This document shows positions 1-64,000 of a stretch of DNA of 64,000 bases, piece by piece. Where the stretch lies: positions 3,929,501 to 3,993,500 of the forward strand of contig NZ_CP029562.1 in assembly GCF_004136315.1 (NCBI RefSeq), given 5' to 3'. The position numbers and the translations under genes are program-made. The notes under the pieces were generated by a model that saw only the letters and a list, made by a program, of their open reading frames with translations, did no database searches and was not told the DNA's origin. Source of the stretch: Mesorhizobium sp. Pch-S. GTDB lineage: Bacteria; Pseudomonadota; Alphaproteobacteria; Rhizobiales; Rhizobiaceae. Position 1 is the first letter of the stretch; every line of letters begins with the position of its first letter.

Positions 1-429
1 CCGTTCGCGGGCGAAATCGAAACGGCCTATGCGGGTGGCGAAGTTGATGGTGATGTCCGGGTTCTGTTCGACGAATTCCGGGATCAGCGGCATCAGCCAG
101 CGCGTGCCGAAGGTGGGCAGGATGGCGAGGTTTAAAACGCCACCATGCCGATTGCTCATCAATCCAAGTGCTGCCTCGCGAAGCTGGCCGAGCGCCGCGC
201 GCACCGTTTCGGCATAGATCTCACCCTCGGGAGAAAGCTGGACATTGCGACTGTCCCGCTCGATCAGCCGCTTGCCGAACTGATCCTCCAAAAGCTTGAT
301 CTGCCTGCTGATAGCCCCCTGTGTCAGCGCCAATTCCTGGGCCGCTGCCGTGAACGAGCCCAGCCGTGCCACCGCCTCAAAGGCCGCGAGCGCTCCGGTG
401 GTCGGCAAAAGGCGGCGTTGCACACTCAT
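1..429 (-). CDS. LysR family transcriptional regulator (partial, 3' end outside window)
   Basis: The reverse strand reads open from an ATG at 429 to the window edge, giving about 143 residues that begin MSVQRRLLPTTGALAAFEAV. Residues about 8-65 form a typical LysR winged helix-turn-helix (TAAAQELALTQGAISRQIKL, then LFERD-like and LSPEG segments). The start of the effector-binding domain follows (LNLAILPTFGTRWLMPLIPEF), in the GcvA-like style. It is divergent from the acyl-CoA dehydrogenase gene at 546 with 116 bases between them, the usual arrangement for a LysR protein that controls its neighbour; that role is inferred. The C-terminal half is not in the window. Confidence 0.93.
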   Translation of the reverse strand, partial: MSVQRRLLPTTGALAAFEAVARLGSFTAAAQELALTQGAISRQIKLLEDQFGKRLIERDSRNVQLSPEGEIYAETVRAALGQLREAALGLMSNRHGGVLNLAILPTFGTRWLMPLIPEFVEQNPDITINFATRIGRFDFARER

Positions 430-545
430 GATCCATTACTAATCATCATTGATCTCCGAGGCAATTTCATTTGCTTTTTTCCAGGCAGGGGTCGATAAGC
501 CCGGCATTCTGCGCATTCTGGCCGCGCTTTCTGGGAGAAATACGC

Positions 546-1735
546 ATGGCTGCCGACAAGAACGCCTTCGTCTGGGACGATCCGTTCCTCCTCGAGGACC
601 AGCTTTCGGAAGACGAACGCATGATCCGCGATGGCGCGGCGGCGTTTGCGGCCGACAAGCTCGCGCCGCGGATCGAAGACGCCTACATGGAAGAAAAGAC
701 CGATCCGGCGATCTTCCGCGAAATGGGCGAAGCCGGCCTGCTCGGCATCACCGTCCCGGAAGAGTATGGCGGGCTTGGCGCCAACTACGTGACCTACGGC
801 CTTGTCGCCCGAGAAGTGGAGCGCATCGACAGCGGCTACCGCTCGATGATGAGCGTGCAGTCGTCGCTGGTCATGTATCCGATCCACGCTTATGGCTCGG
901 AAGAACAGCGCAAGAAGTACCTGCCGAAGCTCGCCTCAGGCGAATGGATCGGCTGCTTCGGCCTGACCGAACCGGATGCTGGTTCCGATCCGGGCGGCAT
1001 GAAGACCCGTGCCGAAAAGACAGCGAACGGCTATCGCATTTCCGGCTCGAAGATGTGGATTTCCAACGCGCCGATCGCCGACGTGTTCGTGGTGTGGGCG
1101 AAGTCTGCCGCGCATGACAACCAGATCCGCGGTTTCGTGCTCGAAAAGGGCATGAAGGGTCTGTCAGCGCCGAAGATCGGCGGCAAGCTTTCCCTGCGTG
1201 CCTCGATCACCGGCGAGATCGTCATGGAAGGCGTCGAGGTCGGCGAAGATGCGTTGTTGCCCAACGTTTCCGGCCTCAAGGGCCCGTTCGGCTGCCTGAA
1301 CCGTGCCCGTTACGGCATCTCCTGGGGCGCCATGGGTGCAGCGGAAGACTGCTGGCACCGTGCGCGCCAGTATGGCCTCGACCGCAAGCAGTTCGGCAAG
1401 CCGCTTGCCGGCATGCAGCTCTATCAGAAGAAACTTGCCGACATGCAGACCGACATCGCGCTCGGCCTGCAGGGTTCATTGCGCGTCGGCCGGCTGATGG
1501 ACGAAGGCAAGATGGCGCCGGAGATGATCTCCATCGTCAAGCGCAACAATTGCGGCAAGGCCCTCGACATCGCCCGCATGCGCGTGACATGCATGGTGGA
1601 AACGGCATCCAGATCGGCTATCACGTCATGCGCCATGCGCAGAACCTCGAGACGGTCAATACCTATGAGGGTGCACACGACGTGCACGCGCTCATCCTCG
1701 GCCGCGCTCAGACCGGCCTGCAGGCGTTCTTCTGA
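546..1735 (+). pseudogene. gcdH: glutaryl-CoA dehydrogenase, frameshifted near the C-terminus
   Basis: Acyl-CoA dehydrogenase family flavoenzyme matching glutaryl-CoA dehydrogenase, which oxidatively decarboxylates glutaryl-CoA to crotonyl-CoA in lysine and tryptophan breakdown. The ATG at 546 ([20 protein letters not shown]) is the family-like start. [15 protein letters not shown] and the [19 protein letters not shown] region are present. After codon 345 (ATG at 1578-1580) the frame breaks: restoring one base turns ATGCGCGTGACATG into ATG-GCG-CGT-GAC-ATG and recovers the expected end (HGGNGIQ, then [20 protein letters not shown], ending GLQAFF) with a stop at 1733-1735. Unrepaired, the frame runs to 1847 with an unrelated tail. 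Either a homopolymer error in the sequence or a genuine recent lesion. Confidence 0.85.
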
Positions 1736-1788
1736 GACGAGCCCCTCTCCCTGTGACCGGGGGGAGGTGCCTGCCGCTGAAGCGCCTG

Positions 1789-1846
1789 GAGCGGAATGCG
1801 ATCAGGTAGAATCGCTATTCCGCTCACTTTTCGGGATCATGCTCTA
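1789..1846. repeat. interspersed palindromic repeat, family 1 copy 1
   Basis: An inverted repeat has arms GAGCGGAATGCGAT (1789-1802) and ATCGCTATTCCGCTC (1811-1825, one extra base). It is followed by the tail ACTTTTCGGGATCATGCTC, which runs into the stop codon of the minus-strand oxidoreductase gene at 1844. The same arms and tail recur at 52697-52797 beside glyA, so this is a dispersed element and not a gene-specific terminator. Confidence 0.75.
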
Positions 1847-2893
1847 AGCGATCGCGACGGGACGTTTGTCGACGCTGCTCAGAAAGGCGGCGTCGATCAG
1901 TTTCTGCATGTCGGCGGCACGACGGAACGATGGATCGCCATTGATGCCGGAGAGCAGGGCGTCAACAAAACGACGCGCATTGCGCTTGATCTCCGGCAGC
2001 GCGATATCGCTCCAGGCAACAGTATCGATGTCTTTGCCGAAGCAGCCCTTCAGGGATGAGGTTCGGCCATCGGTCCGCACCCACAGCGCACCTTTGGTGC
2101 CATGCAGTTTCAGTTCGAGGTCGTTTAGATGGCCGGTCGCGTAGCGGGTGGCGAGAATGGTGGCCAGTGCGCCGGACGCAAAGCGCGCGGTCATCGCCAC
2201 ACTGTCATTGGCATCCAGCCGATATTTGCCGATCTGATCGCCGGGCGCCTTGGGGAAGGTGACCAGTTCGGCGTTGAGGCTGGCGATATCATCGACGGCG
2301 CCGTAGGTCGCGAAGTCGAGAATATGGATGCCGACGTCGCCCAGAACGCCCGTCGAGCCGTGGTCGCTCGATAGCCGCCAAAGCCATTGATCGGTGGTGC
2401 GCCAGTCGCCCCAGGCCTTTCCGACCAGCCAGCTCTGCCGGTAGCTTGCCTCGACATGACGCAGTTCCCCGAGCTCGCCGGATTCGACCATTTGCCGGGC
2501 GCGCTGCAAGGCGGGCGAGTTGCGATAAGTGAGGTTGACCATGTTGACGAGGCCTGCGCGCTCAGCGGCCTCCGTCATTTCCAGCGCGTCGGCATGGTTG
2601 GGCGCCAACGGTTTTTCGCAGAACACATGCTTGCCGGCAGCAAGCAGCATGAGCGTGGTTTCCTTGTGCACGCCATCGGGCGTGGCATTGATGGCCGCAT
2701 CGAAATCGCCCCAGGCAAGCGCGGCTTCCAGGCCGTCGAAGGCATGGGCGATGTCGTTCTTTTCCGCATAGGCGGCGGCACGGCCCGGCAAGGCGTCAGC
2801 GCAGGCAACGATCCCGCACTCCGGCACCTTGCCAAACTCCTCCATATGTTGGCCGGCGATGCCGCCGGTGCCGAGAAGAAGCAGCCGTCTCAT
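1844..2893 (-). CDS. Gfo/Idh/MocA family oxidoreductase (ThuB-like)
   Basis: 349 residues. The N-terminus has a Rossmann dinucleotide site ([17 protein letters not shown]). The family signature [15 protein letters not shown] lies near residues 94-108, and the GFO/IDH C-terminal alpha/beta domain follows. The start overlaps the stop of the upstream ThuA-family gene at 2893, so the two are translationally coupled. In rhizobia a ThuA protein and a Gfo/Idh oxidoreductase (ThuB) act together in oxidation of disaccharides such as trehalose to 3-keto sugars. No sugar ABC transporter is adjacent, so the substrate is uncertain. A repeat abuts the stop codon. Confidence 0.85.
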
Positions 2894-3678
2894 CAGCGCA
2901 GTCCCTCGTCGCCGTCCTTATGCAGCTTGGGTCCTTTTTCGACCAGCGGCTCCTTGGCAGCCGAAATCGGCACGTTCGGCGCGGCCGCGATCATCGCCCA
3001 GGCCGGTGCCGGATTGTGTGCCCAGTGCACGGCATTGCGCAGCACGGTATGCACGTCGGGATGGTGGTAGGTCGGATAGGTTTCGTGACCCGGGCGGAAA
3101 TAGAAGATGCGGCCGGCACCACGCTGATAGGTCAGGCCGGATCGGAACACCTCGCCACCTTCGAACCAGGAGACGAAGACCGTTTCCATAGGTTCCGGCA
3201 CGGTGAAGGGTTCGCCGTACATTTCCTCGTTGGGCAGTTCGATGCATTCGCCGAGGCCCTTGGCGATGGGGTGGTTGCGGTTGACCACCCAGATGCGTTC
3301 GCGTTCGCCGGCCTCACGCCATTTCAGCGAGCAGGGCGTGCCCATGAGCCGTTTGAAGATCTTCGAGAAATGGCCGGAGTGCAGGACGATCAGGCCCATG
3401 CCTTCCCAGACGCGCTGCTGCACGCGCTCGACAATGGCGTCGTCGACCTTGCCGTGAGCGGCATGGCCCCACCAGACCAGCACATCGGTCTTTGCCAGGC
3501 GATCTTCGGTCAGGCCGTGCTCCGGGTCCTGCAGCACGACCGTTTCCGCCGTGATGTCCTTGTCGTGGTTGAGGGCTGCCGCGATGGTGCCGTGCATGCC
3601 GAGCGGATAGATACCTGCAACGACGGCACTCTCCTGTTCATGCACGTTCTCGCCCCACACCAGTGCTCTGATCGGCAT
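2893..3678 (-). CDS. ThuA domain-containing protein (trehalose utilization family)
   Basis: 261 residues from ATG at 3678, preceded by GGGAGA at a good ribosome-binding distance; the frame opens further upstream but without a site. The sequence ([16 protein letters not shown], then [14 protein letters not shown] and [14 protein letters not shown]) matches the ThuA family, which has a glutamine-amidotransferase-like fold and works with Gfo/Idh oxidoreductases on sugar substrates. It is first in a two-gene minus-strand operon with the oxidoreductase at 1844-2893. A ThuA protein next to a Gfo/Idh gene favours a keto-sugar pathway, but the precise sugar cannot be read from sequence. Confidence 0.85.
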
Positions 3679-3765
3679 GCTGCATCTCCCACGATCGATT
3701 TGATTGGATCGGTTCAATTACAGCATGAACGCAGGGGACGGCAAGAGACAATCGAACATGAGAAT

Positions 3766-3787
3766 GGCCGGCCCTCTCGGGCCGGCC
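3766..3787 (-). terminator. hairpin after leuB
   Basis: Perfect 9-bp stem GGCCGGCCC / GGGCCGGCC with a 4-base loop, 10 bases beyond the leuB stop. There is no strong T-run on the minus strand, so termination is probable but not certain. Confidence 0.55.
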
Positions 3788-3796
3788 GGATGTCGG

Positions 3797-4897
3797 TCAG
3801 GCGAGGAACTTGGCGATGATGGCGTTGCCCATGGCAACGGTGCCGACCTCGATCTTGCCTTCGGACATGATGTCCTTGGTGCGCAGGCCATCGTCCAGCA
3901 CGGCGGCGATCGCCGCTTCGAGCCGATCGGCTTCGGCCACCATGTTGAAGGAATAGCGCAGGCACATGGCGAAGGAAGCGATCATGGCGATCGGGTTGGC
4001 GATGCCGCGGCCAGCGATGTCGGGGGCGGAGCCGTGTACCGGCTCGTAGAGTGCCTTGCGCTTGCCGGTCTTGGCATCCGGTGCACCGAGCGAGGCCGAC
4101 GGCAGCATGCCGAGCGAGCCTGTCAGCATCGCGGCGACGTCCGACAGCATGTCGCCGAAAAGATTGTCGGTGACGATGACGTCGAACTGCTTGGGCCAAC
4201 GCACCAGCTGCATGCCACCGGCGTCAGCCAGCATGTGGTCGAGCTTGACGTCGGCATATTTCGCCTTGTGGGTCGCGCTGACGACCTCGTTCCACAAAAC
4301 GCCCGACTTCATGACGTTGCGCTTTTCCATCGACGTCACGTGGTTCTTGCGGGTGCGCGCAAGCTCGAACGCGACACCGGAGATGCGCTCGATTTCAAAG
4401 GTGTCGTAGACTTGGGTGTCGATACCGCGCTTCTGGCCGTTGCCGAGGTCGATGATCTGCTTGGGTTCGCCGAAATAGACGCCGCCGGTCAGTTCACGCA
4501 CGATCAGGATGTCGAGGCCCTCGACCACTTCCTGCTTGAGCGAGGAAGAGGCGGCAAGCGCCGGATAACAGATAGCCGGGCGCAGATTGGCAAACAGCTC
4601 CATGTCCTTGCGCAGGCGCAGCAGGCCGGCTTCTGGGCGCACCTCATATGGCACGCTGTCCCACTTCGGGCCGCCGACGGCACCGAACAGCACGGCGTCG
4701 GCAGCCAGCGCCTTGCTCATGTCCTCTTCGGAGATCGCCTGGCCGTGCGCGTCGTAGGCACTGCCGCCGACAAGGCCCTCGTCGAACGCAAAGCCGGCTC
4801 CCTTCTCGTTCATCGCCGCGATCAGTTTCTTGACCTCGGCCATGGCCTCGGGGCCGATGCCGTCGCCAGCGAGCAGGAGAAGTTTTTTCGTTGCCAT
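3797..4897 (-). CDS. leuB: 3-isopropylmalate dehydrogenase
   Basis: 366 residues, the usual length for LeuB. It oxidatively decarboxylates (2R,3S)-3-isopropylmalate in leucine synthesis, in the cytoplasm. Visible family blocks are [13 protein letters not shown] at the N-terminus, [21 protein letters not shown], the [10 protein letters not shown] segment, the metal-binding region [20 protein letters not shown], and [18 protein letters not shown] near the C-terminus. It starts MATKKLL with a GAAGGTCCCTT-type leader. leuD lies 6.7 kb away on the same strand, with accessory genes between them. No leader peptide or attenuator was seen. Confidence 0.97.
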
Positions 4898-5079
4898 CTA
4901 AGGGACCTTCCACGGGTTCGGAGAATTGCAGCCTTGCTAACGGCAAGGCCGTTGTGGTGCAAGCCCGTTGCCACTGCGAAGTCCTTCGTGGACCGGACAA
5001 AGCGGGCGCCTGGAGGGAAGCTTGGTGACGTCGTGCGATGTAGTGATGTGTCGACAAAAGGGGCTTGGAGTCATCCGGC

Positions 5080-6045
5080 ATGAGCAAGCGTGTAGGTCTG
5101 GGCATCCTCGGCCTTGGAGCCATGGGAACCGAACTCCTCGAGGCGGCTGCCAGGCACGACGATTTCGAGGTGATGCTTTGTGCCGACGTCAATGAGGCAG
5201 CGGTTGCGCGGGAGCGTCGCCGGTACCCCGGCATCGGCTTTACCACCGAGCCGCGAACCGTCGTGGCCAGCGAAGGGGTCGACGCCATCTACATCGCCAC
5301 GCCGCCAAGGTTTCACGCCGCATATGCGATGGAAGCGATGCGCGCGGGCAAGGCCGTGTTCTGCGAGAAACCGCTGGCGGTCGATCTCGCTGAAGGGCAG
5401 GCGATGGCCGACCTTGCGGCCCAGACGGGCGTGGTGACGGCCGTCAATTTCGCGCTTTCCGATCGTCATGCCACGCTGGAGATCGAACGCGCCCTTGCTG
5501 CAGGAGAACTCGGCAACGTGGGCGGCGTCGATATCAGGCTGGCCTTTCCGCAATGGCCGCGCGCGTTTCAGGCCGATGCAGGCTGGCTGTCAGGTCGGGC
5601 AGAGGGCGGGTTCGTCCGTGAGGTCTTCTCGCACTTTGCCTATCTGACCGACCGGCTCATCGGCGAGCTCGAGCCGGTGTTCACGACCCTGGACTTTCCG
5701 CAGCCGGATGAGGCTAGCGAAAACTTGGCCTTCGGCCTGTTTCGTGCCGGCGGCATCCCGGTGCGCGTCTTCGGCCAGGCCGGCCTCGCGGTGCCCGAAA
5801 GCTACGAATGGGCCATATCCGGCAGCCTCCGTTCCTATCGCCTGCGCAACTGGGGCGAATTGCAGGTTTCGGACGGCAAGGCATGGCAGGATGTGGCTCT
5901 CATCGGCGAACGCGGGTCGGAATACACGCGGCTATCCGCATTCGCACGGGCGATCCGGGGTGAACCTCAAACCAACCTTGCGGATTTTGCCGCAGGCCTC
6001 AGGGTCCAGCGCGCAGTGGAGGCCTTTCACACCAAGGCGAACTAA
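5080..6045 (+). CDS. Gfo/Idh/MocA family oxidoreductase
   Basis: 321 residues from ATG at 5080, chosen because GGAG lies at 5067-5070; a TTG in frame at 5065 is less likely. It has a Rossmann site (LGILGLGAMGTELLEAA) and the family motif FCEKPLAVDLAEGQAM, then a C-terminal GFO/IDH domain. It is a different paralog from the ThuB-like gene at 1844. It stands alone, divergent from leuB, so no pathway can be assigned; sugar or inositol-type polyol oxidation is typical of the family. Confidence 0.85.
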   Translation: MSKRVGLGILGLGAMGTELLEAAARHDDFEVMLCADVNEAAVARERRRYPGIGFTTEPRTVVASEGVDAIYIATPPRFHAAYAMEAMRAGKAVFCEKPLAVDLAEGQAMADLAAQTGVVTAVNFALSDRHATLEIERALAAGELGNVGGVDIRLAFPQWPRAFQADAGWLSGRAEGGFVREVFSHFAYLTDRLIGELEPVFTTLDFPQPDEASENLAFGLFRAGGIPVRVFGQAGLAVPESYEWAISGSLRSYRLRNWGELQVSDGKAWQDVALIGERGSEYTRLSAFARAIRGEPQTNLADFAAGLRVQRAVEAFHTKAN

Positions 6046-6523
6046 GTTCGGACCGATGCGCCAGTCCAGCAAACTGCGGCCGCAATGCCAGTTCGTCGCA
6101 TAAAAACGGATAGCTGCGGACGTCACCATCGACGAACACCGCTTCAGGCCAGGCGGAAGACAGCCCCGCGCCAACATCACCACACCTGACGATCGACGTC
6201 GTGGGGCCGACCTTCATTAACCCATGGGTTAATGAAACACCGCAAAATATTATTTTTACCGCACCAAAACGTCATGCAATGTGACCGATGAGGATCGAAG
6301 CCAACCTGGTTCGGCGGCGTCGGTGTCTGGTATCTGGCCGGGCTTGGCGCCACCGCGCTTGTCTCCGCTTTTCCTGCCAGGCGGCCTTGGGGGAACGCTG
6401 GAAGAGCGCTTTGGCTGGCGCCTGCTTTTCGTCGCTTACCGTGTCAGGCCTCAAGCCTACTCGGGGAAAGTCGGCCGGCGGGACCGCCGCTCCGGCACCA
6501 ACAACGACACATCGGGAGAACGC
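6046..6523. other. 478-base non-coding stretch with operator and possible gene remnant
   Basis: No intact gene was found. It contains the perfect palindrome at 6213-6236 and an AT-rich tract just after it (AAAATATTATTTTTACC), which looks like the promoter of the SDR/aldehyde dehydrogenase operon. Between 6305 and 6385 one frame reads WFGGVGVWYLAGLGATALVS, a hydrophobic run like the end of a membrane protein, but it has no start and is not continued. It may be a decayed transporter fragment; this is weak. Confidence 0.5.
6213..6236. promoter_or_regulatory. perfect 24-bp palindromic operator candidate
   Basis: The half site TTCATTAACCCA is followed immediately by its exact reverse complement, with no spacer and no mismatch. 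It lies about 290 bases before the SDR start and just upstream of an AT-rich promoter-like tract. Perfect dyads of this size are typical sites for dimeric repressors of the TetR, MarR or GntR type. No regulator gene is adjacent, so the binding protein is unknown. Confidence 0.6.
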
Positions 6524-7315
6524 GTGAGCATGCTGTTCGGCAAAACGATCCTCATCACTGGCATCGCCTCGGGCATCGGCGCCCGAACCGCGGAACTGGC
6601 CGGTCAGCTCGGCGCCGACGTGATCGGTGTAGATCGGCACGAGCCAACCGGACACAAAGGCGTCTTCGTCCAGGCTGATATCTCGTCCAAGGCCGGTGTC
6701 GACGATCTCGTTGCACGGCTGCCGCAGCGCATCGACGCGCTCTGCAATGTCGCGGGTCTCTCCGGCGACACCGGCGCTGCGCCGACGCTTGCAGTCAATT
6801 TCTATGGCCTGCGTGCGCTTTCCGAAGCGCTGGCGCCAAGAATTCGCGAAGGCGGCGCTATCGTCAACGTCGCCTCAATCGCGGGCTTCGGCTGGCGAGC
6901 CAACCTCAATCGGACAGCCTCGATGGTAAGCGTGGAAGGCTTCCCGGACGTGGTCAAAGTGATCGCCGACCACGCGGTGAAGAATGAGGAAGGCTATCCG
7001 GTCTCGAAGGAGCTGTTGTTGCTCTGGACCTTTCGTGCCGCGCATCAGGAATTGTTCAAGAGCCGCGATATCCGGGTCAATGCGGTGAGCCCCGGTCCAG
7101 TCGAGACACCGATCCTGAAACAATTCCGCACCGTGCTCGGCGACGCCCGCGTCGACAGCGATATTTCGAGGGTCGGCCGCGCCGGCACCTCCAGCGACAT
7201 CGCGCCCGTCGTGCTGTTCCTTTGCTCGGACGGCGCTCGCTGGATCAACGGTGCCAATGTGCCGGTCGACGGCGGCCTTGAAGCATCAATCAACGCCGAG
7301 GTGCTCGGCTTCTGA
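6524..7315 (+). CDS. SDR family oxidoreductase, coniferyl-alcohol dehydrogenase-like
   Basis: 263 residues from GTG at 6524 (GGGAGAA at 6514-6520); ATG at 6530 is an alternative two codons in. Classical short-chain dehydrogenase: the cofactor site TGIASGIGARTAELAG, the NVAG motif (LCNVAGLSG), a catalytic serine in VNVASIAG, and YPVSK as the YxxxK pair. The IGVDRHEP and QADIS segments and the late position of YxxxK resemble CalA-type coniferyl-alcohol and 3-alpha-hydroxysteroid dehydrogenases. It is followed 35 bases later by an aldehyde dehydrogenase, which suits a two-step alcohol to aldehyde to acid oxidation, perhaps of an aromatic alcohol. The substrate is inferred. Confidence 0.82.
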   Translation: MSMLFGKTILITGIASGIGARTAELAGQLGADVIGVDRHEPTGHKGVFVQADISSKAGVDDLVARLPQRIDALCNVAGLSGDTGAAPTLAVNFYGLRALSEALAPRIREGGAIVNVASIAGFGWRANLNRTASMVSVEGFPDVVKVIADHAVKNEEGYPVSKELLLLWTFRAAHQELFKSRDIRVNAVSPGPVETPILKQFRTVLGDARVDSDISRVGRAGTSSDIAPVVLFLCSDGARWINGANVPVDGGLEASINAEVLGF

Positions 7316-7350
7316 CTTTGCAACGCTCCACCGCGGGCGAGGAGACAACT

Positions 7351-8796
7351 ATGGGTATCGGACTTCTGATCGATGGTGATGAACGGCCGGCTGCGGAAGA
7401 GGCGTCCTTTGAGCGCTTCGATCCATTCACCGGCAAGCTGGCGACCCGAGCCGCTGCCGCAAGCGTCGCCGACGCCAACGCCGCCGTGGAGGCCGCCGCC
7501 ACTGCTTTCCCGGCCTGGTCGCGGGTCGGTCCGGGCGAACGCCGCGCCTTGCTTTTAAAGGCGGCCGATATCATGACCTCCAAGGCCGGTGAGTTCACCA
7601 AGCTGATGACGGAAGAGACGGGCGCGACCGCTCCCTGGGCAACGTTCAACGTCATGCTGGCCGCGAACATGCTGCGCGAAGCGGCAGCAATGACGACGCA
7701 GATATCAGGCGAGGTCATTCCCTCCGACAAGCCAGGCACGTTCGCCATGGCGATCCGTCAGCCGGCCGGCGTGTGCCTCGGTATCGCGCCATGGAATGCG
7801 CCGGTCATCCTCGGCACGCGCGCGCTGGCCATGCCACTCGCCTGCGGTAACACAGTGGTGTTGAAAGCCTCGGAAATGTGCCCTGGCACACACCGGCTGA
7901 TCGGCCAGGTGCTGGTCGAGGCCGGCCTGCCCAGGGGCGTCGTCAATGTCGTCACCAACGACCCGAAGGACGCGGCGGCAATCGTCAAGGCGGTGATTGC
8001 GCATCCGGCGGTGAAGCGCGTCAACTTCACCGGTTCGACCAAGGTCGGCCGGATCATCGCCGAGCTCTCCGCCCAGCACCTCAAGCCGGCGCTGCTCGAA
8101 CTCGGTGGCAAGGCGCCGCTCGTCGTGCTGGAGGACGCTGACGTCGACGCGGCGGTGAGTGCAGCAACCTTCGGCGCGTTCATGCATCAGGGCCAGATCT
8201 GCATGTCCACCGAACGCCTGGTCGTCGACGAAAAGATTGCGGACGAATTCGTCGCCAAGCTCGCTGCCCGCGCCTCGAAACTGCCGGCCGGAGATCCTCG
8301 CGGTCATGTCGTTCTGGGCTCTTTGATCAGCAGTCAGGCGGCCGACAAGATGGAAGAACTGGTTGCCGACGCTGTTGCCAAAGGCGCCAGGCTGGTTGCT
8401 GGCGGCAAGCGGATGGGGACGGTCATGGAGGCAACGCTGCTTGATCATGTCACCCCAGCCATGCGCGTCTATTCGGAAGAGTCCTTCGGCCCCGTAAAGC
8501 CGGTGATCCGCGTCAAAGGCGAGGACGACGCGGTGCGCGTCGCCAACGACACCGAATACGGACTTTCATCGGCTGTCTTCAGCCGTGACGTTTCTCGTGC
8601 CATGGCCGTCGCGGCGCGCATCCAGGCGGGTATCTGCCACATCAACGGGCCTACCGTAGGCGACGAGGCGCAGATGCCATTCGGCGGCATGAAGGGGTCG
8701 GGTTACGGGCGGTTCGGTGGCAAGGCATCGATCGCCGAATTCACTGACCTGCGCTGGCTGACGATCGAGGATCCAGGCCAGCCCTACCCGTTCTGA
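7351..8796 (+). CDS. aldehyde dehydrogenase family protein (vanillin/benzaldehyde dehydrogenase-like)
   Basis: 481 residues from ATG at 7351 with GGAGA upstream. The aldehyde dehydrogenase residues are in place: oxyanion Asn149 in PWNAP, general base Glu250 in LELGGKAPLVVLED, and nucleophile Cys284 in GQICMSTERL. The GQICMSTER block is typical of aromatic aldehyde dehydrogenases (vanillin, salicylaldehyde, benzaldehyde). With the SDR upstream it would complete oxidation of an alcohol to a carboxylate in the cytoplasm. Both genes probably share the promoter marked by the 24-bp palindrome. Confidence 0.88.
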   Translation: MGIGLLIDGDERPAAEEASFERFDPFTGKLATRAAAASVADANAAVEAAATAFPAWSRVGPGERRALLLKAADIMTSKAGEFTKLMTEETGATAPWATFNVMLAANMLREAAAMTTQISGEVIPSDKPGTFAMAIRQPAGVCLGIAPWNAPVILGTRALAMPLACGNTVVLKASEMCPGTHRLIGQVLVEAGLPRGVVNVVTNDPKDAAAIVKAVIAHPAVKRVNFTGSTKVGRIIAELSAQHLKPALLELGGKAPLVVLEDADVDAAVSAATFGAFMHQGQICMSTERLVVDEKIADEFVAKLAARASKLPAGDPRGHVVLGSLISSQAADKMEELVADAVAKGARLVAGGKRMGTVMEATLLDHVTPAMRVYSEESFGPVKPVIRVKGEDDAVRVANDTEYGLSSAVFSRDVSRAMAVAARIQAGICHINGPTVGDEAQMPFGGMKGSGYGRFGGKASIAEFTDLRWLTIEDPGQPYPF

Positions 8797-8836
8797 TGAA
8801 CCCGGCTGGTCGGTCGGCGCCGGCATCCAGGCTGGT

Positions 8837-9187
8837 CTAGTCGTGCTGGAGGATGTTGATCAGCTTGCCGAAAGGATCGCGCACGAAGAAACGGCGCACG
8901 CCCCAGGGTTCGTCGGACGGGCCATATTCGATGGCGAAGCCGGCTTTCTTCATGCCGGCAAGCATGGCGTCGACATCGTCGACCTCGATGGACAGGTCGG
9001 GCACCGGCGTTTCGTTGCCACCATGCTCGGCGAATGACACTTGCACTGTCATGCGTTCACTGTTGCCGTAGGTGGCGATCCAGCCATGGTCCATGACGAT
9101 GTCGAGGCCGAGCACGTCGCCGTAAAAACGCCTCGCCGCCGCGACATCGGTCGTGGCGACGTTGGCGACGATGCGTTTGACGGTCAC
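8837..9187 (-). CDS. VOC family (glyoxalase/bleomycin resistance-like) protein
   Basis: 116 residues from GTG at 9187, whose first bases overlap the stop of the ridA-like gene (GTGA), so the two are translationally coupled. One VOC module is seen: RIVANVATTDVAAARRFYGD starts the first beta-alpha-beta repeat, LSIEVDDVDAMLAGMKKAGF the second, and RRFFVRDPFGKLINILQHD is the standard ending. Family members are metal-dependent lyases, dioxygenases or drug-binding proteins; nothing here fixes the substrate. Confidence 0.85.
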   Translation of the reverse strand: MTVKRIVANVATTDVAAARRFYGDVLGLDIVMDHGWIATYGNSERMTVQVSFAEHGGNETPVPDLSIEVDDVDAMLAGMKKAGFAIEYGPSDEPWGVRRFFVRDPFGKLINILQHD

Positions 9188-9576
9188 AGGCCTGTTGCGC
9201 CCCGGCGCAAAGCGGTGACCTCGATCTCGATCTTCATTTCCGGCTTGTTGAGCAGGCAGGTGATCATGGTTGCGGCCGGGCGGATGTCGCCGAAATATTC
9301 GCCGAGGATGGGGAAGACCTTGTCCACGTCGTTCTGGTCGGTGATGTAATAGTTTGCGCGCACGACATCGGCCAGTTCGAAGCCGCCTTCCTTCAGCGCC
9401 TTGGTGATGGTCTGCATGCAATTGCGCGTCTGCGCTTCGACTCCCTCTGGCATGCTCATGGTGGTGTAGTCGTAACCCGTGGTGCCGGCGACAAAACACC
9501 AGTCACCCTGCACGACGGCACGAGAATAGCCTGCCGTCTTTTCGAAGGGCGAGCCGGTCGAGATCAGTCTGCGCAT
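9184..9576 (-). CDS. RidA family protein (reactive intermediate/imine deaminase-like)
   Basis: 130 residues from ATG at 9576, chosen for the strong GGGAGG site just upstream. YjgF/YER057c/UK114 fold: RAVVQGDWCFVAGTTGYDY, QTRNCMQTITKALKEGG, DVVRANYYITD and the closing KIEIEVTALRRG. Archetypal RidA hydrolyses enamine/imine intermediates using a conserved Arg; here the equivalent region reads VRANYYITDQND, so this may be one of the RidA-like subgroups (Rid4-7). It lies between a VOC gene and two secreted paralogs. The first ~46 bases are duplicated at 10545-10590. Confidence 0.85.
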   Translation of the reverse strand: MRRLISTGSPFEKTAGYSRAVVQGDWCFVAGTTGYDYTTMSMPEGVEAQTRNCMQTITKALKEGGFELADVVRANYYITDQNDVDKVFPILGEYFGDIRPAATMITCLLNKPEMKIEIEVTALRRGATGL

Positions 9577-9606
9577 CGATAATCCTCCCGAGCGCCGCAA
9601 CGGGCG

Positions 9607-10593
9607 CTATTGCGGTTGCTGGAATGCCTTCTTCAAGGCTTCCCTCATCTCCTCCGGCCAGTCCTTGAGTGCCGGCCAGGCATTCGGTTCCGGCTTGTCG
9701 GTCTGCTGGGCGAAATAGAGCGCCTGGTTCTTGACGTCGACCGCCATGAAGCCGTCGCTGCCGCCGCAGGCATGCGGCACGCAGCCGCTGGCGTAGAAAG
9801 CCCCGGACGGGGTCTTTTCCGTGCCGCCGCCAACCAGAAGGCTGGTCGCGACATTGCCCATCTGGTCACCGAGCAGCTTCTCGGCCGCCTTGTAGACGGC
9901 CTCGTTGTGGAAGGCGTCGATGATGTTCTGGTATTTCGACGGATCGACGTCGTTCCAGCCGGTGTTGGGCTGCGGCTTGTAGGTCAGCCGACCTGCGACC
10001 TGCAGACCGTCCTGCGGCGACCACTGCAAAGCGTTATTGGAGTCGCCAGGCATGAGATAGGGCACGAAATAAATGGCGTTTTCTGCGACGGCAGCGGGCG
10101 GTGCGCCGCAGTCGTCCTGATCTACCCGCACGCTTTGCAGCGTGGCGCTGCCTTCCGGTTTCCACGCGATTATGGTCGCGGGACCACACTGATTGCCGCC
10201 CGATCCGACATTGAACAGTGCGACATCGATGCCGCCGACCTTCGCGATCCGGTCGAAGCCGACATAATAGTCGCGGGCAATTTCCTTGCCGTCATAGGCC
10301 AGGATCTTATCTTCTTCCGGTTGCTCGACGATGGTGAAGGTGCCGTCTGCGAAGGGGACCGGTGCCGATTTCTCATCGCCATCCACGGCTGCTGGCGCGC
10401 CGGTGTCAGGGGAACTGGCGGCCGGAGCATCCTGCGGGGCAGGAGCCTGATCTTGCGCGAGGGCAACTCCAGCCGCGCCGATCGAAAGAAACCCCAACAT
10501 CAGAAGGCATGGCATCGACTTTGTTACGACTGAGCGCGAACAAGCTGCCATCTTCTCGAAAAGCGAGCCGATCGAGATCTGTCTGGGCATCAT
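9607..10593 (-). CDS. secreted hypothetical protein, tandem paralog B with RidA-derived N-terminus
   Basis: 328 residues (ATG at 10593 overlaps the stop of the upstream paralog as ATGA; 10590 is an alternative). The N-terminus MPRQISIGSLFEKMAACSRS matches the RidA start MRRLISTGSPFEKTAGYSRA. It is followed by a normal signal peptide (MPCLLMLGFLSIGAAGVALA) and then an Ala/Pro-rich linker. The mature part (VPFADGTFTIVEQPEEDKIL onward) is homologous to the neighbour at 10590-11441, sharing the IARDxYVxFxRIAKxGxIDVALF block, the NEAVYxAAEKLLGDQ block and a DWP-rich C-terminus. The function is not recognised; it is probably periplasmic. The RidA-like leader probably sits ahead of the true signal peptide, and the real start may be the internal ATG at MPCLL. 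Confidence 0.75.
   Translation of the reverse strand: MMPRQISIGSLFEKMAACSRSVVTKSMPCLLMLGFLSIGAAGVALAQDQAPAPQDAPAASSPDTGAPAAVDGDEKSAPVPFADGTFTIVEQPEEDKILAYDGKEIARDYYVGFDRIAKVGGIDVALFNVGSGGNQCGPATIIAWKPEGSATLQSVRVDQDDCGAPPAAVAENAIYFVPYLMPGDSNNALQWSPQDGLQVAGRLTYKPQPNTGWNDVDPSKYQNIIDAFHNEAVYKAAEKLLGDQMGNVATSLLVGGGTEKTPSGAFYASGCVPHACGGSDGFMAVDVKNQALYFAQQTDKPEPNAWPALKDWPEEMREALKKAFQQPQ
10545..10590 (-). repeat. duplicated fragment of the ridA-like 5' end
   Basis: About 46 bases here align with 9531-9576 (the first codons of the RidA-like gene) with roughly eight mismatches, for example shared GCGAGCCG, TCGAGATC and CTGCC blocks in the same order. It sits exactly between the two secreted paralogs, at the position ridA holds after the second paralog. 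A tandem duplication of one paralog plus the start of ridA explains both facts. Confidence 0.7.
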
Positions 10594-11441
10594 TGGTTCT
10601 CCAAGCCGGCCTTTTCCAACTCTTCTTCGACTTCTTGTGGCCAGTCCTTCAGCGTCGGCCATGTCCGCAATTCGGATTCGTCGCTCTTCCAGGCGATATA
10701 AAGTTTTCTGTTCTTCGCATCGACCGCCATGAAGGCACGGCCCATAGAGGATAAATGTGGCTTGTTGCCGTCGCCATAAAAGATGCCGGATCGGGTTTTT
10801 TGGGCTTTTGTGGTGATCGCCAGGCTGTCCGCCACATCACGCAACTGATCGCCGAGTAGCTTTTCGGCAGCCCGATAAACGGCCTCATTGTTGAAGGCGT
10901 GTATGATGCCACGGTCGCCAGATAACTCGAAATCGTCCCAACTCGTGCCGGGCTCCGGTATGAAGCTTATCCGTGCCCCGGTCCGCAGGCCGTCTTCCGG
11001 CGTCCAAAACAAGAGATTCTTGGGATCGTCCGGCATGATGGAGGGGATGAAATAGATAGCATAGTCGCCGACAGCCATGGACAGTTGGCCGCACTCGTCC
11101 TTGTCCGCCATCGCGCTCTGAAGTTCGGTTGCGCCTTGCGGCTTCCAAAGGATTAGCGGTTTGTCCTCACATCCAACGCCGCCATTTCCCAGATAGAATA
11201 GCGCGACATCAATGTCCCCGATCTTGGCGATCCGGTTGAACGAAACGTAAGCGTCCCGTGCGATTTCCTTGCCTTCATAGGTAAGGACCGTATTCTTTTC
11301 CGCTTCCTCATCATTGCCTGTGGTAATGGTAAAAGTGCCGCCGGCAAATGGAACAGGGGCCGGTTGTTGCTCTGCAAAAGCAAGGCCGCCCGCGCCGACC
11401 AGGAACAGGCCTGCGCTCAGAAGGCGTGGAAACAGTCTCAT
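10590..11441 (-). CDS. secreted hypothetical protein, tandem paralog A
   Basis: 283 residues from ATG at 11441 (another ATG at 11453). It begins with a clear signal peptide, MRLFPRLLSAGLFLVGAGGL ending AFA before EQQPAP. The mature domain is homologous to the next gene: VPFAGGTFTITTGNDEE, IARDAYVSFNRIAKIGDIDVALF, IYFIPSIMPDDPKNLLFWTPEDGL, NEAVYRAAEKLLGDQL, and FMAVDAKNRKLYIAW. No family was recognised. Predicted periplasmic or secreted. It is first of a minus-strand run A, B, RidA-like, VOC with overlapping or short junctions, so all four may be one transcript. Confidence 0.75.
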   Translation of the reverse strand: MRLFPRLLSAGLFLVGAGGLAFAEQQPAPVPFAGGTFTITTGNDEEAEKNTVLTYEGKEIARDAYVSFNRIAKIGDIDVALFYLGNGGVGCEDKPLILWKPQGATELQSAMADKDECGQLSMAVGDYAIYFIPSIMPDDPKNLLFWTPEDGLRTGARISFIPEPGTSWDDFELSGDRGIIHAFNNEAVYRAAEKLLGDQLRDVADSLAITTKAQKTRSGIFYGDGNKPHLSSMGRAFMAVDAKNRKLYIAWKSDESELRTWPTLKDWPQEVEEELEKAGLENQ

Positions 11442-11564
11442 GGCAGCCCCCATTGTCGCGGCCGCAATCATCCCGATGCCGTCGTCGCGCAGGCAGACGA
11501 TCATGATTCTGCTCGAAACGAAAGGGTTGGCGAAGCCTGCCGGAGCATCGCCCCGGCTACGGCG

Positions 11565-12170
11565 TCAGGCCCAGGGGCGTTGCTCTGCGTTGCGCTTTTC
11601 GAAGCTGGCGATGGCGTTGGATTTCTCCATCGTCAGGCCAATGTCGTCGAGGCCGTTGAGCAGGCAGTGACGCTTGAAATCGTCGAGGTCGAAGGTGACG
11701 ACGCCGCCGTCAGGGCCGCGGATTTCCTTGGCTTCGAGGTCGACCGAAAGCGTGGCGTTGGCGCCGCGCTCGGCGTCGTCCATCAGCTTGTCGAGATCTT
11801 CCTGGCTGACGGTGATAGGCAGAATGCCGTTCTTGAAGCAGTTGTTGTAGAAGATGTCGGCAAAAGACGTCGAAATCACGCAGCGGATGCCGAAGTCGAG
11901 CAGCGCCCACGGGGCATGCTCGCGGCTGGAGCCGCAGCCGAAATTGTCGCCGGCAACCAGGATCTGGGCCTTGCGGTAGGCCGGCTTGTTCAACACGAAA
12001 TCCGGGTTCTCGGAACCATCTTCATTGAAGCGCATCTCGGCAAAAAGTCCCTTGCCAAGTCCGGTGCGCTTGATCGTCTTGAGATAATCCTTCGGGATGA
12101 TCATGTCGGTGTCGACATTGACGATCGGCAGGGGGGCGGCGACGCCGGTGAGCTTGGTGAACTTGTCCAT
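11565..12170 (-). CDS. leuD: 3-isopropylmalate dehydratase small subunit
   Basis: 201 residues, the standard LeuD length. It is the swivelling small subunit that pairs with LeuC to isomerise 2- to 3-isopropylmalate. Family blocks are [20 protein letters not shown] at the N-terminus, [20 protein letters not shown] in the middle and [17 protein letters not shown] after it. leuC is not in the window; leuB is at 3797-4897 on the same strand. Confidence 0.97.
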
Positions 12171-12345
12171 GGCTTTTGCCCGTCTTGGGAGTTTGCTGGC
12201 ATCGCTTTACACAAGGAGACAAGCAAATGAAAGGCGACAGTTGCCGCATCATTGATGCCAGTCAGGGCTCGATGAGCCAAAACGAGTAAGGTTCCGGCCC
12301 CCGCGAGGCTTGACCTGATGCTCCAAGCAACGTTCATGATCGCTC

Positions 12346-14757
12346 ATGGCGAGCGGGAATCAGCAGCGAGCGGCAGAAACCGGGCAGGCAAACGGCCTGC
12401 TTGGGCACTATCGGCCGATCGATGGCGTCGTCGACGAGATGGTCGATGCGTCGGGCAATCCGCGTCCGCTATGGAGACAGTTCATTGCATCGCTGGAGGC
12501 GCTCGGTCCAGAAAAGCTGACGCAGCGCTTCGCCAGGGCAGACCAGTATCTGCGCGATGCCGGTGTCTATTACCGTGTCTACGACAATGCCGGCGCCAAT
12601 GAGCGCGCCTGGCCGCCGGCGCATGTGCCGCTGCTGATCGATGAGAAGGAGTGGTCGGCGATCAGCGCTGGCCTGATCCAGCGGGCGGACCTGTTCGAGC
12701 GGATCGCCGCCGATATCTACGGGCCAAACCGGCTGGTGGAAGCTGGATTGCTGCCGCCCGGCCTGATCGCAGGCAGCCCGGAATATCTGCGGCCATTGGC
12801 GGGAGCGACTCCGGCCGGCGGGCATTTCCTGCATTTCTGCGCCTTCGAGCTCGGCCGTGGTCCGGACGGGCGCTGGTGGGTGCTGGGCGATCGCATGCAG
12901 GCGCCATCCGGCGCCGGCTTCGCGTTGGAAAACCGTGTGGCCACCACACGGGCATTGTCTGAGCTTTACGGCGAACTGCACGTGCATCGGCTGGCCGGAT
13001 TTTTCCGGCGTTTCCGGGATGCCCTGAATTCCTCGGCGGCAGCTTCGCGTGGGCGTGTCGCCATCCTGACGCCAGGGCCGCTCAACGAGACCTATTACGA
13101 ACACGCCTATATCGCGCGCTATCTCGGCATCATGCTTCTCGAGGGCGAGGACCTCGTCGTCTCCAAGGGGCGGCTGATGGTTCGTACCGTAGCCGGCCTG
13201 GTGCCGATCTCGGTGTTGTGGAGACGCCTCGACGCCGCCTTCGCCGATCCGCTGGAATTGCGGACGGATTCGCAGATCGGTACGCCTGGGCTGGTCGAGG
13301 TGGTTCGCCAGGGTGCGGTTACGTCAGTGAACGGTCTGGGTTCGGGATTGCTCGAAACGCGCGCCTTGCTCGCTTTCCTGCCGCGGATCAGTCAGGAACT
13401 GTGCAAGGAAGATCTGCTTCTGCCCGGTGTCGCGACCTGGTGGTGCGGGCAGGAAGCCGAACGCGAGCATGTGCTGGCCAATCTCGATGGAATGATCGTC
13501 GGTCCGGCGCTGTCGACGCGCCTGGCCTTCGAGGACGATGGAGCCAGCGTTCTGGGTGCTTCGCTGTCCGCGGAGGCGCGGGCTGATCTGGTGACGAGCA
13601 TCGAAGCCAACGGCAGCGCCTTCGTCGGGCAGGAAGCAGTGACGTTATCGACGACACCCGTCTATGTCGACGGGCGGCTGGAGCCGCGCCCGGCCAGCCT
13701 CCGTGTCTATCTGGCGCGCACTGCGGACGGTTGGGCGGTGATGCCGGGTGGTTTCGCACGGGTCGGCTTTTCGCTTGATCCGACGGCGATCGCCATGCAG
13801 CGCGGCGGCCAGGCGGCCGATGTCTGGGTGGTCAGCGACAGGCCGGTGGAGCGCGAGACATTGTTCCCGCGTGACAGCGAGGGCTTCGACCGCACCGTTC
13901 CCGGCAGCCTGCCGAGCCGGGCGGCGGAAAACCTGATGTGGCTCGGCCGCTACATCGAGCGCGCCGAAGACACTGCGCGCATCCTGCGCGCCTATCACGT
14001 GCGCCTGGCCGAGACCTCTGATCCGGCCATGCCGCTGCTGGCGGAACTGCGCGCTTATCTAGATCCGCTTGGCATCGATGTCACCGATCCGGTGCCGCAA
14101 GGCCTGCTCGACATGATGGACAGCGCCGTCTACAGCGCGGGGCAGGTGCGCGACCGGTTCTCGCCGGACGGCTGGCTGGCGCTCAAGGATCTCTCGAAGA
14201 CGTTGCATCTGTTCGAAACGACAGTCTCGCGCGGCGACGATGCCACGCGCGCCATGACGGTGATCCTGCGCAAACTGGCCGGGTTTTCGGGGCTCCTGCA
14301 CGAGAACATGTACCGCTTCACCGGTTGGCGCTTCCTGGAGATCGGGCGGCGCCTCGAGCGCGGTGTCCAGACGGCACGCGTGCTGGCACGGTTGACACGC
14401 GCGGATGCGCCGGAAGGCGCGCTCGACATGATGCTGGAGATCGGCGACAGCGTGATGACCCATCGCAGGCAGTACCCGGTGCAGGCGGGACGCAGCACGG
14501 TTGTCGATCTGCTGGTGCTGGATCCGCTCAATCCACGATCGATCTTTTTCCAGGTCGAGCGTCTCAAGACGGAAATCGGGCTGCTGCCGGGCGAAAACGG
14601 TGCCGGGCATCTGTCGCCCGCGGCCAAGGATATCCTCAAGCTCAACACCGCGCTCGCGGTCAAGGAGCCGTCGGACATGACGGCCTCGGCACTCAATGCC
14701 CTGGCGGATGAGATTGGTGGGCTCTACACCAGCCTTGCCAAGGCGTATTTCAGCTGA
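12346..14757 (+). CDS. circularly permuted type 2 ATP-grasp / alpha-E domain fusion protein
   Basis: 803 residues. Residues about 25-480 correspond to the circularly permuted ATP-grasp domain (old DUF404/DUF407): LLGHYRPIDGVVDEMVD, RFARADQYLRDAGVYYRVY, TPGPLNETYYEHAYIARYLG. Residues about 500-800 are the helical alpha-E domain (DUF403): RAAENLMWLGRYIERAEDTA, the WRFLEIGRRLERGVQTARV segment and the DPLNPRSIFFQ block. In many bacteria these are two genes; here they are one. Comparative genomics has proposed peptide-ligase systems from this combination with a transglutaminase, but the product is unknown. Overlapping control with the gene 8 bases downstream is likely. The start has no strong ribosome-binding site. 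Confidence 0.88.
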   Translation: MASGNQQRAAETGQANGLLGHYRPIDGVVDEMVDASGNPRPLWRQFIASLEALGPEKLTQRFARADQYLRDAGVYYRVYDNAGANERAWPPAHVPLLIDEKEWSAISAGLIQRADLFERIAADIYGPNRLVEAGLLPPGLIAGSPEYLRPLAGATPAGGHFLHFCAFELGRGPDGRWWVLGDRMQAPSGAGFALENRVATTRALSELYGELHVHRLAGFFRRFRDALNSSAAASRGRVAILTPGPLNETYYEHAYIARYLGIMLLEGEDLVVSKGRLMVRTVAGLVPISVLWRRLDAAFADPLELRTDSQIGTPGLVEVVRQGAVTSVNGLGSGLLETRALLAFLPRISQELCKEDLLLPGVATWWCGQEAEREHVLANLDGMIVGPALSTRLAFEDDGASVLGASLSAEARADLVTSIEANGSAFVGQEAVTLSTTPVYVDGRLEPRPASLRVYLARTADGWAVMPGGFARVGFSLDPTAIAMQRGGQAADVWVVSDRPVERETLFPRDSEGFDRTVPGSLPSRAAENLMWLGRYIERAEDTARILRAYHVRLAETSDPAMPLLAELRAYLDPLGIDVTDPVPQGLLDMMDSAVYSAGQVRDRFSPDGWLALKDLSKTLHLFETTVSRGDDATRAMTVILRKLAGFSGLLHENMYRFTGWRFLEIGRRLERGVQTARVLARLTRADAPEGALDMMLEIGDSVMTHRRQYPVQAGRSTVVDLLVLDPLNPRSIFFQVERLKTEIGLLPGENGAGHLSPAAKDILKLNTALAVKEPSDMTASALNALADEIGGLYTSLAKAYFS

Positions 14758-14765
14758 GGCGCCCC

Positions 14766-15638
14766 ATGCTATACGACATCCGCCTCAACCTGCACTACGA
14801 CTACGAGACCGCCGTCGGTGGCGGACGCCACCTTGTGCGGGTACTGCCGGCCAATCTTGGCGGTGAGCAGCGTGTCGTGGCGGCATCGCTGTCCTTCGCG
14901 CCCACGCCCGGCGAACGGTCGGATTTCCATGATTTCTTCGGTTCGAACGTAACCTCGATCGCGTTTCGCGAGGCGCACCGGACACTCGACGTGCGCATGA
15001 GCGCACGCGTCTCCGTCACGCGGCCGGAAATCGGCCTCGACGTGTCGCCTGATGTTGTCGGGCTTGCCCGTGAAATCGCCGACGTGCGATCGCTCCAGCC
15101 CGATTCACCGCATCATTTTCTTGCCCCCACCGATTTTGCCGATCTCGATTCCGCCATCACCGCCTATGCCCGCGAGAGCGGCACTGGTTCCGTGGCGGCG
15201 ATCGCGACGGGAATCTGTAACCGCATCCGGCGTGATTTCACCTATGACGGCACCGCAACCGACGTGCAGACGCGTGCCTCCGATGCCTTCGCGCTGAAGC
15301 GCGGCGTCTGCCAGGACTTCTCGCACGTCATGATTTCCGGCCTGCGCGGGCTGGGCATTCCTGCCGGCTATGTCAGCGGTTTCCTGCGCACCATTCCGCC
15401 CGCCGGACAGGAGCGGCTGGAAGGCGCGGATGCCATGCATGCGTGGGTTCGGGTGTGGTGCGGACGCGAGGCTGGCTGGCAGGAATTCGATCCGACCAAC
15501 GGCATGCGGGCTTCCAACGACCATATCACGGTCGGTTATGGCCGCGATTATGGCGACGTGGCGCCGATCGTCGGCGTGCTCAAGACCGCCGGCGGGCAGG
15601 CCGGCGCGCAGGCCGTGGATGTCGTTCCGGTAGCCTGA
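14766..15638 (+). CDS. transglutaminase family protein
   Basis: 290 residues, 8 bases after the ATP-grasp/alpha-E gene. The N-terminal beta domain begins MLYDIRLNLHYDYETAVGGG, typical of bacterial transglutaminase-like proteins. The papain-like core has the catalytic Cys in LKRGVCQDFSHVMISGLRGL, His in GADAMHAWVRVWC and Asp in GWQEFDPTNGM. It ends with the usual GRDYGDVAPIVGV segment. Proteins of this kind are cytoplasmic peptidase/transpeptidase-like enzymes that travel with CP-ATP-grasp and alpha-E proteins. The substrate is not known. Confidence 0.9.
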   Translation: MLYDIRLNLHYDYETAVGGGRHLVRVLPANLGGEQRVVAASLSFAPTPGERSDFHDFFGSNVTSIAFREAHRTLDVRMSARVSVTRPEIGLDVSPDVVGLAREIADVRSLQPDSPHHFLAPTDFADLDSAITAYARESGTGSVAAIATGICNRIRRDFTYDGTATDVQTRASDAFALKRGVCQDFSHVMISGLRGLGIPAGYVSGFLRTIPPAGQERLEGADAMHAWVRVWCGREAGWQEFDPTNGMRASNDHITVGYGRDYGDVAPIVGVLKTAGGQAGAQAVDVVPVA

Positions 15639-15660
15639 GTCCGTCGCTGCGGACATCCGC

Positions 15661-15800
15661 AAAAATCGCAGATTTTTTATCGACGTGGTGTCGGGAAGCG
15701 CCTAACTCTTTCGTCCTTGAAGCAATTCCAGGAAAGATGCGTAGCGGCTTTCCGTCCGGTATTGCGTACAGCGTTTCCATGAAAAACGGAAACGCTCCGG
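15661..15800. repeat. palindromic repeat family 2 copy 1, with AT-rich hairpin in front
   Basis: At 15661-15677 AAAAATC and GATTTTT pair around a 3-base loop, a possible terminator for the transglutaminase operon. From 15721 a repeat begins GCAATTCCAGGAAAGATGCG and continues TAGCGGCTTTCCGTCCGG, ending in inverted AGCGTTTCC / GGAAACGCT arms near 15770-15797. The same two parts recur at 60776-60873 and, shortened, at 34223-34280. Confidence 0.75.
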
Positions 15801-15818
15801 AGACAGAAAGGGCCTTCC

Positions 15819-16193
15819 ATGCTTTACGCCGTTCTTTGTTACGCTTCCGAAGACGTCGTCGGTTCCTGGACCAAGGAACAGGACGATGCAGTCATGGGCA
15901 AGCTGCTCGACGTCCAGCAGAGATATGCGAATGCCGGCAAACTCGGCCCGGTGGCCCGTCTTTTGCCGACCACGGCGGCAACGACGCTGCGCAAGGTGAA
16001 AGGCGAATCCCTCGTCATCGACGGTCCGTTTGCCGAGACCAAGGAGCAGTTCCTCGGCTTCTACACGGTCGACGTCGAAAATCTCGATGAAGCCCTGCAG
16101 TTCGCGCGCGAACTTTCCGAGGTCAATCCCAGCGGCGGCTCCTATGAGATCCGCCCTGTTTCCATATTCAGTCCTGCAACGGTAAAATCATGA
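15819..16193 (+). CDS. YCII-related (DGPF domain) protein
   Basis: 124 residues from ATG at 15819 with AAAGG upstream. YCII fold with the signature LVIDGPFAETKEQFLGFYTV near residues 66-85, which gives the DGPF name, and an alpha/beta ending rich in the family pattern (SYEIRPVS). Its stop overlaps the start of the sigma factor gene (ATGA at 16190), so both are made together. DGPF proteins are the constant genomic partner of ECF42 sigma factors; their biochemical role is unsettled. Confidence 0.92.
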   Translation: MLYAVLCYASEDVVGSWTKEQDDAVMGKLLDVQQRYANAGKLGPVARLLPTTAATTLRKVKGESLVIDGPFAETKEQFLGFYTVDVENLDEALQFARELSEVNPSGGSYEIRPVSIFSPATVKS

Positions 16194-17461
16194 GCGACCT
16201 GTCCTGGATCAGCAATGTCATCAGCGCCGCGCGGCCTCAGGCCATGGGGGCGTTGCTACGCTACTTCCGTGATCTCGACACGGCGGAAGAAGCATTCCAG
16301 GACGCATGCCTGCGCGCATTGAAGAACTGGCCGCAAAACGGGCCGCCGCGCGATCCCGCCGCCTGGCTGATCTTCGTCGGCCGCAACAGCGGCATCGACG
16401 CCGTGCGCAAGAGAAGCAAACAGACGGCGATGCCGGACGAAGACCAGGTGTCGGATCTGGAGGACGCCGAGTCCGACATCGCCGAGCGGCTGGATGGCGC
16501 GCATTATCGCGACGATATCCTGCGGCTGCTGTTCATCTGCTGTCATCCTGACCTGCCGCCGACGCAGCAGATCGCGGTGGCGCTGCGTATCGTTTCCGGC
16601 CTTTCGGTCAAGCAGATCGCCCGCGCCTTCCTGGTGGGTGAAAGCGCCATGGAGCAGCGCATAACACGCGCCAAGGCGCGCATCGCAGATGCCGGTGTGC
16701 CGTTCGAAACGCCGGGCGCTGTCGAGCGGTCGGAACGGCTGGCCGCCGTCATGGCGATGGTCTACCTGGTCTTCAACGAAGGCTATTCCACCAACAGCGG
16801 CGAAGCGCAGGCACGGGAGCCCCTGTGCGAGGAGGCGATTCGGCTCGGCCGGCTGTTGCTCAGGCTGTTCCAGACGGAAGCGGAAGTGATGGGCCTCCTG
16901 GCGCTGATGCTGCTGCAGCATGCCCGTGCGCCGGCACGGTTCGATGGCAATGGCGAAATCGTGCTGCTCGAAGACCAGAACAGGGAACTCTGGAGCGGCA
17001 AGATGATCGAGGAGGGGCTGGCGCTCGTCGACAAGGCTTTGCGCCATCGCAAGCCCGGTCCCTACCAGGTGCAGGCGGCAATCGCGGCCCTGCATGCCCG
17101 TGCAGTGAAGGCCGAAGACACCGACTGGCAGGAGATCGACCTCCTCTACAGTCTGCTCGAACGCATGCAGCCGTCGCCGGTAGTGACGCTGAACCGTGCG
17201 GTGGCGGTCTCCAAGGTAAAGGGGCCGGAGGAGGCGCTCGCCATGATCGAACCGCTGGCCGAGCGGCTTTCCGGCTATTTCCATTTCTTCGGCCTGAAGG
17301 GCGGGTTGTTGATGAAGCTGGGCCGCAATGACGAGGCACGTGTTGCCTTCGACAGGGCAATCGCGCTTGCTAACACAGCTGCCGAGGCTGCGCATATCCG
17401 TATGCACATCGACCGGCTCAAGGCCGAGGCCGCGCAAGGCAAGTCCGAAAAAGCGGGCTAG
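16190..17461 (+). CDS. ECF42-type RNA polymerase sigma factor with C-terminal TPR-like domain
   Basis: 423 residues, long for an ECF sigma factor. Sigma2 is near residues 15-80 (RYFRDLDTAEEAFQDACLRA, WLIFVGRNSGIDAVRKR) and sigma4 near 115-170 (PPTQQIAVALRIVSGLSVKQ, then IARAFLVGESAMEQRITRAK). The remaining ~240 residues are helical and repeat-like (DUF6596/TPR: VYLVFNEGYSTNSG, LNRAVAVSKVKGPEEALAMI). This layout and the coupled DGPF gene define ECF42, a group with no anti-sigma factor in which the C-terminal extension is thought to control activity. Promoter targets usually include its own DGPF genes. Confidence 0.9.
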   Translation: MSDLSWISNVISAARPQAMGALLRYFRDLDTAEEAFQDACLRALKNWPQNGPPRDPAAWLIFVGRNSGIDAVRKRSKQTAMPDEDQVSDLEDAESDIAERLDGAHYRDDILRLLFICCHPDLPPTQQIAVALRIVSGLSVKQIARAFLVGESAMEQRITRAKARIADAGVPFETPGAVERSERLAAVMAMVYLVFNEGYSTNSGEAQAREPLCEEAIRLGRLLLRLFQTEAEVMGLLALMLLQHARAPARFDGNGEIVLLEDQNRELWSGKMIEEGLALVDKALRHRKPGPYQVQAAIAALHARAVKAEDTDWQEIDLLYSLLERMQPSPVVTLNRAVAVSKVKGPEEALAMIEPLAERLSGYFHFFGLKGGLLMKLGRNDEARVAFDRAIALANTAAEAAHIRMHIDRLKAEAAQGKSEKAG

Positions 17462-17637
17462 GCGGATCGCCTTCCTTCTCACTGGATCAACGGCGAACAC
17501 TGCCGGCTTGGACCATGCCGGGGTGGCGGATCTGGCGCGAAACGGGTAATGCCACGCCAAAGACCTGCCTGGTGAGCGGCGGGGTGGCGGACGGCAATGG
17601 CTGTCGCCATATCAGCACAAATTCGAAAGGGAAGACG

Positions 17638-19152
17638 ATGACGCTATCGAGTGAAACGGCGGATCTGCTGGGGAAGCTTGGTGTTGCACGGGATGTGCTT
17701 TCTGGCGGTGATCTGGTTGTGCGCAGCCCGGTGACGGGTGAGCAGCTGGCAGCATTGAAGACGGTCTCGGCAGCTGATGCCAACAAGACGATCGATGCCG
17801 CCCATGAGGCCTTCAAGGCCTGGCGCCTTGTGCCCGGTCCCAAGCGCGGCGAACTGGTGCGCCTGCTGGGTGAGGAACTGCGCGCCCACAAGACCGAGCT
17901 CGGCCGCCTGGTGTCGATCGAGGTCGGCAAGATCCCTTCGGAAGGATTGGGCGAAGTCCAGGAAATGATCGACATCTGCGACTTCGCCGTCGGCCTGTCG
18001 CGTCAGTTGTACGGCCTGACCATCGCCACCGAACGCCCCGGCCACCGGATGATGGAAACCTGGCATCCGCTCGGCGTCGTCGGTGTCATCTCGGCCTTCA
18101 ACTTCCCCGTCGCGGTGTGGTCGTGGAATGCCGCACTGGCGCTGGTCTGCGGCGATGCGGTGGTGTGGAAGCCTTCGGAGAAGACGCCGCTGACGGCACT
18201 TGCCTGCGCGGCGATCTTCGCGCGCGCCGTCAAGCGTTTCGGTGCCGATGCCCCCGCCAATCTGGCACCGGTGCTGATCGGCGAGCGCGAGATCGGCGAA
18301 GTGCTGGTCGATCATGCGAAAGTGCCGCTGGTCTCGGCTACCGGCTCGACCCGCATGGGTCGTGAGGTCGGTCCGCGCCTGGCCAGGCGTTTCGCCCGTG
18401 CCGTGCTGGAGCTCGGCGGTAACAATGCCGGCATCGTCTGCCCGAGTGCCGATCTCGACATGGCGCTGCGCGCCATCGCCTTCGGTGCCATGGGCACTGC
18501 CGGCCAGCGCTGCACCACGCTGCGCCGCCTGTTCGTGCATGAGAGCGTCTATGACCAGCTCGTGCCGCGCCTGAAGAAGGCCTATGAGAGCGTCTCGGTC
18601 GGCAATCCGCTGGAGACTTCGTCGCTGGTCGGCCCGCTGATCGACAAGGCAGCCTTCGACGCCATGCAGAAGGCGCTGAAACATGCCGGCGAACATGGCG
18701 GCACGGTCACCGGCGGCGCTCGCGTCGAGAACGGGCATGGCGATGCCTATTATGTGCGTCCGGCGCTGGTGGAGATGCCGAAGCAGGCTGGTCCGGTGCT
18801 GGAAGAGACCTTCGCGCCGATCCTCTATGTGATGAAGTATTCCGACTTCGACAGCGTTCTTGAGCTGCACAATGCGGTTGGTGCCGGGCTGTCGTCGTCG
18901 ATCTTCACGCGCGATCTGCAGGAATCGGAGCGGTTCCTTGCCGCTGACGGTTCGGACTGCGGCATCGCCAACGTCAACATCGGCACGTCGGGAGCCGAGA
19001 TCGGCGGTGCGTTCGGTGGCGAGAAGGAGACCGGCGGCGGTCGTGAGAGCGGTTCGGATGCGTGGAAGGCTTATATGCGGCGCGCCACCAACACCGTGAA
19101 CTACTCCAAGGCGCTGCCGCTCGCCCAGGGCGTCTCCTTCGACATCGACTGA
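17638..19152 (+). CDS. amaB: L-aminoadipate-semialdehyde / piperideine-6-carboxylate dehydrogenase-like aldehyde dehydrogenase
   Basis: 504 residues from ATG at 17638 (AAAGGGAAG leader). ALDH7 group: the oxyanion region SAFNFPVAVWSWNAALAL, general base Glu258 in LELGGNNAGIV, nucleophile Cys292 in TAGQRCTTLRRLF, and the ending GGEKETGGGRESGSDAWKAY typical of antiquitin-like enzymes. It oxidises 2-aminoadipate 6-semialdehyde in lysine or pipecolate catabolism. With a glutaryl-CoA dehydrogenase gene also in the window, a lysine route is plausible, though the two are 16 kb apart. A clear terminator follows. Confidence 0.87.
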   Translation: MTLSSETADLLGKLGVARDVLSGGDLVVRSPVTGEQLAALKTVSAADANKTIDAAHEAFKAWRLVPGPKRGELVRLLGEELRAHKTELGRLVSIEVGKIPSEGLGEVQEMIDICDFAVGLSRQLYGLTIATERPGHRMMETWHPLGVVGVISAFNFPVAVWSWNAALALVCGDAVVWKPSEKTPLTALACAAIFARAVKRFGADAPANLAPVLIGEREIGEVLVDHAKVPLVSATGSTRMGREVGPRLARRFARAVLELGGNNAGIVCPSADLDMALRAIAFGAMGTAGQRCTTLRRLFVHESVYDQLVPRLKKAYESVSVGNPLETSSLVGPLIDKAAFDAMQKALKHAGEHGGTVTGGARVENGHGDAYYVRPALVEMPKQAGPVLEETFAPILYVMKYSDFDSVLELHNAVGAGLSSSIFTRDLQESERFLAADGSDCGIANVNIGTSGAEIGGAFGGEKETGGGRESGSDAWKAYMRRATNTVNYSKALPLAQGVSFDID

Positions 19153-19179
19153 GCGTCGCACACTTCCAAACCTTGATGA

Positions 19180-19206
19180 ACGGCGGGCCTCGGGTCCGCC
19201 GTTTTT
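19180..19206 (+). terminator. rho-independent terminator after amaB
   Basis: ACGGCGG and CCGCCGT arms, with CC/GG inside and one mismatched pair between, enclose a short loop and are followed by TTTTT. It lies about 27 bases past the stop codon and separates the gene from the serine-cycle operon. Confidence 0.8.
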
Positions 19207-19322
19207 CTTTGTCTTCGCAACACCCGCGTTCCGGGTGGCGCATGGCCTATCCGGGGTGGGGTTTCGCCTACCCGGCAGGCAGGTTTGGCCCGACGCTTGA
19301 TGGCGGAAGGTTCCACCTTGGC

Positions 19323-19362
19323 AGGTGTTGTGAGGTGTTGCAGAGGAAAAGATTATTCTTCC
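19323..19362 (+). promoter_or_regulatory. control region of the serine-cycle operon: phased direct repeats
   Basis: AGGTGTTG occurs at 19323-19330 and again at 19333-19340, start to start exactly 10 bases, or one helical turn. Next to it, the reverse strand reads AATAATCTTTTCCTCTGCAA, a loose relative of the motif found upstream of the amine operons at 29644, 44048 and 51811. The region is 70-110 bases before sgaA. A regulatory role is inferred. Confidence 0.4.
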
Positions 19363-19429
19363 CACGGCGGAGCTCGCCGAATGCCTGCCGGTCCCTCGAG
19401 GCCGGCGCAGACAGATCGGGAGGATCATC

Positions 19430-20620
19430 ATGGCTGGTTTCACGCATCTCTTCGTCCCCGGACCTACCAACGTGCCGGAAGCCGTCCGGCAGGCCATGAA
19501 CCTGGCCATGGAGGACATGCGCGCCTCGACATTCCCCCTGCTGACGCTCGGCCTGTTCGATGGCTTGAAGCGGGTGTTCAAGAACGAGACCGGTCGCGTC
19601 TTCATCTATCCATCGTCGGGAACCGGTGCCTGGGAATCGGGCATCACCAACACGCTGAGCCCTGGTGACCGCGTGCTGATGTCGCGCTTCGGCCAGTTCT
19701 CGCACCTGTGGGTCGACATGGCCGAGCGGCTGGAACTCGACGTCGATGTCGTCGACGTGGAGTGGGGCACCGGCGTGCCGGTCGAGATTTATGCCGAACG
19801 GCTCGCCGCCGACAAGGAACATCGCATCAAAGCTGTGTTCTGCACGCACAACGAGACGGCCACGGGCGTCACCAGCGATGTTGCCGGCGTACGCAAGGCG
19901 CTGGATGCCTCCGGTCATCCGGCATTGCTTTTCGTTGACGGCGTCTCGTCGATCGGCTCGATCGACTTCCGCCAGGAAGAATGGGGTGTCGACTGCGCGG
20001 TCAGCGGTTCGCAGAAGGGCTTCATGCTGCCGGCAGGTCTCGGTTTCCTGTCGGTCAGCCAGAAAGCGCTTGCCGCTGCCAAGACAGCGAAAGGCCGGCG
20101 CTGCTACTTCTCCTTCGAGGACATGATTCGCGCCAACGACACCGGCTTCTTCCCCTATACGCCAGCGACCCAGCTGCTGCGCGGCCTGCGCGTTTCGCTG
20201 GACCTGATCGAGGCGGAAGGGCTGGAGGCGATCTTCGCGCGCCACCATCATCTGGCCGAAGGCGTGCGCAAGGCGGTCGACGCCTGGGGCCTGAAACTCT
20301 GCGCCAAGGAGCGCAAATGGCATTCCGACACGGTGAGCGCCGTCCATGTTCCGGACGGCATCGACAGCGCCGAAATCGTGAAGCGCGCCTATCACAAATA
20401 CCAGACCTCACTGGGCGTCGGGCTGAACAAGGTTGCCGGCAAGGTGTTCCGCATCGGTCATCTCGGCTGGCTGAATGAGGTAATGGTGTGCGGGGCGTTG
20501 TCGGCTGCCGAAATGGCGTTGCGCGATTGCGGCGTGAAGGTTGCACCGGGTTCCGGCGTCGGAGCCGCACTCGAACATTTCCGCCTGGCCGAGCCGGCCG
20601 CTGTCGCCAAGGCTGCCTAG
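19430..20620 (+). CDS. sgaA: serine--glyoxylate aminotransferase
   Basis: 396 residues, starting MAGFTHLFVPGPTNVPEAVR with GGGAGG upstream. Class V PLP aminotransferase; the Schiff-base lysine is Lys196 in VSGSQKGFML, and HNETATGV and LFVDGVSSIGSIDF are the family substrate and cofactor blocks. It transfers the amino group of serine to glyoxylate, giving hydroxypyruvate and glycine, the step that links the C1-loaded half of the serine cycle to the C3 half. It is first gene of a five-gene operon sgaA-mcl-mtkA-mtkB-hprA with gaps of 11-70 bases. Confidence 0.95.
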   Translation: MAGFTHLFVPGPTNVPEAVRQAMNLAMEDMRASTFPLLTLGLFDGLKRVFKNETGRVFIYPSSGTGAWESGITNTLSPGDRVLMSRFGQFSHLWVDMAERLELDVDVVDVEWGTGVPVEIYAERLAADKEHRIKAVFCTHNETATGVTSDVAGVRKALDASGHPALLFVDGVSSIGSIDFRQEEWGVDCAVSGSQKGFMLPAGLGFLSVSQKALAAAKTAKGRRCYFSFEDMIRANDTGFFPYTPATQLLRGLRVSLDLIEAEGLEAIFARHHHLAEGVRKAVDAWGLKLCAKERKWHSDTVSAVHVPDGIDSAEIVKRAYHKYQTSLGVGLNKVAGKVFRIGHLGWLNEVMVCGALSAAEMALRDCGVKVAPGSGVGAALEHFRLAEPAAVAKAA

Positions 20621-20643
20621 GCCACACCAGGGAGGAGACCCGG

Positions 20644-21609
20644 ATGAGCCATACCATCAACCATCTGCGCAAGCTGCGGCTGCAGCGCTCCGAACTCGCG
20701 GTTCCGGGCTCCAATCCGGAGATGATCAGCAAGGCTGCGGCAAGTGCAGCCGACTTCATCTTCCTCGACATCGAGGATGCGGTGGCGCCTCCCGACAAGG
20801 AGCGGGCGCGCCGCAACATCATCGAGGCGCTGAACGACATCGACTGGCGTGCCAGGGGCAAGACCGTGTCGGTGCGCATCAACGGCCTCGACACGCACTA
20901 CATGTATCGCGACGTCGTCGACATCATGGAACAGGCCGGCGACCGGCTGGATACGATCCTGGTGCCGAAGGTCGGCGTTCCGGCTGACCTCTACATGGTC
21001 GAGGCGATGGTCAACCAGATCGAGATGGCCAAGGGCTACAAGACCCGTGTCGGCCTGGAAGCCTTGATCGAAACGGCGCTCGGCATGGCCAATGTCGAAG
21101 CGATCGCCGCCTTCGGCGGACGGCTGGAGGCGCTGCATTTCGGTGTCGCCGACTACGCTGCTAGCTGCAAGGCGCGCACCGTCAACATTGGTGGCCTCAA
21201 TCCCGACTATCCGGCCGACCAGTGGCATTTCGCACTGTCGCGCATGACGGTCGCCTGCCGTGCCTATGGCCTGCGGGCCATCGATGGCCCGTTCGGCGAT
21301 TTCTCGGATCCGGAAGGCTACATGGCCGCCGCCCGCCGTGCCGCGGCACTCGGCATCGAAGGCAAGTGGGCGATCCACCCGTCGCAGATCGAACTCGCCA
21401 ATGCGGTGTTCTCGCCGCCAGAGAAGGAAGTCACCCGCGCCAGGCGCATCATCAAGGTGCTGAAGGAAGCGGAAGAGCAGGGCAAGGGTGCCGCTGCGCT
21501 GGACGGCAAAATGATCGATGCCGCTTCCGAGCGCATGGCCCGCAACGTCCTGGTGACCCACGACGCAATCGAGCAGTCGGCGCGCTCGCGCCAAGCTTTA
21601 CCGAACTGA
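20644..21609 (+). CDS. mcl: L-malyl-CoA lyase (HpcH/HpaI aldolase family)
   Basis: 321 residues from ATG at 20644, 23 bases after sgaA with AGGGAGGAG in front; Methylorubrum Mcl is of similar length. CitE/HpcH fold: [20 protein letters not shown] holds the Mg-binding acid, [10 protein letters not shown] the CoA/arginine site, and the [18 protein letters not shown] block follows. It splits malyl-CoA into acetyl-CoA and glyoxylate, closing the serine cycle. Placement directly before malate thiokinase, which makes malyl-CoA, supports this over the citryl-CoA or beta-methylmalyl-CoA alternatives. Confidence 0.93.
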
Positions 21610-21622
21610 GGAGGAGTTCGAC

Positions 21623-22807
21623 ATGGATATTCACGAATACCAGGCCAAGGAACTGCTTTCGCGCCATTCGGTCCACATTCCGCGTGGCGGACTGGCCTAC
21701 AGCCCCGAGCAGGCGGCCTATCGCACGCGCGAGATCGGCGGCGACAAATGGGTGGTGAAAGCCCAGATCCATTCAGGCGCGCGCGGCAAGGCCGGCGGCA
21801 TCCGCATCTGCAAGTCCGACAAGGAAGTCTCCGATGCGGCGGAAGCGATGCTCGGCCGCAAGCTGGTGACGCATCAGACCGGGCCGCGGGGCAAGCTGGT
21901 GTCGCGCCTCTACATCGAAGAAACCGTCGACATCCGCCAGGAGATCTATCTCGGCTTCGTGCTCGACCGCAAAGCGGAACGCGTGATGATCGTGGCCTCC
22001 GCCTCAGGCGGCATGGAGATCGAGGAGATCGCCGAGCGCCAGCCGGATTCGATCATCCGCGCCACCGTTGATCCCGGTGTCGGCATGCAGCAGTTCCAGG
22101 CGCGCGAGATCGCGTTCGGGCTCGGACTGGAGAACAGCCTGATCGGCAAGGCGACCGACACCATCATGGGCTGCTACCAGGTGTTCCGCGACTATGATGC
22201 CTCGATGCTGGAGATCAATCCGCTGGTGGTGACGCGCGAAGGCAATCTGATGGCGCTGGACGCCAAGATGTCCTTCGACGAGAACGCGCTGTTCCGCCGG
22301 CCGGAGATTTCGGAACTGCGCGACAAGTCGCAGGAAGATCCGCGCGAAACCTTCGCCAGCGACCGCGGCCTCTCCTATGTCGGGCTGGAGGGAAACATCG
22401 GCTGCATCATCAATGGTGCCGGACTCGCCATGGCGACGATGGACATGATCAAGATCGCCGGCGGCGAACCCGCCAACTTCCTGGACATCGGCGGCGGCGC
22501 TTCGCCGGAGCGTGTCGCCAAGGCTTTCCGTGCCGTGCTCGCCGACAAGAATGTCGAAACGATCCTGGTCAACATCTTCGCCGGCATCAACCGCTGCGAC
22601 TGGGTGGCGGAAGGCGTGCTGAAGGCGATCCACGAGGTCGGTGTCAACGTGCCGCTGGTGGTGCGGCTGGCGGGCACGAATGTCGAGGAGGGCCGTCGCA
22701 TCCTGAGTGCATCGGGTCAGTCGATCATCGTTGCCGACACGCTTGCCGAAGCCGCCGAGAAGGCGGTTGCGGCGATGCGCCAGTCGACACTCAAGAAAGC
22801 CAGCTGA
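21623..22807 (+). CDS. mtkA: malate--CoA ligase (malate thiokinase) beta subunit
   Basis: 394 residues. SucC-like ATP-grasp subunit: [38 protein letters not shown] (nucleotide-binding region), [20 protein letters not shown] and the [19 protein letters not shown] segment. Succinyl-CoA synthetase would look similar, but the position between malyl-CoA lyase and mtkB in a serine-cycle operon argues for malate thiokinase, which makes malyl-CoA from malate, CoA and ATP. 13 bases separate it from mcl and 11 from mtkB. Confidence 0.93.
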
Positions 22808-22818
22808 GGGAGGACGAG

Positions 22819-23718
22819 ATGTCAGTTCTGCTCAATCGCAATACCAGGGTCATCGTCCAGGGCCTGACCGGCAAGATCGGCTCCTTCCATGCCGAGGACA
22901 TGAAGCGCTACGGCACCAATGTCGTAGGCGGCGTGACGCCGGGCAAGGGTGGCCAGTCACAGCAGGGCATCCCGGTGTTCAACACGGTCAAGGGTGCGGT
23001 GCGCGAGACCGGCGCCGAGGCCAGCATCGTGTTCGTGCCGCCGCCTTTCGCGGCGGACTCGATCATGGAAGCCGCGGATGCCGGCATCAAGCTTTGCGTC
23101 TGCATCACCGACGGCATCCCCTCGCAGGACATGATGCGGGTGAAGCGCTACATGCTGCGCTACCGCCGTGAAGACCGCATGACGCTGATCGGCCCGAACT
23201 GCGCCGGCGTCATCACACCGGGGCAGGCGCTGATGGGCATCATGCCGGGTTCGATCTATCTGCCTGGCCGTGTCGGCATCGTCGGCCGCTCGGGTACGCT
23301 TGGATATGAAGCCGCTTCACAGATGAAGGCGCTCGGCATCGGGGTGTCGACCAGCGTCGGCATCGGTGGTGACCCGATCAACGGGTCTTCCTTCAAGGAT
23401 ATCCTCGAACTTTTCGAGAAGGATGATGAGACCGACGCCGTGGTGATGATCGGCGAGATCGGCGGTCCGCAGGAAGCGGAAGCCGCCGAATGGGCGAAGG
23501 CAAACATGAAGAAGCCGCTGATTGCCTACATTGCCGGTCTGTCAGCTCCGAAGGGCAAACGCATGGGCCATGCCGGTGCCATCATCTCGGCATTCGGCGA
23601 GTCCGCGCAGGAGAAAGTCGAGATCCTGCGCGATGCCGGTGTCACCATCGTGCAGACCCCGGCCTCGTTCGGTCCGACCGTTGCGGGCGTACTGGCCGAG
23701 CAGCGCAAAGCAGCCTAA
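22819..23718 (+). CDS. mtkB: malate--CoA ligase (malate thiokinase) alpha subunit
   Basis: 299 residues. SucD-like CoA-binding subunit: NTRVIVQGLTGKIGSFHAED at the N-terminus (Rossmann CoA site), IGPNCAGVITPGQALMGIMP in the middle, and the phosphohistidine in KGKRMGHAGAIISAFGES near residue 250. It forms the alpha2beta2-type complex with MtkA. Its GGAGG ribosome-binding site lies within the 11-base gap after mtkA. Confidence 0.93.
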   Translation: MSVLLNRNTRVIVQGLTGKIGSFHAEDMKRYGTNVVGGVTPGKGGQSQQGIPVFNTVKGAVRETGAEASIVFVPPPFAADSIMEAADAGIKLCVCITDGIPSQDMMRVKRYMLRYRREDRMTLIGPNCAGVITPGQALMGIMPGSIYLPGRVGIVGRSGTLGYEAASQMKALGIGVSTSVGIGGDPINGSSFKDILELFEKDDETDAVVMIGEIGGPQEAEAAEWAKANMKKPLIAYIAGLSAPKGKRMGHAGAIISAFGESAQEKVEILRDAGVTIVQTPASFGPTVAGVLAEQRKAA

Positions 23719-23788
23719 ACAGGCCGAGCCAATCGTCTTGTGGGGCGGTGCCGGTCCCGGTGCCGCCTCAACCATGCAGGAGCCTATG

Positions 23789-24754
23789 ATGAAGCCACGC
23801 GTTATCGTGACCCGGAAGTGGCCAGCGGCCGTCGAACAGGTGCTCGCCGAGCGCTTCGACACCACCCTCAACGCAGGCGACATTCCATTCACGGCAACGC
23901 AGATCAAGGCCGCCCTGCTCAATTTCGATGCCGTGCTGCCGACAGTCAGCGACAAGCTGCCGGCCGAGATATTCCCTGAACAGCCGCAAGCCAGGATCAT
24001 CGGCAATTTTGGCGTCGGCTTCAGCCATATCGATACCGAAGCGGCGAAGCAGCGCGGCATCGCGGTGACCAATACGCCGGGCGTGCTCACCGACTGCACC
24101 GCCGACATCGCGATGAGCCTGCTGCTCGCGGTCGCGCGCCGCACCGGCGAAGGCGAGCGTCAGTTGCGTGGCGGCGAATGGAAAGGCTGGTGTCCGACCC
24201 ACATGATTGGCGCCAAGGTGACGGGCAAGACGATCGGCATCATCGGCATGGGTCGTATCGGCAAGGCGATGGCACGTCGCGCGCATTTCGGCTTCGGCAT
24301 GAAGGTGGTCTTCTTCAACCGTTCGCGTGTGGACGACGAAGAGACGCGCGCGATGGAGGCTGCGCAATTGCCATCGATCGAGGCGGTGCTGGAGCAAGCC
24401 GATTTCGTGTCGTTGCATTGCCCCGGCGGCGCCGAGAACCGCAACCTGATCAATGCCGAGCGGCTTGGCCGCATGAAGAACAGCGCCTTCCTTATCAACA
24501 CGGCGCGTGGCGACGTGGTTGACGAGGGCGCGCTGGCCGATGCGCTGGAGAACGGCGTGATCGCCGGTGCCGGGCTCGACGTCTTCGCTCAGGAGCCGCA
24601 CGTTCCCGAACGGCTGATCAGGCTGGAGAATACCGTGCTGCTGCCGCATCTCGGCAGCGCCACCGAAGAGACCCGTGTCGCCATGGGCATGAAGGTCGTC
24701 GACAACATCACCGCCTTCTTTGCAGGCGAGCCGATTCCGGATCGGGTCGTCTGA
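23789..24754 (+). CDS. hprA: hydroxypyruvate reductase (D-glycerate dehydrogenase)
   Basis: 321 residues from ATG at 23789 (AGGAG at 23778-23782; the adjacent ATG at 23786 is possible; the frame stays open upstream inside mtkB). D-2-hydroxyacid dehydrogenase: NFGVGFSHIDTEAAKQRGI, cofactor loop IIGMGRIGKAMARRAHFGFG, and the catalytic Arg (NTARGDVVDE), Glu (FAQEPHVPE) and His (LLPHLGSATEE). Reduces hydroxypyruvate from SgaA to D-glycerate with NAD(P)H. It is last gene of the serine-cycle operon. A glycerate kinase, the next enzyme, is not in the window. Confidence 0.92.
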   Translation: MKPRVIVTRKWPAAVEQVLAERFDTTLNAGDIPFTATQIKAALLNFDAVLPTVSDKLPAEIFPEQPQARIIGNFGVGFSHIDTEAAKQRGIAVTNTPGVLTDCTADIAMSLLLAVARRTGEGERQLRGGEWKGWCPTHMIGAKVTGKTIGIIGMGRIGKAMARRAHFGFGMKVVFFNRSRVDDEETRAMEAAQLPSIEAVLEQADFVSLHCPGGAENRNLINAERLGRMKNSAFLINTARGDVVDEGALADALENGVIAGAGLDVFAQEPHVPERLIRLENTVLLPHLGSATEETRVAMGMKVVDNITAFFAGEPIPDRVV

Positions 24755-24884
24755 TGGTCGTTCCTCGTCGGGGAGATTGAACGCACAAATCATTCGCTGA
24801 GCTGTCGATCCAGGTGGATTGGTTTTCTCCGATCCTCGCACACTTCGCCGCATCCAGGCTTTGGACTTGAACCAAAGTGTGAAT

Positions 24885-24905
24885 ATGTTTACCTATGGTG
24901 AACAT
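24885..24905. promoter_or_regulatory. inverted repeat before the XRE-cupin regulator gene
   Basis: ATGTTTACC and GGTGAACAT flank a 3-base centre (TAT); one mismatch breaks perfect symmetry. It lies 22-42 bases before the start codon, where an autoregulatory protein would bind. No second copy was found in the island by eye. Confidence 0.5.
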
Positions 24906-24926
24906 GCGAAGTTTCGGGGGTATATA

Positions 24927-25652
24927 ATGGACAAGTCGGTCAAGGATGGTAAGGGCGCCAGCGCTGCCGCCAAGGCGACCAACGTGTCCAAGAAGGGCTC
25001 GGCCTCCGCACAGCTCAAGGCGGCACCGCTGCACCAGGATCCACACGCGGTCCGTGACACGCGGGAAAAGGTTCTCGAAGTTGCCATCGGCCACGAAGTG
25101 CGTGCCTTCCGCAAGAAACTCGGCATAACCGTCGCCGACCTTGCCGCTACCACCAACATTTCGCTTGGGATGCTGTCGAAGATCGAGAACGGTATTACAT
25201 CACCTTCGCTGACAACCTTGCAGGCTCTGTCGCGCGCCCTTGGTGTGCCGCTCAGTTCTTTCTTCCGGCGCTTCGAAGAGGATCGCAACGCTGTCTTCGT
25301 GAAAGCCGGCGAAGGCGTCGACGTGGAGCGGCGAGGCACCCGCGCGGGACATCAATACAACCTGCTTGGTTATATCAGCTCGAATACAGCGGGTGTGACC
25401 GTCGAGCCCTACCTCATCACGCTGACCGAAAACTCCGACGTGTTTCCAGCCTTTCAGCACGATGGCATGGAATTCCTCTACATGCTGGAAGGCGAGGTGG
25501 TTTATCGCCACGGCAGCAATCTCTACCGGATGCTGCCCGGCGACAGCCTGTTCTTCGATGCCGATGCGCCGCATGGCCCGGATGAATTGACGACATTGCC
25601 GATCCGCTATCTCTCGATCATCTCCTACAGGCAGGGCTCCGGAAACGAATAG
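24927..25652 (+). CDS. XRE family transcriptional regulator with C-terminal cupin domain
   Basis: 241 residues from ATG at 24927 with GGGGG just upstream; the frame extends further but without a site. A charged, Lys/Ala-rich N-terminal tail (about 40 residues) precedes an XRE helix-turn-helix at about 55-110 (VRAFRKKLGITVADLAATTN, ISLGMLSKIENGITSPSLTT). A cupin domain is at about 165-230 (HDGMEFLYMLEGEVVYRHGS, MLPGDSLFFDADAPHGPDEL). Such proteins sense a small ligand and often control amine or amino-acid genes. Lying between the serine-cycle operon and dmmDABC, it is the best candidate for an island regulator; this is inferred. Confidence 0.88.
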   Translation: MDKSVKDGKGASAAAKATNVSKKGSASAQLKAAPLHQDPHAVRDTREKVLEVAIGHEVRAFRKKLGITVADLAATTNISLGMLSKIENGITSPSLTTLQALSRALGVPLSSFFRRFEEDRNAVFVKAGEGVDVERRGTRAGHQYNLLGYISSNTAGVTVEPYLITLTENSDVFPAFQHDGMEFLYMLEGEVVYRHGSNLYRMLPGDSLFFDADAPHGPDELTTLPIRYLSIISYRQGSGNE

Positions 25653-25673
25653 CGCGCCTTTCGGCGCGCTATT
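25648..25673. terminator. bidirectional terminator between regulator and dmmC
   Basis: Perfect 11-bp stem AATAGCGCGCC / GGCGCGCTATT with a 4-base loop, between convergent genes. It includes the regulator's stop codon and lies 33 bases after the dmmC stop. Confidence 0.8.
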
Positions 25674-25705
25674 GTCTCGCTTGGCAGAGGGTCAATCGCT
25701 CGAAC

Positions 25706-26746
25706 TTAGTCCGGGGCGAAACCAGGCGAGGTGGGGGTTCCGTCGTCATACTTCGACAGCCATTCGAGGGTGGTCGGCCGGTAGCGGGTGAGGCCCTTGT
25801 ATTCGACCAGTTCGTTCGGCAGGTCGCGCAGGACGCGGTGAAAGCGGCGCGCCCATTTCGGCACGGTGACCAGTTCCTCCATCTTGATCAGATAGCAGCG
25901 GATCGGGAAGACCAGCGCGTTGGAGCGTGGCAGGCGCCAGAAGCTCTGCAATTCGACACGCAGATGCACCTTGTCGCCGACATTGTCGGGCGTCACCGTG
26001 GTCCGGTCTGGTCCCCATTTGTGGTAGTTCTCGGGGCTGGTGTCGAGCCGCGGGTTGATCGTCATCGTCCAGTTGAGACGCCGCGCGGGCTTGCCCTGCT
26101 GGATGTTGGTGAGGAACTTCAGGGCCCGCGTGAAGATGCCCTTTTCATGGGCCAGCGGCACCGGCGCGTGCCATTCGAAGAAGTTCATGCCGATGTCGAA
26201 GTCGAGCGACCAGTCGGCCTGGGTGGTGACCATGCCGGCGTCCATCCAGAGGTTGCCGTCGCGCTGGTCGAGGATGCAGAAGTCACCCTGGCTCTGACGC
26301 GTGATGTATTCCATCGGTCCGTAGGGCAAGGTGGAAAGATCACCAAAGGTGAAGCTGTCGTCGATGCCGAGCGGCCGGTTGATCCAGCGCCAGCGATCGC
26401 CGTCGCGGGTGAGCGTAAAGTGCTCGGGATAACCCCTGGCCTGCTCGGTCATCAGAAGTTCGAGCAGGTCCCAGCCGGCCAGCGTCATATGCGGCAGTGA
26501 CTGGCAGCGCAGCGGATCCTCGGCGAGAACCTTGGCGCGGTCCTGCATCTCGGAGACGTAGTGCTCGTCGACGTCGATGAGGTTTTCGAGCACGGTGCCT
26601 CTCGGGCCTGGCACATGCGGCTCGATGTTGACCGCATACATGTAGGCGTCTTCGTGAAACGGGAAGGGAAACCGCCGGATGAATTCCGGGCTGTTCCTGA
26701 AGGTGAAATCGTCCCGGAATGTTTCCTGCCTGAAATTGATGCCCAT
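25706..26746 (-). CDS. dmmC: dimethylamine monooxygenase subunit DmmC, heme-dependent oxidative N-demethylase family (DUF3445)
   Basis: 346 residues, start MGINFRQETFRDDFTFRNSP with GGGGAGGAA upstream. Family blocks are PRGTVLENLIDVDEHYVSEM, HFTLTRDGDRWRWINRPLGI, DQRDGNLWMDAGMVTTQADW and the LSFDIGMNFFEWHAPVPL-like segment. The DUF3445 family is described as the haem-containing catalytic part of dimethylamine monooxygenase, which converts dimethylamine to methylamine and formaldehyde with O2 and NADPH. It is last of the dmmD-A-B-C set on the minus strand. The order and the ferredoxin reductase partner next to it make the assignment firm. Confidence 0.92.
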   Translation of the reverse strand: MGINFRQETFRDDFTFRNSPEFIRRFPFPFHEDAYMYAVNIEPHVPGPRGTVLENLIDVDEHYVSEMQDRAKVLAEDPLRCQSLPHMTLAGWDLLELLMTEQARGYPEHFTLTRDGDRWRWINRPLGIDDSFTFGDLSTLPYGPMEYITRQSQGDFCILDQRDGNLWMDAGMVTTQADWSLDFDIGMNFFEWHAPVPLAHEKGIFTRALKFLTNIQQGKPARRLNWTMTINPRLDTSPENYHKWGPDRTTVTPDNVGDKVHLRVELQSFWRLPRSNALVFPIRCYLIKMEELVTVPKWARRFHRVLRDLPNELVEYKGLTRYRPTTLEWLSKYDDGTPTSPGFAPD

Positions 26747-26833
26747 AGGTTCCTCCCCGTGGTTCCAACTCTTTGTGTCTACGCAATTCCGGACGCAAAC
26801 CGTTGTGCGCGTCTAGCCCGGAAGCGCCCTAGG

Positions 26834-27799
26834 CTAGCGCTCCAGCACGAGGGACTTGCCCTCGAAGCGTGAAACGCACGGCATGATCTTCTTGCCTGAA
26901 CAATGTTCGGCCTCGGTCAGCCAGTGGTCATTGTGTTTGAAGGTGCCGTCATAGGAAACGACATTGGTCTCGCACTGGCCACAGACGCCGCCGCGGCACA
27001 GATAGGGCGGGTCGATGCCGGCGGCTTCCATCGCCTCGAGCAGGCTCTGTTCTTCGCCGACGCTGATCTGCATCTTGCTGAGCGCCAGCGTGACGTCGAA
27101 GGGCAGACCCGGCTGCGGCGCGGCGAAGTGTTCGTAGTGCACGGTTTCGTCCGGCCAGCCATGTGCCGCCGCCGTCTCGCGCACCCAGCGGATCATGCCA
27201 GCGGGACCGCAGACATAGAGATGCGTGCCGAGCGGCTGCGAAGTCAGCAGGCGTTCGAGCGGCAGGCGCTCGTTGGTGTCATCGTAGTAGATGTTGACCC
27301 GCTTGCCGTAGCGATCGCGCAGCACGTCGGCATAGGTACCGAGCACTGGCGTGCGGCAGGTGTAGTGCAGTTCGAAATTGCCACCTTCAGCCGCAAGCTG
27401 GGCAGTCTGGGCCATGAAGGGCGTGATACCGATGCCTCCCGCCAGCAGCAGATGTTTCCTTGCTCTGAGATCGAGCGAGAACAGGTTGACCGGATAGGAG
27501 ATCACCATCTCCATGCCGCGCTTGACCCGGTTGTGCATGAACAGCGAGCCGCCGCGGCCGGAATCGTCGCGGCGCACGCTGATCGTGTAGTCGCGCGTGT
27601 TGTGCGGCGAACTCATCAGCGAATAGGGGTTCAGCCTGGACTTGTCGCCATCGCGCATTTCCACCACGACATGGGCACCGCCGGAAAAGGTCGGCAGGTC
27701 GCCGCCATCGGTGCGCTCGAAATGGAAACGCTTCACCAGCTCATTGACCGCAACCACGTCGGTCACGGTGACGTTCAGTTTTGTCGTACCCGCGCTCAC
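26834..27799 (-). CDS. dmmB: dimethylamine monooxygenase subunit DmmB, PDR/VanB-type ferredoxin reductase
   Basis: 321 residues from GTG at 27799, which overlaps the dmmA stop (GTGA) and has AAGGAGGAG in front. FAD/FMN domain at about 5-110 (NPYSLMSSPHNTRDYTISVR), NAD(P) domain at about 115-225 (LLLAGGIGITPFMAQ, YVCGPAGMIRWVRETAA), and a C-terminal plant-type 2Fe-2S domain with Cys268, Cys273, Cys276 and Cys308. It delivers electrons from NAD(P)H to the haem subunit DmmC. The frame is open well upstream, but that stretch overlaps dmmA and is not coding. Confidence 0.92.
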   Translation of the reverse strand: MSAGTTKLNVTVTDVVAVNELVKRFHFERTDGGDLPTFSGGAHVVVEMRDGDKSRLNPYSLMSSPHNTRDYTISVRRDDSGRGGSLFMHNRVKRGMEMVISYPVNLFSLDLRARKHLLLAGGIGITPFMAQTAQLAAEGGNFELHYTCRTPVLGTYADVLRDRYGKRVNIYYDDTNERLPLERLLTSQPLGTHLYVCGPAGMIRWVRETAAAHGWPDETVHYEHFAAPQPGLPFDVTLALSKMQISVGEEQSLLEAMEAAGIDPPYLCRGGVCGQCETNVVSYDGTFKHNDHWLTEAEHCSGKKIMPCVSRFEGKSLVLER

Positions 27800-28395
27800 C
27801 GGAAAATCTCCTCCTTCTGAGGGATCTCGCTCGGATCCTCGGCGTTGATGCAGACGCCCTGGAAGGCGGCAAGGCGGCGCGAGTAATGATCGCGCACCAG
27901 AAGCAGCAGGCCGCAATGCGCGCAGGTGGCCGGCTGCGTGGTGACGTTCTCTGTAACGCCCTTGCAATGGACGCACTGTACCCGGCGTGCCCAGGAGCCG
28001 CGGTGTTCGGTCTGGATCGAGGAATGATCGATGCCGGCCTCCAGCGCCACCTGCATGGCCTGGCCGATCAGCCCTTCGGTGCCGGCAAGATAAAGCCTCA
28101 GTCCCATATGCGCATTGGCAAGCGTCTGCCTGAGACGGGGCAGGGCTGCCGCGATCGAGGGACCCTCGTAGAACTGCGCAGGCTTCAGGGCCCTGAGCGA
28201 AGCCTGGAACTGGCTTCGGCTCGTTTCCGGAATGAACATGATGTGTGTGCTGGCGAAGAAGCCGTCCGGAGCTTTCTTCGCCAGGTCGAGGATCGCGGAC
28301 GCACCTTCGGCGTCCGCGACGAAGAGATGGTTCTTGCCGGTCTGGGGCGACAGGGTTCCATAGACCGGGCGACTGAGGATCGTCTTTGCCGGCAT
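27796..28395 (-). CDS. dmmA: dimethylamine monooxygenase subunit DmmA family protein
   Basis: 199 residues from ATG at 28395 (an in-frame TTG at 28404 is possible). A first part of about 130 residues resembles the NAD-binding half of a ferredoxin reductase (HLFVADAEGASAILDL, LRLYLAGTEGLIGQAMQ). It is followed by a C-terminal metal-binding module with two CxxC pairs, Cys141/Cys144 and Cys158/Cys161. This matches the DmmA subunit of dimethylamine monooxygenase. It overlaps dmmB by 4 bases and follows dmmD by about 13. Confidence 0.88.
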   Translation of the reverse strand: MPAKTILSRPVYGTLSPQTGKNHLFVADAEGASAILDLAKKAPDGFFASTHIMFIPETSRSQFQASLRALKPAQFYEGPSIAAALPRLRQTLANAHMGLRLYLAGTEGLIGQAMQVALEAGIDHSSIQTEHRGSWARRVQCVHCKGVTENVTTQPATCAHCGLLLLVRDHYSRRLAAFQGVCINAEDPSEIPQKEEIFR

Positions 28396-28408
28396 CCCGT
28401 CCAACGGA

Positions 28409-29542
28409 TCAGCCTTTCGCCGTGCGCTTCAGCTTCTTGGGATCGTCGAACGGCAATGCCTGTGCGGTCGCCTTCACCGACCCGGACGCGTTGCGGATCT
28501 CGAGTTCGGTACCGACGACGGCACAGTCGACATCGAGGCGGGCGATGCCCATCGATTTCTTCACCAGCGGTGAATACATCGCGCAGGTGACGACGCCGAC
28601 CTTCTTGCCGTTGCGATAGATCGGCGCGCCTTCGTCGGCAGGCTTGGTGCCTTCCAGCAAGACGCCGAAAATCTTGAAGCGCTCCTTGCCCTTGAGGCGG
28701 TAGTGTTCCTCGGCGCCGCGGAAGCCGGTCTTGCCGGGGCTGACGGTGAAATCCAGTCCCAGCTCCCACAGGGTGTCGCCAGGTCCTTCGTTGTCGAAGG
28801 GGTACTTCTGCGAATTGTCGTAGGGATAAAACAGCAGGTAACTCTCGACGCGCAGCATGTCGAGCGTAGTGAAGCGACAGGGTATGATGCCGTCGCTCTT
28901 GCCTTCTTCGAGGATGCGATCCCAGATCGTGCCGGCATCCTGACCACGGCAGAAGATTTCATAGCCGCGCTCGCCGGTATAGCCGGTGCGCGAGATCATC
29001 ACCGGCAGGCCGAACAGCTGGGTCTGCATATGGTGGAAGTAGTTGAGGTCGCGGATGCCGGGCACATGCCTGGCCAGGTAGTCGACGGCAGTCGGGCCCT
29101 GCAGCGACAGGTCGTGCAGGTTGTCGTCGAAGCGAACCGAGACGTCGCGCCCGATGGATGCGCGCGTCAGCTCCTCGTGGCCGGTGCCCGAACCATGCAC
29201 GACCATCCAGGAATTGGTGCTGATGCGGTAGACGACGCAATCGTCGGTGAACTTGCCGGCCTCGTTGAGCATGCAGGCGTAGACCGACTTGCCCGGGTAG
29301 ATCTTCTCGACATCGCGCGTCGTGCACAGGTCGATCAGATGCGAGGCGTGCGGGCCGGTGATGTGGACCTTCTTCAGGCCCGAAACGTCCATCAGGCCGG
29401 CCTTGGTGCGGATGGCGACATATTCTTCGTCGGCGTCCTTGTCATAGGTCCAGGCCGTGCCCATGCCGCTCCAGTCTTCAAGCTTGGAGCCCAGGGCGCG
29501 ATGGCGGTCGGCCAAAGTCGAGAAACGCCAGGAAGCTGTCAT
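28409..29542 (-). CDS. dmmD: DmmD: GcvT-like aminomethyltransferase / THF-binding protein of the dimethylamine operon
   Basis: 377 residues from ATG at 29542 with GAGGAGAAGG in front; the longer frame upstream lacks a site. Glycine-cleavage T-protein fold: AGLMDVSGLKKVHITGPHAS, LSLQGPTAVDYLARHVPG, MISRTGYTGERGYEIFC, and a C-terminal beta domain with VGVVTCAMYSPLVKKSMGIA. Co-operonic with dmmABC, it probably captures the formaldehyde released by the monooxygenase as 5,10-methylene-THF. It is one of several THF-binding GcvT domains in the island (also Tdm and MgdC). The role is inferred from family and place. Confidence 0.85.
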   Translation of the reverse strand: MTASWRFSTLADRHRALGSKLEDWSGMGTAWTYDKDADEEYVAIRTKAGLMDVSGLKKVHITGPHASHLIDLCTTRDVEKIYPGKSVYACMLNEAGKFTDDCVVYRISTNSWMVVHGSGTGHEELTRASIGRDVSVRFDDNLHDLSLQGPTAVDYLARHVPGIRDLNYFHHMQTQLFGLPVMISRTGYTGERGYEIFCRGQDAGTIWDRILEEGKSDGIIPCRFTTLDMLRVESYLLFYPYDNSQKYPFDNEGPGDTLWELGLDFTVSPGKTGFRGAEEHYRLKGKERFKIFGVLLEGTKPADEGAPIYRNGKKVGVVTCAMYSPLVKKSMGIARLDVDCAVVGTELEIRNASGSVKATAQALPFDDPKKLKRTAKG

Positions 29543-29844
29543 GTGGGTGTCCTTCTCCTCAAGGGTACCTTCGAAAAGCGGCCATTCTTTTCTTATCGGC
29601 CTGCACTTTCGCCAGACGCATATTGACTCGAATTCCGTCGTCTGGGCAATATCTTTGTGCAAGAAATATTACTGATAGGCAACTTTCCCTGGTTCCGACT
29701 TTAGTCCTCCCAGGAGGTCCCGGTTCCGCGGCGAGACGTGGTGCGAGACTTTTCTGTAAGGAAAAAAACATTCATAGCAGTTGAATTGGATTTTCAAAGC
29801 TGCTAGCGTCCAATCATCGGACCGCTGCCATTGGAGGTAACGTC
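29543..29844. promoter_or_regulatory. divergent dmmDABC / mgsABC control region with GGGCAATATC...GTGCAAGA motif
   Basis: 302 bases without a gene. At 29644-29664 lie GGGCAATATC, then TTT, then GTGCAAGA. Closely related pairs are found at 44048-44076 and 51811-51834 upstream of other island operons. Nearer mgsA the sequence is AT-rich (TTTTCTGTAAGGAAAAAAAC), likely promoter. GGAGG is 8 bases before the mgsA GTG. It probably drives both operons. Confidence 0.55.
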
Positions 29845-30741
29845 GTGTGCGGAATTGTGGGACTGTTCTTGAAGGACAAGACATTGGAGCCGCAACTCGG
29901 CGCCATGCTCTCTGAAATGCTGGTGATGCTGACCGATCGCGGCCCCGATAGCGCGGGCATCGCGGTTTACGGTGCGGCCACCAAGGGTAAAGCAAAGGTT
30001 ACGATTCAGTCACCATCACCGGAGGCGGATTTTGCTGGTCTGGAAGCCGAGCTTGGCAAGAAGATCGACGCGAAGGTGAAGCTGCTGGCCAAGTCCACCC
30101 ATGCGGTGATCGATGTGCCGGCCGGCAAGGTCGAGGCGGCGCGCGAGGCGATCGCCGAACTCCGCCCGTCGGTGCGCATCATGGGCGCTGGCGAAGCCAT
30201 CGAAATCTACAAGGAAGTCGGTCTGCCGGTCGACGTCGTGAGGCGCTTCGACGTCTGCAAGATGACGGGTACCCACGGCATCGGTCACACTCGTATGGCA
30301 ACCGAATCCGCAGTCACCACACTCGGCGCGCATCCTTTCTCGACCGGTCCAGATGAGTGTCTGGTGCACAATGGTTCCCTGTCCAACCACAACAACCTGC
30401 GGCGCGAACTGATCCGCGAGGGCATGAAATTCGAGACCGAGAACGACACCGAGGTGGCTGCCGCCTATCTGTCCTCGAAGATCGCGCATGGCCTGGATCT
30501 TGGCCAGGCGCTGGAAAGCAGCGTCAGCGACCTCGATGGCTTCTTCACCTTTGTCGTCGGCACCAAGAACGGTTTCGGCGTGGTGCGCGATGCCATCGCC
30601 TGCAAGCCGGCGGTGCTTGCCGAGACTGATCGCTACGTTGCTTTTGGCTCCGAATACCGTGCGCTGACCAAGCTGCCCGGCATCGAGGATGCCAAGGTGT
30701 GGGAGCCGGAGCCGTCAACCGTCTATTTCTGGGAGCACTGA
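29845..30741 (+). CDS. mgsA: N-methylglutamate synthase subunit A (class II glutamine amidotransferase)
   Basis: 298 residues from GTG at 29845 after a GGAGG site. The second residue is the N-terminal nucleophile Cys of class II amidotransferases (MCGIVGLF), with the glutamine-binding GTHGIGHTRMATES and LVHNGSLSNHNNLRREL blocks. It cleaves gamma-glutamylmethylamide and channels methylamine to subunits B and C, which make N-methylglutamate. First gene of mgsABC-gmaS-mgdABCD, the N-methylglutamate route for monomethylamine. Confidence 0.95.
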   Translation: MCGIVGLFLKDKTLEPQLGAMLSEMLVMLTDRGPDSAGIAVYGAATKGKAKVTIQSPSPEADFAGLEAELGKKIDAKVKLLAKSTHAVIDVPAGKVEAAREAIAELRPSVRIMGAGEAIEIYKEVGLPVDVVRRFDVCKMTGTHGIGHTRMATESAVTTLGAHPFSTGPDECLVHNGSLSNHNNLRRELIREGMKFETENDTEVAAAYLSSKIAHGLDLGQALESSVSDLDGFFTFVVGTKNGFGVVRDAIACKPAVLAETDRYVAFGSEYRALTKLPGIEDAKVWEPEPSTVYFWEH

Positions 30742-30745
30742 GCCG

Positions 30746-31483
30746 ATGTCCGTGACCACTCTCGCCAAGGCGCCTCAGCGCGAAGTCAACTACGCACCGC
30801 GCGTCTTCGACCTTGATGCGGCACCGCTGCGCGAACTCAACCTCGCTCTGCATCAGGTGACGGATGCGGCCGACGAACCAAGCTGGGAAGTGATCAACCC
30901 GAAAGGCAGCCACGCAGTTGCTGCCGGTGTGGCGCAACCCATCGCCGTCGAGGTGCGCGGCAGCGTCGGCTATTACTGCGGCGGCATGAATGACAAGGCC
31001 AGCATCACCGTGCACGGCTCGGCCGGGCCGGGCGTCGGCGAAAACATGATGTCGGGCCAGATCACGGTGAAGGGCGACGCCAGCCAGTACGCCGGTGCAA
31101 CCGGCCGCGGCGGCCTGCTGGTGATCGAGGGCAATGCCTCGTCGCGTTGCGGCATCTCGATGAAGGGCATCGACATCGTCGTGCGCGGCAATGTCGGCCA
31201 CATGTCGGCCTTCATGGCGCAATCCGGCAATCTCGTCGTGCTGGGCGATGCCGGCGATGCGCTGGGTGACTCCATCTATGAGGCACGCCTGTTCGTGCGC
31301 GGCGAGGTGAAGAGCCTCGGTGCCGACTGCATCAAGAAGGAAATGCGGCCGGAGCATATCGCCAAGCTCAAGGAACTGCTCGACCGCGCCGGCATCACCG
31401 ATGTCAAGCCGGAAGAGTTCACACGCTACGGATCGGCCCGTACGCTCTACAATTTCAATATCGACAACGCCGACGCGTACTGA
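30746..31483 (+). CDS. mgsB: N-methylglutamate synthase subunit B (GltB C-terminal / GXGXG domain)
   Basis: 245 residues from ATG at 30746, 4 bases after mgsA. The right-handed beta-helix (GXGXG) repeat is visible as successive glycine-rich turns: VEVRGSVGYYCGGMNDKASI, VHGSAGPGVGENMMSGQITV, KGDASQYAGATGRGGLLVIE, RGNVGHMSAFMAQSGNLVVL. It corresponds to the C-terminal domain of glutamate synthase and is the structural subunit between MgsA and MgsC. Confidence 0.94.
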   Translation: MSVTTLAKAPQREVNYAPRVFDLDAAPLRELNLALHQVTDAADEPSWEVINPKGSHAVAAGVAQPIAVEVRGSVGYYCGGMNDKASITVHGSAGPGVGENMMSGQITVKGDASQYAGATGRGGLLVIEGNASSRCGISMKGIDIVVRGNVGHMSAFMAQSGNLVVLGDAGDALGDSIYEARLFVRGEVKSLGADCIKKEMRPEHIAKLKELLDRAGITDVKPEEFTRYGSARTLYNFNIDNADAY

Positions 31484-31495
31484 GGGGACGCCTAA

Positions 31496-32824
31496 ATGAC
31501 CTATCACAATCCTCCGACGACGCCTCGCAGGTCGGCTACGTTCGATGATTATACGATGTCGGAAATCCGCCGTGCGGCGGCGACCGGCATCTATGACATC
31601 CGCGGCTCCGGCGCAAAGCGCAAGCTGCCGCATTTCGACGACCTGCTGTTCCTCGGCGCATCGATCTCGCGCTATCCGCTGGAAGGCTATCGCGAGCGCT
31701 GCGACACTAGCGTCACGCTCGGCGCTCGCCATGCGAAAAAGCCGATCCAGCTGAAGATTCCGATCACCATCGCCGGGATGAGCTTCGGCTCGCTGTCGGG
31801 ACCGGCCAAGGAAGCGCTCGGGCGCGGCGCGACGATTGCCGGCACCTCGACGACCACCGGCGACGGCGGCATGACCGAGGAGGAGCGCGGCCATTCCCAG
31901 ACGCTCGTCTATCAATATCTGCCGTCACGTTATGGCATGAACCCGCGTGACCTGCGTCGCGCCGATGCCATCGAGATCGTTGTCGGCCAGGGCGCCAAGC
32001 CAGGCGGCGGCGGCATGCTGCTCGGCCAGAAGATTTCCGACCGCGTCGCCGAGATGCGGACGCTGCCCAAGGGCATCGACCAGCGCTCTGCCTGCCGCCA
32101 TCCCGACTGGACCGGCCCGGACGATCTCGAGATCAAGATCCTCGAACTGCGTGAAATCACCGACTGGGAAAAGCCGATCTACGTCAAGGTCGGCGGTGCG
32201 CGACCCTACTACGATACTGCACTTGCCGTGAAGGCAGGCGCCGACGTGGTGGTGCTCGACGGCATGCAGGGCGGCACCGCGGCAACGCAGGAAGTGTTCA
32301 TCGAACATGTCGGCCAGCCGACACTCGCCTGCATCCGGCCGGCGGTGAAGGCGCTGCAGGATCTCGGTATGCACCGCAAGGTGCAGCTCATTGTCTCCGG
32401 CGGTATCCGCAATGGCGCGGATGTGGCGAAGGCGCTGGCGCTGGGCGCCGATGCCGTGTCGATCGGCACTGCCGCGCTGATCGCGCTCGGCGATAACGAC
32501 CCGCGCTGGGAAGACGAGTACCAGAAGCTCGGCACCACGGCTGGTGCCTATGACGACTGGCACGAGGGCAAGGACCCGGCCGGCATCACCACCCAGGATC
32601 CGGAGCTGATGAAACGCGTCGATCCGATTGCAGCCGGCCGCCGCCTGGCGAATTATCTCAAAGTGATGACGCTGGAAGCGCAGACGATCGCCCGTGCCTG
32701 CGGCAAAAATCACGTGCACAACCTGGAGCCGGAGGATCTCTGCGCACTGACAATCGAATCCGCGGCCATGGCTGGCGTTCCGCTCGCCGGCACCGGCTGG
32801 ATACCGGGAAAGGGCAGCTTCTAG
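31496..32824 (+). CDS. mgsC: N-methylglutamate synthase subunit C (FMN-binding glutamate synthase family)
   Basis: 442 residues. FMN barrel domain of glutamate synthase: IAGMSFGSLSGPAKEALGRG, the loop VGQGAKPGGGGMLLGQKISD, IYVKVGGARPYYDTALAVKA, VVLDGMQGGTAATQEVFIEH and LIVSGGIRNGADVAKALALG are in order. It carries out the reductive half of N-methylglutamate synthesis from 2-oxoglutarate and the methylamine released by MgsA. 12 bases separate it from mgsB. Confidence 0.95.
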   Translation: MTYHNPPTTPRRSATFDDYTMSEIRRAAATGIYDIRGSGAKRKLPHFDDLLFLGASISRYPLEGYRERCDTSVTLGARHAKKPIQLKIPITIAGMSFGSLSGPAKEALGRGATIAGTSTTTGDGGMTEEERGHSQTLVYQYLPSRYGMNPRDLRRADAIEIVVGQGAKPGGGGMLLGQKISDRVAEMRTLPKGIDQRSACRHPDWTGPDDLEIKILELREITDWEKPIYVKVGGARPYYDTALAVKAGADVVVLDGMQGGTAATQEVFIEHVGQPTLACIRPAVKALQDLGMHRKVQLIVSGGIRNGADVAKALALGADAVSIGTAALIALGDNDPRWEDEYQKLGTTAGAYDDWHEGKDPAGITTQDPELMKRVDPIAAGRRLANYLKVMTLEAQTIARACGKNHVHNLEPEDLCALTIESAAMAGVPLAGTGWIPGKGSF

Positions 32825-32876
32825 GCATCTTCTTCGATCAATCAAAACAACAAGAAGAAAAACCCAGGGGAAAACA

Positions 32877-34214
32877 ATGGGAACCAATTTCGAAGCCGGC
32901 ACGGCTGTTACCGCAGAGCTGAAGGATTTCGCCCGGGCGCGTAACGTCAAATATTTCATGATCTCCTACACCGACCTGTTCGGCGGCCAGCGCGCCAAGC
33001 TGGTGCCGGCTCAGGCGATATCGGACATGCAGAAGGACGGAGCCGGCTTTGCCGGCTTTGCCACTTGGCTCGACCTGACGCCGGCGCACCCGGACATGCT
33101 TGCCGTGCCGGATCCGGATTCGGTCATCCAGCTGCCGTGGAAGCCGGAGGTTGCCTGGCTGGCCTCGGATTGCCTGATGGAAGGCAAGAGCGTGGCGCAG
33201 GCGCCACGCAACACGCTGAAGCGCCTGGTTTCAGAAGCGGCCGAATTCGGCATCCGCGTGAAGACCGGCGTCGAGCCGGAGTTCTTCCTGACGACGCCCG
33301 ACGGCAAGCAGATCTCCGACGAATACGATACGGCTGCCAAATCCTGTTACGACCAGCAGGCGGTGATGCGCCGCTATGACGTGATCGCCGAAATCTGCGA
33401 CGCCATGCTGTCGTTGAACTGGGAGCCCTACCAGAACGACCATGAAGATGCGAATGGGCAGTTCGAGATGAACTGGGCCTATGACGATGTGCTGGCGACT
33501 GCCGACAAGCACTCTTTCTTCAAATTCATGGTGAAGTCGATCGCCGAAAAGCACGGCCTGCGTGCCACCTTCATGCCGAAACCGTTCCAGGGCCTGACCG
33601 GCAATGGCTGCCACGCGCATATCTCGGTCTGGGATCTCGGCGGCAAGACCAATGCCTTCGCCGACAAGAACATGGAGCTCGGGCTTTCCGAGCAGGGCCG
33701 GCATTTCCTCGGCGGCATCATGAAGCATGCTTCGGCGCTGGCCGCGATCTGCAACCCGACCGTCAATTCTTACAAGCGCATCAACGCACCGCGCACCATA
33801 TCGGGTGCGACCTGGGCGCCGAACACGGTGACCTGGACCGGCAACAACCGCACGCACATGGTGCGTGTGCCGGGGCCGGGCCGCTTCGAGCTTCGTCTGC
33901 CGGACGGTGCCGCCAATCCATATCTGATGCAGGCTGTGATCATTGCCGCTGGCCTCGACGGCATGAAGAGCAAGGCCGATCCAGGCCCACGCAGCGACAT
34001 CGATATGTACAAGGACGGCCACACCGTGACCCATGGTGCAAAGCTGCCGCTCAACCTGCTCGATGCACTGCGCGAATACGACAAGGACACCTCCCTGAAG
34101 GCGGCAATGGGCGAGGAATTCTCGGCTGCCTTCATTCGCCTGAAGCAGCAGGAGTGGAACTCCTACGCGTCGCATTTCACCCAGTGGGAGCGCGATCACA
34201 CGCTCGACGTTTAG
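32877..34214 (+). CDS. gmaS: gamma-glutamylmethylamide synthetase (glutamine synthetase type III-like)
   Basis: 445 residues, ATG at 32877 with AGGGG upstream. Glutamine-synthetase fold: a beta-grasp N-terminus (NVKYFMISYTDLFGGQRAKL), metal and glutamate ligands in GVEPEFFL and NDHEDANGQFEMNWAYDD, His in NGCHAHISVWD, and the arginine site NNRTHMVRVPGPGRFELRLP. GmaS joins glutamate and monomethylamine with ATP, the first step of the N-methylglutamate route; its place between mgsC and mgdA separates it from ordinary GlnA. A repeat follows the gene. Confidence 0.96.
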   Translation: MGTNFEAGTAVTAELKDFARARNVKYFMISYTDLFGGQRAKLVPAQAISDMQKDGAGFAGFATWLDLTPAHPDMLAVPDPDSVIQLPWKPEVAWLASDCLMEGKSVAQAPRNTLKRLVSEAAEFGIRVKTGVEPEFFLTTPDGKQISDEYDTAAKSCYDQQAVMRRYDVIAEICDAMLSLNWEPYQNDHEDANGQFEMNWAYDDVLATADKHSFFKFMVKSIAEKHGLRATFMPKPFQGLTGNGCHAHISVWDLGGKTNAFADKNMELGLSEQGRHFLGGIMKHASALAAICNPTVNSYKRINAPRTISGATWAPNTVTWTGNNRTHMVRVPGPGRFELRLPDGAANPYLMQAVIIAAGLDGMKSKADPGPRSDIDMYKDGHTVTHGAKLPLNLLDALREYDKDTSLKAAMGEEFSAAFIRLKQQEWNSYASHFTQWERDHTLDV

Positions 34215-34222
34215 CGGTAGCA

Positions 34223-34280
34223 GCAAGTCCAGGAAAAGTCGGTAGCGGTTAAGGCGTTTCCGAAAACCGGAAACGCCTTG
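34223..34280. repeat. palindromic repeat family 2, short copy
   Basis: The shared head CCAGGAAAAGTCGGTAGCGG is followed by a perfect 11-bp inverted repeat AAGGCGTTTCC / GGAAACGCCTT around 7 bases. It sits between gmaS and mgdA inside the operon, so it may cause partial termination or protect the 3' end of the gmaS message. Confidence 0.7.
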
Positions 34281-34304
34281 GGACAAAGGTCAGAACAGAC
34301 TGAA

Positions 34305-35557
34305 ATGCGGTACTCGATCTTCTCGCTCGCCACGGCGGCCTTTCAGGCCACAAGGGCTGGACGCGCGCCTGGCGCGATCCCCAGCCGAAGAAACACTATG
34401 ACGTGGTGATCATCGGCGGCGGCGGTCATGGACTGGCCACCGCCTATTACCTCGCCAAGGAATACGGCATCCGCAACGTCGCGGTGCTGGAGAAAGGCTG
34501 GATCGGATCCGGCAATGCCGGCCGCAACACCACCATCATCCGCTCCAACTACATGCTGCCGGGTAACACCGGCTTCTACGAGCTGTCGATGAAGCTGTGG
34601 GAGCGCCAAGAGCAGGACCTCAACTACAACACGATGGTGAGCCAGCGCGGCATCATCAACCTCTATCATTCCGATGCCCAGCGCGATGCCTTCGCCCGGC
34701 GCGGCAACGTCATGCGCATCAACGGCATCGACGCGGAATTGCTCGACAGCGATCAGATCCGCAAGGTGCTGCCGTTCCTCAACTACAACAATGCCCGTTT
34801 TCCGGTGATGGGCGGCCTGTGGCAGCCGCGCGCCGGCACAGCCCGCCACGATGCGGTCGTGTGGGGCTATGCGCGCGCCGCCGACTCCTTCGGTGTCGAC
34901 ATCATCCAGAACTGTGAAGTGACCGGCTTCGCGCGCGACCAGAACGGCAGGATCACCGGCGTCGAAACGGCGCGAGGCACGATCGGTGCCGGCAAGGTCG
35001 GCATGGCGGTGGCCGGCAGCACCTCGCGCGTCGCGGCGATGGCCGGCATGCGCCTGCCGATCGAAAGCCATGTGCTGCAGGCTTTCGTATCCGAGGCGAT
35101 CAAGCCGCTCATTCCAGGCGTCATCACCTTTGGCGCGGGCCATTTCTACGTCAGCCAGTCGGACAAGGGCGGGCTTGTCTTCGGTGGTGATCTCGACGGC
35201 TACAACTCCTATGCCCAGCGCGGCAACATGCCGGTGATGGAAGACGTCTGCGAAGGCGGCATGGCGCTGATGCCGATGATCGGCCGCGTGCGCCTGCTGC
35301 GCCAGTGGGGCGGCATCATGGACATGTCGATGGACGGCACGCCGATCATCGACAGGACGCCGATCGACGGGCTCTATCTCAATGCCGGCTGGTGTTACGG
35401 CGGCTTCAAGGCGACGCCGGCCTCCGGCCTGGTCTTTGCCCATCTGCTCGCTCGCGATGAGCCGCATGAAGAAGCGAAACGCTTCCGGCTCGACCGCTTC
35501 CGGCGCGGCGCGATGATCGACGAGAAGGGCCAGGGCGCCCAACCCAACCTGCATTGA
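34305..35557 (+). CDS. mgdA: N-methylglutamate dehydrogenase subunit A (sarcosine oxidase beta-like), N-terminal frameshift
   Basis: FAD-dependent oxidoreductase like the sarcosine oxidase beta subunit: YDVVIIGGGGHGLATAYYLA dinucleotide site, the GNAGRNTTIIRSNYMLPGN flavin region and the C-terminal NAGWCYGGFKATPASGLVFA. An uninterrupted frame begins only at GTG 34403. Expected family residues lie upstream, but split over two frames: ATG at 34305 gives MRYSIFSLATAAF, then SGHKGWTRAWRDPQPKKHYD continues in the next frame. One T missing in the run at 34341-34343 explains it. Unrepaired, the protein lacks about 33 N-terminal residues. MgdA is the substrate-oxidising subunit producing 5,10-methylene-THF with MgdC, so a sequence error is more likely than decay. 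Confidence 0.88.
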
Positions 35558-35573
35558 AAGCGAGTAAGGCGCC

Positions 35574-35888
35574 ATGCGCATAGCATGCCCATTCTGCGGA
35601 GAACGCGAACTCGGCGAGTTCACCTACCTCGGCGACGCGGCACCGAGGCGGCCGATGGCTTTCGCAGCCGACGGGACCGAACAGCCGGACGCGCAGGACC
35701 TTTTCTTCGATTACGTCTATCTGCGTGACAACGTTGCCGGCGACATGGACGAACGCTGGTACCATGGCGGCGGCTGCCGTTCCTGGCTGACCGTCACCCG
35801 CAGCACGACGACACATGAAATCAAGGCCGTGCGCGCGGCACCGGGTGCAGGTGCGCAGAAGCCGGCCAAGGCAGGCGCGACATCATGA
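35574..35888 (+). CDS. mgdB: N-methylglutamate dehydrogenase subunit B (sarcosine oxidase delta-like)
   Basis: 104 residues. SoxD family zinc protein: CPFCGERELGEFTYLGDA supplies a CxxC pair, and YLRDNVAGDMDERWYHGGGC with RSWLTVTRSTTTHEI is the family core. It is the small subunit of the heterotetramer. It overlaps mgdC by 4 bases (stop 35888, next start 35885). The Ala/Gly-rich tail after residue 88 is typical. Confidence 0.94.
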   Translation: MRIACPFCGERELGEFTYLGDAAPRRPMAFAADGTEQPDAQDLFFDYVYLRDNVAGDMDERWYHGGGCRSWLTVTRSTTTHEIKAVRAAPGAGAQKPAKAGATS

Positions 35889-38800
35889 GCAGGACCAGCC
35901 AGATTTCCGGCGATGCCGCGCCACTCGCCTTCAATGACAAGGCCTCAGCCGATGCACGGCCGCCGCGCTTCGTCTCGGCAGGCACGCAGTCCCACCGCCT
36001 GCCGAGCGGTGGCCAGATCGACCGCAAGCAGCCGCTCGGCTTCACCTTCGATGGCAGGAAGATGGTCGGCTTCGCCGGGGATACGCTGGCCTCGGCCCTG
36101 GTGGCCAACGGCGTCAGGCTGGTCGGAAGGTCGTTCAAATATCATCGGCCGCGCGGCATCCTGACCGCCGGAGCGGAAGAGCCGAACGCCCTGGTTGAAC
36201 TGCGCGGCGGCGCACGGCGCGAGCCCAATACACGCTCCACGACGACCGAGCTCTACGATGGGCTCACGGCGGAGAGCCAAAACCGCTGGCCCTCGCTGCG
36301 CCATGACGTCATGGCGGTGAACTCGCTGTTTTCGCCGATCTTCGTCGCCGGTTTCTACTACAAGACCTTCATGTGGCCGGCGAAGTTTTGGGAAAAGCTC
36401 TACGAGCCAGCCATCCGGCGCGCTGCCGGCCTCGGCAAGGCTTCGGGCGAAGCCGATCCGGATCACTACGAGAAAGCCTGGGCGCATTGCGACGTGCTGG
36501 TGGTGGGCAGCGGCCCGGCTGGCCTCGCCGCCGCACTCGCTGCCGGTCGCGCCGGCGCACGCGTCATCCTGGCCGAAGAGGACAATCGACTCGGTGGCCG
36601 GCTGCTCTCCGAAAATGGCGAGATCGACGGCAAGCCGGCGGCGGCATGGCTGGCGGAAGCACAGCGCGAGATCGCGGGATTGGCCAACATCCGCATCATG
36701 ACCCGCACGGCTGTCTTCGGTGTCTATGACGGCGGCACCTATGGCGCACTCGAGCGGGTCAACGATCATGTCGCGGTGCCGCCGGCACATCAGCCGCGCC
36801 AGCGGCTCTGGCGCATCGTCGCCAGGCGCGCCGTCGTCGCGGCCGGCGCAATCGAGCGTCCGCTCGTTTTCCCGGGCAATGACAGGCCAGGCGTGATGAT
36901 GGCATCCGCCGTGCGCAGCTACATCAACCGTTTCGCGGCAATGCCTGGGCGCCAGGTCGCGCTGTTCACCAACAATGATGACGGCTGGCGCACGGCTGAG
37001 GCCGTCCAGCGTGCAGGGGCTTCCGTCGCTGCCGTGATCGACAGCCGTGGCGTGGTTCCCGAGGCCTATCGCGGACTCAACGTGCGACAGCTCGGCGGCG
37101 TCGTCAGCGAAGTGAAAGGCGGAGTCGACGGCGTGCGCAGCATCATCGTGCGCGATGCAGCCGGCCGTACGCAACAGATCGAAACGGACTGCCTGGCCAT
37201 GTCGGGTGGCTGGAATCCGAATGTGGCGCTGTCGTCGTTCCAGCGCGGCAGGCCGATCTGGCGCGATGACATCGCGGCTTTTGTACCCGGACAGTGTCCT
37301 GCCGGCATGGTCATGGTGGGCGCAGCCGGCGGTGATTTCTCGCTTGCTGCCTGCCTGCGCGAAGGTCATGCGGCCGGGGCCGTTGCCGCGAAAGACTGCG
37401 GCGCAAAGGGCAAGGCTGGTGAAGAGCCCCAGGGCGACGATGAAGGATTTGCCATCAAGCCGTTGTGGCATGTCGAAGGGGGCAAGGCTTTCGTCGATTT
37501 CCAGCACGACGTCACGGCTTCCGATGTGAAGCTGGCGCAGCGTGAAGGCTTCGAGAGTGTCGAGCATCTGAAGCGCTACACCACGCTCGGCATGGCGACC
37601 GATCAGGGCAAGCTGTCCAACGTCAACGGCCTTGCCTTGATGGCCGAGGCAAGCGGGCGCGACATCGCCGATACCGGCACGACGATCTACCGACCGCCCT
37701 ATGCGCCAGTGGCGATCGGCGCACTGGCCGGTCACCATCGTGACGAGAATTTCCATGCGTGGCGCCTGACGCCATCACACCACTGGGCAGCCGCGCGGGG
37801 TGCCGTGTTCGTCGACACAGGCCTCTGGAAGCGTGCGCAATGGTATCCGATCGCGGGCGAGAAGGACTGGCTGGAGTCGGTGACGCGTGAGGTACGCGCC
37901 GTGCGCAACGGCGTCGGCTTCTGCGATGTCTCCACGCTGGGCAAGGTCGACGTGCGTGGTCCGGATGCCGGCACCTTCCTCGACCGCCTCTACATCAACA
38001 CCTTCTCCAATCTCGCGGTCGGCAAAGCCCGCTACGGGTTGATGCTGCGCGAGGACGGCCTGGTCTATGACGACGGCACGACGTCGCGGCTGGCCGAGGA
38101 TCATTATTTCCTAACCACCACCACCGCCAAGGCCGGGCCGGCCATGCAGCATCTCGAATACTGCCGGCAGGTGCTGTGGCCCGAGCTCGACGTACAGCTG
38201 ACTTCGGTCACCGATCAGTGGGCACAGTTCTCGATCGCCGGCCCCAACACGCGCGACCTTCTGAAGAACCTGTGCGATCCGGCAGAAGACCTCTCCAATG
38301 AAGGGTTTCCGTTCATGGGGGTGCGCGAGGTGTCGCTGCGTGGCGGCATGCGGGCGCGACTCTACCGCATCTCGTTCTCCGGCGAGATGGCGTTCGAAAT
38401 CGGCGTGCCGGCACGCTATGGCGAAGCCATGGCCGAGAACCTGATGCGCGCTGGCGCCGAGTTCGGGGTTACGCCCTATGGTACGGAAGCGCTTGGCGTG
38501 ATGCGCATCGAAAAGGGCCATGTCGCCGGCCCTGAGCTCAGCGGCACCACGTCGGCCGACGATCTTGGCCTCGGCAAGATGATGTCGAAGAAAAAGGACT
38601 ATGTCGGCCGCGTCATGGCCGGTCGCGAGGCGCTGGTCGCGCCGGACCGGCAGGTGGTGGTCGGCATCAAGCCGGTCAACAAGGCCAGCAGGCTGCGTTC
38701 GGGTGCGCATGTCATCCCCAAGGGCGCCGTTCCCGGTCCCGACACCGACCAGGGCTATCTGACCTCGGTCTGCTATTCGCCGATGCTCGGTCACTGGATC

Positions 38801-38941
38801 GCACTGGCGTTGGTCGAGCGTGGACGCGAACGCCATGGCGAGATCGTGCGGGCCTACGATCCGCTGCGGGGCGAAGAGATGGATGTCGAGATCACCAGCC
38901 CGGTCTTCTACGATCCCGAGGGAGGGCGCCAGCGTGGTTGA
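35885..38941 (+). CDS. mgdC: N-methylglutamate dehydrogenase subunit C (sarcosine oxidase alpha-like)
   Basis: 1018 residues, full length for SoxA-type alpha subunits. A 2Fe-2S-ferredoxin-like N-terminal domain (LGFTFDGRKMVGFAGDTLAS, RSFKYHRPRGILTAGAEEPN) is followed by an NAD/FAD Rossmann domain from about 205 (VLVVGSGPAGLAAALAAGRA), a helical middle, and a GcvT-like THF domain from about 620 (WKRAQWYPIAGEKDW, FSIAGPNTRDLLKNL, YRISFSGEMAFEIGVPARYG). It passes the methyl carbon of N-methylglutamate to THF as 5,10-methylene-THF and releases glutamate with MgdA, B and D. Confidence 0.95.
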   Translation: MSRTSQISGDAAPLAFNDKASADARPPRFVSAGTQSHRLPSGGQIDRKQPLGFTFDGRKMVGFAGDTLASALVANGVRLVGRSFKYHRPRGILTAGAEEPNALVELRGGARREPNTRSTTTELYDGLTAESQNRWPSLRHDVMAVNSLFSPIFVAGFYYKTFMWPAKFWEKLYEPAIRRAAGLGKASGEADPDHYEKAWAHCDVLVVGSGPAGLAAALAAGRAGARVILAEEDNRLGGRLLSENGEIDGKPAAAWLAEAQREIAGLANIRIMTRTAVFGVYDGGTYGALERVNDHVAVPPAHQPRQRLWRIVARRAVVAAGAIERPLVFPGNDRPGVMMASAVRSYINRFAAMPGRQVALFTNNDDGWRTAEAVQRAGASVAAVIDSRGVVPEAYRGLNVRQLGGVVSEVKGGVDGVRSIIVRDAAGRTQQIETDCLAMSGGWNPNVALSSFQRGRPIWRDDIAAFVPGQCPAGMVMVGAAGGDFSLAACLREGHAAGAVAAKDCGAKGKAGEEPQGDDEGFAIKPLWHVEGGKAFVDFQHDVTASDVKLAQREGFESVEHLKRYTTLGMATDQGKLSNVNGLALMAEASGRDIADTGTTIYRPPYAPVAIGALAGHHRDENFHAWRLTPSHHWAAARGAVFVDTGLWKRAQWYPIAGEKDWLESVTREVRAVRNGVGFCDVSTLGKVDVRGPDAGTFLDRLYINTFSNLAVGKARYGLMLREDGLVYDDGTTSRLAEDHYFLTTTTAKAGPAMQHLEYCRQVLWPELDVQLTSVTDQWAQFSIAGPNTRDLLKNLCDPAEDLSNEGFPFMGVREVSLRGGMRARLYRISFSGEMAFEIGVPARYGEAMAENLMRAGAEFGVTPYGTEALGVMRIEKGHVAGPELSGTTSADDLGLGKMMSKKKDYVGRVMAGREALVAPDRQVVVGIKPVNKASRLRSGAHVIPKGAVPGPDTDQGYLTSVCYSPMLGHWIALALVERGRERHGEIVRAYDPLRGEEMDVEITSPVFYDPEGGRQRG

Positions 38942-39563
38942 GTATTCCTGGGAAGCGCAGTCACCGCTGCGCAAGGCGTTCACGCCGGGCCGTCTTGGTC
39001 TGGCTTCCGGCGATGCCGGTATCGCGATGACGGAAATCAGTGACTTCAACCTGGTGCAGGTGATGGCGCGGCGTGGCCAGGTCGCCGCTGTCGCAAAGGC
39101 GGCCAAAAATGCCTGGGGTGTCCTGCCGCCGGAGAAGCCCGGAGCCGCTGTCGGCAAAGGCGTCACGCTGATATGGACCGGTCCGGATCAGTTCTTTGTG
39201 CTCAGCGCGGGAAACAACCCCGATCCTGTCCCATCACTGGCGGTTGTCTTCGACGGCATGGCATCTCTCAGTGATCAATCCGGTGGCCGCTGCCTGATCC
39301 GGTTGTCGGGCGCCAAAGTACGTGACGCACTCGCCAAAGTGTCGTCGATCGACCTGCATGACGCTGTGTTTCCGGTTGGAGCTGCTGCGGCTACGTCGAT
39401 CGACCACACTGGCGTCAATCTGTGGCGCGGACCTGATGCTGCCAATGGCAGCCCGGTCTACAGCCTGCTGGTCTTCACCAGTTTTGCCGACAGCCTTTGG
39501 CACACGCTTGCCGATGCCGCAGCTGAATATGGCGTCGAGGCCACCCGCACACCGCTGTCCTGA
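38934..39563 (+). CDS. mgdD: N-methylglutamate dehydrogenase subunit D (sarcosine oxidase gamma-like)
   Basis: 209 residues from GTG at 38934, overlapping the end of mgdC by 8 bases, with GGGAGGG in front. SoxG family: the AMTEISDFNLVQVMARRGQ start, GVTLIWTGPDQFFVLS, CLIRLSGAKVRDALAKVSSI and the final SFADSLWHTLADAAAEYGVE. It closes the mgdABCD set. Subunit D is distantly related to the folate-binding GcvT fold. About 120 bases separate it from the next gene. Confidence 0.92.
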   Translation: MVEYSWEAQSPLRKAFTPGRLGLASGDAGIAMTEISDFNLVQVMARRGQVAAVAKAAKNAWGVLPPEKPGAAVGKGVTLIWTGPDQFFVLSAGNNPDPVPSLAVVFDGMASLSDQSGGRCLIRLSGAKVRDALAKVSSIDLHDAVFPVGAAAATSIDHTGVNLWRGPDAANGSPVYSLLVFTSFADSLWHTLADAAAEYGVEATRTPLS

Positions 39564-39685
39564 TCCGCGGCAGCGTCGCTGCCACCGACGGTTGGACATG
39601 TCAGCATTGTCGATCTGTGCCATGGCGCGGCTGTGAGGTGCACGCTACGCTCGCTGCAGTCCGACATCCTGCACAAGGCAAATCC

Positions 39686-40456
39686 ATGAGCGACCAGATC
39701 GAACGTGCGCGTGCTTTCCATGCCCTTCACGTCAAGGGCGACCCGGTGGTGCTTTTCAATGTCTGGGATCCCGGCAGCGCGCAAGCGGTCGTCAAGGCCG
39801 GCGCCAAGGCGCTGGCGACCGGCAGCTGGCCGGTCGCGGCGGCGTTCGGCTATCCCGATGGCGAGAAGATCCCGCTGGCACTGGCGCTGGACAATTTCCG
39901 CCGCATAGCCGCTTCGGTGGAATTGCCGGCTACGATGGATCTCGAAAGCGGCTATGGACCGGCGCCGGCGACGGTCGCGTCGACCGTGGCACAGGCGATC
40001 GAGGCTGGTGCGGTCGGTTTCAATTTCGAGGACCAGATCGTCGGTGGCGGTGGTCTTTACGAGATCGCGGTGCAGGTCGAACGCATCAAGGCGGCCGCGG
40101 ATGCGGTCAAGGCGAGTGGCGTACCGGCCTTCATCAACGCCCGCACCGACATCTTCCTGAAAGCCAAGCCCGAAGAGCACAGCGAAGCCCTGATCGAACA
40201 GGCGATTGCGCGTGCCGCAGCTTATGAGAAGGCCGGCGCGCATGGTTTCTTCGCGCCCGGCCTTGGCGATCCGGCGCTGATCGAAAAACTGTGCAAGGCC
40301 GTTGCGCTGCCGGTCAACATCATCGCGCTGGCACATGTGCCGCCGCGCCAGAAGCTGGCCGAACTCGGCGTTGCCCGCATCAGCCATGGGCCGGTGCCAT
40401 ACCGCAAGATGGTGGCTTGGCTGGAAGAGCAGGCGCGCGCCGCCATTTCCGGATAA
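39686..40456 (+). CDS. isocitrate lyase / PEP mutase superfamily protein
   Basis: 256 residues from ATG at 39686. ICL/PEPM TIM barrel: residues VVLFNVWDPGSAQAVVKAGA, DLESGYGPAPATVASTVAQA (Mg site) and FNFEDQIVGGGGLYEIAVQV. It lacks the KKCGH motif of isocitrate lyase, so it is more like oxaloacetate decarboxylase, 2-methylisocitrate lyase or PEP-mutase-type enzymes. It may be cotranscribed with mgdD. A link to the serine cycle through oxaloacetate or PEP is possible but unproved. Confidence 0.8.
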   Translation: MSDQIERARAFHALHVKGDPVVLFNVWDPGSAQAVVKAGAKALATGSWPVAAAFGYPDGEKIPLALALDNFRRIAASVELPATMDLESGYGPAPATVASTVAQAIEAGAVGFNFEDQIVGGGGLYEIAVQVERIKAAADAVKASGVPAFINARTDIFLKAKPEEHSEALIEQAIARAAAYEKAGAHGFFAPGLGDPALIEKLCKAVALPVNIIALAHVPPRQKLAELGVARISHGPVPYRKMVAWLEEQARAAISG

Positions 40457-40459
40457 GAG

Positions 40460-40858
40460 CTAATCCTGGTTGCGGGCGACCTCGGCCGCCCGCCCCAGAT
40501 GCTGCATGAGCTGGCTGGCGGTCGGTTCGGCAATGCCGGCCTCCGCCACCGCCTTTGCCATGCATTTCAGCCAGAGGTCGCGCATCTTAGGCCGGATCGG
40601 AACGTGCTCGTGGATCTCGCGCAGCCGCGAATGACCGTGCCTTTGCACATAGTGCTGGGGACCGCCGAGAAAACCGGAGAGATAGTCGAACTGCTCGATA
40701 CGGGAATGGGCGACACCATGGCCGCGACGATGGAGGAGGTGCAGTTCCTGCGCATCCTCGTCCTGTTCGATGATGTCGTAAAAGGCCTGGACGAGACGAT
40801 CCAGGCCATCATCGCCGCCGATGGCTTCGTAGAGTGAAAGCTTCCCCGGTAGTGTCAT
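40460..40858 (-). CDS. group II truncated haemoglobin
   Basis: 132 residues, convergent with the PEP-mutase-like gene and only 3 bases from it. 2-on-2 globin: SLYEAIGGDDGLDRLVQAFY, YLSGFLGGPQHYVQ, the proximal His (about residue 76) in RHGHSRLREIHEHVPI, and TrpG8 (about 96) in MRDLWLKCM, the marks of group II. Such globins bind O2 or NO. Lying after fhs on the same strand, beyond a large hairpin, it could support the oxygen-dependent steps (DmmC, Tmm) or NO detoxification; this is inferred. Confidence 0.85.
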   Translation of the reverse strand: MTLPGKLSLYEAIGGDDGLDRLVQAFYDIIEQDEDAQELHLLHRRGHGVAHSRIEQFDYLSGFLGGPQHYVQRHGHSRLREIHEHVPIRPKMRDLWLKCMAKAVAEAGIAEPTASQLMQHLGRAAEVARNQD

Positions 40859-40867
40859 TTGAAACGA

Positions 40868-40941
40868 GGCAATCGGCAGTAGGCAATCGGCAGTCAGAAA
40901 AGAACGATACCCCGACTGCCTACTGCCGATTGCCGACTGCC
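40868..40941. repeat. large direct-and-inverted repeat between fhs and the truncated haemoglobin gene
   Basis: GGCAATCGGCAGTA occurs twice, the second shortened (40868-40895), and its reverse complement follows at 40914-40941. An 18-bp perfect stem (40868-40885 with 40917-40934) encloses a 31-base loop. It starts 10 bases after the haemoglobin start codon and ends 7 bases from the fhs stop, so it may terminate or attenuate transcription running from fhs. Confidence 0.7.
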
Positions 40942-40948
40942 ATTCCCT

Positions 40949-42628
40949 TTAGAACAGCCCCTCGATCTGGCCCTGATCGTTGAGGAAGATCTTCTCCGAG
41001 GATGGTTTGGAGGGCAGGCCGGGCATGGTCATGACCTCGCCGCAGATGATGACGACGAAGCCGGCACCGGCGGCAAGACGGACCTCGCGCACCGGAACCG
41101 TGTGGCCGGTCGGAGCACCACGCAGGTTCGGATCGGTCGAGAAGGAATACTGCGTCTTGGCCATGCACACGGGAAGGTTGCCGTAGCCGGCCTGTTCCCA
41201 CTGGTGCAGCTGATCACGGATCGCCTTGTCGGCAATCGCCTCGTCACCGCGATAGATGCGCTTGACGATGGTGTTGATCTTCTCGAACAACGGCATGTCG
41301 TCGGGGTAAAGCGGCGAGAACTGCGAGGCGCCGCTCTCGGCGATCTCCACCACCTTGTGGGCAAGCTCCTCGATGCCGGCGGAGCCCTGCGCCCAGTGCT
41401 TGCACAGGATCGCCTCGGCCCCTTGCGCCGCCACGAACGCCTTCATCGCCTCGATCTCGGCATCGGTGTCGGAGACGAAGTGGTTGATGGCAACCACCGC
41501 CGGCACGCCGAACTGCTTCACGTTCTCGATGTGACGACCGAGATTGGCGCAGCCTTTCTTCACCGCCTCGATGTTCTCCTGGCCGAGGTCTTCCTTCTTC
41601 ACCCCGCCATTCATCTTCATGGCGCGCACGGTGGCGACGATGACGGCAGCGGCCGGCTTCAGGCCAGCCTTGCGGCATTTGATGTCGAAGAACTTCTCGG
41701 CACCGAGATCGGCACCGAAGCCGGCTTCGGTCACGACATAGTCGGCGAGCTTGAGCGCGGTGGTGGTGGCGACCACCGAGTTGCAGCCATGGGCGATGTT
41801 GGCGAAGGGGCCGCCATGCACGAAGGCAGGGTTGTTCTCCAGCGTCTGCACCAGGTTCGGCTGGATGGCATCCTTCAACAGCACCGCCATGGCGCCGTCG
41901 GCCTTGAGGTCACGGGCATAGACCGGGGTCTTGTCGCGGCGATAGGCGACGATGATGTCGCCGAGGCGCTTTTCGAGATCCTTCAGGTCGGTGGCAAGGC
42001 ACAGGATCGCCATCACCTCGGAGGCGACGGTGATGTCAAAGCCGGCCTCGCGCGGGAAACCGTTGGCGACACCGCCGAGCGAGACGATGATCTGGCGCAG
42101 CGCGCGGTCGTTCATGTCCATGACGCGGCGCCAGGCGACGCGACGGATGTCGATGCCGAGTTCATTGCCCCAGTAGATGTGGTTGTCGATGAGGGCCGAC
42201 AGAAGGTTGTGGGCGGTGGTGATGGCGTGGAAGTCGCCGGTGAAGTGCAGGTTCATGTCTTCCATAGGCACGACCTGGGCATAACCGCCGCCGGCGGCAC
42301 CGCCCTTGACGCCGAAATTGGGTCCGAGCGAGGCTTCGCGGATGCAAACGACGGCCTTCTTGCCGATGCGGTTGAGGCCATCACCCAGACCGACCGTGGT
42401 GGTGGTCTTGCCTTCGCCGGCCGGTGTCGGGTTGATGGCGGTGACCAGGATCAGCTTGCCGTCCTTGTTGCCTTTGACCGACTTGATGAACTCGGCCGAG
42501 ACCTTGGCCTTGTCATGGCCGTAGGGCAGTAGATGCTCGCTCGGAATGCCGATCTTCTCACCAATCGCCTGGATCGGCTGCTTCTTCGCGCCACGCGCGA
42601 TCTCGATGTCACTCTTGTACTCGGCCAT
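40949..42628 (-). CDS. fhs: formate--tetrahydrofolate ligase
   Basis: 559 residues, family-typical. ATP site [17 protein letters not shown] (about 66-82), [40 protein letters not shown] and the final [17 protein letters not shown] block. Makes 10-formyl-THF from formate, THF and ATP, or the reverse. With FolD upstream, C1 units from the demethylases can be sent either to formate and energy or back into serine. Serine-cycle methylotrophs call this FtfL. Upstream of it is folD with an 85-base gap. Confidence 0.97.
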
Positions 42629-42713
42629 GAGGGCTCTCCTCCCTTGTCTTTATCCGTTCCCGGTGTTGATCGCCGCGGTGCGGCCTAATTCCTGCTATCG
42701 CGGAATGGTCCCT

Positions 42714-43598
42714 TCAGGCGCGCGGGCTTGCGTCGCGCATGGCCGACGTCAGAGTGTTCGACATCAAAAGCGCGATCGTCATCGGCCCGACACCTCCCGG
42801 CACCGGGGTGATGGCGCCTGCCGCGGGCAAAGCCTCGTCATAGGCGACATCGCCTACGAGGCGCGATTTGCCGTTTTCGCCAGGTGGCAACCGATTGATG
42901 CCGACATCGATCACCACCGCGCCTGGCTTGACCCAGTCGCCCTTGATCATTTCGGGGCGGCCGACAGCGGCGACGAGAATGTCGGCGGTGCGGCAAAGAT
43001 CGGGCAGGTTCTTCGTCTTTGAATGCGCGACGGTCACGGTAGCGTTGGCTGCCAGAAGCAGATTGGCTATCGGCTTGCCGACGATGTTGGAGCGACCGAC
43101 GACGACTGCGTTGAGGCCGGACAGGTCGCGGCCTAGCGCGCGCTCGATCAGCAGCATCGAGCCTGCTGGCGTGCAGGGCACGAAAGCCGTCTCCAGTTCG
43201 CCGGCACCCAGCTTGCCGACGTTGACGAAATGGAAGCCGTCGACGTCCTTGTCCGGCGAAATGGTCTGGATGATGCGGCCGGCGTCGATCTGCTTGGGCA
43301 GCGGCAATTGCACGAGGATTCCGTGGATGGCGTCATCGGCATTGAGCCGCTCGATCAGCGCTACCAGGTCTTCCTCGGATGTGTCGTCAGGCAGCGTGTG
43401 CTGAATCGAGTGGAAACCGCATTCCTTGGCCTTCTTGCCCTTGGAGGCAACGTAGACCTGGCTGGCAGGGTCTTCGCCGACGATGACGACAGCGATGCCT
43501 GGCTGTGTGCCGGTTCTCGCCACAAGGTCCTGCGTCGCCGTCTTGATGCCGGCGACGAGTTCTTCGGCGACAGCCTTGCCGTCGATGATCGTGCTCAT
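42714..43598 (-). CDS. folD: bifunctional methylene-THF dehydrogenase / methenyl-THF cyclohydrolase
   Basis: 294 residues. FolD signatures: catalytic Tyr49 and Lys53 in [17 protein letters not shown], the [13 protein letters not shown] loop, the NADP site [17 protein letters not shown] and [15 protein letters not shown] at the end. Interconverts 5,10-methylene-THF and 10-formyl-THF. Placement with fhs and the N-demethylation genes suggests it replaces MtdA/Fch in C1 metabolism here. Confidence 0.97.
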
Positions 43599-43611
43599 GG
43601 AACGTCCTCTG

Positions 43612-43986
43612 TCAGTTCGATGCGCGCTGAGAAAGATCGCCAGTGTCGAGACAGCCGGGCGAGGGGATATTCCCGAAGCGCCGGCGGCAATAAGAGAGCA
43701 TCAGCCGCGCGCCGCGCGCGTAGATGTCGCCGCTGTCGATCAGCGCGCCTTCGCGTGCTGCAGCAAGCACGACGTTGACGGATTCGCGGGTGCGAAAGGG
43801 CATCAGGTCGGTGCATTCCAGCATGGCGCCGAAGACGGCGGTCACCGGGACCGCGCAGCCTTCGACGAATACCGCTGGCTCCTGCGCGTCGCCGTCTCCC
43901 TCAAGCGTGTCCGTGGCGTCCTGGAAGGCCTGATGCAGGGTGATCGGGGCGTGGCCCTGGTGAAGGTCATACAAAACTTTCGGCAC
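43612..43986 (-). CDS. hypothetical protein upstream of folD in the methylamine island
   Basis: 124 residues from GTG at 43986, chosen because GAGG lies 6 bases before it; the frame is open to an ATG at 44121, but that stretch overlaps the promoter-like motif and is not family-like. The sequence ([20 protein letters not shown], then a [20 protein letters not shown] block) has no signal peptide or membrane segment and has four Cys ([23 protein letters not shown]). I do not recognise the family. It is 13 bases before folD, so it is probably the first gene of a C1-folate operon; a role in C1 or folate metabolism is only a guess. Confidence 0.7.
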
Positions 43987-44047
43987 GGCTGCCTCGTCGT
44001 CTCGAGTGAGCTTTCGCGACGCCCAGGCGATTGGAGTACGGTTTCGC

Positions 44048-44076
44048 TCTTTGCATCTTGGGAAAGATATTTGCAC
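44048..44076 (-). promoter_or_regulatory. island motif copy before the orf-folD-fhs operon
   Basis: On the minus strand GTGCAAATATCTTT is followed by CCCAAGA and TGCAAAGA. The first 14 bases differ from the 29644 copy (GGGCAATATCTTT) by one substitution and one inserted A. It lies 62-90 bases before the GTG start at 43986. Confidence 0.5.
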
Positions 44077-44226
44077 ATAAGGAAAAGGCAGGCAAGGCGT
44101 GTTTCGGTGGAAATCATCCACCTTTCGACCATGATCGCGATGTCTGAAAACAGGGCGGCCGGTGCGGCCGGAAAAGAAAAAAGGCGGATCGCCCAGGGAG
44201 TGAAACGATCCGCCTATAAACGGCCT

Positions 44227-44331
44227 TAGCGCATGACCCCGAAAATCGGAATCGATTTTCGGAAAGGATCAGGCGCCAAATCAAAGTGCTAGAGCGACCT
44301 TTGCGCGTCCAAAAGGACGCGCGGCACTCTA
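44227..44331. repeat. palindromic repeat family 3 at the tdm 3' end
   Basis: Two hairpins in a row: CGAAAATCG / CGATTTTCG (44240-44261, 4-base loop) and GCGCGTCC / GGACGCGC (44303-44322, 4-base loop). They end at GCACTCTAG, which includes the tdm stop codon at 44329. The sequence is repeat-like in style and probably serves as the 3' end of the tdm message. Confidence 0.65.
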
Positions 44332-46692
44332 GGAACGTGGTCTGGTCTTCTGCGGGTCGTAGTGGGCAAAAGGAACGACCCGGGCGGGAAGGCGCTTCTG
44401 GTGGCCGTCGAGCTTGCCGATCTCGACTTCTGTCCCGACTTCGGAATGTGTGACGTCTACTCTTGCCAGAGCGATGTTCTTGCCGAGGATCGGCGAACGC
44501 ATCGACGAGGTGACCACGCCGATCTGTGCCCTGCCTATATGGACGCAGTCGCCATGGCCGACATCGACATTGCTGTCGATCTCGAGGCCGACGAGCTTGT
44601 GGATCGGGTTCTCCTTGCGCCGGATCAAAGCCTCGCGACCGATGAAGTCGTCGGTCTTCGATTTCAACGGCACCGTGAAGGCGATGCCCGCCTCGAACGG
44701 GTCGGTCTGGTCGGAGAATTCGTAGCCGGCGAAGATCAGGCCCGCCTCGATGCGCACCATGTCGAGCGCGGCCATGCCCATCGGCACCAGTCCATGTGGC
44801 TGGCCGGCTTCCCAGACCGCGTCGAAAACCTTCTCGGCATCGCGCGGATGACACCAGATCTCGTAGCCGAGTTCGCCTGTGTAGCCGGTGCGCGAGACGA
44901 CGATTGGCACGCCTTGAGAATCGCCGATGCGGCCGATGGTGAAACGGAACCATTCGACTTCGGCCAGCGAAGGCTGATGCGGCGGTGTCCAGACGATGTC
45001 CTTCAGGATGTCGCGGCTCTTGGGACCCTGCACTGCGATGTTATGCATCTGATCGGTCGAAGACCGCACGAGGACTTTGAGGCCCAACTCCTCGGCCTTG
45101 TCGCGCAGCCATTGGCCGGAATAGTCGTCGCCGCCGATCCAGCGGAAATTGTCCTTGCCGAGCCTCAGCAAGGTACCGTCGTCGATCATGCCGCCGTGCT
45201 CGTAGCACATGGCGGTGTAGACGACCTGGCCGATGCCGAGTTTCTTCACGTCGCGGGTGAGTGTGTATTGCAGCAGGGCCTCGGAATCCGGACCGGTGAC
45301 TTCGAACTTGCGCAGAGCGGAAAGGTCCATCACCACGGCCCTTTCGCGGCAGGCCCTATATTCCTGCAGCGGTCCTTCCTTGGCGAAGGAATTGGCGAGC
45401 CAGTAACCCTTGTATTCAATGAAGTTGCGGGTGTGCTTGGCGAAGCTGGAATGGAAGGCGGTTTCGCGGGTCATCTTTGGCTCTGCATCCGGGGTCACTC
45501 GTCTGGCAATCGCACGGGAGAATTTGTGCTGTCCGGAATAGGTCCGGATATGGATGTCGGTGAGGTTCCAGCCATTGGCCGGCGTGGTGTCGTCCGGACA
45601 GGCGGAAGACACGCAGACGATGTCGGTCAGTGCGCGCAGAAGCACGTAGTCGCCCGGCCGCGACCACGGCTCGTCGGAGAACATGACACCGTGCGCGTCA
45701 ATCCCGGTGTTGAAGAAGAAATTCACCGCCATCCAGCCGCCGCGGGCGGTCACACCATGCGGGGCGAGGGCGCCGTTGAAATTCTCCGAGCAGTTGATGT
45801 GACCCGGATAGCCGATGTCGTCGTAATATTTGGCATAGCAGGCCAGCGCGAAGGCATCATGGCGGCCACAGGTATCCTGCACCACCTCGACCAGCGGTTC
45901 GAAATCCTGATCGAAGTATTTCGCATGGAGCCCTGGCATCGGATAGGCATGGCCCATCAGGGAGCGCGTGGCGGTGACGTCGAGCGCGAGATCGCGGCCC
46001 TTGTCGAGCTTGCGTGCGGAAAAGCACTGGAAGTCGGTGCACTGGCGACCATCGACGTCGATGATCTGGATGTAGTCGCCGGCCTTGACGAAGTAAGCTT
46101 CCGCCGTGCGCGATTTGACCCGTAGGTCGAGCACCGGGTCGGCGAGCGGATCGGGTAGCTCTGACCTCCTCTTGGTGCGGATCGTCGCGCGCCGAACCAA
46201 CACCACCAGCGGCGTCGCCGTGTCGTGCTCATCCACCGCCATCGGGCCGCCGGGAGCCGCAATGACCAGCGAGCCGTCACGCGTTGCAGTGAAGCTCTCT
46301 TCGGTGCCGGCGGGCGTGGTGCTGGAAAAGATACGCAGGGCTTCGGCATTGGCCAACTGCAGCTTTCGGCGTTCCAGACCGTTGCGCAAGGCGTGCAGGC
46401 TGTCATCGCCGCCGAGCAGCAGGATCTTGAGGCCGGCAGCGTTGCTGTTGCTCTTGGCCCCGATGATGCCTGTATCGGCGCGGCCGGATTGCTCGAAGGC
46501 GACCAGTTCGCAGGGCTGGCCACCTTCCGCATTGCGGATGCTGATCTTGTCTCCGACGTCGACGTCGATAACGATGGCGCTGCCACCCGGCACATGATAG
46601 CGCTCTGTGCCCGGCAGAAGCAGTCCGGGCTGGAAGATCAGGCTCGGCCGGGGTGGCCCGGCGACCACGGTGGGATAGGCTGTCTGCTGCAT
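44329..46692 (-). CDS. tdm: trimethylamine N-oxide demethylase (aldolase), DUF1989-GcvT fusion
   Basis: 787 residues from ATG at 46692 with GAGGTGG upstream. The N-terminal DUF1989 (urea-carboxylase-associated) part at about 20-320 holds probable metal-ligand cysteines: Cys218 in GRQCTDF, Cys275 in QDTCGRHD and Cys301 in INCSENF. The C-terminal GcvT-like THF domain at about 430-780 has FEVTGPDSEALLQYTLT, VVYTAMCYEHGGMIDDGTLL and IVVSRTGYTGELGYEIW. Tdm breaks trimethylamine N-oxide into dimethylamine and formaldehyde; the THF domain can capture the formaldehyde as 5,10-methylene-THF. Divergent from tmm, the enzyme that makes its substrate. Confidence 0.94.
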   Translation of the reverse strand: MQQTAYPTVVAGPPRPSLIFQPGLLLPGTERYHVPGGSAIVIDVDVGDKISIRNAEGGQPCELVAFEQSGRADTGIIGAKSNSNAAGLKILLLGGDDSLHALRNGLERRKLQLANAEALRIFSSTTPAGTEESFTATRDGSLVIAAPGGPMAVDEHDTATPLVVLVRRATIRTKRRSELPDPLADPVLDLRVKSRTAEAYFVKAGDYIQIIDVDGRQCTDFQCFSARKLDKGRDLALDVTATRSLMGHAYPMPGLHAKYFDQDFEPLVEVVQDTCGRHDAFALACYAKYYDDIGYPGHINCSENFNGALAPHGVTARGGWMAVNFFFNTGIDAHGVMFSDEPWSRPGDYVLLRALTDIVCVSSACPDDTTPANGWNLTDIHIRTYSGQHKFSRAIARRVTPDAEPKMTRETAFHSSFAKHTRNFIEYKGYWLANSFAKEGPLQEYRACRERAVVMDLSALRKFEVTGPDSEALLQYTLTRDVKKLGIGQVVYTAMCYEHGGMIDDGTLLRLGKDNFRWIGGDDYSGQWLRDKAEELGLKVLVRSSTDQMHNIAVQGPKSRDILKDIVWTPPHQPSLAEVEWFRFTIGRIGDSQGVPIVVSRTGYTGELGYEIWCHPRDAEKVFDAVWEAGQPHGLVPMGMAALDMVRIEAGLIFAGYEFSDQTDPFEAGIAFTVPLKSKTDDFIGREALIRRKENPIHKLVGLEIDSNVDVGHGDCVHIGRAQIGVVTSSMRSPILGKNIALARVDVTHSEVGTEVEIGKLDGHQKRLPARVVPFAHYDPQKTRPRS

Positions 46693-46965
46693 GACCACCT
46701 CACACGAATTTGCCCGTGTGTAAAATAATTTCAATCTAGAGAATACCCGTTTCGTCCTCTCACGCAAGCCTGGGTTTTCACCAGCATGTGCGATCCGCGG
46801 GGTTTCGGGTCTCCTCCTTTCGTCCACTCCTGGCCACGGATGCCAGGCGCAGCAAGCTTTGCCGGCGTTGCTCGGCACGAAGCTTGTTGACAGCAACGAA
46901 ATCGCGTTATTATCATCACAGTGAAAATTTTTTCGCTATGGAAATGAACTGGGAGGTGTTTCCGT
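46693..46965. promoter_or_regulatory. divergent tdm / tmm control region
   Basis: 273 bases with two dyads. At 46701-46720, CACACG and CGTGTG flank 8 bases; read with tdm it is a hairpin whose loop carries GGGCAAAT and which ends right at the GAGGTGG ribosome-binding site. At 46921-46936, GTGAAAA and TTTTCGC flank 2 bases (one mismatch), 30-45 bases before the tmm start. No other gene is seen in the region. Confidence 0.5.
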
Positions 46966-48330
46966 ATGAAAGCGCGCGTCGCCGTGATTGGAGCCGGCCC
47001 GTCGGGCCTGGCACAGCTGAGAGCATTTCAATCCGCCGCGGAGAAAGGCGCCGACATTCCGGAAATTGTCTGCTTCGAGAAGCAGGCCAACTGGGGCGGT
47101 TTGTGGAACTACACCTGGCGCACCGGCCTCGACCAGTATGGCGAGCCTGTCCACGGTTCGATGTACCGCTACCTCTGGTCGAACGGCCCCAAGGAAGGGC
47201 TGGAGTTCGCCGACTATTCCTTCGAGGAGCATTTCGGCAAGCAGATCGCCTCCTATCCACCGCGCGCCGTGCTCTTCGACTACATTCAGGGCCGGGTTGA
47301 GAAGGCCGGGGTTCGCAAATGGATCCGCTTCGAGACCGTCGTGCGCATGGTCACCTGGAATGAACAGACCAGGAAGTTCACCGTCACCGTTCAGGACCTG
47401 CCGAAAGACCACTGCTATTCCGAGGAATTCGACAATGTCATCGTCGCCTCGGGCCATTTCTCGACCCCGAATGTTCCCGAGTTCCCCGGCTTCGATCGCT
47501 TCAACGGCCGCATCCTGCATGCCCACGACTTCCGCGATGCCCGCGAATTCACCGGCAAGGACATCCTGATCGTCGGCACCAGCTATTCGGCAGAAGATAT
47601 CGGCTCGCAGTGCTGGAAGTACGGTGCCAAGTCGATCACCAATTGCTACCGTACCGCGCCGATGGGCTTCGAATGGCCGGACAACTGGGAAGAGAAGCCG
47701 CTGCTGGAGAAGGTCGACATCAACACGGCCACCTTCAAGGATGGATCGACGAAACGCGTCGATGCGATCATCCTGTGCACCGGCTACAAGCACCACTTCC
47801 CGTTCCTGCCCGACGACCTGCGCCTGAGGACCGCCAACCGGCTGGCGACCGCCGATCTCTACAAGGGCGTCGCTTATGTCCACAATCCGGCGCTGTTCTA
47901 TATCGGCATGCAGGACCAGTGGTTCACCTTCAACATGTTCGATGCACAGGCCTGGTGGACACGTGACGTCATCCTCGGTCGCATCAAGATGCCTTCGGGC
48001 AAGCAGGAGATGATCGCCGACGTCGAGGATCGCGTGGCGCGCGAGGATGCCGGCAAGGACGCGCACGATGCGATCGAATACCAGGGCGACTACGTCAAGG
48101 AACTGATCGCGGAAACCGACTATCCGAGTTTCGACGTCGATGGCGCCAATCAGGCCTTCTTCGAGTGGAAGGAACACAAGAAGCACGGCATCATGGAATT
48201 CCGCAACCACTCCTACCGCTCGGTCATCACTGGCACGATGGCGCCGGCGCATCACACGCCATGGAAGGATGCACTCGACGATTCACTCGAATCCTATCTG
48301 CGCACCGCTTCGTCCGTCGCCGCGGAGTGA
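46966..48330 (+). CDS. tmm: trimethylamine monooxygenase (flavin-containing monooxygenase)
   Basis: 454 residues with GGGAGG upstream. FAD site [18 protein letters not shown] at the N-terminus, the FMO signature [14 protein letters not shown] (FxGxxxHxxxF), the NADPH site [16 protein letters not shown], and [15 protein letters not shown] as the ATGY-type motif. The bacterial Tmm-type sequence [20 protein letters not shown] supports trimethylamine as substrate. Oxidises trimethylamine to its N-oxide with O2 and NADPH. A perfect terminator follows. Confidence 0.95.
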
Positions 48331-48379
48331 GTTGGCCGATCAGCATCTTCGCCTGAATGGGCAGCCACGCAGCACAATC

Positions 48380-48412
48380 AAAGGCCCGCCGCGATATCGC
48401 GGCGGGCCTTTT
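48380..48412. terminator. terminator after tmm
   Basis: Perfect palindrome: AAAGGCCCGCCGCGA and its reverse complement around a TAT-centred loop, then TTTT. It lies between convergent genes, so it can serve both. Confidence 0.85.
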
Positions 48413-48432
48413 CGATGGGCTAGTCCACGGCT

Positions 48433-48717
48433 CTATCGGTTCGCAGATGTCGCAGCTGTTCGATCGGCCATCGCGTATCTCATGCGTGCCCGACGATAGG
48501 CGTCAGGAAGGGAAAGCGCCCAGACAAACAGGCCACCGGCGTGGCGTCCGATGAAGGATTGGTCCGGTGTCGTCGTCATGTAGGTCAGGACCGAAAAGAA
48601 CAGCACGAAGAACGCAAACACCAGTCCGCGCGGTGCCTCTCGAATGGCGACATGGCCGGCACCTGGCAAGACGACCGCCAAAGCCAGGACCAGATAGGGG
48701 TTGATCCGTTTGATCAT
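48433..48717 (-). CDS. small membrane protein, function unknown
   Basis: 94 residues. Hydrophobic segments at about 8-24 (LVLALAVVLPGAGHVAI) and 32-50 (GLVFAFFVLFFSVLTYM), then a third weaker one (GLFVWALSLPDAYR). It starts inside the stop of the upstream gene (ATGA, 48714-48717), so the two are coupled. No recognised family. With the neighbour it could form a membrane-associated pair in the amine island; nothing shows its task. Confidence 0.7.
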   Translation of the reverse strand: MIKRINPYLVLALAVVLPGAGHVAIREAPRGLVFAFFVLFFSVLTYMTTTPDQSFIGRHAGGLFVWALSLPDAYRRARMRYAMADRTAATSANR

Positions 48718-49427
48718 TCTCCGGCTTCCATCGGCTCTGTCGTCCTCGTTTTCGTGTTGCTGTCCGCAAGGGCTTCCGACAGCAACTGTGCTTCGGCGAT
48801 GGCGGTGCGCAGGAGGTCGGGTGAAACTGCCTCGAGGGGAAAACGGACCTGGCGCAACAGCAGATGCGCGCCGCGATCGCCTTCAGCCACCTGCCGGATC
48901 AGGCGCACACCTTTCGCAGTGATGACGGCTTCCTTGACGGCAGGATTGCGAAACAGCGCCGAGAAGATCGAACCGCTTCGCTCGACCTCGGCCGCCGTTG
49001 CCGTGCCATCTCCGCGCATAAGCATCGATGTGTCCGTCCGCGGGGGCGGGAGCCATTCCGGCAGGTCGTGGACCAGCGAATAGAACTCGGCCCCGGTCGG
49101 ACGCGCCAGCGCGCCGATCGATGGCCGGTTTTGGGGAGAATGTTCGGCCAACGTCAGCTTCAGCCACAGTTGCGGCAGCCGGCGGCAGACGAGCGTGTCG
49201 GCGATCAGTTCGATGCGAAGCCGCCTGCCGTCCGAGAGATTTCCATCAAGCATGGGGAAGCCGTCGCGGGCGAGGTGGACACGGCTGTTGTCGAGAATGT
49301 CGGACACCTGATCGAGAAGGCCGCGACGTTGGCTGGCCAGCCTGCGCTGGTCGCGTATGGCGATCGCCGCCAGTGTCGTGACGACAATAGCGGCGACCAG
49401 GGCAAGGAGGAGGTTGGTGACCATCAT
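48714..49427 (-). CDS. membrane-anchored hypothetical protein
   Basis: 237 residues. One N-terminal membrane segment (MMVTNLLLALVAAIVVTTLA) and then a charged soluble part with no recognised domain (QVSDILDNSRVHLARDGFPM, LWLKLTLAEHSPQNRP, GVRLIRQVAEGDRGAHLLLR). It is presumably held at the inner membrane. The ribosome-binding site is weak; it lies 48 bases past the permease stop, on the far side of a strong hairpin, so it may be a lower-level extension of the permease operon. Confidence 0.7.
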   Translation of the reverse strand: MMVTNLLLALVAAIVVTTLAAIAIRDQRRLASQRRGLLDQVSDILDNSRVHLARDGFPMLDGNLSDGRRLRIELIADTLVCRRLPQLWLKLTLAEHSPQNRPSIGALARPTGAEFYSLVHDLPEWLPPPRTDTSMLMRGDGTATAAEVERSGSIFSALFRNPAVKEAVITAKGVRLIRQVAEGDRGAHLLLRQVRFPLEAVSPDLLRTAIAEAQLLSEALADSNTKTRTTEPMEAGE

Positions 49428-49438
49428 GATAATCCGAA

Positions 49439-49466
49439 GCCGCGCGCCGGGTTCCCAGCGCGCGGC
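49439..49466. terminator. hairpin between permease and downstream pair
   Basis: Perfect 9-bp stem GCCGCGCGC / GCGCGCGGC with a 10-base loop, 9 bases past the permease stop. No T-run follows on the minus strand, so it may attenuate or stabilise rather than stop. Confidence 0.55.
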
Positions 49467-49475
49467 ATCTCTAGC

Positions 49476-50870
49476 TCAATAACCGTTCGGGCGTGGCCAC
49501 GGCATGGTGAACTGGTCGCCACGCTTGACGAAGCGATAGCGCCAGAAATGAAACCACAGCGAGGCGATGATGTAGAAGCACATCATGGCGATGAGCTGGG
49601 TGCCGTAGCCGAGGAACACCGCGACATAGGCAGTGGCGCAAAGAACCAGCAGCAACAACGCCGGGATCGGGTGGAATGGATGCACGTAACCGCGCTTGAT
49701 GCTGTCGAGCGGCCACTTCTTGCGGAACATCACCATGTTGAAGGTCATGAAGGTGTATCCGAGCAGTCCCGACAGGATCGAGAAGGTCACCACCTGGTCA
49801 AGCGGCGCGCCGAGCGCGAAGATGAGCGCGATCGGAACCAGGAAGACGATCGAGCGGTACGGCGTGCGGTAGGTCGGATGCACGGCGCCGAACCAGCTCG
49901 GCAGATAGCGGTCGCGGCCCATCGAGAACCAGGCGCGCGAGGCATCGTTGATGCAGCCATTGGCCGAAGCGAGCGTGGCGAAGGTGGTGCCGACGAAGAG
50001 CAGCATCATCAGGCCGGTGGAACCGGTTACGCGGGCGGCGTCGAACAGCGGCGTTCCCGCCTGGCCGAGATATTCCCAGGGGATCAGGCCCGAGCAGACA
50101 TACCAGGTCAGGGTGGCGGCAATCAGCAGCGTCATGATGCCGGCCATCGTGCCGTACGGCAGCGAGCGGGCAGGGGAGCGCACTTCTTCAGCGGCCTGGC
50201 AAGTGCCCTCGATGCCGAGATAATACCAGAGCCCGAAATGCAGGGCCGCGACGATGCCGACCCAGCCATAGGGCAGAGGGTCGCTGGTGATGGCGGAGAA
50301 GTCGAGTGGCACGGCGGAACCGCCGAACTGCACGGAAAGGAACAGCACGATGATCGACACGAAGGCGATCGCGGTGATGACGAGGTTGAAGGTCAGGGTT
50401 GCCAGCACGCCGCGATAGTTCAGCCAGGCCAGGAACATGACGGCAAGGATGATGAAGGGCTTCTGGTTGAGGCCGGAATGGCCGAGCATGCCGGCGACTG
50501 TGTCGAGCAGGAAGCCGACGGTGATGGCATTGGCGGCTTCCAGCATGGTGTAGGCCATGACCAGGAAGAGGCCGACATTGAAGGCCATCAACGGCCCGAC
50601 GATGTGTTTAGCCTGGGCGTATTGACCGCCGGCCGCGGCGACCGTGGAGGTCACCTCGGAATCGATCATCGCGACGCAGGTGTAGAGCAGGCCGGCCACC
50701 CAGCAGGCGACAAGACCGGCGATCATGCCGCCTTTGCCGACCGAGAAGTTCCAGCCCATATATTCGCCGACGAGCACGATGCCGACGCCGAGTGCCCAGA
50801 CATGGGCAGGGCCAAGAACGCGCAGAAGCTGGAGCCGCTCCGGCGCGGCGGTTGAAGTCACATTTGCCAT
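49476..50870 (-). CDS. APC superfamily permease (ethanolamine/amine permease-like)
   Basis: 464 residues with about 12 hydrophobic segments. The first helix region WALGVGIVLVGEYMGWNFSV recalls the GEYFGW motif of ethanolamine permeases; VSTVAAAGGQYAQAK-like and IEGTCQAAEEVRSPARSLPY are APC family blocks. It lies in the inner membrane and would bring in a small amine or amino acid. It is last of a four-gene set in which three small membrane proteins come first (105, 126 and 55 residues). The substrate is unproved; a methylated amine or glutamate derivative fits the island. Confidence 0.87.
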   Translation of the reverse strand: MANVTSTAAPERLQLLRVLGPAHVWALGVGIVLVGEYMGWNFSVGKGGMIAGLVACWVAGLLYTCVAMIDSEVTSTVAAAGGQYAQAKHIVGPLMAFNVGLFLVMAYTMLEAANAITVGFLLDTVAGMLGHSGLNQKPFIILAVMFLAWLNYRGVLATLTFNLVITAIAFVSIIVLFLSVQFGGSAVPLDFSAITSDPLPYGWVGIVAALHFGLWYYLGIEGTCQAAEEVRSPARSLPYGTMAGIMTLLIAATLTWYVCSGLIPWEYLGQAGTPLFDAARVTGSTGLMMLLFVGTTFATLASANGCINDASRAWFSMGRDRYLPSWFGAVHPTYRTPYRSIVFLVPIALIFALGAPLDQVVTFSILSGLLGYTFMTFNMVMFRKKWPLDSIKRGYVHPFHPIPALLLLVLCATAYVAVFLGYGTQLIAMMCFYIIASLWFHFWRYRFVKRGDQFTMPWPRPNGY

Positions 50871-50881
50871 CGCCGTTTTCC

Positions 50882-51049
50882 CTAGATCGTGTGACGCTCG
50901 GCCGTGGCCTCGATCTCGCCTTCACGCGAAGAGGTCAGCAGGTCGTTGTCGTAGGTGGTGTCGACCTTGATCAGGTCGATCAGCATCAAGGCGCCGAACA
51001 GCGCAGACAGCGCCCAGGCGGCGTATTCGAGGATGTTCCAGATATCCAT
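50882..51049 (-). CDS. 55-residue single-pass membrane protein
   Basis: Short gene read directly from the reverse strand: ATG at 51049, stop TAG at 50882-50884, with AGGAG at a good distance, overlapping the stop of the gene before. One hydrophobic segment of about 20 residues (IWNILEYAAWALSALFGALM) is followed by an acidic tail (KVDTTYDNDLL...). It lies 11 bases before the permease gene, so it is probably a small partner subunit of the permease. No family recognised. Confidence 0.72.
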   Translation of the reverse strand: MDIWNILEYAAWALSALFGALMLIDLIKVDTTYDNDLLTSSREGEIEATAERHTI

Positions 51050-51058
51050 CGCGCGCTC

Positions 51059-51439
51059 CTATCGTTTCGGGCCGAAGCGTTCTTCGATGACTTCGCGATA
51101 TTCCTTGTCGGACAGGCGCACGACCATGACGAAATAACCGATGACGAAGACGGCCATCACGATCAGCGCGACGCAGCTGAAGGAGTAGTCGAAGCGGGCG
51201 GTGATGATGTCACTCGCGGCGGCAGGATCGGTGATGCCGAGTGCTGCCCATTGCTGCTGTTCGGTGGCGTTCTGGCCAAGTGCTTCCCAGGTCGGGTTGG
51301 CGATCGGCTGCGGTGTCTTGGCTGCTCCCGCCAGCCCCATGTAGAGCGGGATGTAGAGTGCGCCGACCGTCAGGACGAGAAGGACGAAGACGTCGAAGAT
51401 CTGCCCGGCAAGGCTTTGTTTCGGAGGTTTGTAGGCCAT
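51059..51439 (-). CDS. small membrane protein in the permease operon
   Basis: 126 residues with two membrane segments: about 12-36 (GQIFDVFVLLVLTVGALYIP) and about 85-108 (FSCVALIVMAVFVIGYFVMV). Between them is a roughly 45-residue loop with no charge clustering (QNATEQQQWAALGITDPAAA). It ends with a charged tail (KEYREVIEERFGPKR). Not a recognised family. It follows the 105-residue gene by about 10 bases and precedes the 55-residue one by 9, so all three are likely co-translated with the permease. Confidence 0.72.
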   Translation of the reverse strand: MAYKPPKQSLAGQIFDVFVLLVLTVGALYIPLYMGLAGAAKTPQPIANPTWEALGQNATEQQQWAALGITDPAAASDIITARFDYSFSCVALIVMAVFVIGYFVMVVRLSDKEYREVIEERFGPKR

Positions 51440-51449
51440 CGGTTTCCCC

Positions 51450-51767
51450 TCAAGTTCGGCGTCTGCGCATCTCGTCGAGATGCTTCAGGTCGAGGCCGTA
51501 GATGAAGTGCTTGTCGTCGCTGTAGTGGCGCAGCATCGCCGCGATGGCCGCTGTGTTGAGACCAAGCACGAGGACGGCAGCAACCGCCAGGATGATGCGG
51601 ATGCCGGGCACTTCGATGTAGGGCCAGACGGTGAAAAGGGCGAACAGGATGGTCAGCCAGATGGCTGCCACGAATGCGATCGCGCCGAGGCGGTCGCGCC
51701 CATGCATCCGGTCTATTCGTTCGTCAAGTGTAGTCGAACCAGCATGCTGGCTTGATGTCGCATCCAT
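51450..51767 (-). CDS. small membrane protein, first gene of the permease operon
   Basis: 105 residues from ATG at 51767, chosen for GGGAGGGG just before it. A short acidic/polar N-terminus is followed by two membrane segments at about 27-48 (AIAFVAAIWLTILFALFTVW) and 54-75 (IRIILAVAAVLVLGLNTAAI), then a tail with YSDDKHFIYGLDLKHLDEM. I do not recognise the family. It opens a small-membrane-protein/permease operon preceded by the island motif at 51811-51834. Confidence 0.72.
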   Translation of the reverse strand: MDATSSQHAGSTTLDERIDRMHGRDRLGAIAFVAAIWLTILFALFTVWPYIEVPGIRIILAVAAVLVLGLNTAAIAAMLRHYSDDKHFIYGLDLKHLDEMRRRRT

Positions 51768-51810
51768 ATTCCCCTCCCATGAGGCTGCGCGACTGCGGGG
51801 CATCGTTGTT

Positions 51811-51834
51811 GATTTTGCAGAAAACTATTTGCCC
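51811..51834 (-). promoter_or_regulatory. island motif copy before the permease operon
   Basis: On the minus strand GGGCAAATAG is followed by TTTTC and TGCAAAATC. It matches the 29644 copy in both halves (GGGCAA(A)TA and TGCAARA) with one extra base in the spacer, and lies 44-67 bases before the ATG at 51767, where an activator or promoter would sit. Confidence 0.5.
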
Positions 51835-51963
51835 AAGGGGAATATTTAGAAACTGCGACAAACTGTCAAGGAAAAGCGCATGTTGCGCCGCATCAGTTCG
51901 CTGCTGCGCTGCGAAGACGATCCTTCGCAATTGCCGAGAGGGTGTTTGAGGGGAGGACGAAAC

Positions 51964-52665
51964 TTATTGCGGACCCATATGCGGGCCTCTGCTGCGCTCG
52001 CTGGCGAACAGCGCCACCGCCATGGCACGGTTGCGCACGTCCAGCTTGTCGTAGAGGTTCTTGAGGTGATATTTGACCGTGTTCTCCGAGATGCCGGTGC
52101 GCGTGGCGATCTGCAGGTTGGTCCATCCGTCCGCCAGCACCGCCAGCAATTCGCGTTCGCGGGGCGTGAGCCGCGATAGCGGCGTGTCGTTGATGCGCGA
52201 AACATCCACATAGGGGATGCAGATGCGGCCGTGGGCGACCGCGATCAGCGTGTCGAACAGGATGGCGGGATCATCGAACTGGTAGCAGAAGCCCTGCACG
52301 CCAAGACGCACGCACTGCTTGAGGATGGCGATGTCGTGGTCGTTGGAGAAAATGACGACGCGCGCATGCAGGTTTCGGCGCTGCAATTCGGCCAGCACAC
52401 CGCTTCCATCCATGTCGGCAAGCTTCCAGCCGAGCACGGCAAGATCGAAGCCGGGTTCTCCCTGGGAGACAGCTTCGAGAAATGCCTCGCCAGCCTGCAC
52501 GGAACCGACCATGTCGAAGCGGCTGTCTCGGTGGATCATGTCACCAAGTGCTGCGACGACCAGCGGATTGCGTTCCGCGATCAGAACCCTGAATTTCTTC
52601 TCTCCCGTCATGGGCGTGACATCGGTCTCCCAACCCGGATGCTGAACTTTCCATACAGCGGTCAT
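51964..52665 (-). CDS. LuxR family response-regulator-like protein with degenerate receiver
   Basis: 233 residues (ATG at 52665 with GGGAAG in front; ATG at 52611 would give 215). Receiver-like fold at about 25-145, but the phosphorylation residues are changed: the acidic pair reads ER (VLIAERNPLV), the acceptor Asp is Gly79 (FDLAVLGWKLADMDG), and the conserved Lys is Gln (QGFCYQFDD). The C-terminal NarL/LuxR helix-turn-helix is intact (LTPRERELLAVLADGWTNLQ, IATRTGISENTVKYHLKNLY). It may act without phosphorylation, perhaps by ligand binding. It lies between the permease operon and glyA; no sensor kinase is adjacent. Confidence 0.88.
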   Translation of the reverse strand: MTAVWKVQHPGWETDVTPMTGEKKFRVLIAERNPLVVAALGDMIHRDSRFDMVGSVQAGEAFLEAVSQGEPGFDLAVLGWKLADMDGSGVLAELQRRNLHARVVIFSNDHDIAILKQCVRLGVQGFCYQFDDPAILFDTLIAVAHGRICIPYVDVSRINDTPLSRLTPRERELLAVLADGWTNLQIATRTGISENTVKYHLKNLYDKLDVRNRAMAVALFASERSRGPHMGPQ

Positions 52666-52696
52666 CGGCTTCCCACAGGCTCCAGCGCGACCTGGA

Positions 52697-52797
52697 TAGA
52701 GCGGAATGCGAACTGACTGAATCGCATTCCGCTCTATCCTTTTGTTTGCCGCATGATCTTGGTCCGAAAAGTCTGCAACTTTTCGGGATCATGCTTA
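52697..52797. repeat. palindromic repeat family 1 copy 2, at the glyA 3' end
   Basis: Perfect 15-bp arms TAGAGCGGAATGCGA (52697-52711) and TCGCATTCCGCTCTA (52722-52736). A second hairpin follows, GCATGATC...TCCGAAAAGT pairing with ACTTTTCGGGATCATGC (52751-52794), and runs into the glyA stop codon. The ACTTTTCGGGATCATGC tail is shared with 1826-1843. Confidence 0.75.
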
Positions 52798-54099
52798 GTC
52801 GTAGATCGGGAAGCGGCGCACCAAAGCCTCGACTTCCTCCCGCACCTCATTCTCGATCCGGTTGTTGTTGTGCTCGCCATTGGCGGCAAGGCCGTCGATC
52901 ACCTCCATGGTCAACCGACCGACGAGACGGAACTCCTCGGCGCGGAACCCGCGCGTCGTGCAGGCCGGCGTGCCGAGGCGAACGCCCGAGGTTACCGCAG
53001 GTCCTTGCGGGTCGAACGGAATGCCGTTCTTGTTGCAGGTGATGTGGGCTCGACCCAGGGCAGCCTCCACCGCTTTGCCGGTAAGGTTTTTACGCCGGAG
53101 GTCGACCAGCATCAGATGCGTGTCGGTGCCGCCGGACACGATATCGACGCCGCCGGAAGCAAGGGTTTCGGCGAGCGCCTTGGCGTTTTCGACGACGCGG
53201 GCGGCATAGGTCCTGAATTCAGGCGTCAGCGCCTCGCCAAAGGCCACCGCCTTGGCGGCAATGACATGCATCAGCGGTCCGCCCTGCAAGCCGGGGAAGA
53301 CGGTCGAATTGATCTTCTTGCCGATCTCCTCGTCGTTCGACAGCACCATGCCGCCGCGCGGTCCCCGCAATGTCTTGTGCGTCGTGGTCGTCACCACATG
53401 GGCATGTTCGAGCGGATTGGGGTGGACGCCGCCGGCGACCAAACCGGCGAAATGCGCCATGTCGACGAACAGCTTGGCGCCGACCTCATCGGCGATCTCG
53501 CGGAACGCCTTGAAGTCGATGAATCTTGGGTAGGCCGAGCCGCCAGCCAGCAGCACCTTCGGCCGGTGCTGGAGCGCGAGATCGCGGACCTCGTCCAGGT
53601 CGATGCGCTGGTCCTGCTGGCGCACGCCATAAGAAACGACGTTGAACCACTTGCCGGACTGATTGACCGGCGAACCATGGGTGAGGTGGCCACCTGCCGC
53701 CAAGTTCAATCCCATGAAGGTGTCGCCCGGCTGCATGAGCGCCATGAATACCGACTGGTTGGCCTGGCTGCCGGAATGCGGCTGCACGTTGACGAACGTG
53801 CAGCCGAACAATTGCCTGGCGCGCTCACGTGCCAGCTCCTCGACCTCGTCGACATACTGGCAGCCGCCATAGTAGCGGCGTCCGGGATAGCCCTCGGCGT
53901 ATTTGTTGGTGAGCACCGAACCTTGCGCTTCCAGGACCGCCTTGGAGACGATGTTCTCGGAGGCGATCAGTTCGATCTCGTCGCGCTGCCTGTCGAGCTC
54001 GCGCGCCATGGCGGCGCTGACCGCCGGATCGGTCGAAGCAACGCCACTGTGGAAGAACTGGCTGAGGCCGCCGAGGCCGGGTCGTGCCGGGATGTTCAT
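52795..54099 (-). CDS. glyA: serine hydroxymethyltransferase
   Basis: 434 residues, standard length. PLP lysine is Lys242 in [16 protein letters not shown]; the [40 protein letters not shown] and [20 protein letters not shown] blocks are all present. It adds the methylene group of 5,10-methylene-THF to glycine, giving serine, and so is the entry of C1 units from the amine demethylases into the serine cycle. It lies 39 bases after ppc on the same strand and is likely cotranscribed. This is probably an island copy of glyA in addition to a housekeeping one elsewhere. Confidence 0.96.
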
Positions 54100-54138
54100 G
54101 CGTCCAATCCTTTCTGGCGCCTGGCGCCGATCCTGTCT

Positions 54139-56910
<2,772 letters not shown>

Positions 56911-57242
56911 TGCGGCTTATTCCTAGCATGAATGTTTTTTTCATACTAGTGCGTTGAACCAGCATATTCCTTTCGCCGGCGCTGAAAACGCCTGGACGGG
57001 TAGATTCCTCGCCCGTTCGGGTGGTGTCCGGATTGGCCGAAAGGGCGAATTTCCGGTGCCTGGCCTGCTATCCGGTGCGAAAACACAGCCGTTTTGCCGG
57101 TTTATCGAAAATCGCTTGACGGAGATCGGGATTCCGATGATCTTCACTATTGGGAAACAAATAAGACTAAGCGGAAAACCGCAGTGCCTGCTTTATCGTC
57201 CCGATTTCGGCGACGAGACTGTCAACAATGGGGAACCAAGCC
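56911..57242. other. 332-base divergent intergenic region, ppc / permease
   Basis: No gene. At 57116 TTGACG could be a -35 element for the permease operon, with an ATCGG/CCGAT dyad (57125-57138) just after it and CTATTGGGAAACAAATAAG near 57148, a weak relative of the island motif. GGGGAA at 57231-57236 serves the permease ATG at 57243. Confidence 0.45.
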
Positions 57243-58952
57243 ATGAGTGCCATGGATGAAACCTACGTGGCCGAAGCCAGTGGGAACCTGCACCGAACCA
57301 TCGATTGGCGCGGCGCATTCTGGGTCGCCAGCGGCGTGCCGCCGCTGGTGCTGTTTTCGATCGGTGGCATCGCCGGTGTCGGCGGCAACATCGCCTTCGC
57401 CATCTGGACGGTGTCCATCCTGATGGGCTTCATCCAGTCCTTCACCTATGCGGAGATCGCCGGCCTGTTCCCCAACAAATCGGGTGGCGCATCGGTCTAC
57501 GGCGCCACTGCCTGGCTGCGCTATTCGAAGTTCATCGCGCCGCTGTCGGTATGGTGCAACTGGTTCGCCTGGACCCCGGTGCTGTCACTCGGTTGCTCCA
57601 TCGCGGCGGCCTATATCCTCAATGCACTGGCGCCGATCCCGGGTTTCACCGAAACGTCGCCGGAAGTGGTTGCATACCTTGCCGCGAATGCGGGGACGAG
57701 TGCCGCGGACGCGGTCGCGGCGGTGACCGCCGCAGCGACGCCGACGATCCGTACCTGGACGCTCTACACCCACTCGCTCGGGCCGGTTTCCTTCTCGCTC
57801 AATGCGACGTTCTGGATCGGCGCGGTGCTGATGCTCGGTACGTTCGCCATCCAGCATCGCGGCATCCTCAGCACCGCCAACGTGCAGAAGGTGGTCGGCC
57901 TGCTGGTCATTATTCCGCTGCTGATCGTCGGCATCGCGCCGATCCTGACCGGGCAGGTCAACTGGGCAAACTACTCGCCCTTCGTTCCTCTGGCTGCAGC
58001 CTACGCGCCGGAGCCTGGCTCCTGGAACGTCGCCGGCTGGACGCTGGTGCTGGGCGGCATGTTCATCGCCGCCTGGTCAACATACGGCTTTGAGACGGCA
58101 GTCTGCTACACACGCGAATTCAAGAACCCCGAAACGGACACGTTCAAGGCGATCTTCTATTCGGGCCTGCTGTGCATCCTGCTGTTCATCCTGGTGCCGT
58201 TCACCTTCCAGGGCGTGCTCGGTCTCAACGGCATGCTGGCGACGCCGATCGTCGATGGTTCCGGTGTCGCCGACGCGCTTGCCTCCATGGTCGGTGGCGG
58301 CGGCCTCATCAAGACGCTGCTCATCATGCTGATGATCCTGGCGCTGCTGCTGTCGATCATGACTGCGATGGCCGGTACCTCGCGCACGCTTTACCAGGGT
58401 GCAGTCGACGGCTGGCTGCCGCGTTATCTCAGCCACGTCAACGAACATGGCGCGCCGACACGGGCGATGTGGACGGACCTGATCGTCAATCTCGGCGTGC
58501 TGGCAATCGCCTCGGCGGATGCGACGAGTTTCTTCTTCATCCTCGCCGTCGCCAATTGCGGCTACATCATCTTCAACTTCCTCAACCTGAATGCCGGCTG
58601 GATCCATCGCATCGACAACGGCCACATCAAGCGGCCATGGCGCGCGCCGACCTGGTTGCTGGCGGCAGGCACCATCTTCGCCTTTGTCAATGCCGTGTTC
58701 ATGGGCGCCGGCGCCAAGGTGTGGAACCCGATGGCGCTCTGGGCAGGGCTTGCCACCGTCGCCCTCATCATCCCGGTGTTCTGCTTCCGTCACTACATCC
58801 AGGACGGCGGCAAATTCCCGGATCACATGCTGGACGATCTCGGCATGACCGAAAGCAACCTGCGGGAGCGCAAGGCCGGCATGCTGCCTTACCTGACGCT
58901 GATCGCCGGCCTGATCGTGGTGCTGATCGCCAACTGGTACTTCGTGTTCTGA
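57243..58952 (+). CDS. APC superfamily permease, tandem copy 1
   Basis: 569 residues from ATG at 57243 (GGGGAA 7 bases before; the ATG at 57228 is less likely). About 12-14 hydrophobic segments; motifs RTIDWRGAFWVASGVPPLVL, SFTYAEIAGLFPNKSGGASV (APC proline/glycine helix), GGMFIAAWSTYGFETAVCYT and a long C-terminal segment. It is a large inner-membrane amino-acid/amine permease. The next gene is a close paralog of the same length. Expression opposite ppc suggests it feeds the island, but the substrate is unknown. Confidence 0.9.
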   Translation: MSAMDETYVAEASGNLHRTIDWRGAFWVASGVPPLVLFSIGGIAGVGGNIAFAIWTVSILMGFIQSFTYAEIAGLFPNKSGGASVYGATAWLRYSKFIAPLSVWCNWFAWTPVLSLGCSIAAAYILNALAPIPGFTETSPEVVAYLAANAGTSAADAVAAVTAAATPTIRTWTLYTHSLGPVSFSLNATFWIGAVLMLGTFAIQHRGILSTANVQKVVGLLVIIPLLIVGIAPILTGQVNWANYSPFVPLAAAYAPEPGSWNVAGWTLVLGGMFIAAWSTYGFETAVCYTREFKNPETDTFKAIFYSGLLCILLFILVPFTFQGVLGLNGMLATPIVDGSGVADALASMVGGGGLIKTLLIMLMILALLLSIMTAMAGTSRTLYQGAVDGWLPRYLSHVNEHGAPTRAMWTDLIVNLGVLAIASADATSFFFILAVANCGYIIFNFLNLNAGWIHRIDNGHIKRPWRAPTWLLAAGTIFAFVNAVFMGAGAKVWNPMALWAGLATVALIIPVFCFRHYIQDGGKFPDHMLDDLGMTESNLRERKAGMLPYLTLIAGLIVVLIANWYFVF

Positions 58953-59040
58953 CCACTGATCCTGCGCGGCCAAGACAGCCGCGCAGGATTCTCCATCAGA
59001 CAAGGGGATGCGCTCTGAAGAGCCGAAGGGGAAGCCGACA

Positions 59041-60765
59041 ATGACGACGACAACAGCCAGCGCCGCGGCGCCTGCTCACGCAGGAGACGGCCAACTTCAT
59101 CGCACTATCGACTGGCGCGGCGCCTTCTGGGTCGCCAGTGGCGTGCCGGCACTGGTGCTGTTTTCAATCGGCGGCATTGCCGGCACCGTCGGCACGCCGG
59201 CCTACCTGATCTGGACAGCGTCCATCATTCTTGGCCTGATCCAGTCCTTCACCTATGCCGAGATCGCCGGCTTGTTTCCTTCGAAGTCGGGTGGCGCTTC
59301 CGTGTATGGTGCCACGGCCTGGCTGCGCTATTCGAAGTTCATCGCGCCGCTGTCGGTGTGGTGCAACTGGCTCGCCTGGACGCCGGTGCTGTCGCTTGGC
59401 TGCTCGATCGCGGCGGCCTACATCCTCAATGCCCTGGCGCCGATCCCCGGATTCAGCGATACGTCGCCGGAAGTCGTGGCATGGCTTGCAGACCCGGCCA
59501 ATGCCGGCAAGGCTGCGACCGATGCCATTGCCGCCCTGACGGCTGCGGGGACACCGGCTATCCGCACCTGGACACTCTTCCACGGTACGCTCGGGCCAGT
59601 GAGCTTCTCGCTCAATTCGGTCTTCTTCATCGGCGTCATCCTGATGCTGGTGACTTTCGCGATCCAGCATCGCGGCATTCTCGGCACCGCGAGTGTCCAG
59701 AAGTTCATCGGCCTCGTCGTCATCATTCCGATGCTGATCGTCGGTGTCGTGCCGATCATCACGGGTCAGATCAACTGGGCGAACTACTCGCCGCTGGTGC
59801 CGCTGGCTGCCGCCTATGCGCCGGAACCGGGCTCGTGGAACGTCGCCGGTTGGACGCTTGTACTGGGCGGCATGTTCATTGCGGCCTGGTCGGCTTACGC
59901 CTTCGAGACCGCGATCTGCTACACCAGCGAATTCAAGAATCCGGGCCGCGACACGGTGCGGGCGATCTTCTATTCGGGCCTGCTGTGCCTCGCGCTCTAC
60001 ACGCTGGTGCCGTTCACCTTCCAGGGCGTTCTGGGGCTCAACGGCATGCTGGCGACGCCGATCGTCGACGGCTCGGGTGTCGCAGAAGCCATGGCCCAGA
60101 TGGTCGGCGGGGCGGGGTTCGTGACCTCGATCATGGTAATGTTGATGATCCTGGCGCTGATGCTGTCGATCATGACGGCAATGGCGGGCTCATCGCGCAC
60201 GCTTTACCAGGGCTCGGTCGACGGCTGGCTGCCGCGCTATCTCAATCACACCAACGAACATGGCGCGCCGACGCGGGCCATGTGGACCGACCTGATCTTC
60301 AACGTCTTCCTGCTGGCCGTTGCCGCTGCCGATGCAACCAGCTTCTTCTTCGTGCTGGCCGTATCGAACTGCGGCTACATCATCTTCAACTTCCTCAACC
60401 TGAACTCCGGCTGGATCCATCGCATCGACAACGGCCATATCCACCGGCCGTGGCGGGCGCCGACCCTGCTGATCGCGGTCGGCGGTCTGCTCTCCTACGT
60501 CAATGCCGTCTTCATGGGCGCCGGCGCCAAGGTCTGGAACCCGTGGGCCCTGTGGGCCGGCTTTATCGCCGCCGCCCTGATCATTCCGGTGTTCTGCTTC
60601 CGTCACTACATCCAGGACGGTGGCAAGTTCCCGGAACATATGCTGGACGATCTCGGTATCTCCCAGGACGACCTCAAGGTGCGCAAGGCCGGTATGCTGC
60701 CTTACCTGACGCTTGTCGCCGGACTGGTTGTCGTGCTGCTCGCCAACTGGTTCTTCGTGATCTGA
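59041..60765 (+). CDS. APC superfamily permease, tandem copy 2
   Basis: 574 residues from ATG at 59041 after GGGGAAG. Highly similar to copy 1 almost end to end (shared RTIDWRGAFWVASGVP, SFTYAEIAGLF, AYAPEPGSWNVAGWTLVLGG and DGWLPRYL blocks); they differ mainly in the first 25 residues and in a periplasmic-loop stretch near 140-180 (ASPEV-type insert reading TSPEVVAWLADPANAGKAAT). 88 bases separate it from copy 1, so the pair arose by tandem duplication and may have diverged in substrate. Confidence 0.9.
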   Translation: MTTTTASAAAPAHAGDGQLHRTIDWRGAFWVASGVPALVLFSIGGIAGTVGTPAYLIWTASIILGLIQSFTYAEIAGLFPSKSGGASVYGATAWLRYSKFIAPLSVWCNWLAWTPVLSLGCSIAAAYILNALAPIPGFSDTSPEVVAWLADPANAGKAATDAIAALTAAGTPAIRTWTLFHGTLGPVSFSLNSVFFIGVILMLVTFAIQHRGILGTASVQKFIGLVVIIPMLIVGVVPIITGQINWANYSPLVPLAAAYAPEPGSWNVAGWTLVLGGMFIAAWSAYAFETAICYTSEFKNPGRDTVRAIFYSGLLCLALYTLVPFTFQGVLGLNGMLATPIVDGSGVAEAMAQMVGGAGFVTSIMVMLMILALMLSIMTAMAGSSRTLYQGSVDGWLPRYLNHTNEHGAPTRAMWTDLIFNVFLLAVAAADATSFFFVLAVSNCGYIIFNFLNLNSGWIHRIDNGHIHRPWRAPTLLIAVGGLLSYVNAVFMGAGAKVWNPWALWAGFIAAALIIPVFCFRHYIQDGGKFPEHMLDDLGISQDDLKVRKAGMLPYLTLVAGLVVVLLANWFFVI

Positions 60766-60775
60766 GGAACGCAGG

Positions 60776-60873
60776 AGCAATTCCAGGAAAAGTGCGTAGC
60801 GGTTTCCGTCCGGAATTGCATAAAACAAGGAGTTGGAGCATTTCCGCGTTTCCGAGAAAACGGAAACGCTCCA
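60776..60873. repeat. palindromic repeat family 2, long copy
   Basis: GAGCAATTCCAGGAAAAGTG, CGTAGCGGTTTCCGTCCGGAATTGC and a second hairpin with GCGTTTCCG / CGGAAACGC arms near 60847-60870. It lies at the end of the permease pair, as in the 15721 copy after the transglutaminase gene. Confidence 0.75.
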
Positions 60874-60900
60874 GCCGCGATCGATACCCGTTGTCGAGCC

Positions 60901-60941
60901 AATAAAAAAGTCCAGCCGGCCACCGCAGTGGCCGGCTGGAC
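60901..60941 (-). terminator. terminator of the RND operon
   Basis: Perfect 14-bp stem GTCCAGCCGGCCAC / GTGGCCGGCTGGAC with a 4-base loop; on the minus strand it is followed by a T-run (TTTTTT). It lies about 20 bases past the adaptor stop. Confidence 0.88.
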
Positions 60942-60960
60942 CATTCCGGTGCCCTGATGG

Positions 60961-62127
60961 TCAGGACGCCGGGGGCGGAGTCGGGCTTGCCGTTTGGGGG
61001 TTTACCGGCATGCCCGGCCCGATCTTCTGAAGATTGCCACTGATGATCTTGTCGTTCTCAGTGATGCCCTTGGTGATGGCGATCAGTTCGCCTTCGGTCT
61101 GACCGAGTTCGACCAATCGCATTCCAACCTTGTTGCCTTCATCGATGACATAGACAAACTTGCCGAGCTGGCTGGAACCGAGCGCGACCTGCGGCACGAG
61201 CAAGGTGTTCGGCGTTTCGCCGATCTGCAGGCGGATGTTCACATACTGGCCTGGCAGCAGCGAGCGGTCGTCATTGCCGATGGTGGCACGCGCCACAATG
61301 GTGCCTGTGGCGGCATCGATCCTGTTGTCGATGAAGGTGAGCTCGCCCTTGCGCGGCGGCGTCTTGTCGCCTGGGATCGTCACTTCGGCAACGATCGGCC
61401 CACTCGCCTTCGCCTTCTGGATGAGGGCAAGATCACCCTCGCTCGGCGTGAAGGTGACGTAGATCGGGCTGACCTGGACCAGAGTGTTCAGCGAGGTGCC
61501 GCCGACATTGACGAGCGTGCCGACAGGCGCCTGGTTGCGGCCGAGGCGACCGTCGAAGGGAGCCCGGATCGTGGTGTAGCCGAGATTGATCTCGGCGGCC
61601 TGGATGGCTGCGTTGTCGGCAGCCACGGTCGCTTCGCCCTGCTGCATGGTGCTGCTGCGCTGGTCAAAGCCGTCCTTCGACAGGAAACCGGTCTTGATCA
61701 GGTCGTTGCCGCGGGTCAGGCTCGCCTTGGTGTAGCTGAGCGATGCCTGGTTGCGCTGGGCCTGTGCCTTCACCTGGTCGAGGGCGACCTGGTAGTCGCG
61801 CGGGTCGATGCGGTAGAGCGTGTCACCCTTCTTGACGTCGACGCCATCCTCGGCTGCCTGCTCGAGGATATAGCCGGAGACCTTGGCCTGCAGCGCAACG
61901 CTGCGGATGGCCTCGGCGCGTGCGGTGTAGTCGAGGTAGACCGGCAAGGTCTTCTTCACGACCGCGGCAACCGGCACCGGCATCGCCTGCATGGCTTGTG
62001 CGGGAGCCGCCGCATCCGCCGGCTTGCTGATCAGACCGCTCAGGAAGGCAGGCTCGCCGTTGAAGTGGACATATGTTGCCGCCGCGGCGATCACGACGAC
62101 GGCTGTGGTGATTTTCCAGATACGCAT
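60961..62127 (-). CDS. RND efflux periplasmic adaptor subunit
   Basis: 388 residues. An N-terminal membrane anchor (IWKITTAVVVIAAAATYVHF) is followed by the HlyD/AcrA lipoyl hairpin (ALQAKVSGYILEQAAEDGVD, VKKGDTLYRIDPRDYQVALD), alpha-hairpin and beta-barrel (GYTTIRAPFDGRLGRNQAPV, VNVGGTSLNTLVQVSPIYVT). Membrane-fusion protein connecting the RND pump 12 bases upstream to an outer-membrane channel. The AcrA/MexA group exports drugs or amphiphiles; no regulator is in the window. Confidence 0.93.
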   Translation of the reverse strand: MRIWKITTAVVVIAAAATYVHFNGEPAFLSGLISKPADAAAPAQAMQAMPVPVAAVVKKTLPVYLDYTARAEAIRSVALQAKVSGYILEQAAEDGVDVKKGDTLYRIDPRDYQVALDQVKAQAQRNQASLSYTKASLTRGNDLIKTGFLSKDGFDQRSSTMQQGEATVAADNAAIQAAEINLGYTTIRAPFDGRLGRNQAPVGTLVNVGGTSLNTLVQVSPIYVTFTPSEGDLALIQKAKASGPIVAEVTIPGDKTPPRKGELTFIDNRIDAATGTIVARATIGNDDRSLLPGQYVNIRLQIGETPNTLLVPQVALGSSQLGKFVYVIDEGNKVGMRLVELGQTEGELIAITKGITENDKIISGNLQKIGPGMPVNPQTASPTPPPAS

Positions 62128-62139
62128 GGAAGGGCTCCG

Positions 62140-64000
62140 TTATTCTGCCGCCGGGACATGGGTCGGCGAGGGCTGCTCGCCACCATGCGGCGCATGGGAT
62201 GTTTCGGTATGTTCGGCCTTCGCGCCGGCCTTGCCTTCGCGCCACTGTTCGATGATGGCGTAGAAGACGGGCACGAAGGCGAGCGTCAGGATGGTCGCCG
62301 CCAGCATGCCACCGAACACGGCGGTGCCCAGCGACTGACGGCTGGCTGCACCCGCACCTGTCGCCAGCATCAGCGGCACGACACCGAGAATGAAGGCGAA
62401 GGCGGTCATCAGGATCGGGCGCAGGCGCAGGCGACCCGCTTCCATCGCGGCTTCGACGATGCTCATGCCCTGTTCGCGCAGATGCTTGGCGAACTCGACG
62501 ATCAGGATCGCATTCTTGGCCGCCAGGCCGATCAGCATGACGAAGCCGATCTGCGAATAGACGTCCATCTGCATGCCGCGCAGCCAGATCGCCAGCAACG
62601 CTCCGAACAAGGCGGTCGGCACCGACAGGATGACCATGAACGGCATCGACCAGCTTTCATACTGCGCGGCCAGGATCAGGAAGACGAAGACGATGGCGAG
62701 CGCGAAGACGAAGATCGCGACCGAACCTGCCTTCAGCTCCTGGAAGGTGATGCCTGTCCATTCGAAGCCGAAGTCGTTCGGCAGCGCGGTGGCCGCCGCT
62801 CTCTGCATCGCCTCGATCGCCTGACCCGAAGAGAAGCCGGGCGCGGCGCTGCCGTTGATGAGAGCAGAACCGTAGTTGTTGTAGTGCGTCACCGTCTCCG
62901 GGCCGACAACGGACCGCATCGTGCCCAGCGTCGACAACGGCACCATCTGACCGGTGTTGTTGCGGACATAGAGCTTGGTGAGGTCGGCTGCCTCGGCACG
63001 TGCCGACTTGTCCGCCTGCATGGTGACGCGGAAGGTGCGGCCGAACATGTTGAAGTCGTTCACATAGAGCGAACCCAGATAGATCTGCAGCGTGTTGAAG
63101 ATGTCCGGCAGGGCAAGGCCAAGCAGCTTGGCCTTGTTGCGGTCGAGGTCGAAGTTGAACTGCGGCGTCGAGGTCGAGAAGGTGCTGAACAGCGTCTGCG
63201 GGTTGAGCTCCGGCTGCTTGCGCGCTTCCGCGAGCAATGCCTGCGTCGCCTCGTTGACGGCATTGGCGCCACGACCGGCAAGGTCCTCGACCTGGAATTC
63301 AAAGCCGCCCGTCGTGCCGAGGCCCTGGATGGATGGCGGTTCGAAAGCCAGCACCAGGCCCTCGGGCATACCGAACAGCTTCGGTCGCACCGAGTTGACG
63401 ATGTCGGTGGCGCTCATGCCGGGTCCCGTGCGTTCCTCCCATGGCTTCAGGATGGCGAAGAGCGCTGCCGAGTTCGACTGATTGGCGAAGGTGAGGAAGT
63501 TGAAGCCGGCGACCGTGATGACGTATTGGACGCCAGGTGTGGCAAGCAACGTGTCACGCACCTTCTTGGAGACCGCATCCGTGCGTTCGAGCGACGCGCC
63601 ATCGGGCAACTGCACGATGTTGAAGAAATAGCCCTGGTCCTCCACGGGAAGGAAGGCCGAGGGGATGCGTGTCGAGACGACATAGGTCGCGGCAATCAGC
63701 GCCAGGAATATGCCCATCATCAGCCAGCGCAGCTTGATGAAGCCACGCACCGCAGCCGAATAGGCATGCGACAGCCAGGTGAAGCCATCGTTGAACCAGC
63801 GATAGAGGAAGAACGTCGATGGCGGACGATGGCGTAGGAACGCCGCGGACAACGCGGGCGACAGGGTCAGCGAATTGAAGGCCGAGATGCCGACAGAGAT
63901 CGCGACGGTCAATGCGAACTGGTTGTAGAGCTGGCCGGTGACGCCCGGAATGAAAGCAACCGGAATGAACACGGCCATCAGCACCGCCGTGGTGGCGATG
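62140..64000 (-). CDS. RND efflux pump, inner-membrane subunit (partial, 5' end outside window)
   Basis: The frame is open to the right edge, so only about the last 620 residues are seen. AcrB/HAE-1 family: LMAVFIPVAFIPGVTGQLYN with FALTVAISVGISAFNSLTLS near the central helices, the second porter domain (VEDQGYFFNIVQLPDGASLE), and the final helices with GAVPLMLATGAGAASRQSLG-like text and MLAATILTLAFVPVFYAI. Proton-driven export of hydrophobic compounds across the envelope with the adaptor downstream. The N-terminal half must be read from the next segment. Confidence 0.93.
   Translation of the reverse strand, partial: IATTAVLMAVFIPVAFIPGVTGQLYNQFALTVAISVGISAFNSLTLSPALSAAFLRHRPPSTFFLYRWFNDGFTWLSHAYSAAVRGFIKLRWLMMGIFLALIAATYVVSTRIPSAFLPVEDQGYFFNIVQLPDGASLERTDAVSKKVRDTLLATPGVQYVITVAGFNFLTFANQSNSAALFAILKPWEERTGPGMSATDIVNSVRPKLFGMPEGLVLAFEPPSIQGLGTTGGFEFQVEDLAGRGANAVNEATQALLAEARKQPELNPQTLFSTFSTSTPQFNFDLDRNKAKLLGLALPDIFNTLQIYLGSLYVNDFNMFGRTFRVTMQADKSARAEAADLTKLYVRNNTGQMVPLSTLGTMRSVVGPETVTHYNNYGSALINGSAAPGFSSGQAIEAMQRAAATALPNDFGFEWTGITFQELKAGSVAIFVFALAIVFVFLILAAQYESWSMPFMVILSVPTALFGALLAIWLRGMQMDVYSQIGFVMLIGLAAKNAILIVEFAKHLREQGMSIVEAAMEAGRLRLRPILMTAFAFILGVVPLMLATGAGAASRQSLGTAVFGGMLAATILTLAFVPVFYAIIEQWREGKAGAKAEHTETSHAPHGGEQPSPTHVPAAE

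Follow-up and report, generated by a model that had tools for sequence, protein, structure and literature searches.

A probable methylated-amine methylotrophy island on the chromosome of a Mesorhizobium-type bacterium

Genes of the block

The stretch of DNA analysed here (64,000 nucleotides, hereafter the window), from Mesorhizobium sp. Pch-S, a soil-dwelling relative of the rhizobia, belongs to a single chromosomal contig of 6.62 Mb. Gene calling and family scans place 34 genes in seven same-strand blocks between positions 19430 and 60765, matching the 'seven or so transcription units' of the initial annotation; 33 come from the gene caller, and the 34th (43612–44121), which the caller missed, was added. 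Families were assigned by NCBIfam and Pfam scans against curated cut-offs, with scores in bits. The genes leading from trimethylamine to methylene-THF all lie within this one region together with the serine-cycle genes sga, mcl, mtkAB, hpr, glyA and ppc, and every gene that the initial annotation had named (Tmm, Tdm, Dmm, GmaS, Mgs, Mgd, the serine-cycle set, FolD and Fhs) was borne out.

On the plus strand the block opens with sga (serine-glyoxylate aminotransferase, 19430–20620), mcl (malyl-CoA lyase, 20662–21609, start inferred within a frame open from 20488), mtkA (malate-CoA ligase beta, 21623–22807; 722.1 against a cut-off of 604), mtkB (malate-CoA ligase alpha, 22819–23718; matched as succinate-CoA ligase alpha, 440.9 against 336) and hpr (hydroxypyruvate/glyoxylate reductase family, 23789–24754, start inferred), whose best model, glyoxylate reductase, is matched below cut-off (312.1 against 455). 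The best match of sga is BhcA of the beta-hydroxyaspartate cycle, an identity that was rejected because the score of 589.8 falls below the cut-off of 650 and the nearest solved protein is the serine-glyoxylate aminotransferase 6pk1. For mcl the best NCBIfam match is citE (180.1, cut-off 443.4), and the nearest solved protein is the malyl-CoA lyase 5ugr (408 bits). An HTH-cupin regulator (24900–25652, start inferred), 80% identical to the XRE regulator of Aminobacter plasmid pAA01, stands at the place of scyR.

The minus-strand genes that follow are dmmC (haem-dependent N-demethylase family, 25706–26746; PF11927, 241 against 25), dmmB (ferredoxin reductase, 26834–27976, a frame that overlaps dmmA and whose true start is downstream), dmmA (27796–28404; NF041259, 120.3 against 60) and dmmD (GcvT-like THF-binding subunit, 28409–29662). 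The plus strand then carries mgsA (amidotransferase domain, 29845–30741), mgsB (30689–31483, 82% identical to a GXGXG protein of pAA01), mgsC (FMN-binding glutamate synthase family, 31496–32824), gmaS (gamma-glutamylmethylamide synthetase, 32877–34214; 667.1 against 469.6 for the type III glutamine synthetase model), mgdB (sarcosine-oxidase-beta or SoxB type, 34343–35557, start inferred; 650.4 against 529.45), mgdD (SoxD family, 35574–35888; 100, below 116.5), mgdA (SoxA type, 35885–38941; 1482.2 against 1164) and mgdC (SoxG family, 38820–39563 as a frame, with a later true start; 91, below 143.95). Since dmmB, dmmD and mgsABC match general families only, they are named from their position next to gmaS or dmmA and from the annotation of the Paracoccus aminovorans island.

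A PEP-mutase/isocitrate-lyase superfamily gene (39617–40456, plus) closes this run. On the minus strand lie a truncated, bacterial-type globin (40460–40858), fhs (formate-THF ligase, 40949–42628; 944 against 652), folD (42714–43598; 479.2 against 396), the added small conserved hypothetical gene, which matches pAA01 at 43% where a hypothetical protein is annotated, and tdm (TMAO demethylase, 44329–46896, probable start well inside the frame; 1264.5 against 1100). They are followed by tmm (trimethylamine monooxygenase, 46966–48330, plus; 848.7 against 675). The minus strand then carries a hypothetical gene of the permease module (48714–49427), an APC-family permease that is a candidate amine importer (49476–50870, 90% identical in congener G010) and two small hypothetical genes (51059–51439 and 51450–51803). 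Next come a LuxR/NarL-type response regulator (51964–52665), glyA (52795–54099; 642.4 against 335) and ppc (54139–56910; 749, below 815), all minus, and finally on the plus strand the TMAO permease genes tmoP1 (57228–58952) and tmoP2 (59008–60765), which share 81% DNA identity and score 889.8 and 885.5 against a cut-off of 690.

The earlier claim that no foreign genes intervene holds in that no transposase or integrase appears among the family matches, but besides the two regulators there are seven extra genes (the PEP-mutase-family gene, the globin, the APC permease and four hypotheticals). Glycerate 2-kinase, enolase, malate dehydrogenase, formate dehydrogenase and a system for glyoxylate regeneration are not in the block, and an Rfam scan of the window gave nothing useful.

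A putative route from trimethylamine into the serine cycle

That these genes are present as open reading frames, in this order, and are conserved is observed directly, and from it we infer a chromosomal island for methylotrophy on methylated amines, a reading to which we give a probability of about 0.9. Tmm would oxidise trimethylamine to TMAO, Tdm would demethylate TMAO and Dmm would demethylate dimethylamine, while GmaS, Mgs and Mgd would turn methylamine into methylene-THF and ammonia, with gamma-glutamylmethylamide and N-methylglutamate as intermediates. Part of the methylene-THF would be converted to formate via FolD and Fhs, and most of the serine cycle would be run by GlyA, Sga, Hpr, Ppc, MtkAB and Mcl. 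TmoP, and perhaps also the APC permease, would import the amines. Free formaldehyde may enter a glutathione pathway, for which genes lie directly to the right of the window (L145:5461-7526), encoding S-(hydroxymethyl)glutathione dehydrogenase (599.8, cut-off 543.95) and S-formylglutathione hydrolase (456.3, cut-off 281.7).

Two steps would be supplied from other chromosomal sites. No tblastn match to the DUF4147/MOFRL kinase gck was found in the window or in the corresponding stretches of congeners G054 and G085. The sole MOFRL match in the genome lies at 607285–607599, 3.3 Mb from the block; this candidate glycerate 2-kinase is 36% identical to gck of pAA01 and falls below the cut-offs of both glycerate 2-kinase models that it matches (219.4 of 550 and 158.2 of 670). 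A gck within the island is not strictly required, as that of P. aminophilus is described on another replicon (PMC4543880). The genome search also found an isocitrate lyase above cut-off at 1.136 Mb and no Ccr above cut-off, and glyoxylate is probably regenerated by this lyase outside the block. With an isocitrate lyase above cut-off elsewhere in the genome, the PEP-mutase-family gene was set aside as a glyoxylate source; it was not found in the fetched stretches of G003, G010, G050 and G005. Separately, a MauA-like protein encoded at 844 kb (139–141 bits, below the cut-off of 196.85) could provide a second methylamine route.

Related islands, distribution and mobility

Blocks of this type are already known: Paracoccus and Roseobacters have 'methylotrophy islands' of the same kind (PMC4543880), and the present one is a good but ordinary further example. 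According to that report, R. pomeroyi DSS-3, other Roseobacters and Paracoccus sp. N5 have their genes for trimethylamine oxidation, the NMG pathway, C1-THF and the serine cycle gathered in one island, which lies either on the chromosome or outside it. Similar in gene set is the island of about 38 kb on plasmid pAMV1 of P. aminovorans JCM 7685 (NZ_LN832560.1, ~130.6–168.8 kb), termed a 40-kb MEI in PMC8235418, which contains mgsABC-gmaS, tmm, tdm, tmoP, dmmDABC, mgdBDAC, folD, an XRE regulator, glyA, ppc, hpr, mtkAB, sga and mcl, by names that we assigned from annotated product names and order. It differs from the window in its plasmid location, its gene order, a DUF4147 protein (gck), an ammonium transporter, a GntR regulator beside gmaS/tmm, a GlxA/AraC-type regulator beside mgd and one tmoP rather than two; formate-THF ligase is not annotated in the pAMV1 stretches examined, and the window proteins are 33–86% identical where matched.

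Plasmid pAA01 of Aminobacter aminovorans KCTC 2477 shares the modules sga-mcl-mtkA-mtkB-hpr-[gck]-HTH regulator, mgsABC-gmaS-mgdBDAC and ppc-glyA-response regulator, with proteins 57–94% identical to those of the window, which lacks the gck that pAA01 carries between hpr and the regulator. The Aminobacter arrangement is described as split, with the demethylation genes on the chromosome and not on pAA01 (PMC8235418). The draft assembly of Mesorhizobium sp. 1M-11 from Movile Cave has contigs reading ppc-glyA-response regulator-permease module-tmm-tdm and tdm-folD-fhs; three contigs end in tdm, and the comparison covers the ppc-to-tdm and tdm-to-fhs segments, at 75–99% protein identity.

Two genomes, G054 (Mesorhizobium loti LU, NZ_PJRO01000019.1) and G085, carry the full 34-gene set in colinear order, which excludes assembly error as the source of that order. 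In G003, G010, G050 and G005 most of the 34 genes are present in one region but in shuffled order, and parts of the set occupy two contigs in G053. Scattering in close relatives, named beforehand as evidence against an island, is found in most of the genus but not in the closest genomes. Tmm of the window is 94–95% identical to that of Aminobacter and to that of two genomes belonging to another genus; in 75 of 98 congeners the Tmm stands at 69–72%. For leuB (441.3 bits, above cut-off) the identity is 92–93% to the one congener drawn as well as to the two genomes of the other genus. The Aminobacter-like Tmm may reflect either horizontal transfer or differential loss.

The initial annotation had suggested that the methylotrophy is transferable, and transfer is plausible; the island was probably built from modules moving and rearranging among Hyphomicrobiales. 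Indirect support for transfer comes from the plasmid-borne relatives in P. aminovorans and A. aminovorans and from the patchy distribution, differing chromosomal places and Aminobacter-like Tmm listed below; against it speak the position on the 6.62 Mb contig and the absence of gck, which leaves the set not self-sufficient. That it was acquired recently as an integrative mobile element and can still move as a unit is, however, unlikely. Such a history would fit the patchy distribution in the genus, the different chromosomal places of the G003 and G010 islands, the Aminobacter-like Tmm, a 99.1% copy of the left-edge aldehyde dehydrogenase 90 kb away, and the fact that sga follows this conserved gene in 3 of 30 compared loci (its own, G053 and G085) and in 0 of 14 further stretches. 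Against it, the genes called in the window and in the 20 kb flanking it on either side include no match to an integrase, transposase or relaxase family, a tRNA scan of the window was empty, and the block is bracketed by no repeat other than one of 45 bp at 91% identity. GC content is alike inside (0.625) and outside (0.628 and 0.619), so that composition does not diverge from the host, and in the gmaS tree the window and Aminobacter do not group together. G085 has the same order and the same left neighbours at 83–92% DNA identity; the island is therefore not recent in this clade.

Also unlikely, in our assessment, is that the block serves mainly to obtain nitrogen, with serine-cycle genes kept for another purpose such as glyoxylate/C2 metabolism and amines not used as sole carbon source. 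Pointing that way are the missing gck, the form that the tdm locus takes in most cases in Mesorhizobium (mgs-gmaS-mgd-tdm-tmoP with no serine-cycle genes within 10 kb) and mtkA, which exceeds the cut-off in 69 of the 99 genomes of the genus and, apart from the seven linked genomes, stands at a distance from tmm or on a separate contig. Against it, at least seven of the 99 have tmm and mtkA no more than 30 kb apart on a shared contig (matches read by hand), catabolic and serine-cycle genes keep to one region in seven genomes despite shuffling, the genome holds isocitrate lyase and the MOFRL protein, and 1M-11 is reported to grow on trimethylamine as sole carbon and nitrogen source (PMC4653772). 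The same source describes M. loti as having gmaS and being incapable of methylotrophic growth. The methylotrophy reading is supported by the domain calls and by the phenotype of 1M-11, and by analogy with that relative the present strain would be expected to grow on methylated amines as carbon (PMC4653772). In the Mesorhizobium group, where most of the loci compared hold the amine-as-nitrogen part only, this locus gives an example of a trimethylamine methylotrophy island within a complete chromosome, and comparison with congeners makes the step from amines as nitrogen to amines as carbon testable.

Regulators and promoter boxes

The pAMV1 GntR and AraC-type regulators gave no tblastn match at E<=0.01 in the window, L143, L144, L145 or the pAA01 stretch; the GntR type is present in G003, G010, G005 and G050 (45–53%) and the AraC type in G003 and G010 (32%). 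In R. pomeroyi the pathway is described as being under the AraC-type regulator TmaR and the GntR-type regulator TmoR (PMC13390433); homologues of the pAMV1 proteins at these places were not found in the window. Pattern searches returned two candidate operators. Box A, a palindrome, lies 5' of mgsA (29760–29775, plus), directly 5' of a -35-like TTGAA, with a copy 5' of ppc (56928–56943, minus) and a weaker, Box A-like site 5' of sga (19345–19360, plus). Box B, a candidate serine-cycle operator, lies 5' of ppc (56985–57004, minus) and in degenerate form, with 3 mismatches, 5' of sga (19312–19331, plus).

We tentatively suggest, as a possibility that falls short of being probable, that the island in this clade is wired unlike those of Roseobacter and Paracoccus: without island GntR or AraC regulators, its catabolic and assimilatory operons would be under Box A and Box B, with the HTH-cupin regulator, the LuxR-type regulator or both as the probable readers, and carbon assimilation would be turned on along with amine oxidation. 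The literature search found no published Box A- or Box B-like elements and no studies of ScyR, which was met only as a name, in PMC8235418. The boxes and the lack of GntR- and AraC-type regulators, unlike related islands, are the new leads here, and the two conserved boxes give a direct handle on the regulation of serine-cycle genes in rhizobial relatives.

Both Box A patterns were written after the sites had been seen. The strict pattern, written from three window sites, is found 3 times in the window against 0.17 expected, a measure of rarity and not an independent test; a variant has 4 matches against 0.58 expected. The relaxed pattern occurs 5' of mgsA in 49 of 50 usable upstream stretches after the pAMV1 match, which lies at another distance and lacks TTGA[AG], was discounted as not being the element. 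The strict pattern occurs there in 39 of 50 stretches, or in 28 of 44 when stretches were chosen by different rules (350 nt, of which at least 200 had to be present). Box A alone was rejected as a genome-wide regulon marker, as the strict pattern has 53 genome matches, 50 of them outside the window; the reversed-pattern control has 12. Box B was derived from the promoters of sga and ppc in the first genomes and put to one out-of-sample test, in which 17 sequences all carried one identical 20-mer and so count as conservation in one lineage.

Gene content and conservation of the block

The block at 19430-60765 is a real feature of the genome, of an island type already known from Paracoccus and Roseobacters. 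The window sits on a single 6.62 Mb contig (positions 3929501-3993500), and our own gene calling placed 33 genes between 19430 and 60765; a 34th, a small gene at 43612-44121 taken from the ORF list, is kept in relatives. The initial annotation had proposed seven or so transcription units, and seven same-strand blocks were counted. These are sga-mcl-mtkA-mtkB-hpr with an HTH/cupin regulator gene (forward strand), dmmC-dmmB-dmmA-dmmD (reverse), mgsA-mgsB-mgsC-gmaS-mgdB-mgdD-mgdA-mgdC with a PEP-mutase family gene (forward), globin-fhs-folD-small protein-tdm (reverse), tmm (forward), a hypothetical gene followed by an APC permease, two small proteins, a response regulator, glyA and ppc (reverse), and tmoP1-tmoP2 (forward). 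The tmm, tdm, dmm, mgs and mgd names follow PMC8235418 and PMC4543880, and the Dmm subunit letters were assigned by gene order in the annotated Paracoccus aminovorans island.

PMC4543880 describes islands uniting trimethylamine oxidation, the NMG pathway, C1-THF and the serine cycle in Paracoccus sp. N5 and Roseobacters, and suggests that their transfer could make other hosts methylotrophs. A 40-kb island on the P. aminovorans plasmid pAMV1 appears in PMC8235418, and tmm, gmaS, a predicted serine cycle and growth on trimethylamine are given for Mesorhizobium sp. 1M-11 from Movile Cave in PMC4653772 and PMC5748958. Our searches of open-licence papers turned up no account of a contiguous island in Mesorhizobium, and the block is therefore a new example of a known island type.

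Window proteins were compared by tblastn with 79 named loci around tdm, drawn from the best 80 of 268. In Mesorhizobium loti LU the gene order of the block is retained across the available stretch, and IRAMC:0171 and 1M-11 carry parts of the block. In most Mesorhizobium tdm loci among these best 80 of 268, mgsABC-gmaS-mgdBDA-tdm-tmoP is present and no tmm, dmm or serine-cycle gene lies within 10 kb; Aminobacter tdm loci hold tmm-tdm with the response regulator, tmoP and folD. Three contigs of 1M-11 (L010, L011 and L013) end in tdm, suggesting that this strain has more than one copy.

Of the 99 genomes of the genus, our own counted, 69 have a malate-CoA ligase above cut-off and 91 a Tmm above cut-off. 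The tmm and mtkA genes lie no more than 30 kb apart on one contig in at least seven of the 99 (G000, our own genome, and G003, G005, G010, G050, G054 and G085), a lower bound from tables combined by hand; in many drafts the two genes are on separate contigs, and matches near contig ends leave the linkage undecidable, as in G042, G053, G061, G088, G092 and G096.

Gene order was then compared in stretches of the six linked relatives and G053. All 34 genes are colinear in G054 (M. loti LU) and G085, at DNA identities of 88-92% and 83-92%, respectively (tmoP1/tmoP2 cross-matches excluded), which means that this gene order is not of recent date in the clade. The shared order also excludes an assembly error in a single genome, which the initial annotation had named among its refuting conditions. 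G003, G010, G050 and G005 contain shuffled sets, partly incomplete; for example, hpr, the apc module and the PEP-mutase gene were not found in the G003 stretch, nor tdm, fhs, folD and tmoP in those of G050 and G005.

The tandem TMAO-permease genes (57228-60765) are 81% identical to each other in DNA, and the substrates of the two permeases may differ. Both also occur in Aminobacter loci L014 and L015, and one in L018 and L019 and in the G003 and G010 stretches. The truncated globin gene (40460-40858) recurs beside dmm or elsewhere in the islands of G050, G005 and locus L016; a link to haem-dependent Dmm is possible. G003 has two equal-scoring malate-CoA ligase beta genes, at C1:4718758 and 5642919, about 0.9 Mb apart.

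Site and probable origin of the island

The left neighbours of the island are a sigma-factor-like gene and an aldehyde dehydrogenase gene, often with yciI. This pair is found together in all 30 loci compared (the 30 best) and in 14/14 further 20-kb stretches. The sga gene comes next in three of the 30 (our own genome, G053 and G085) and never among the 14, which include G003 and G010; the islands of these two genomes are located elsewhere. On the right, efflux-pump genes directly follow tmoP2 in the window, and about 9.5 kb of other sequence separates the two in G085. The island therefore occupies a variable spot adjoining a conserved neighbourhood.

The aldehyde dehydrogenase gene (17618-19214) is repeated in inverted orientation, at 99.1% identity, at G000:C1:3857155-3858751, where genes for an FAD-linked oxidase and a 2-oxoadipate dioxygenase-family protein adjoin the copy. 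The start of the M. loti LU contig falls within this repeat, which could reflect rearrangement at the island edge. No integrase, transposase or relaxase family (NCBIfam or Pfam) was found among all 53 genes of the window and all 18 and 14 genes called in the 20 kb to its left (L144) and right (L145), several of which match no family at all, and there is no tRNA gene within the window. The GC content is 0.625 inside the block, 0.628 to the left and 0.619 to the right. A 45-bp repeat, 91% identical and in the same orientation, lies at 15721-15765 and 60776-60819, with the island and three genes of the left flank in between; a neighbouring 40-bp match lies in L144. It could be a dispersed intergenic repeat.

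Tmm was matched in 92 of the 99 genus genomes, our own counted. The window protein shares 97-98% identity with that of three genomes, 89-90% with another three, 80-82% with nine and 69-72% with 75; one further match, at 66%, is partial. The same protein is 94-95% identical to Tmm of two genomes of another genus of the family and of four Aminobacter loci. For leuB, identity is 92-93% to the same two other-genus genomes and 92% to the one congener drawn, without a gap like that of Tmm. A Tmm tree of 25 rows groups the window clade with four Aminobacter sequences and one Mesorhizobium MAG (support 96/96), and a different clade contains three named Mesorhizobium species carrying the 70% type. In the tree for mtkA, built on 30 rows and with bootstrap values that had not settled, the window clade belongs to a 9-row group that also includes the Aminobacter aminovorans plasmid pAA01, G005, G050 and two congeners (100/99). 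A second group, of 18 rows, comprises 17 other congeners and G010, and neither group includes G003 or one further congener; the G003 and G010 islands thus do not share the mtkA history of the window island. The gmaS tree, with 18 rows of which the Mesorhizobium ones are a hand-picked subset, is little resolved and does not unite the window with pAA01. Taking the three trees and the identities together, we read the island's history as probable modular descent with exchange, not one recent transfer.

Predicted promoter elements and candidate regulators

A search for what might stand in for the GntR- and AraC-type regulators of related islands gave two conserved putative promoter elements, Box A and Box B. 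The strict form of Box A, KGAAAN6TTCWT, has three matches in the window, 5' of sga, mgsA and ppc, against 0.17 expected, the pattern having been derived from those same three sites. A relaxed Box A followed by TTGA[AG] within 14 nt precedes mgsA in 49 of 50 usable sequences (65 loci matched), the sole exception being pAMV1; the relaxed box occurs in 89/25000 random 120-mers from the same loci. Since the mgsA promoters are related by descent, this shows conservation and not independent gain, and the box 5' of mgsA is a conserved predicted promoter element. Strict Box A was found 5' of sga in 3/8 sequences (window, G054 and G085) and of ppc in 4/10 (these and G003), and relaxed Box A in none of 17 upstream regions of other sga genes.

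Box B, TCTAYCYGKMCRGGYGTTKT, lies 5' of sga with 0-4 mismatches in 9/9 sequences, a set without pAMV1 sga, which was not recovered, and 5' of ppc with 0-3 mismatches in 8/9, pAMV1 ppc failing with seven. Its matches at tmoP1 are in the same shared ppc-tmoP1 region, and the best matches 5' of mgsA, tmm, glyA, dmmD, tdm and fhs have 6-8 mismatches. Allowing up to three mismatches, the window contains three matches where 0.08 are expected; one of the three falls within the 51059-51439 gene. Out of sample, 20 stretches of other genus genomes were fetched, three of them without sga; all 17 with sga have the same 20-mer at 80-85 nt from the start, a Box B with exactly three mismatches. Among 2000 random 250-mers from these stretches, 94 came down to three mismatches, about the share expected to overlap the site itself, and none to fewer. 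The sga-mcl-mtkA order with the same promoter box is seen in 17/20 fetched genus stretches (L196-L215) without linked tmm.

Box A or Box B may be bound by the HTH-cupin protein or by the response regulator, both of them obvious candidates. The GntR and GlxA/AraC-type regulators of pAMV1 gave no tblastn match in the window, its flanks or pAA01; the same searches returned a GntR homologue (45-53%) in four genomes, G003, G005, G010 and G050, two of which (G003 and G010) also gave an AraC homologue that is more distant (32%). The R. pomeroyi regulators named in PMC13390433 are TmaR (AraC) and TmoR (GntR), to which, from family and position, the pAMV1 proteins would correspond.

Pathway steps outside the block

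No glycerate 2-kinase was matched in the window, G054 or G085. A protein of the glycerate 2-kinase family DUF4147 lies between hpr and the HTH regulator gene in pAA01 and also in G010 (67% identity), whereas the window has none there. Our genome has one match to the MOFRL domain, at 607 kb, 36% identical to the pAA01 protein and matching two glycerate 2-kinase models below both cut-offs. For glyoxylate regeneration, isocitrate lyase is found above cut-off at 1.136 Mb; the ethylmalonyl-CoA route is unlikely, as the best crotonyl-CoA reductase match in the genome (120.9 bits) is below the cut-off of 378.55. A MauA-like relative of the methylamine dehydrogenase light chain is located at G000:C1:844314-844799 (139.1 bits, cut-off 196.85).

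Genes for S-(hydroxymethyl)glutathione dehydrogenase and S-formylglutathione hydrolase, both above cut-offs, lie at L145:5461-7526, about 5.5 kb right of the window end, and make up the glutathione pathway of formaldehyde oxidation. In the right flank of G085, both gene families recur in the same order.
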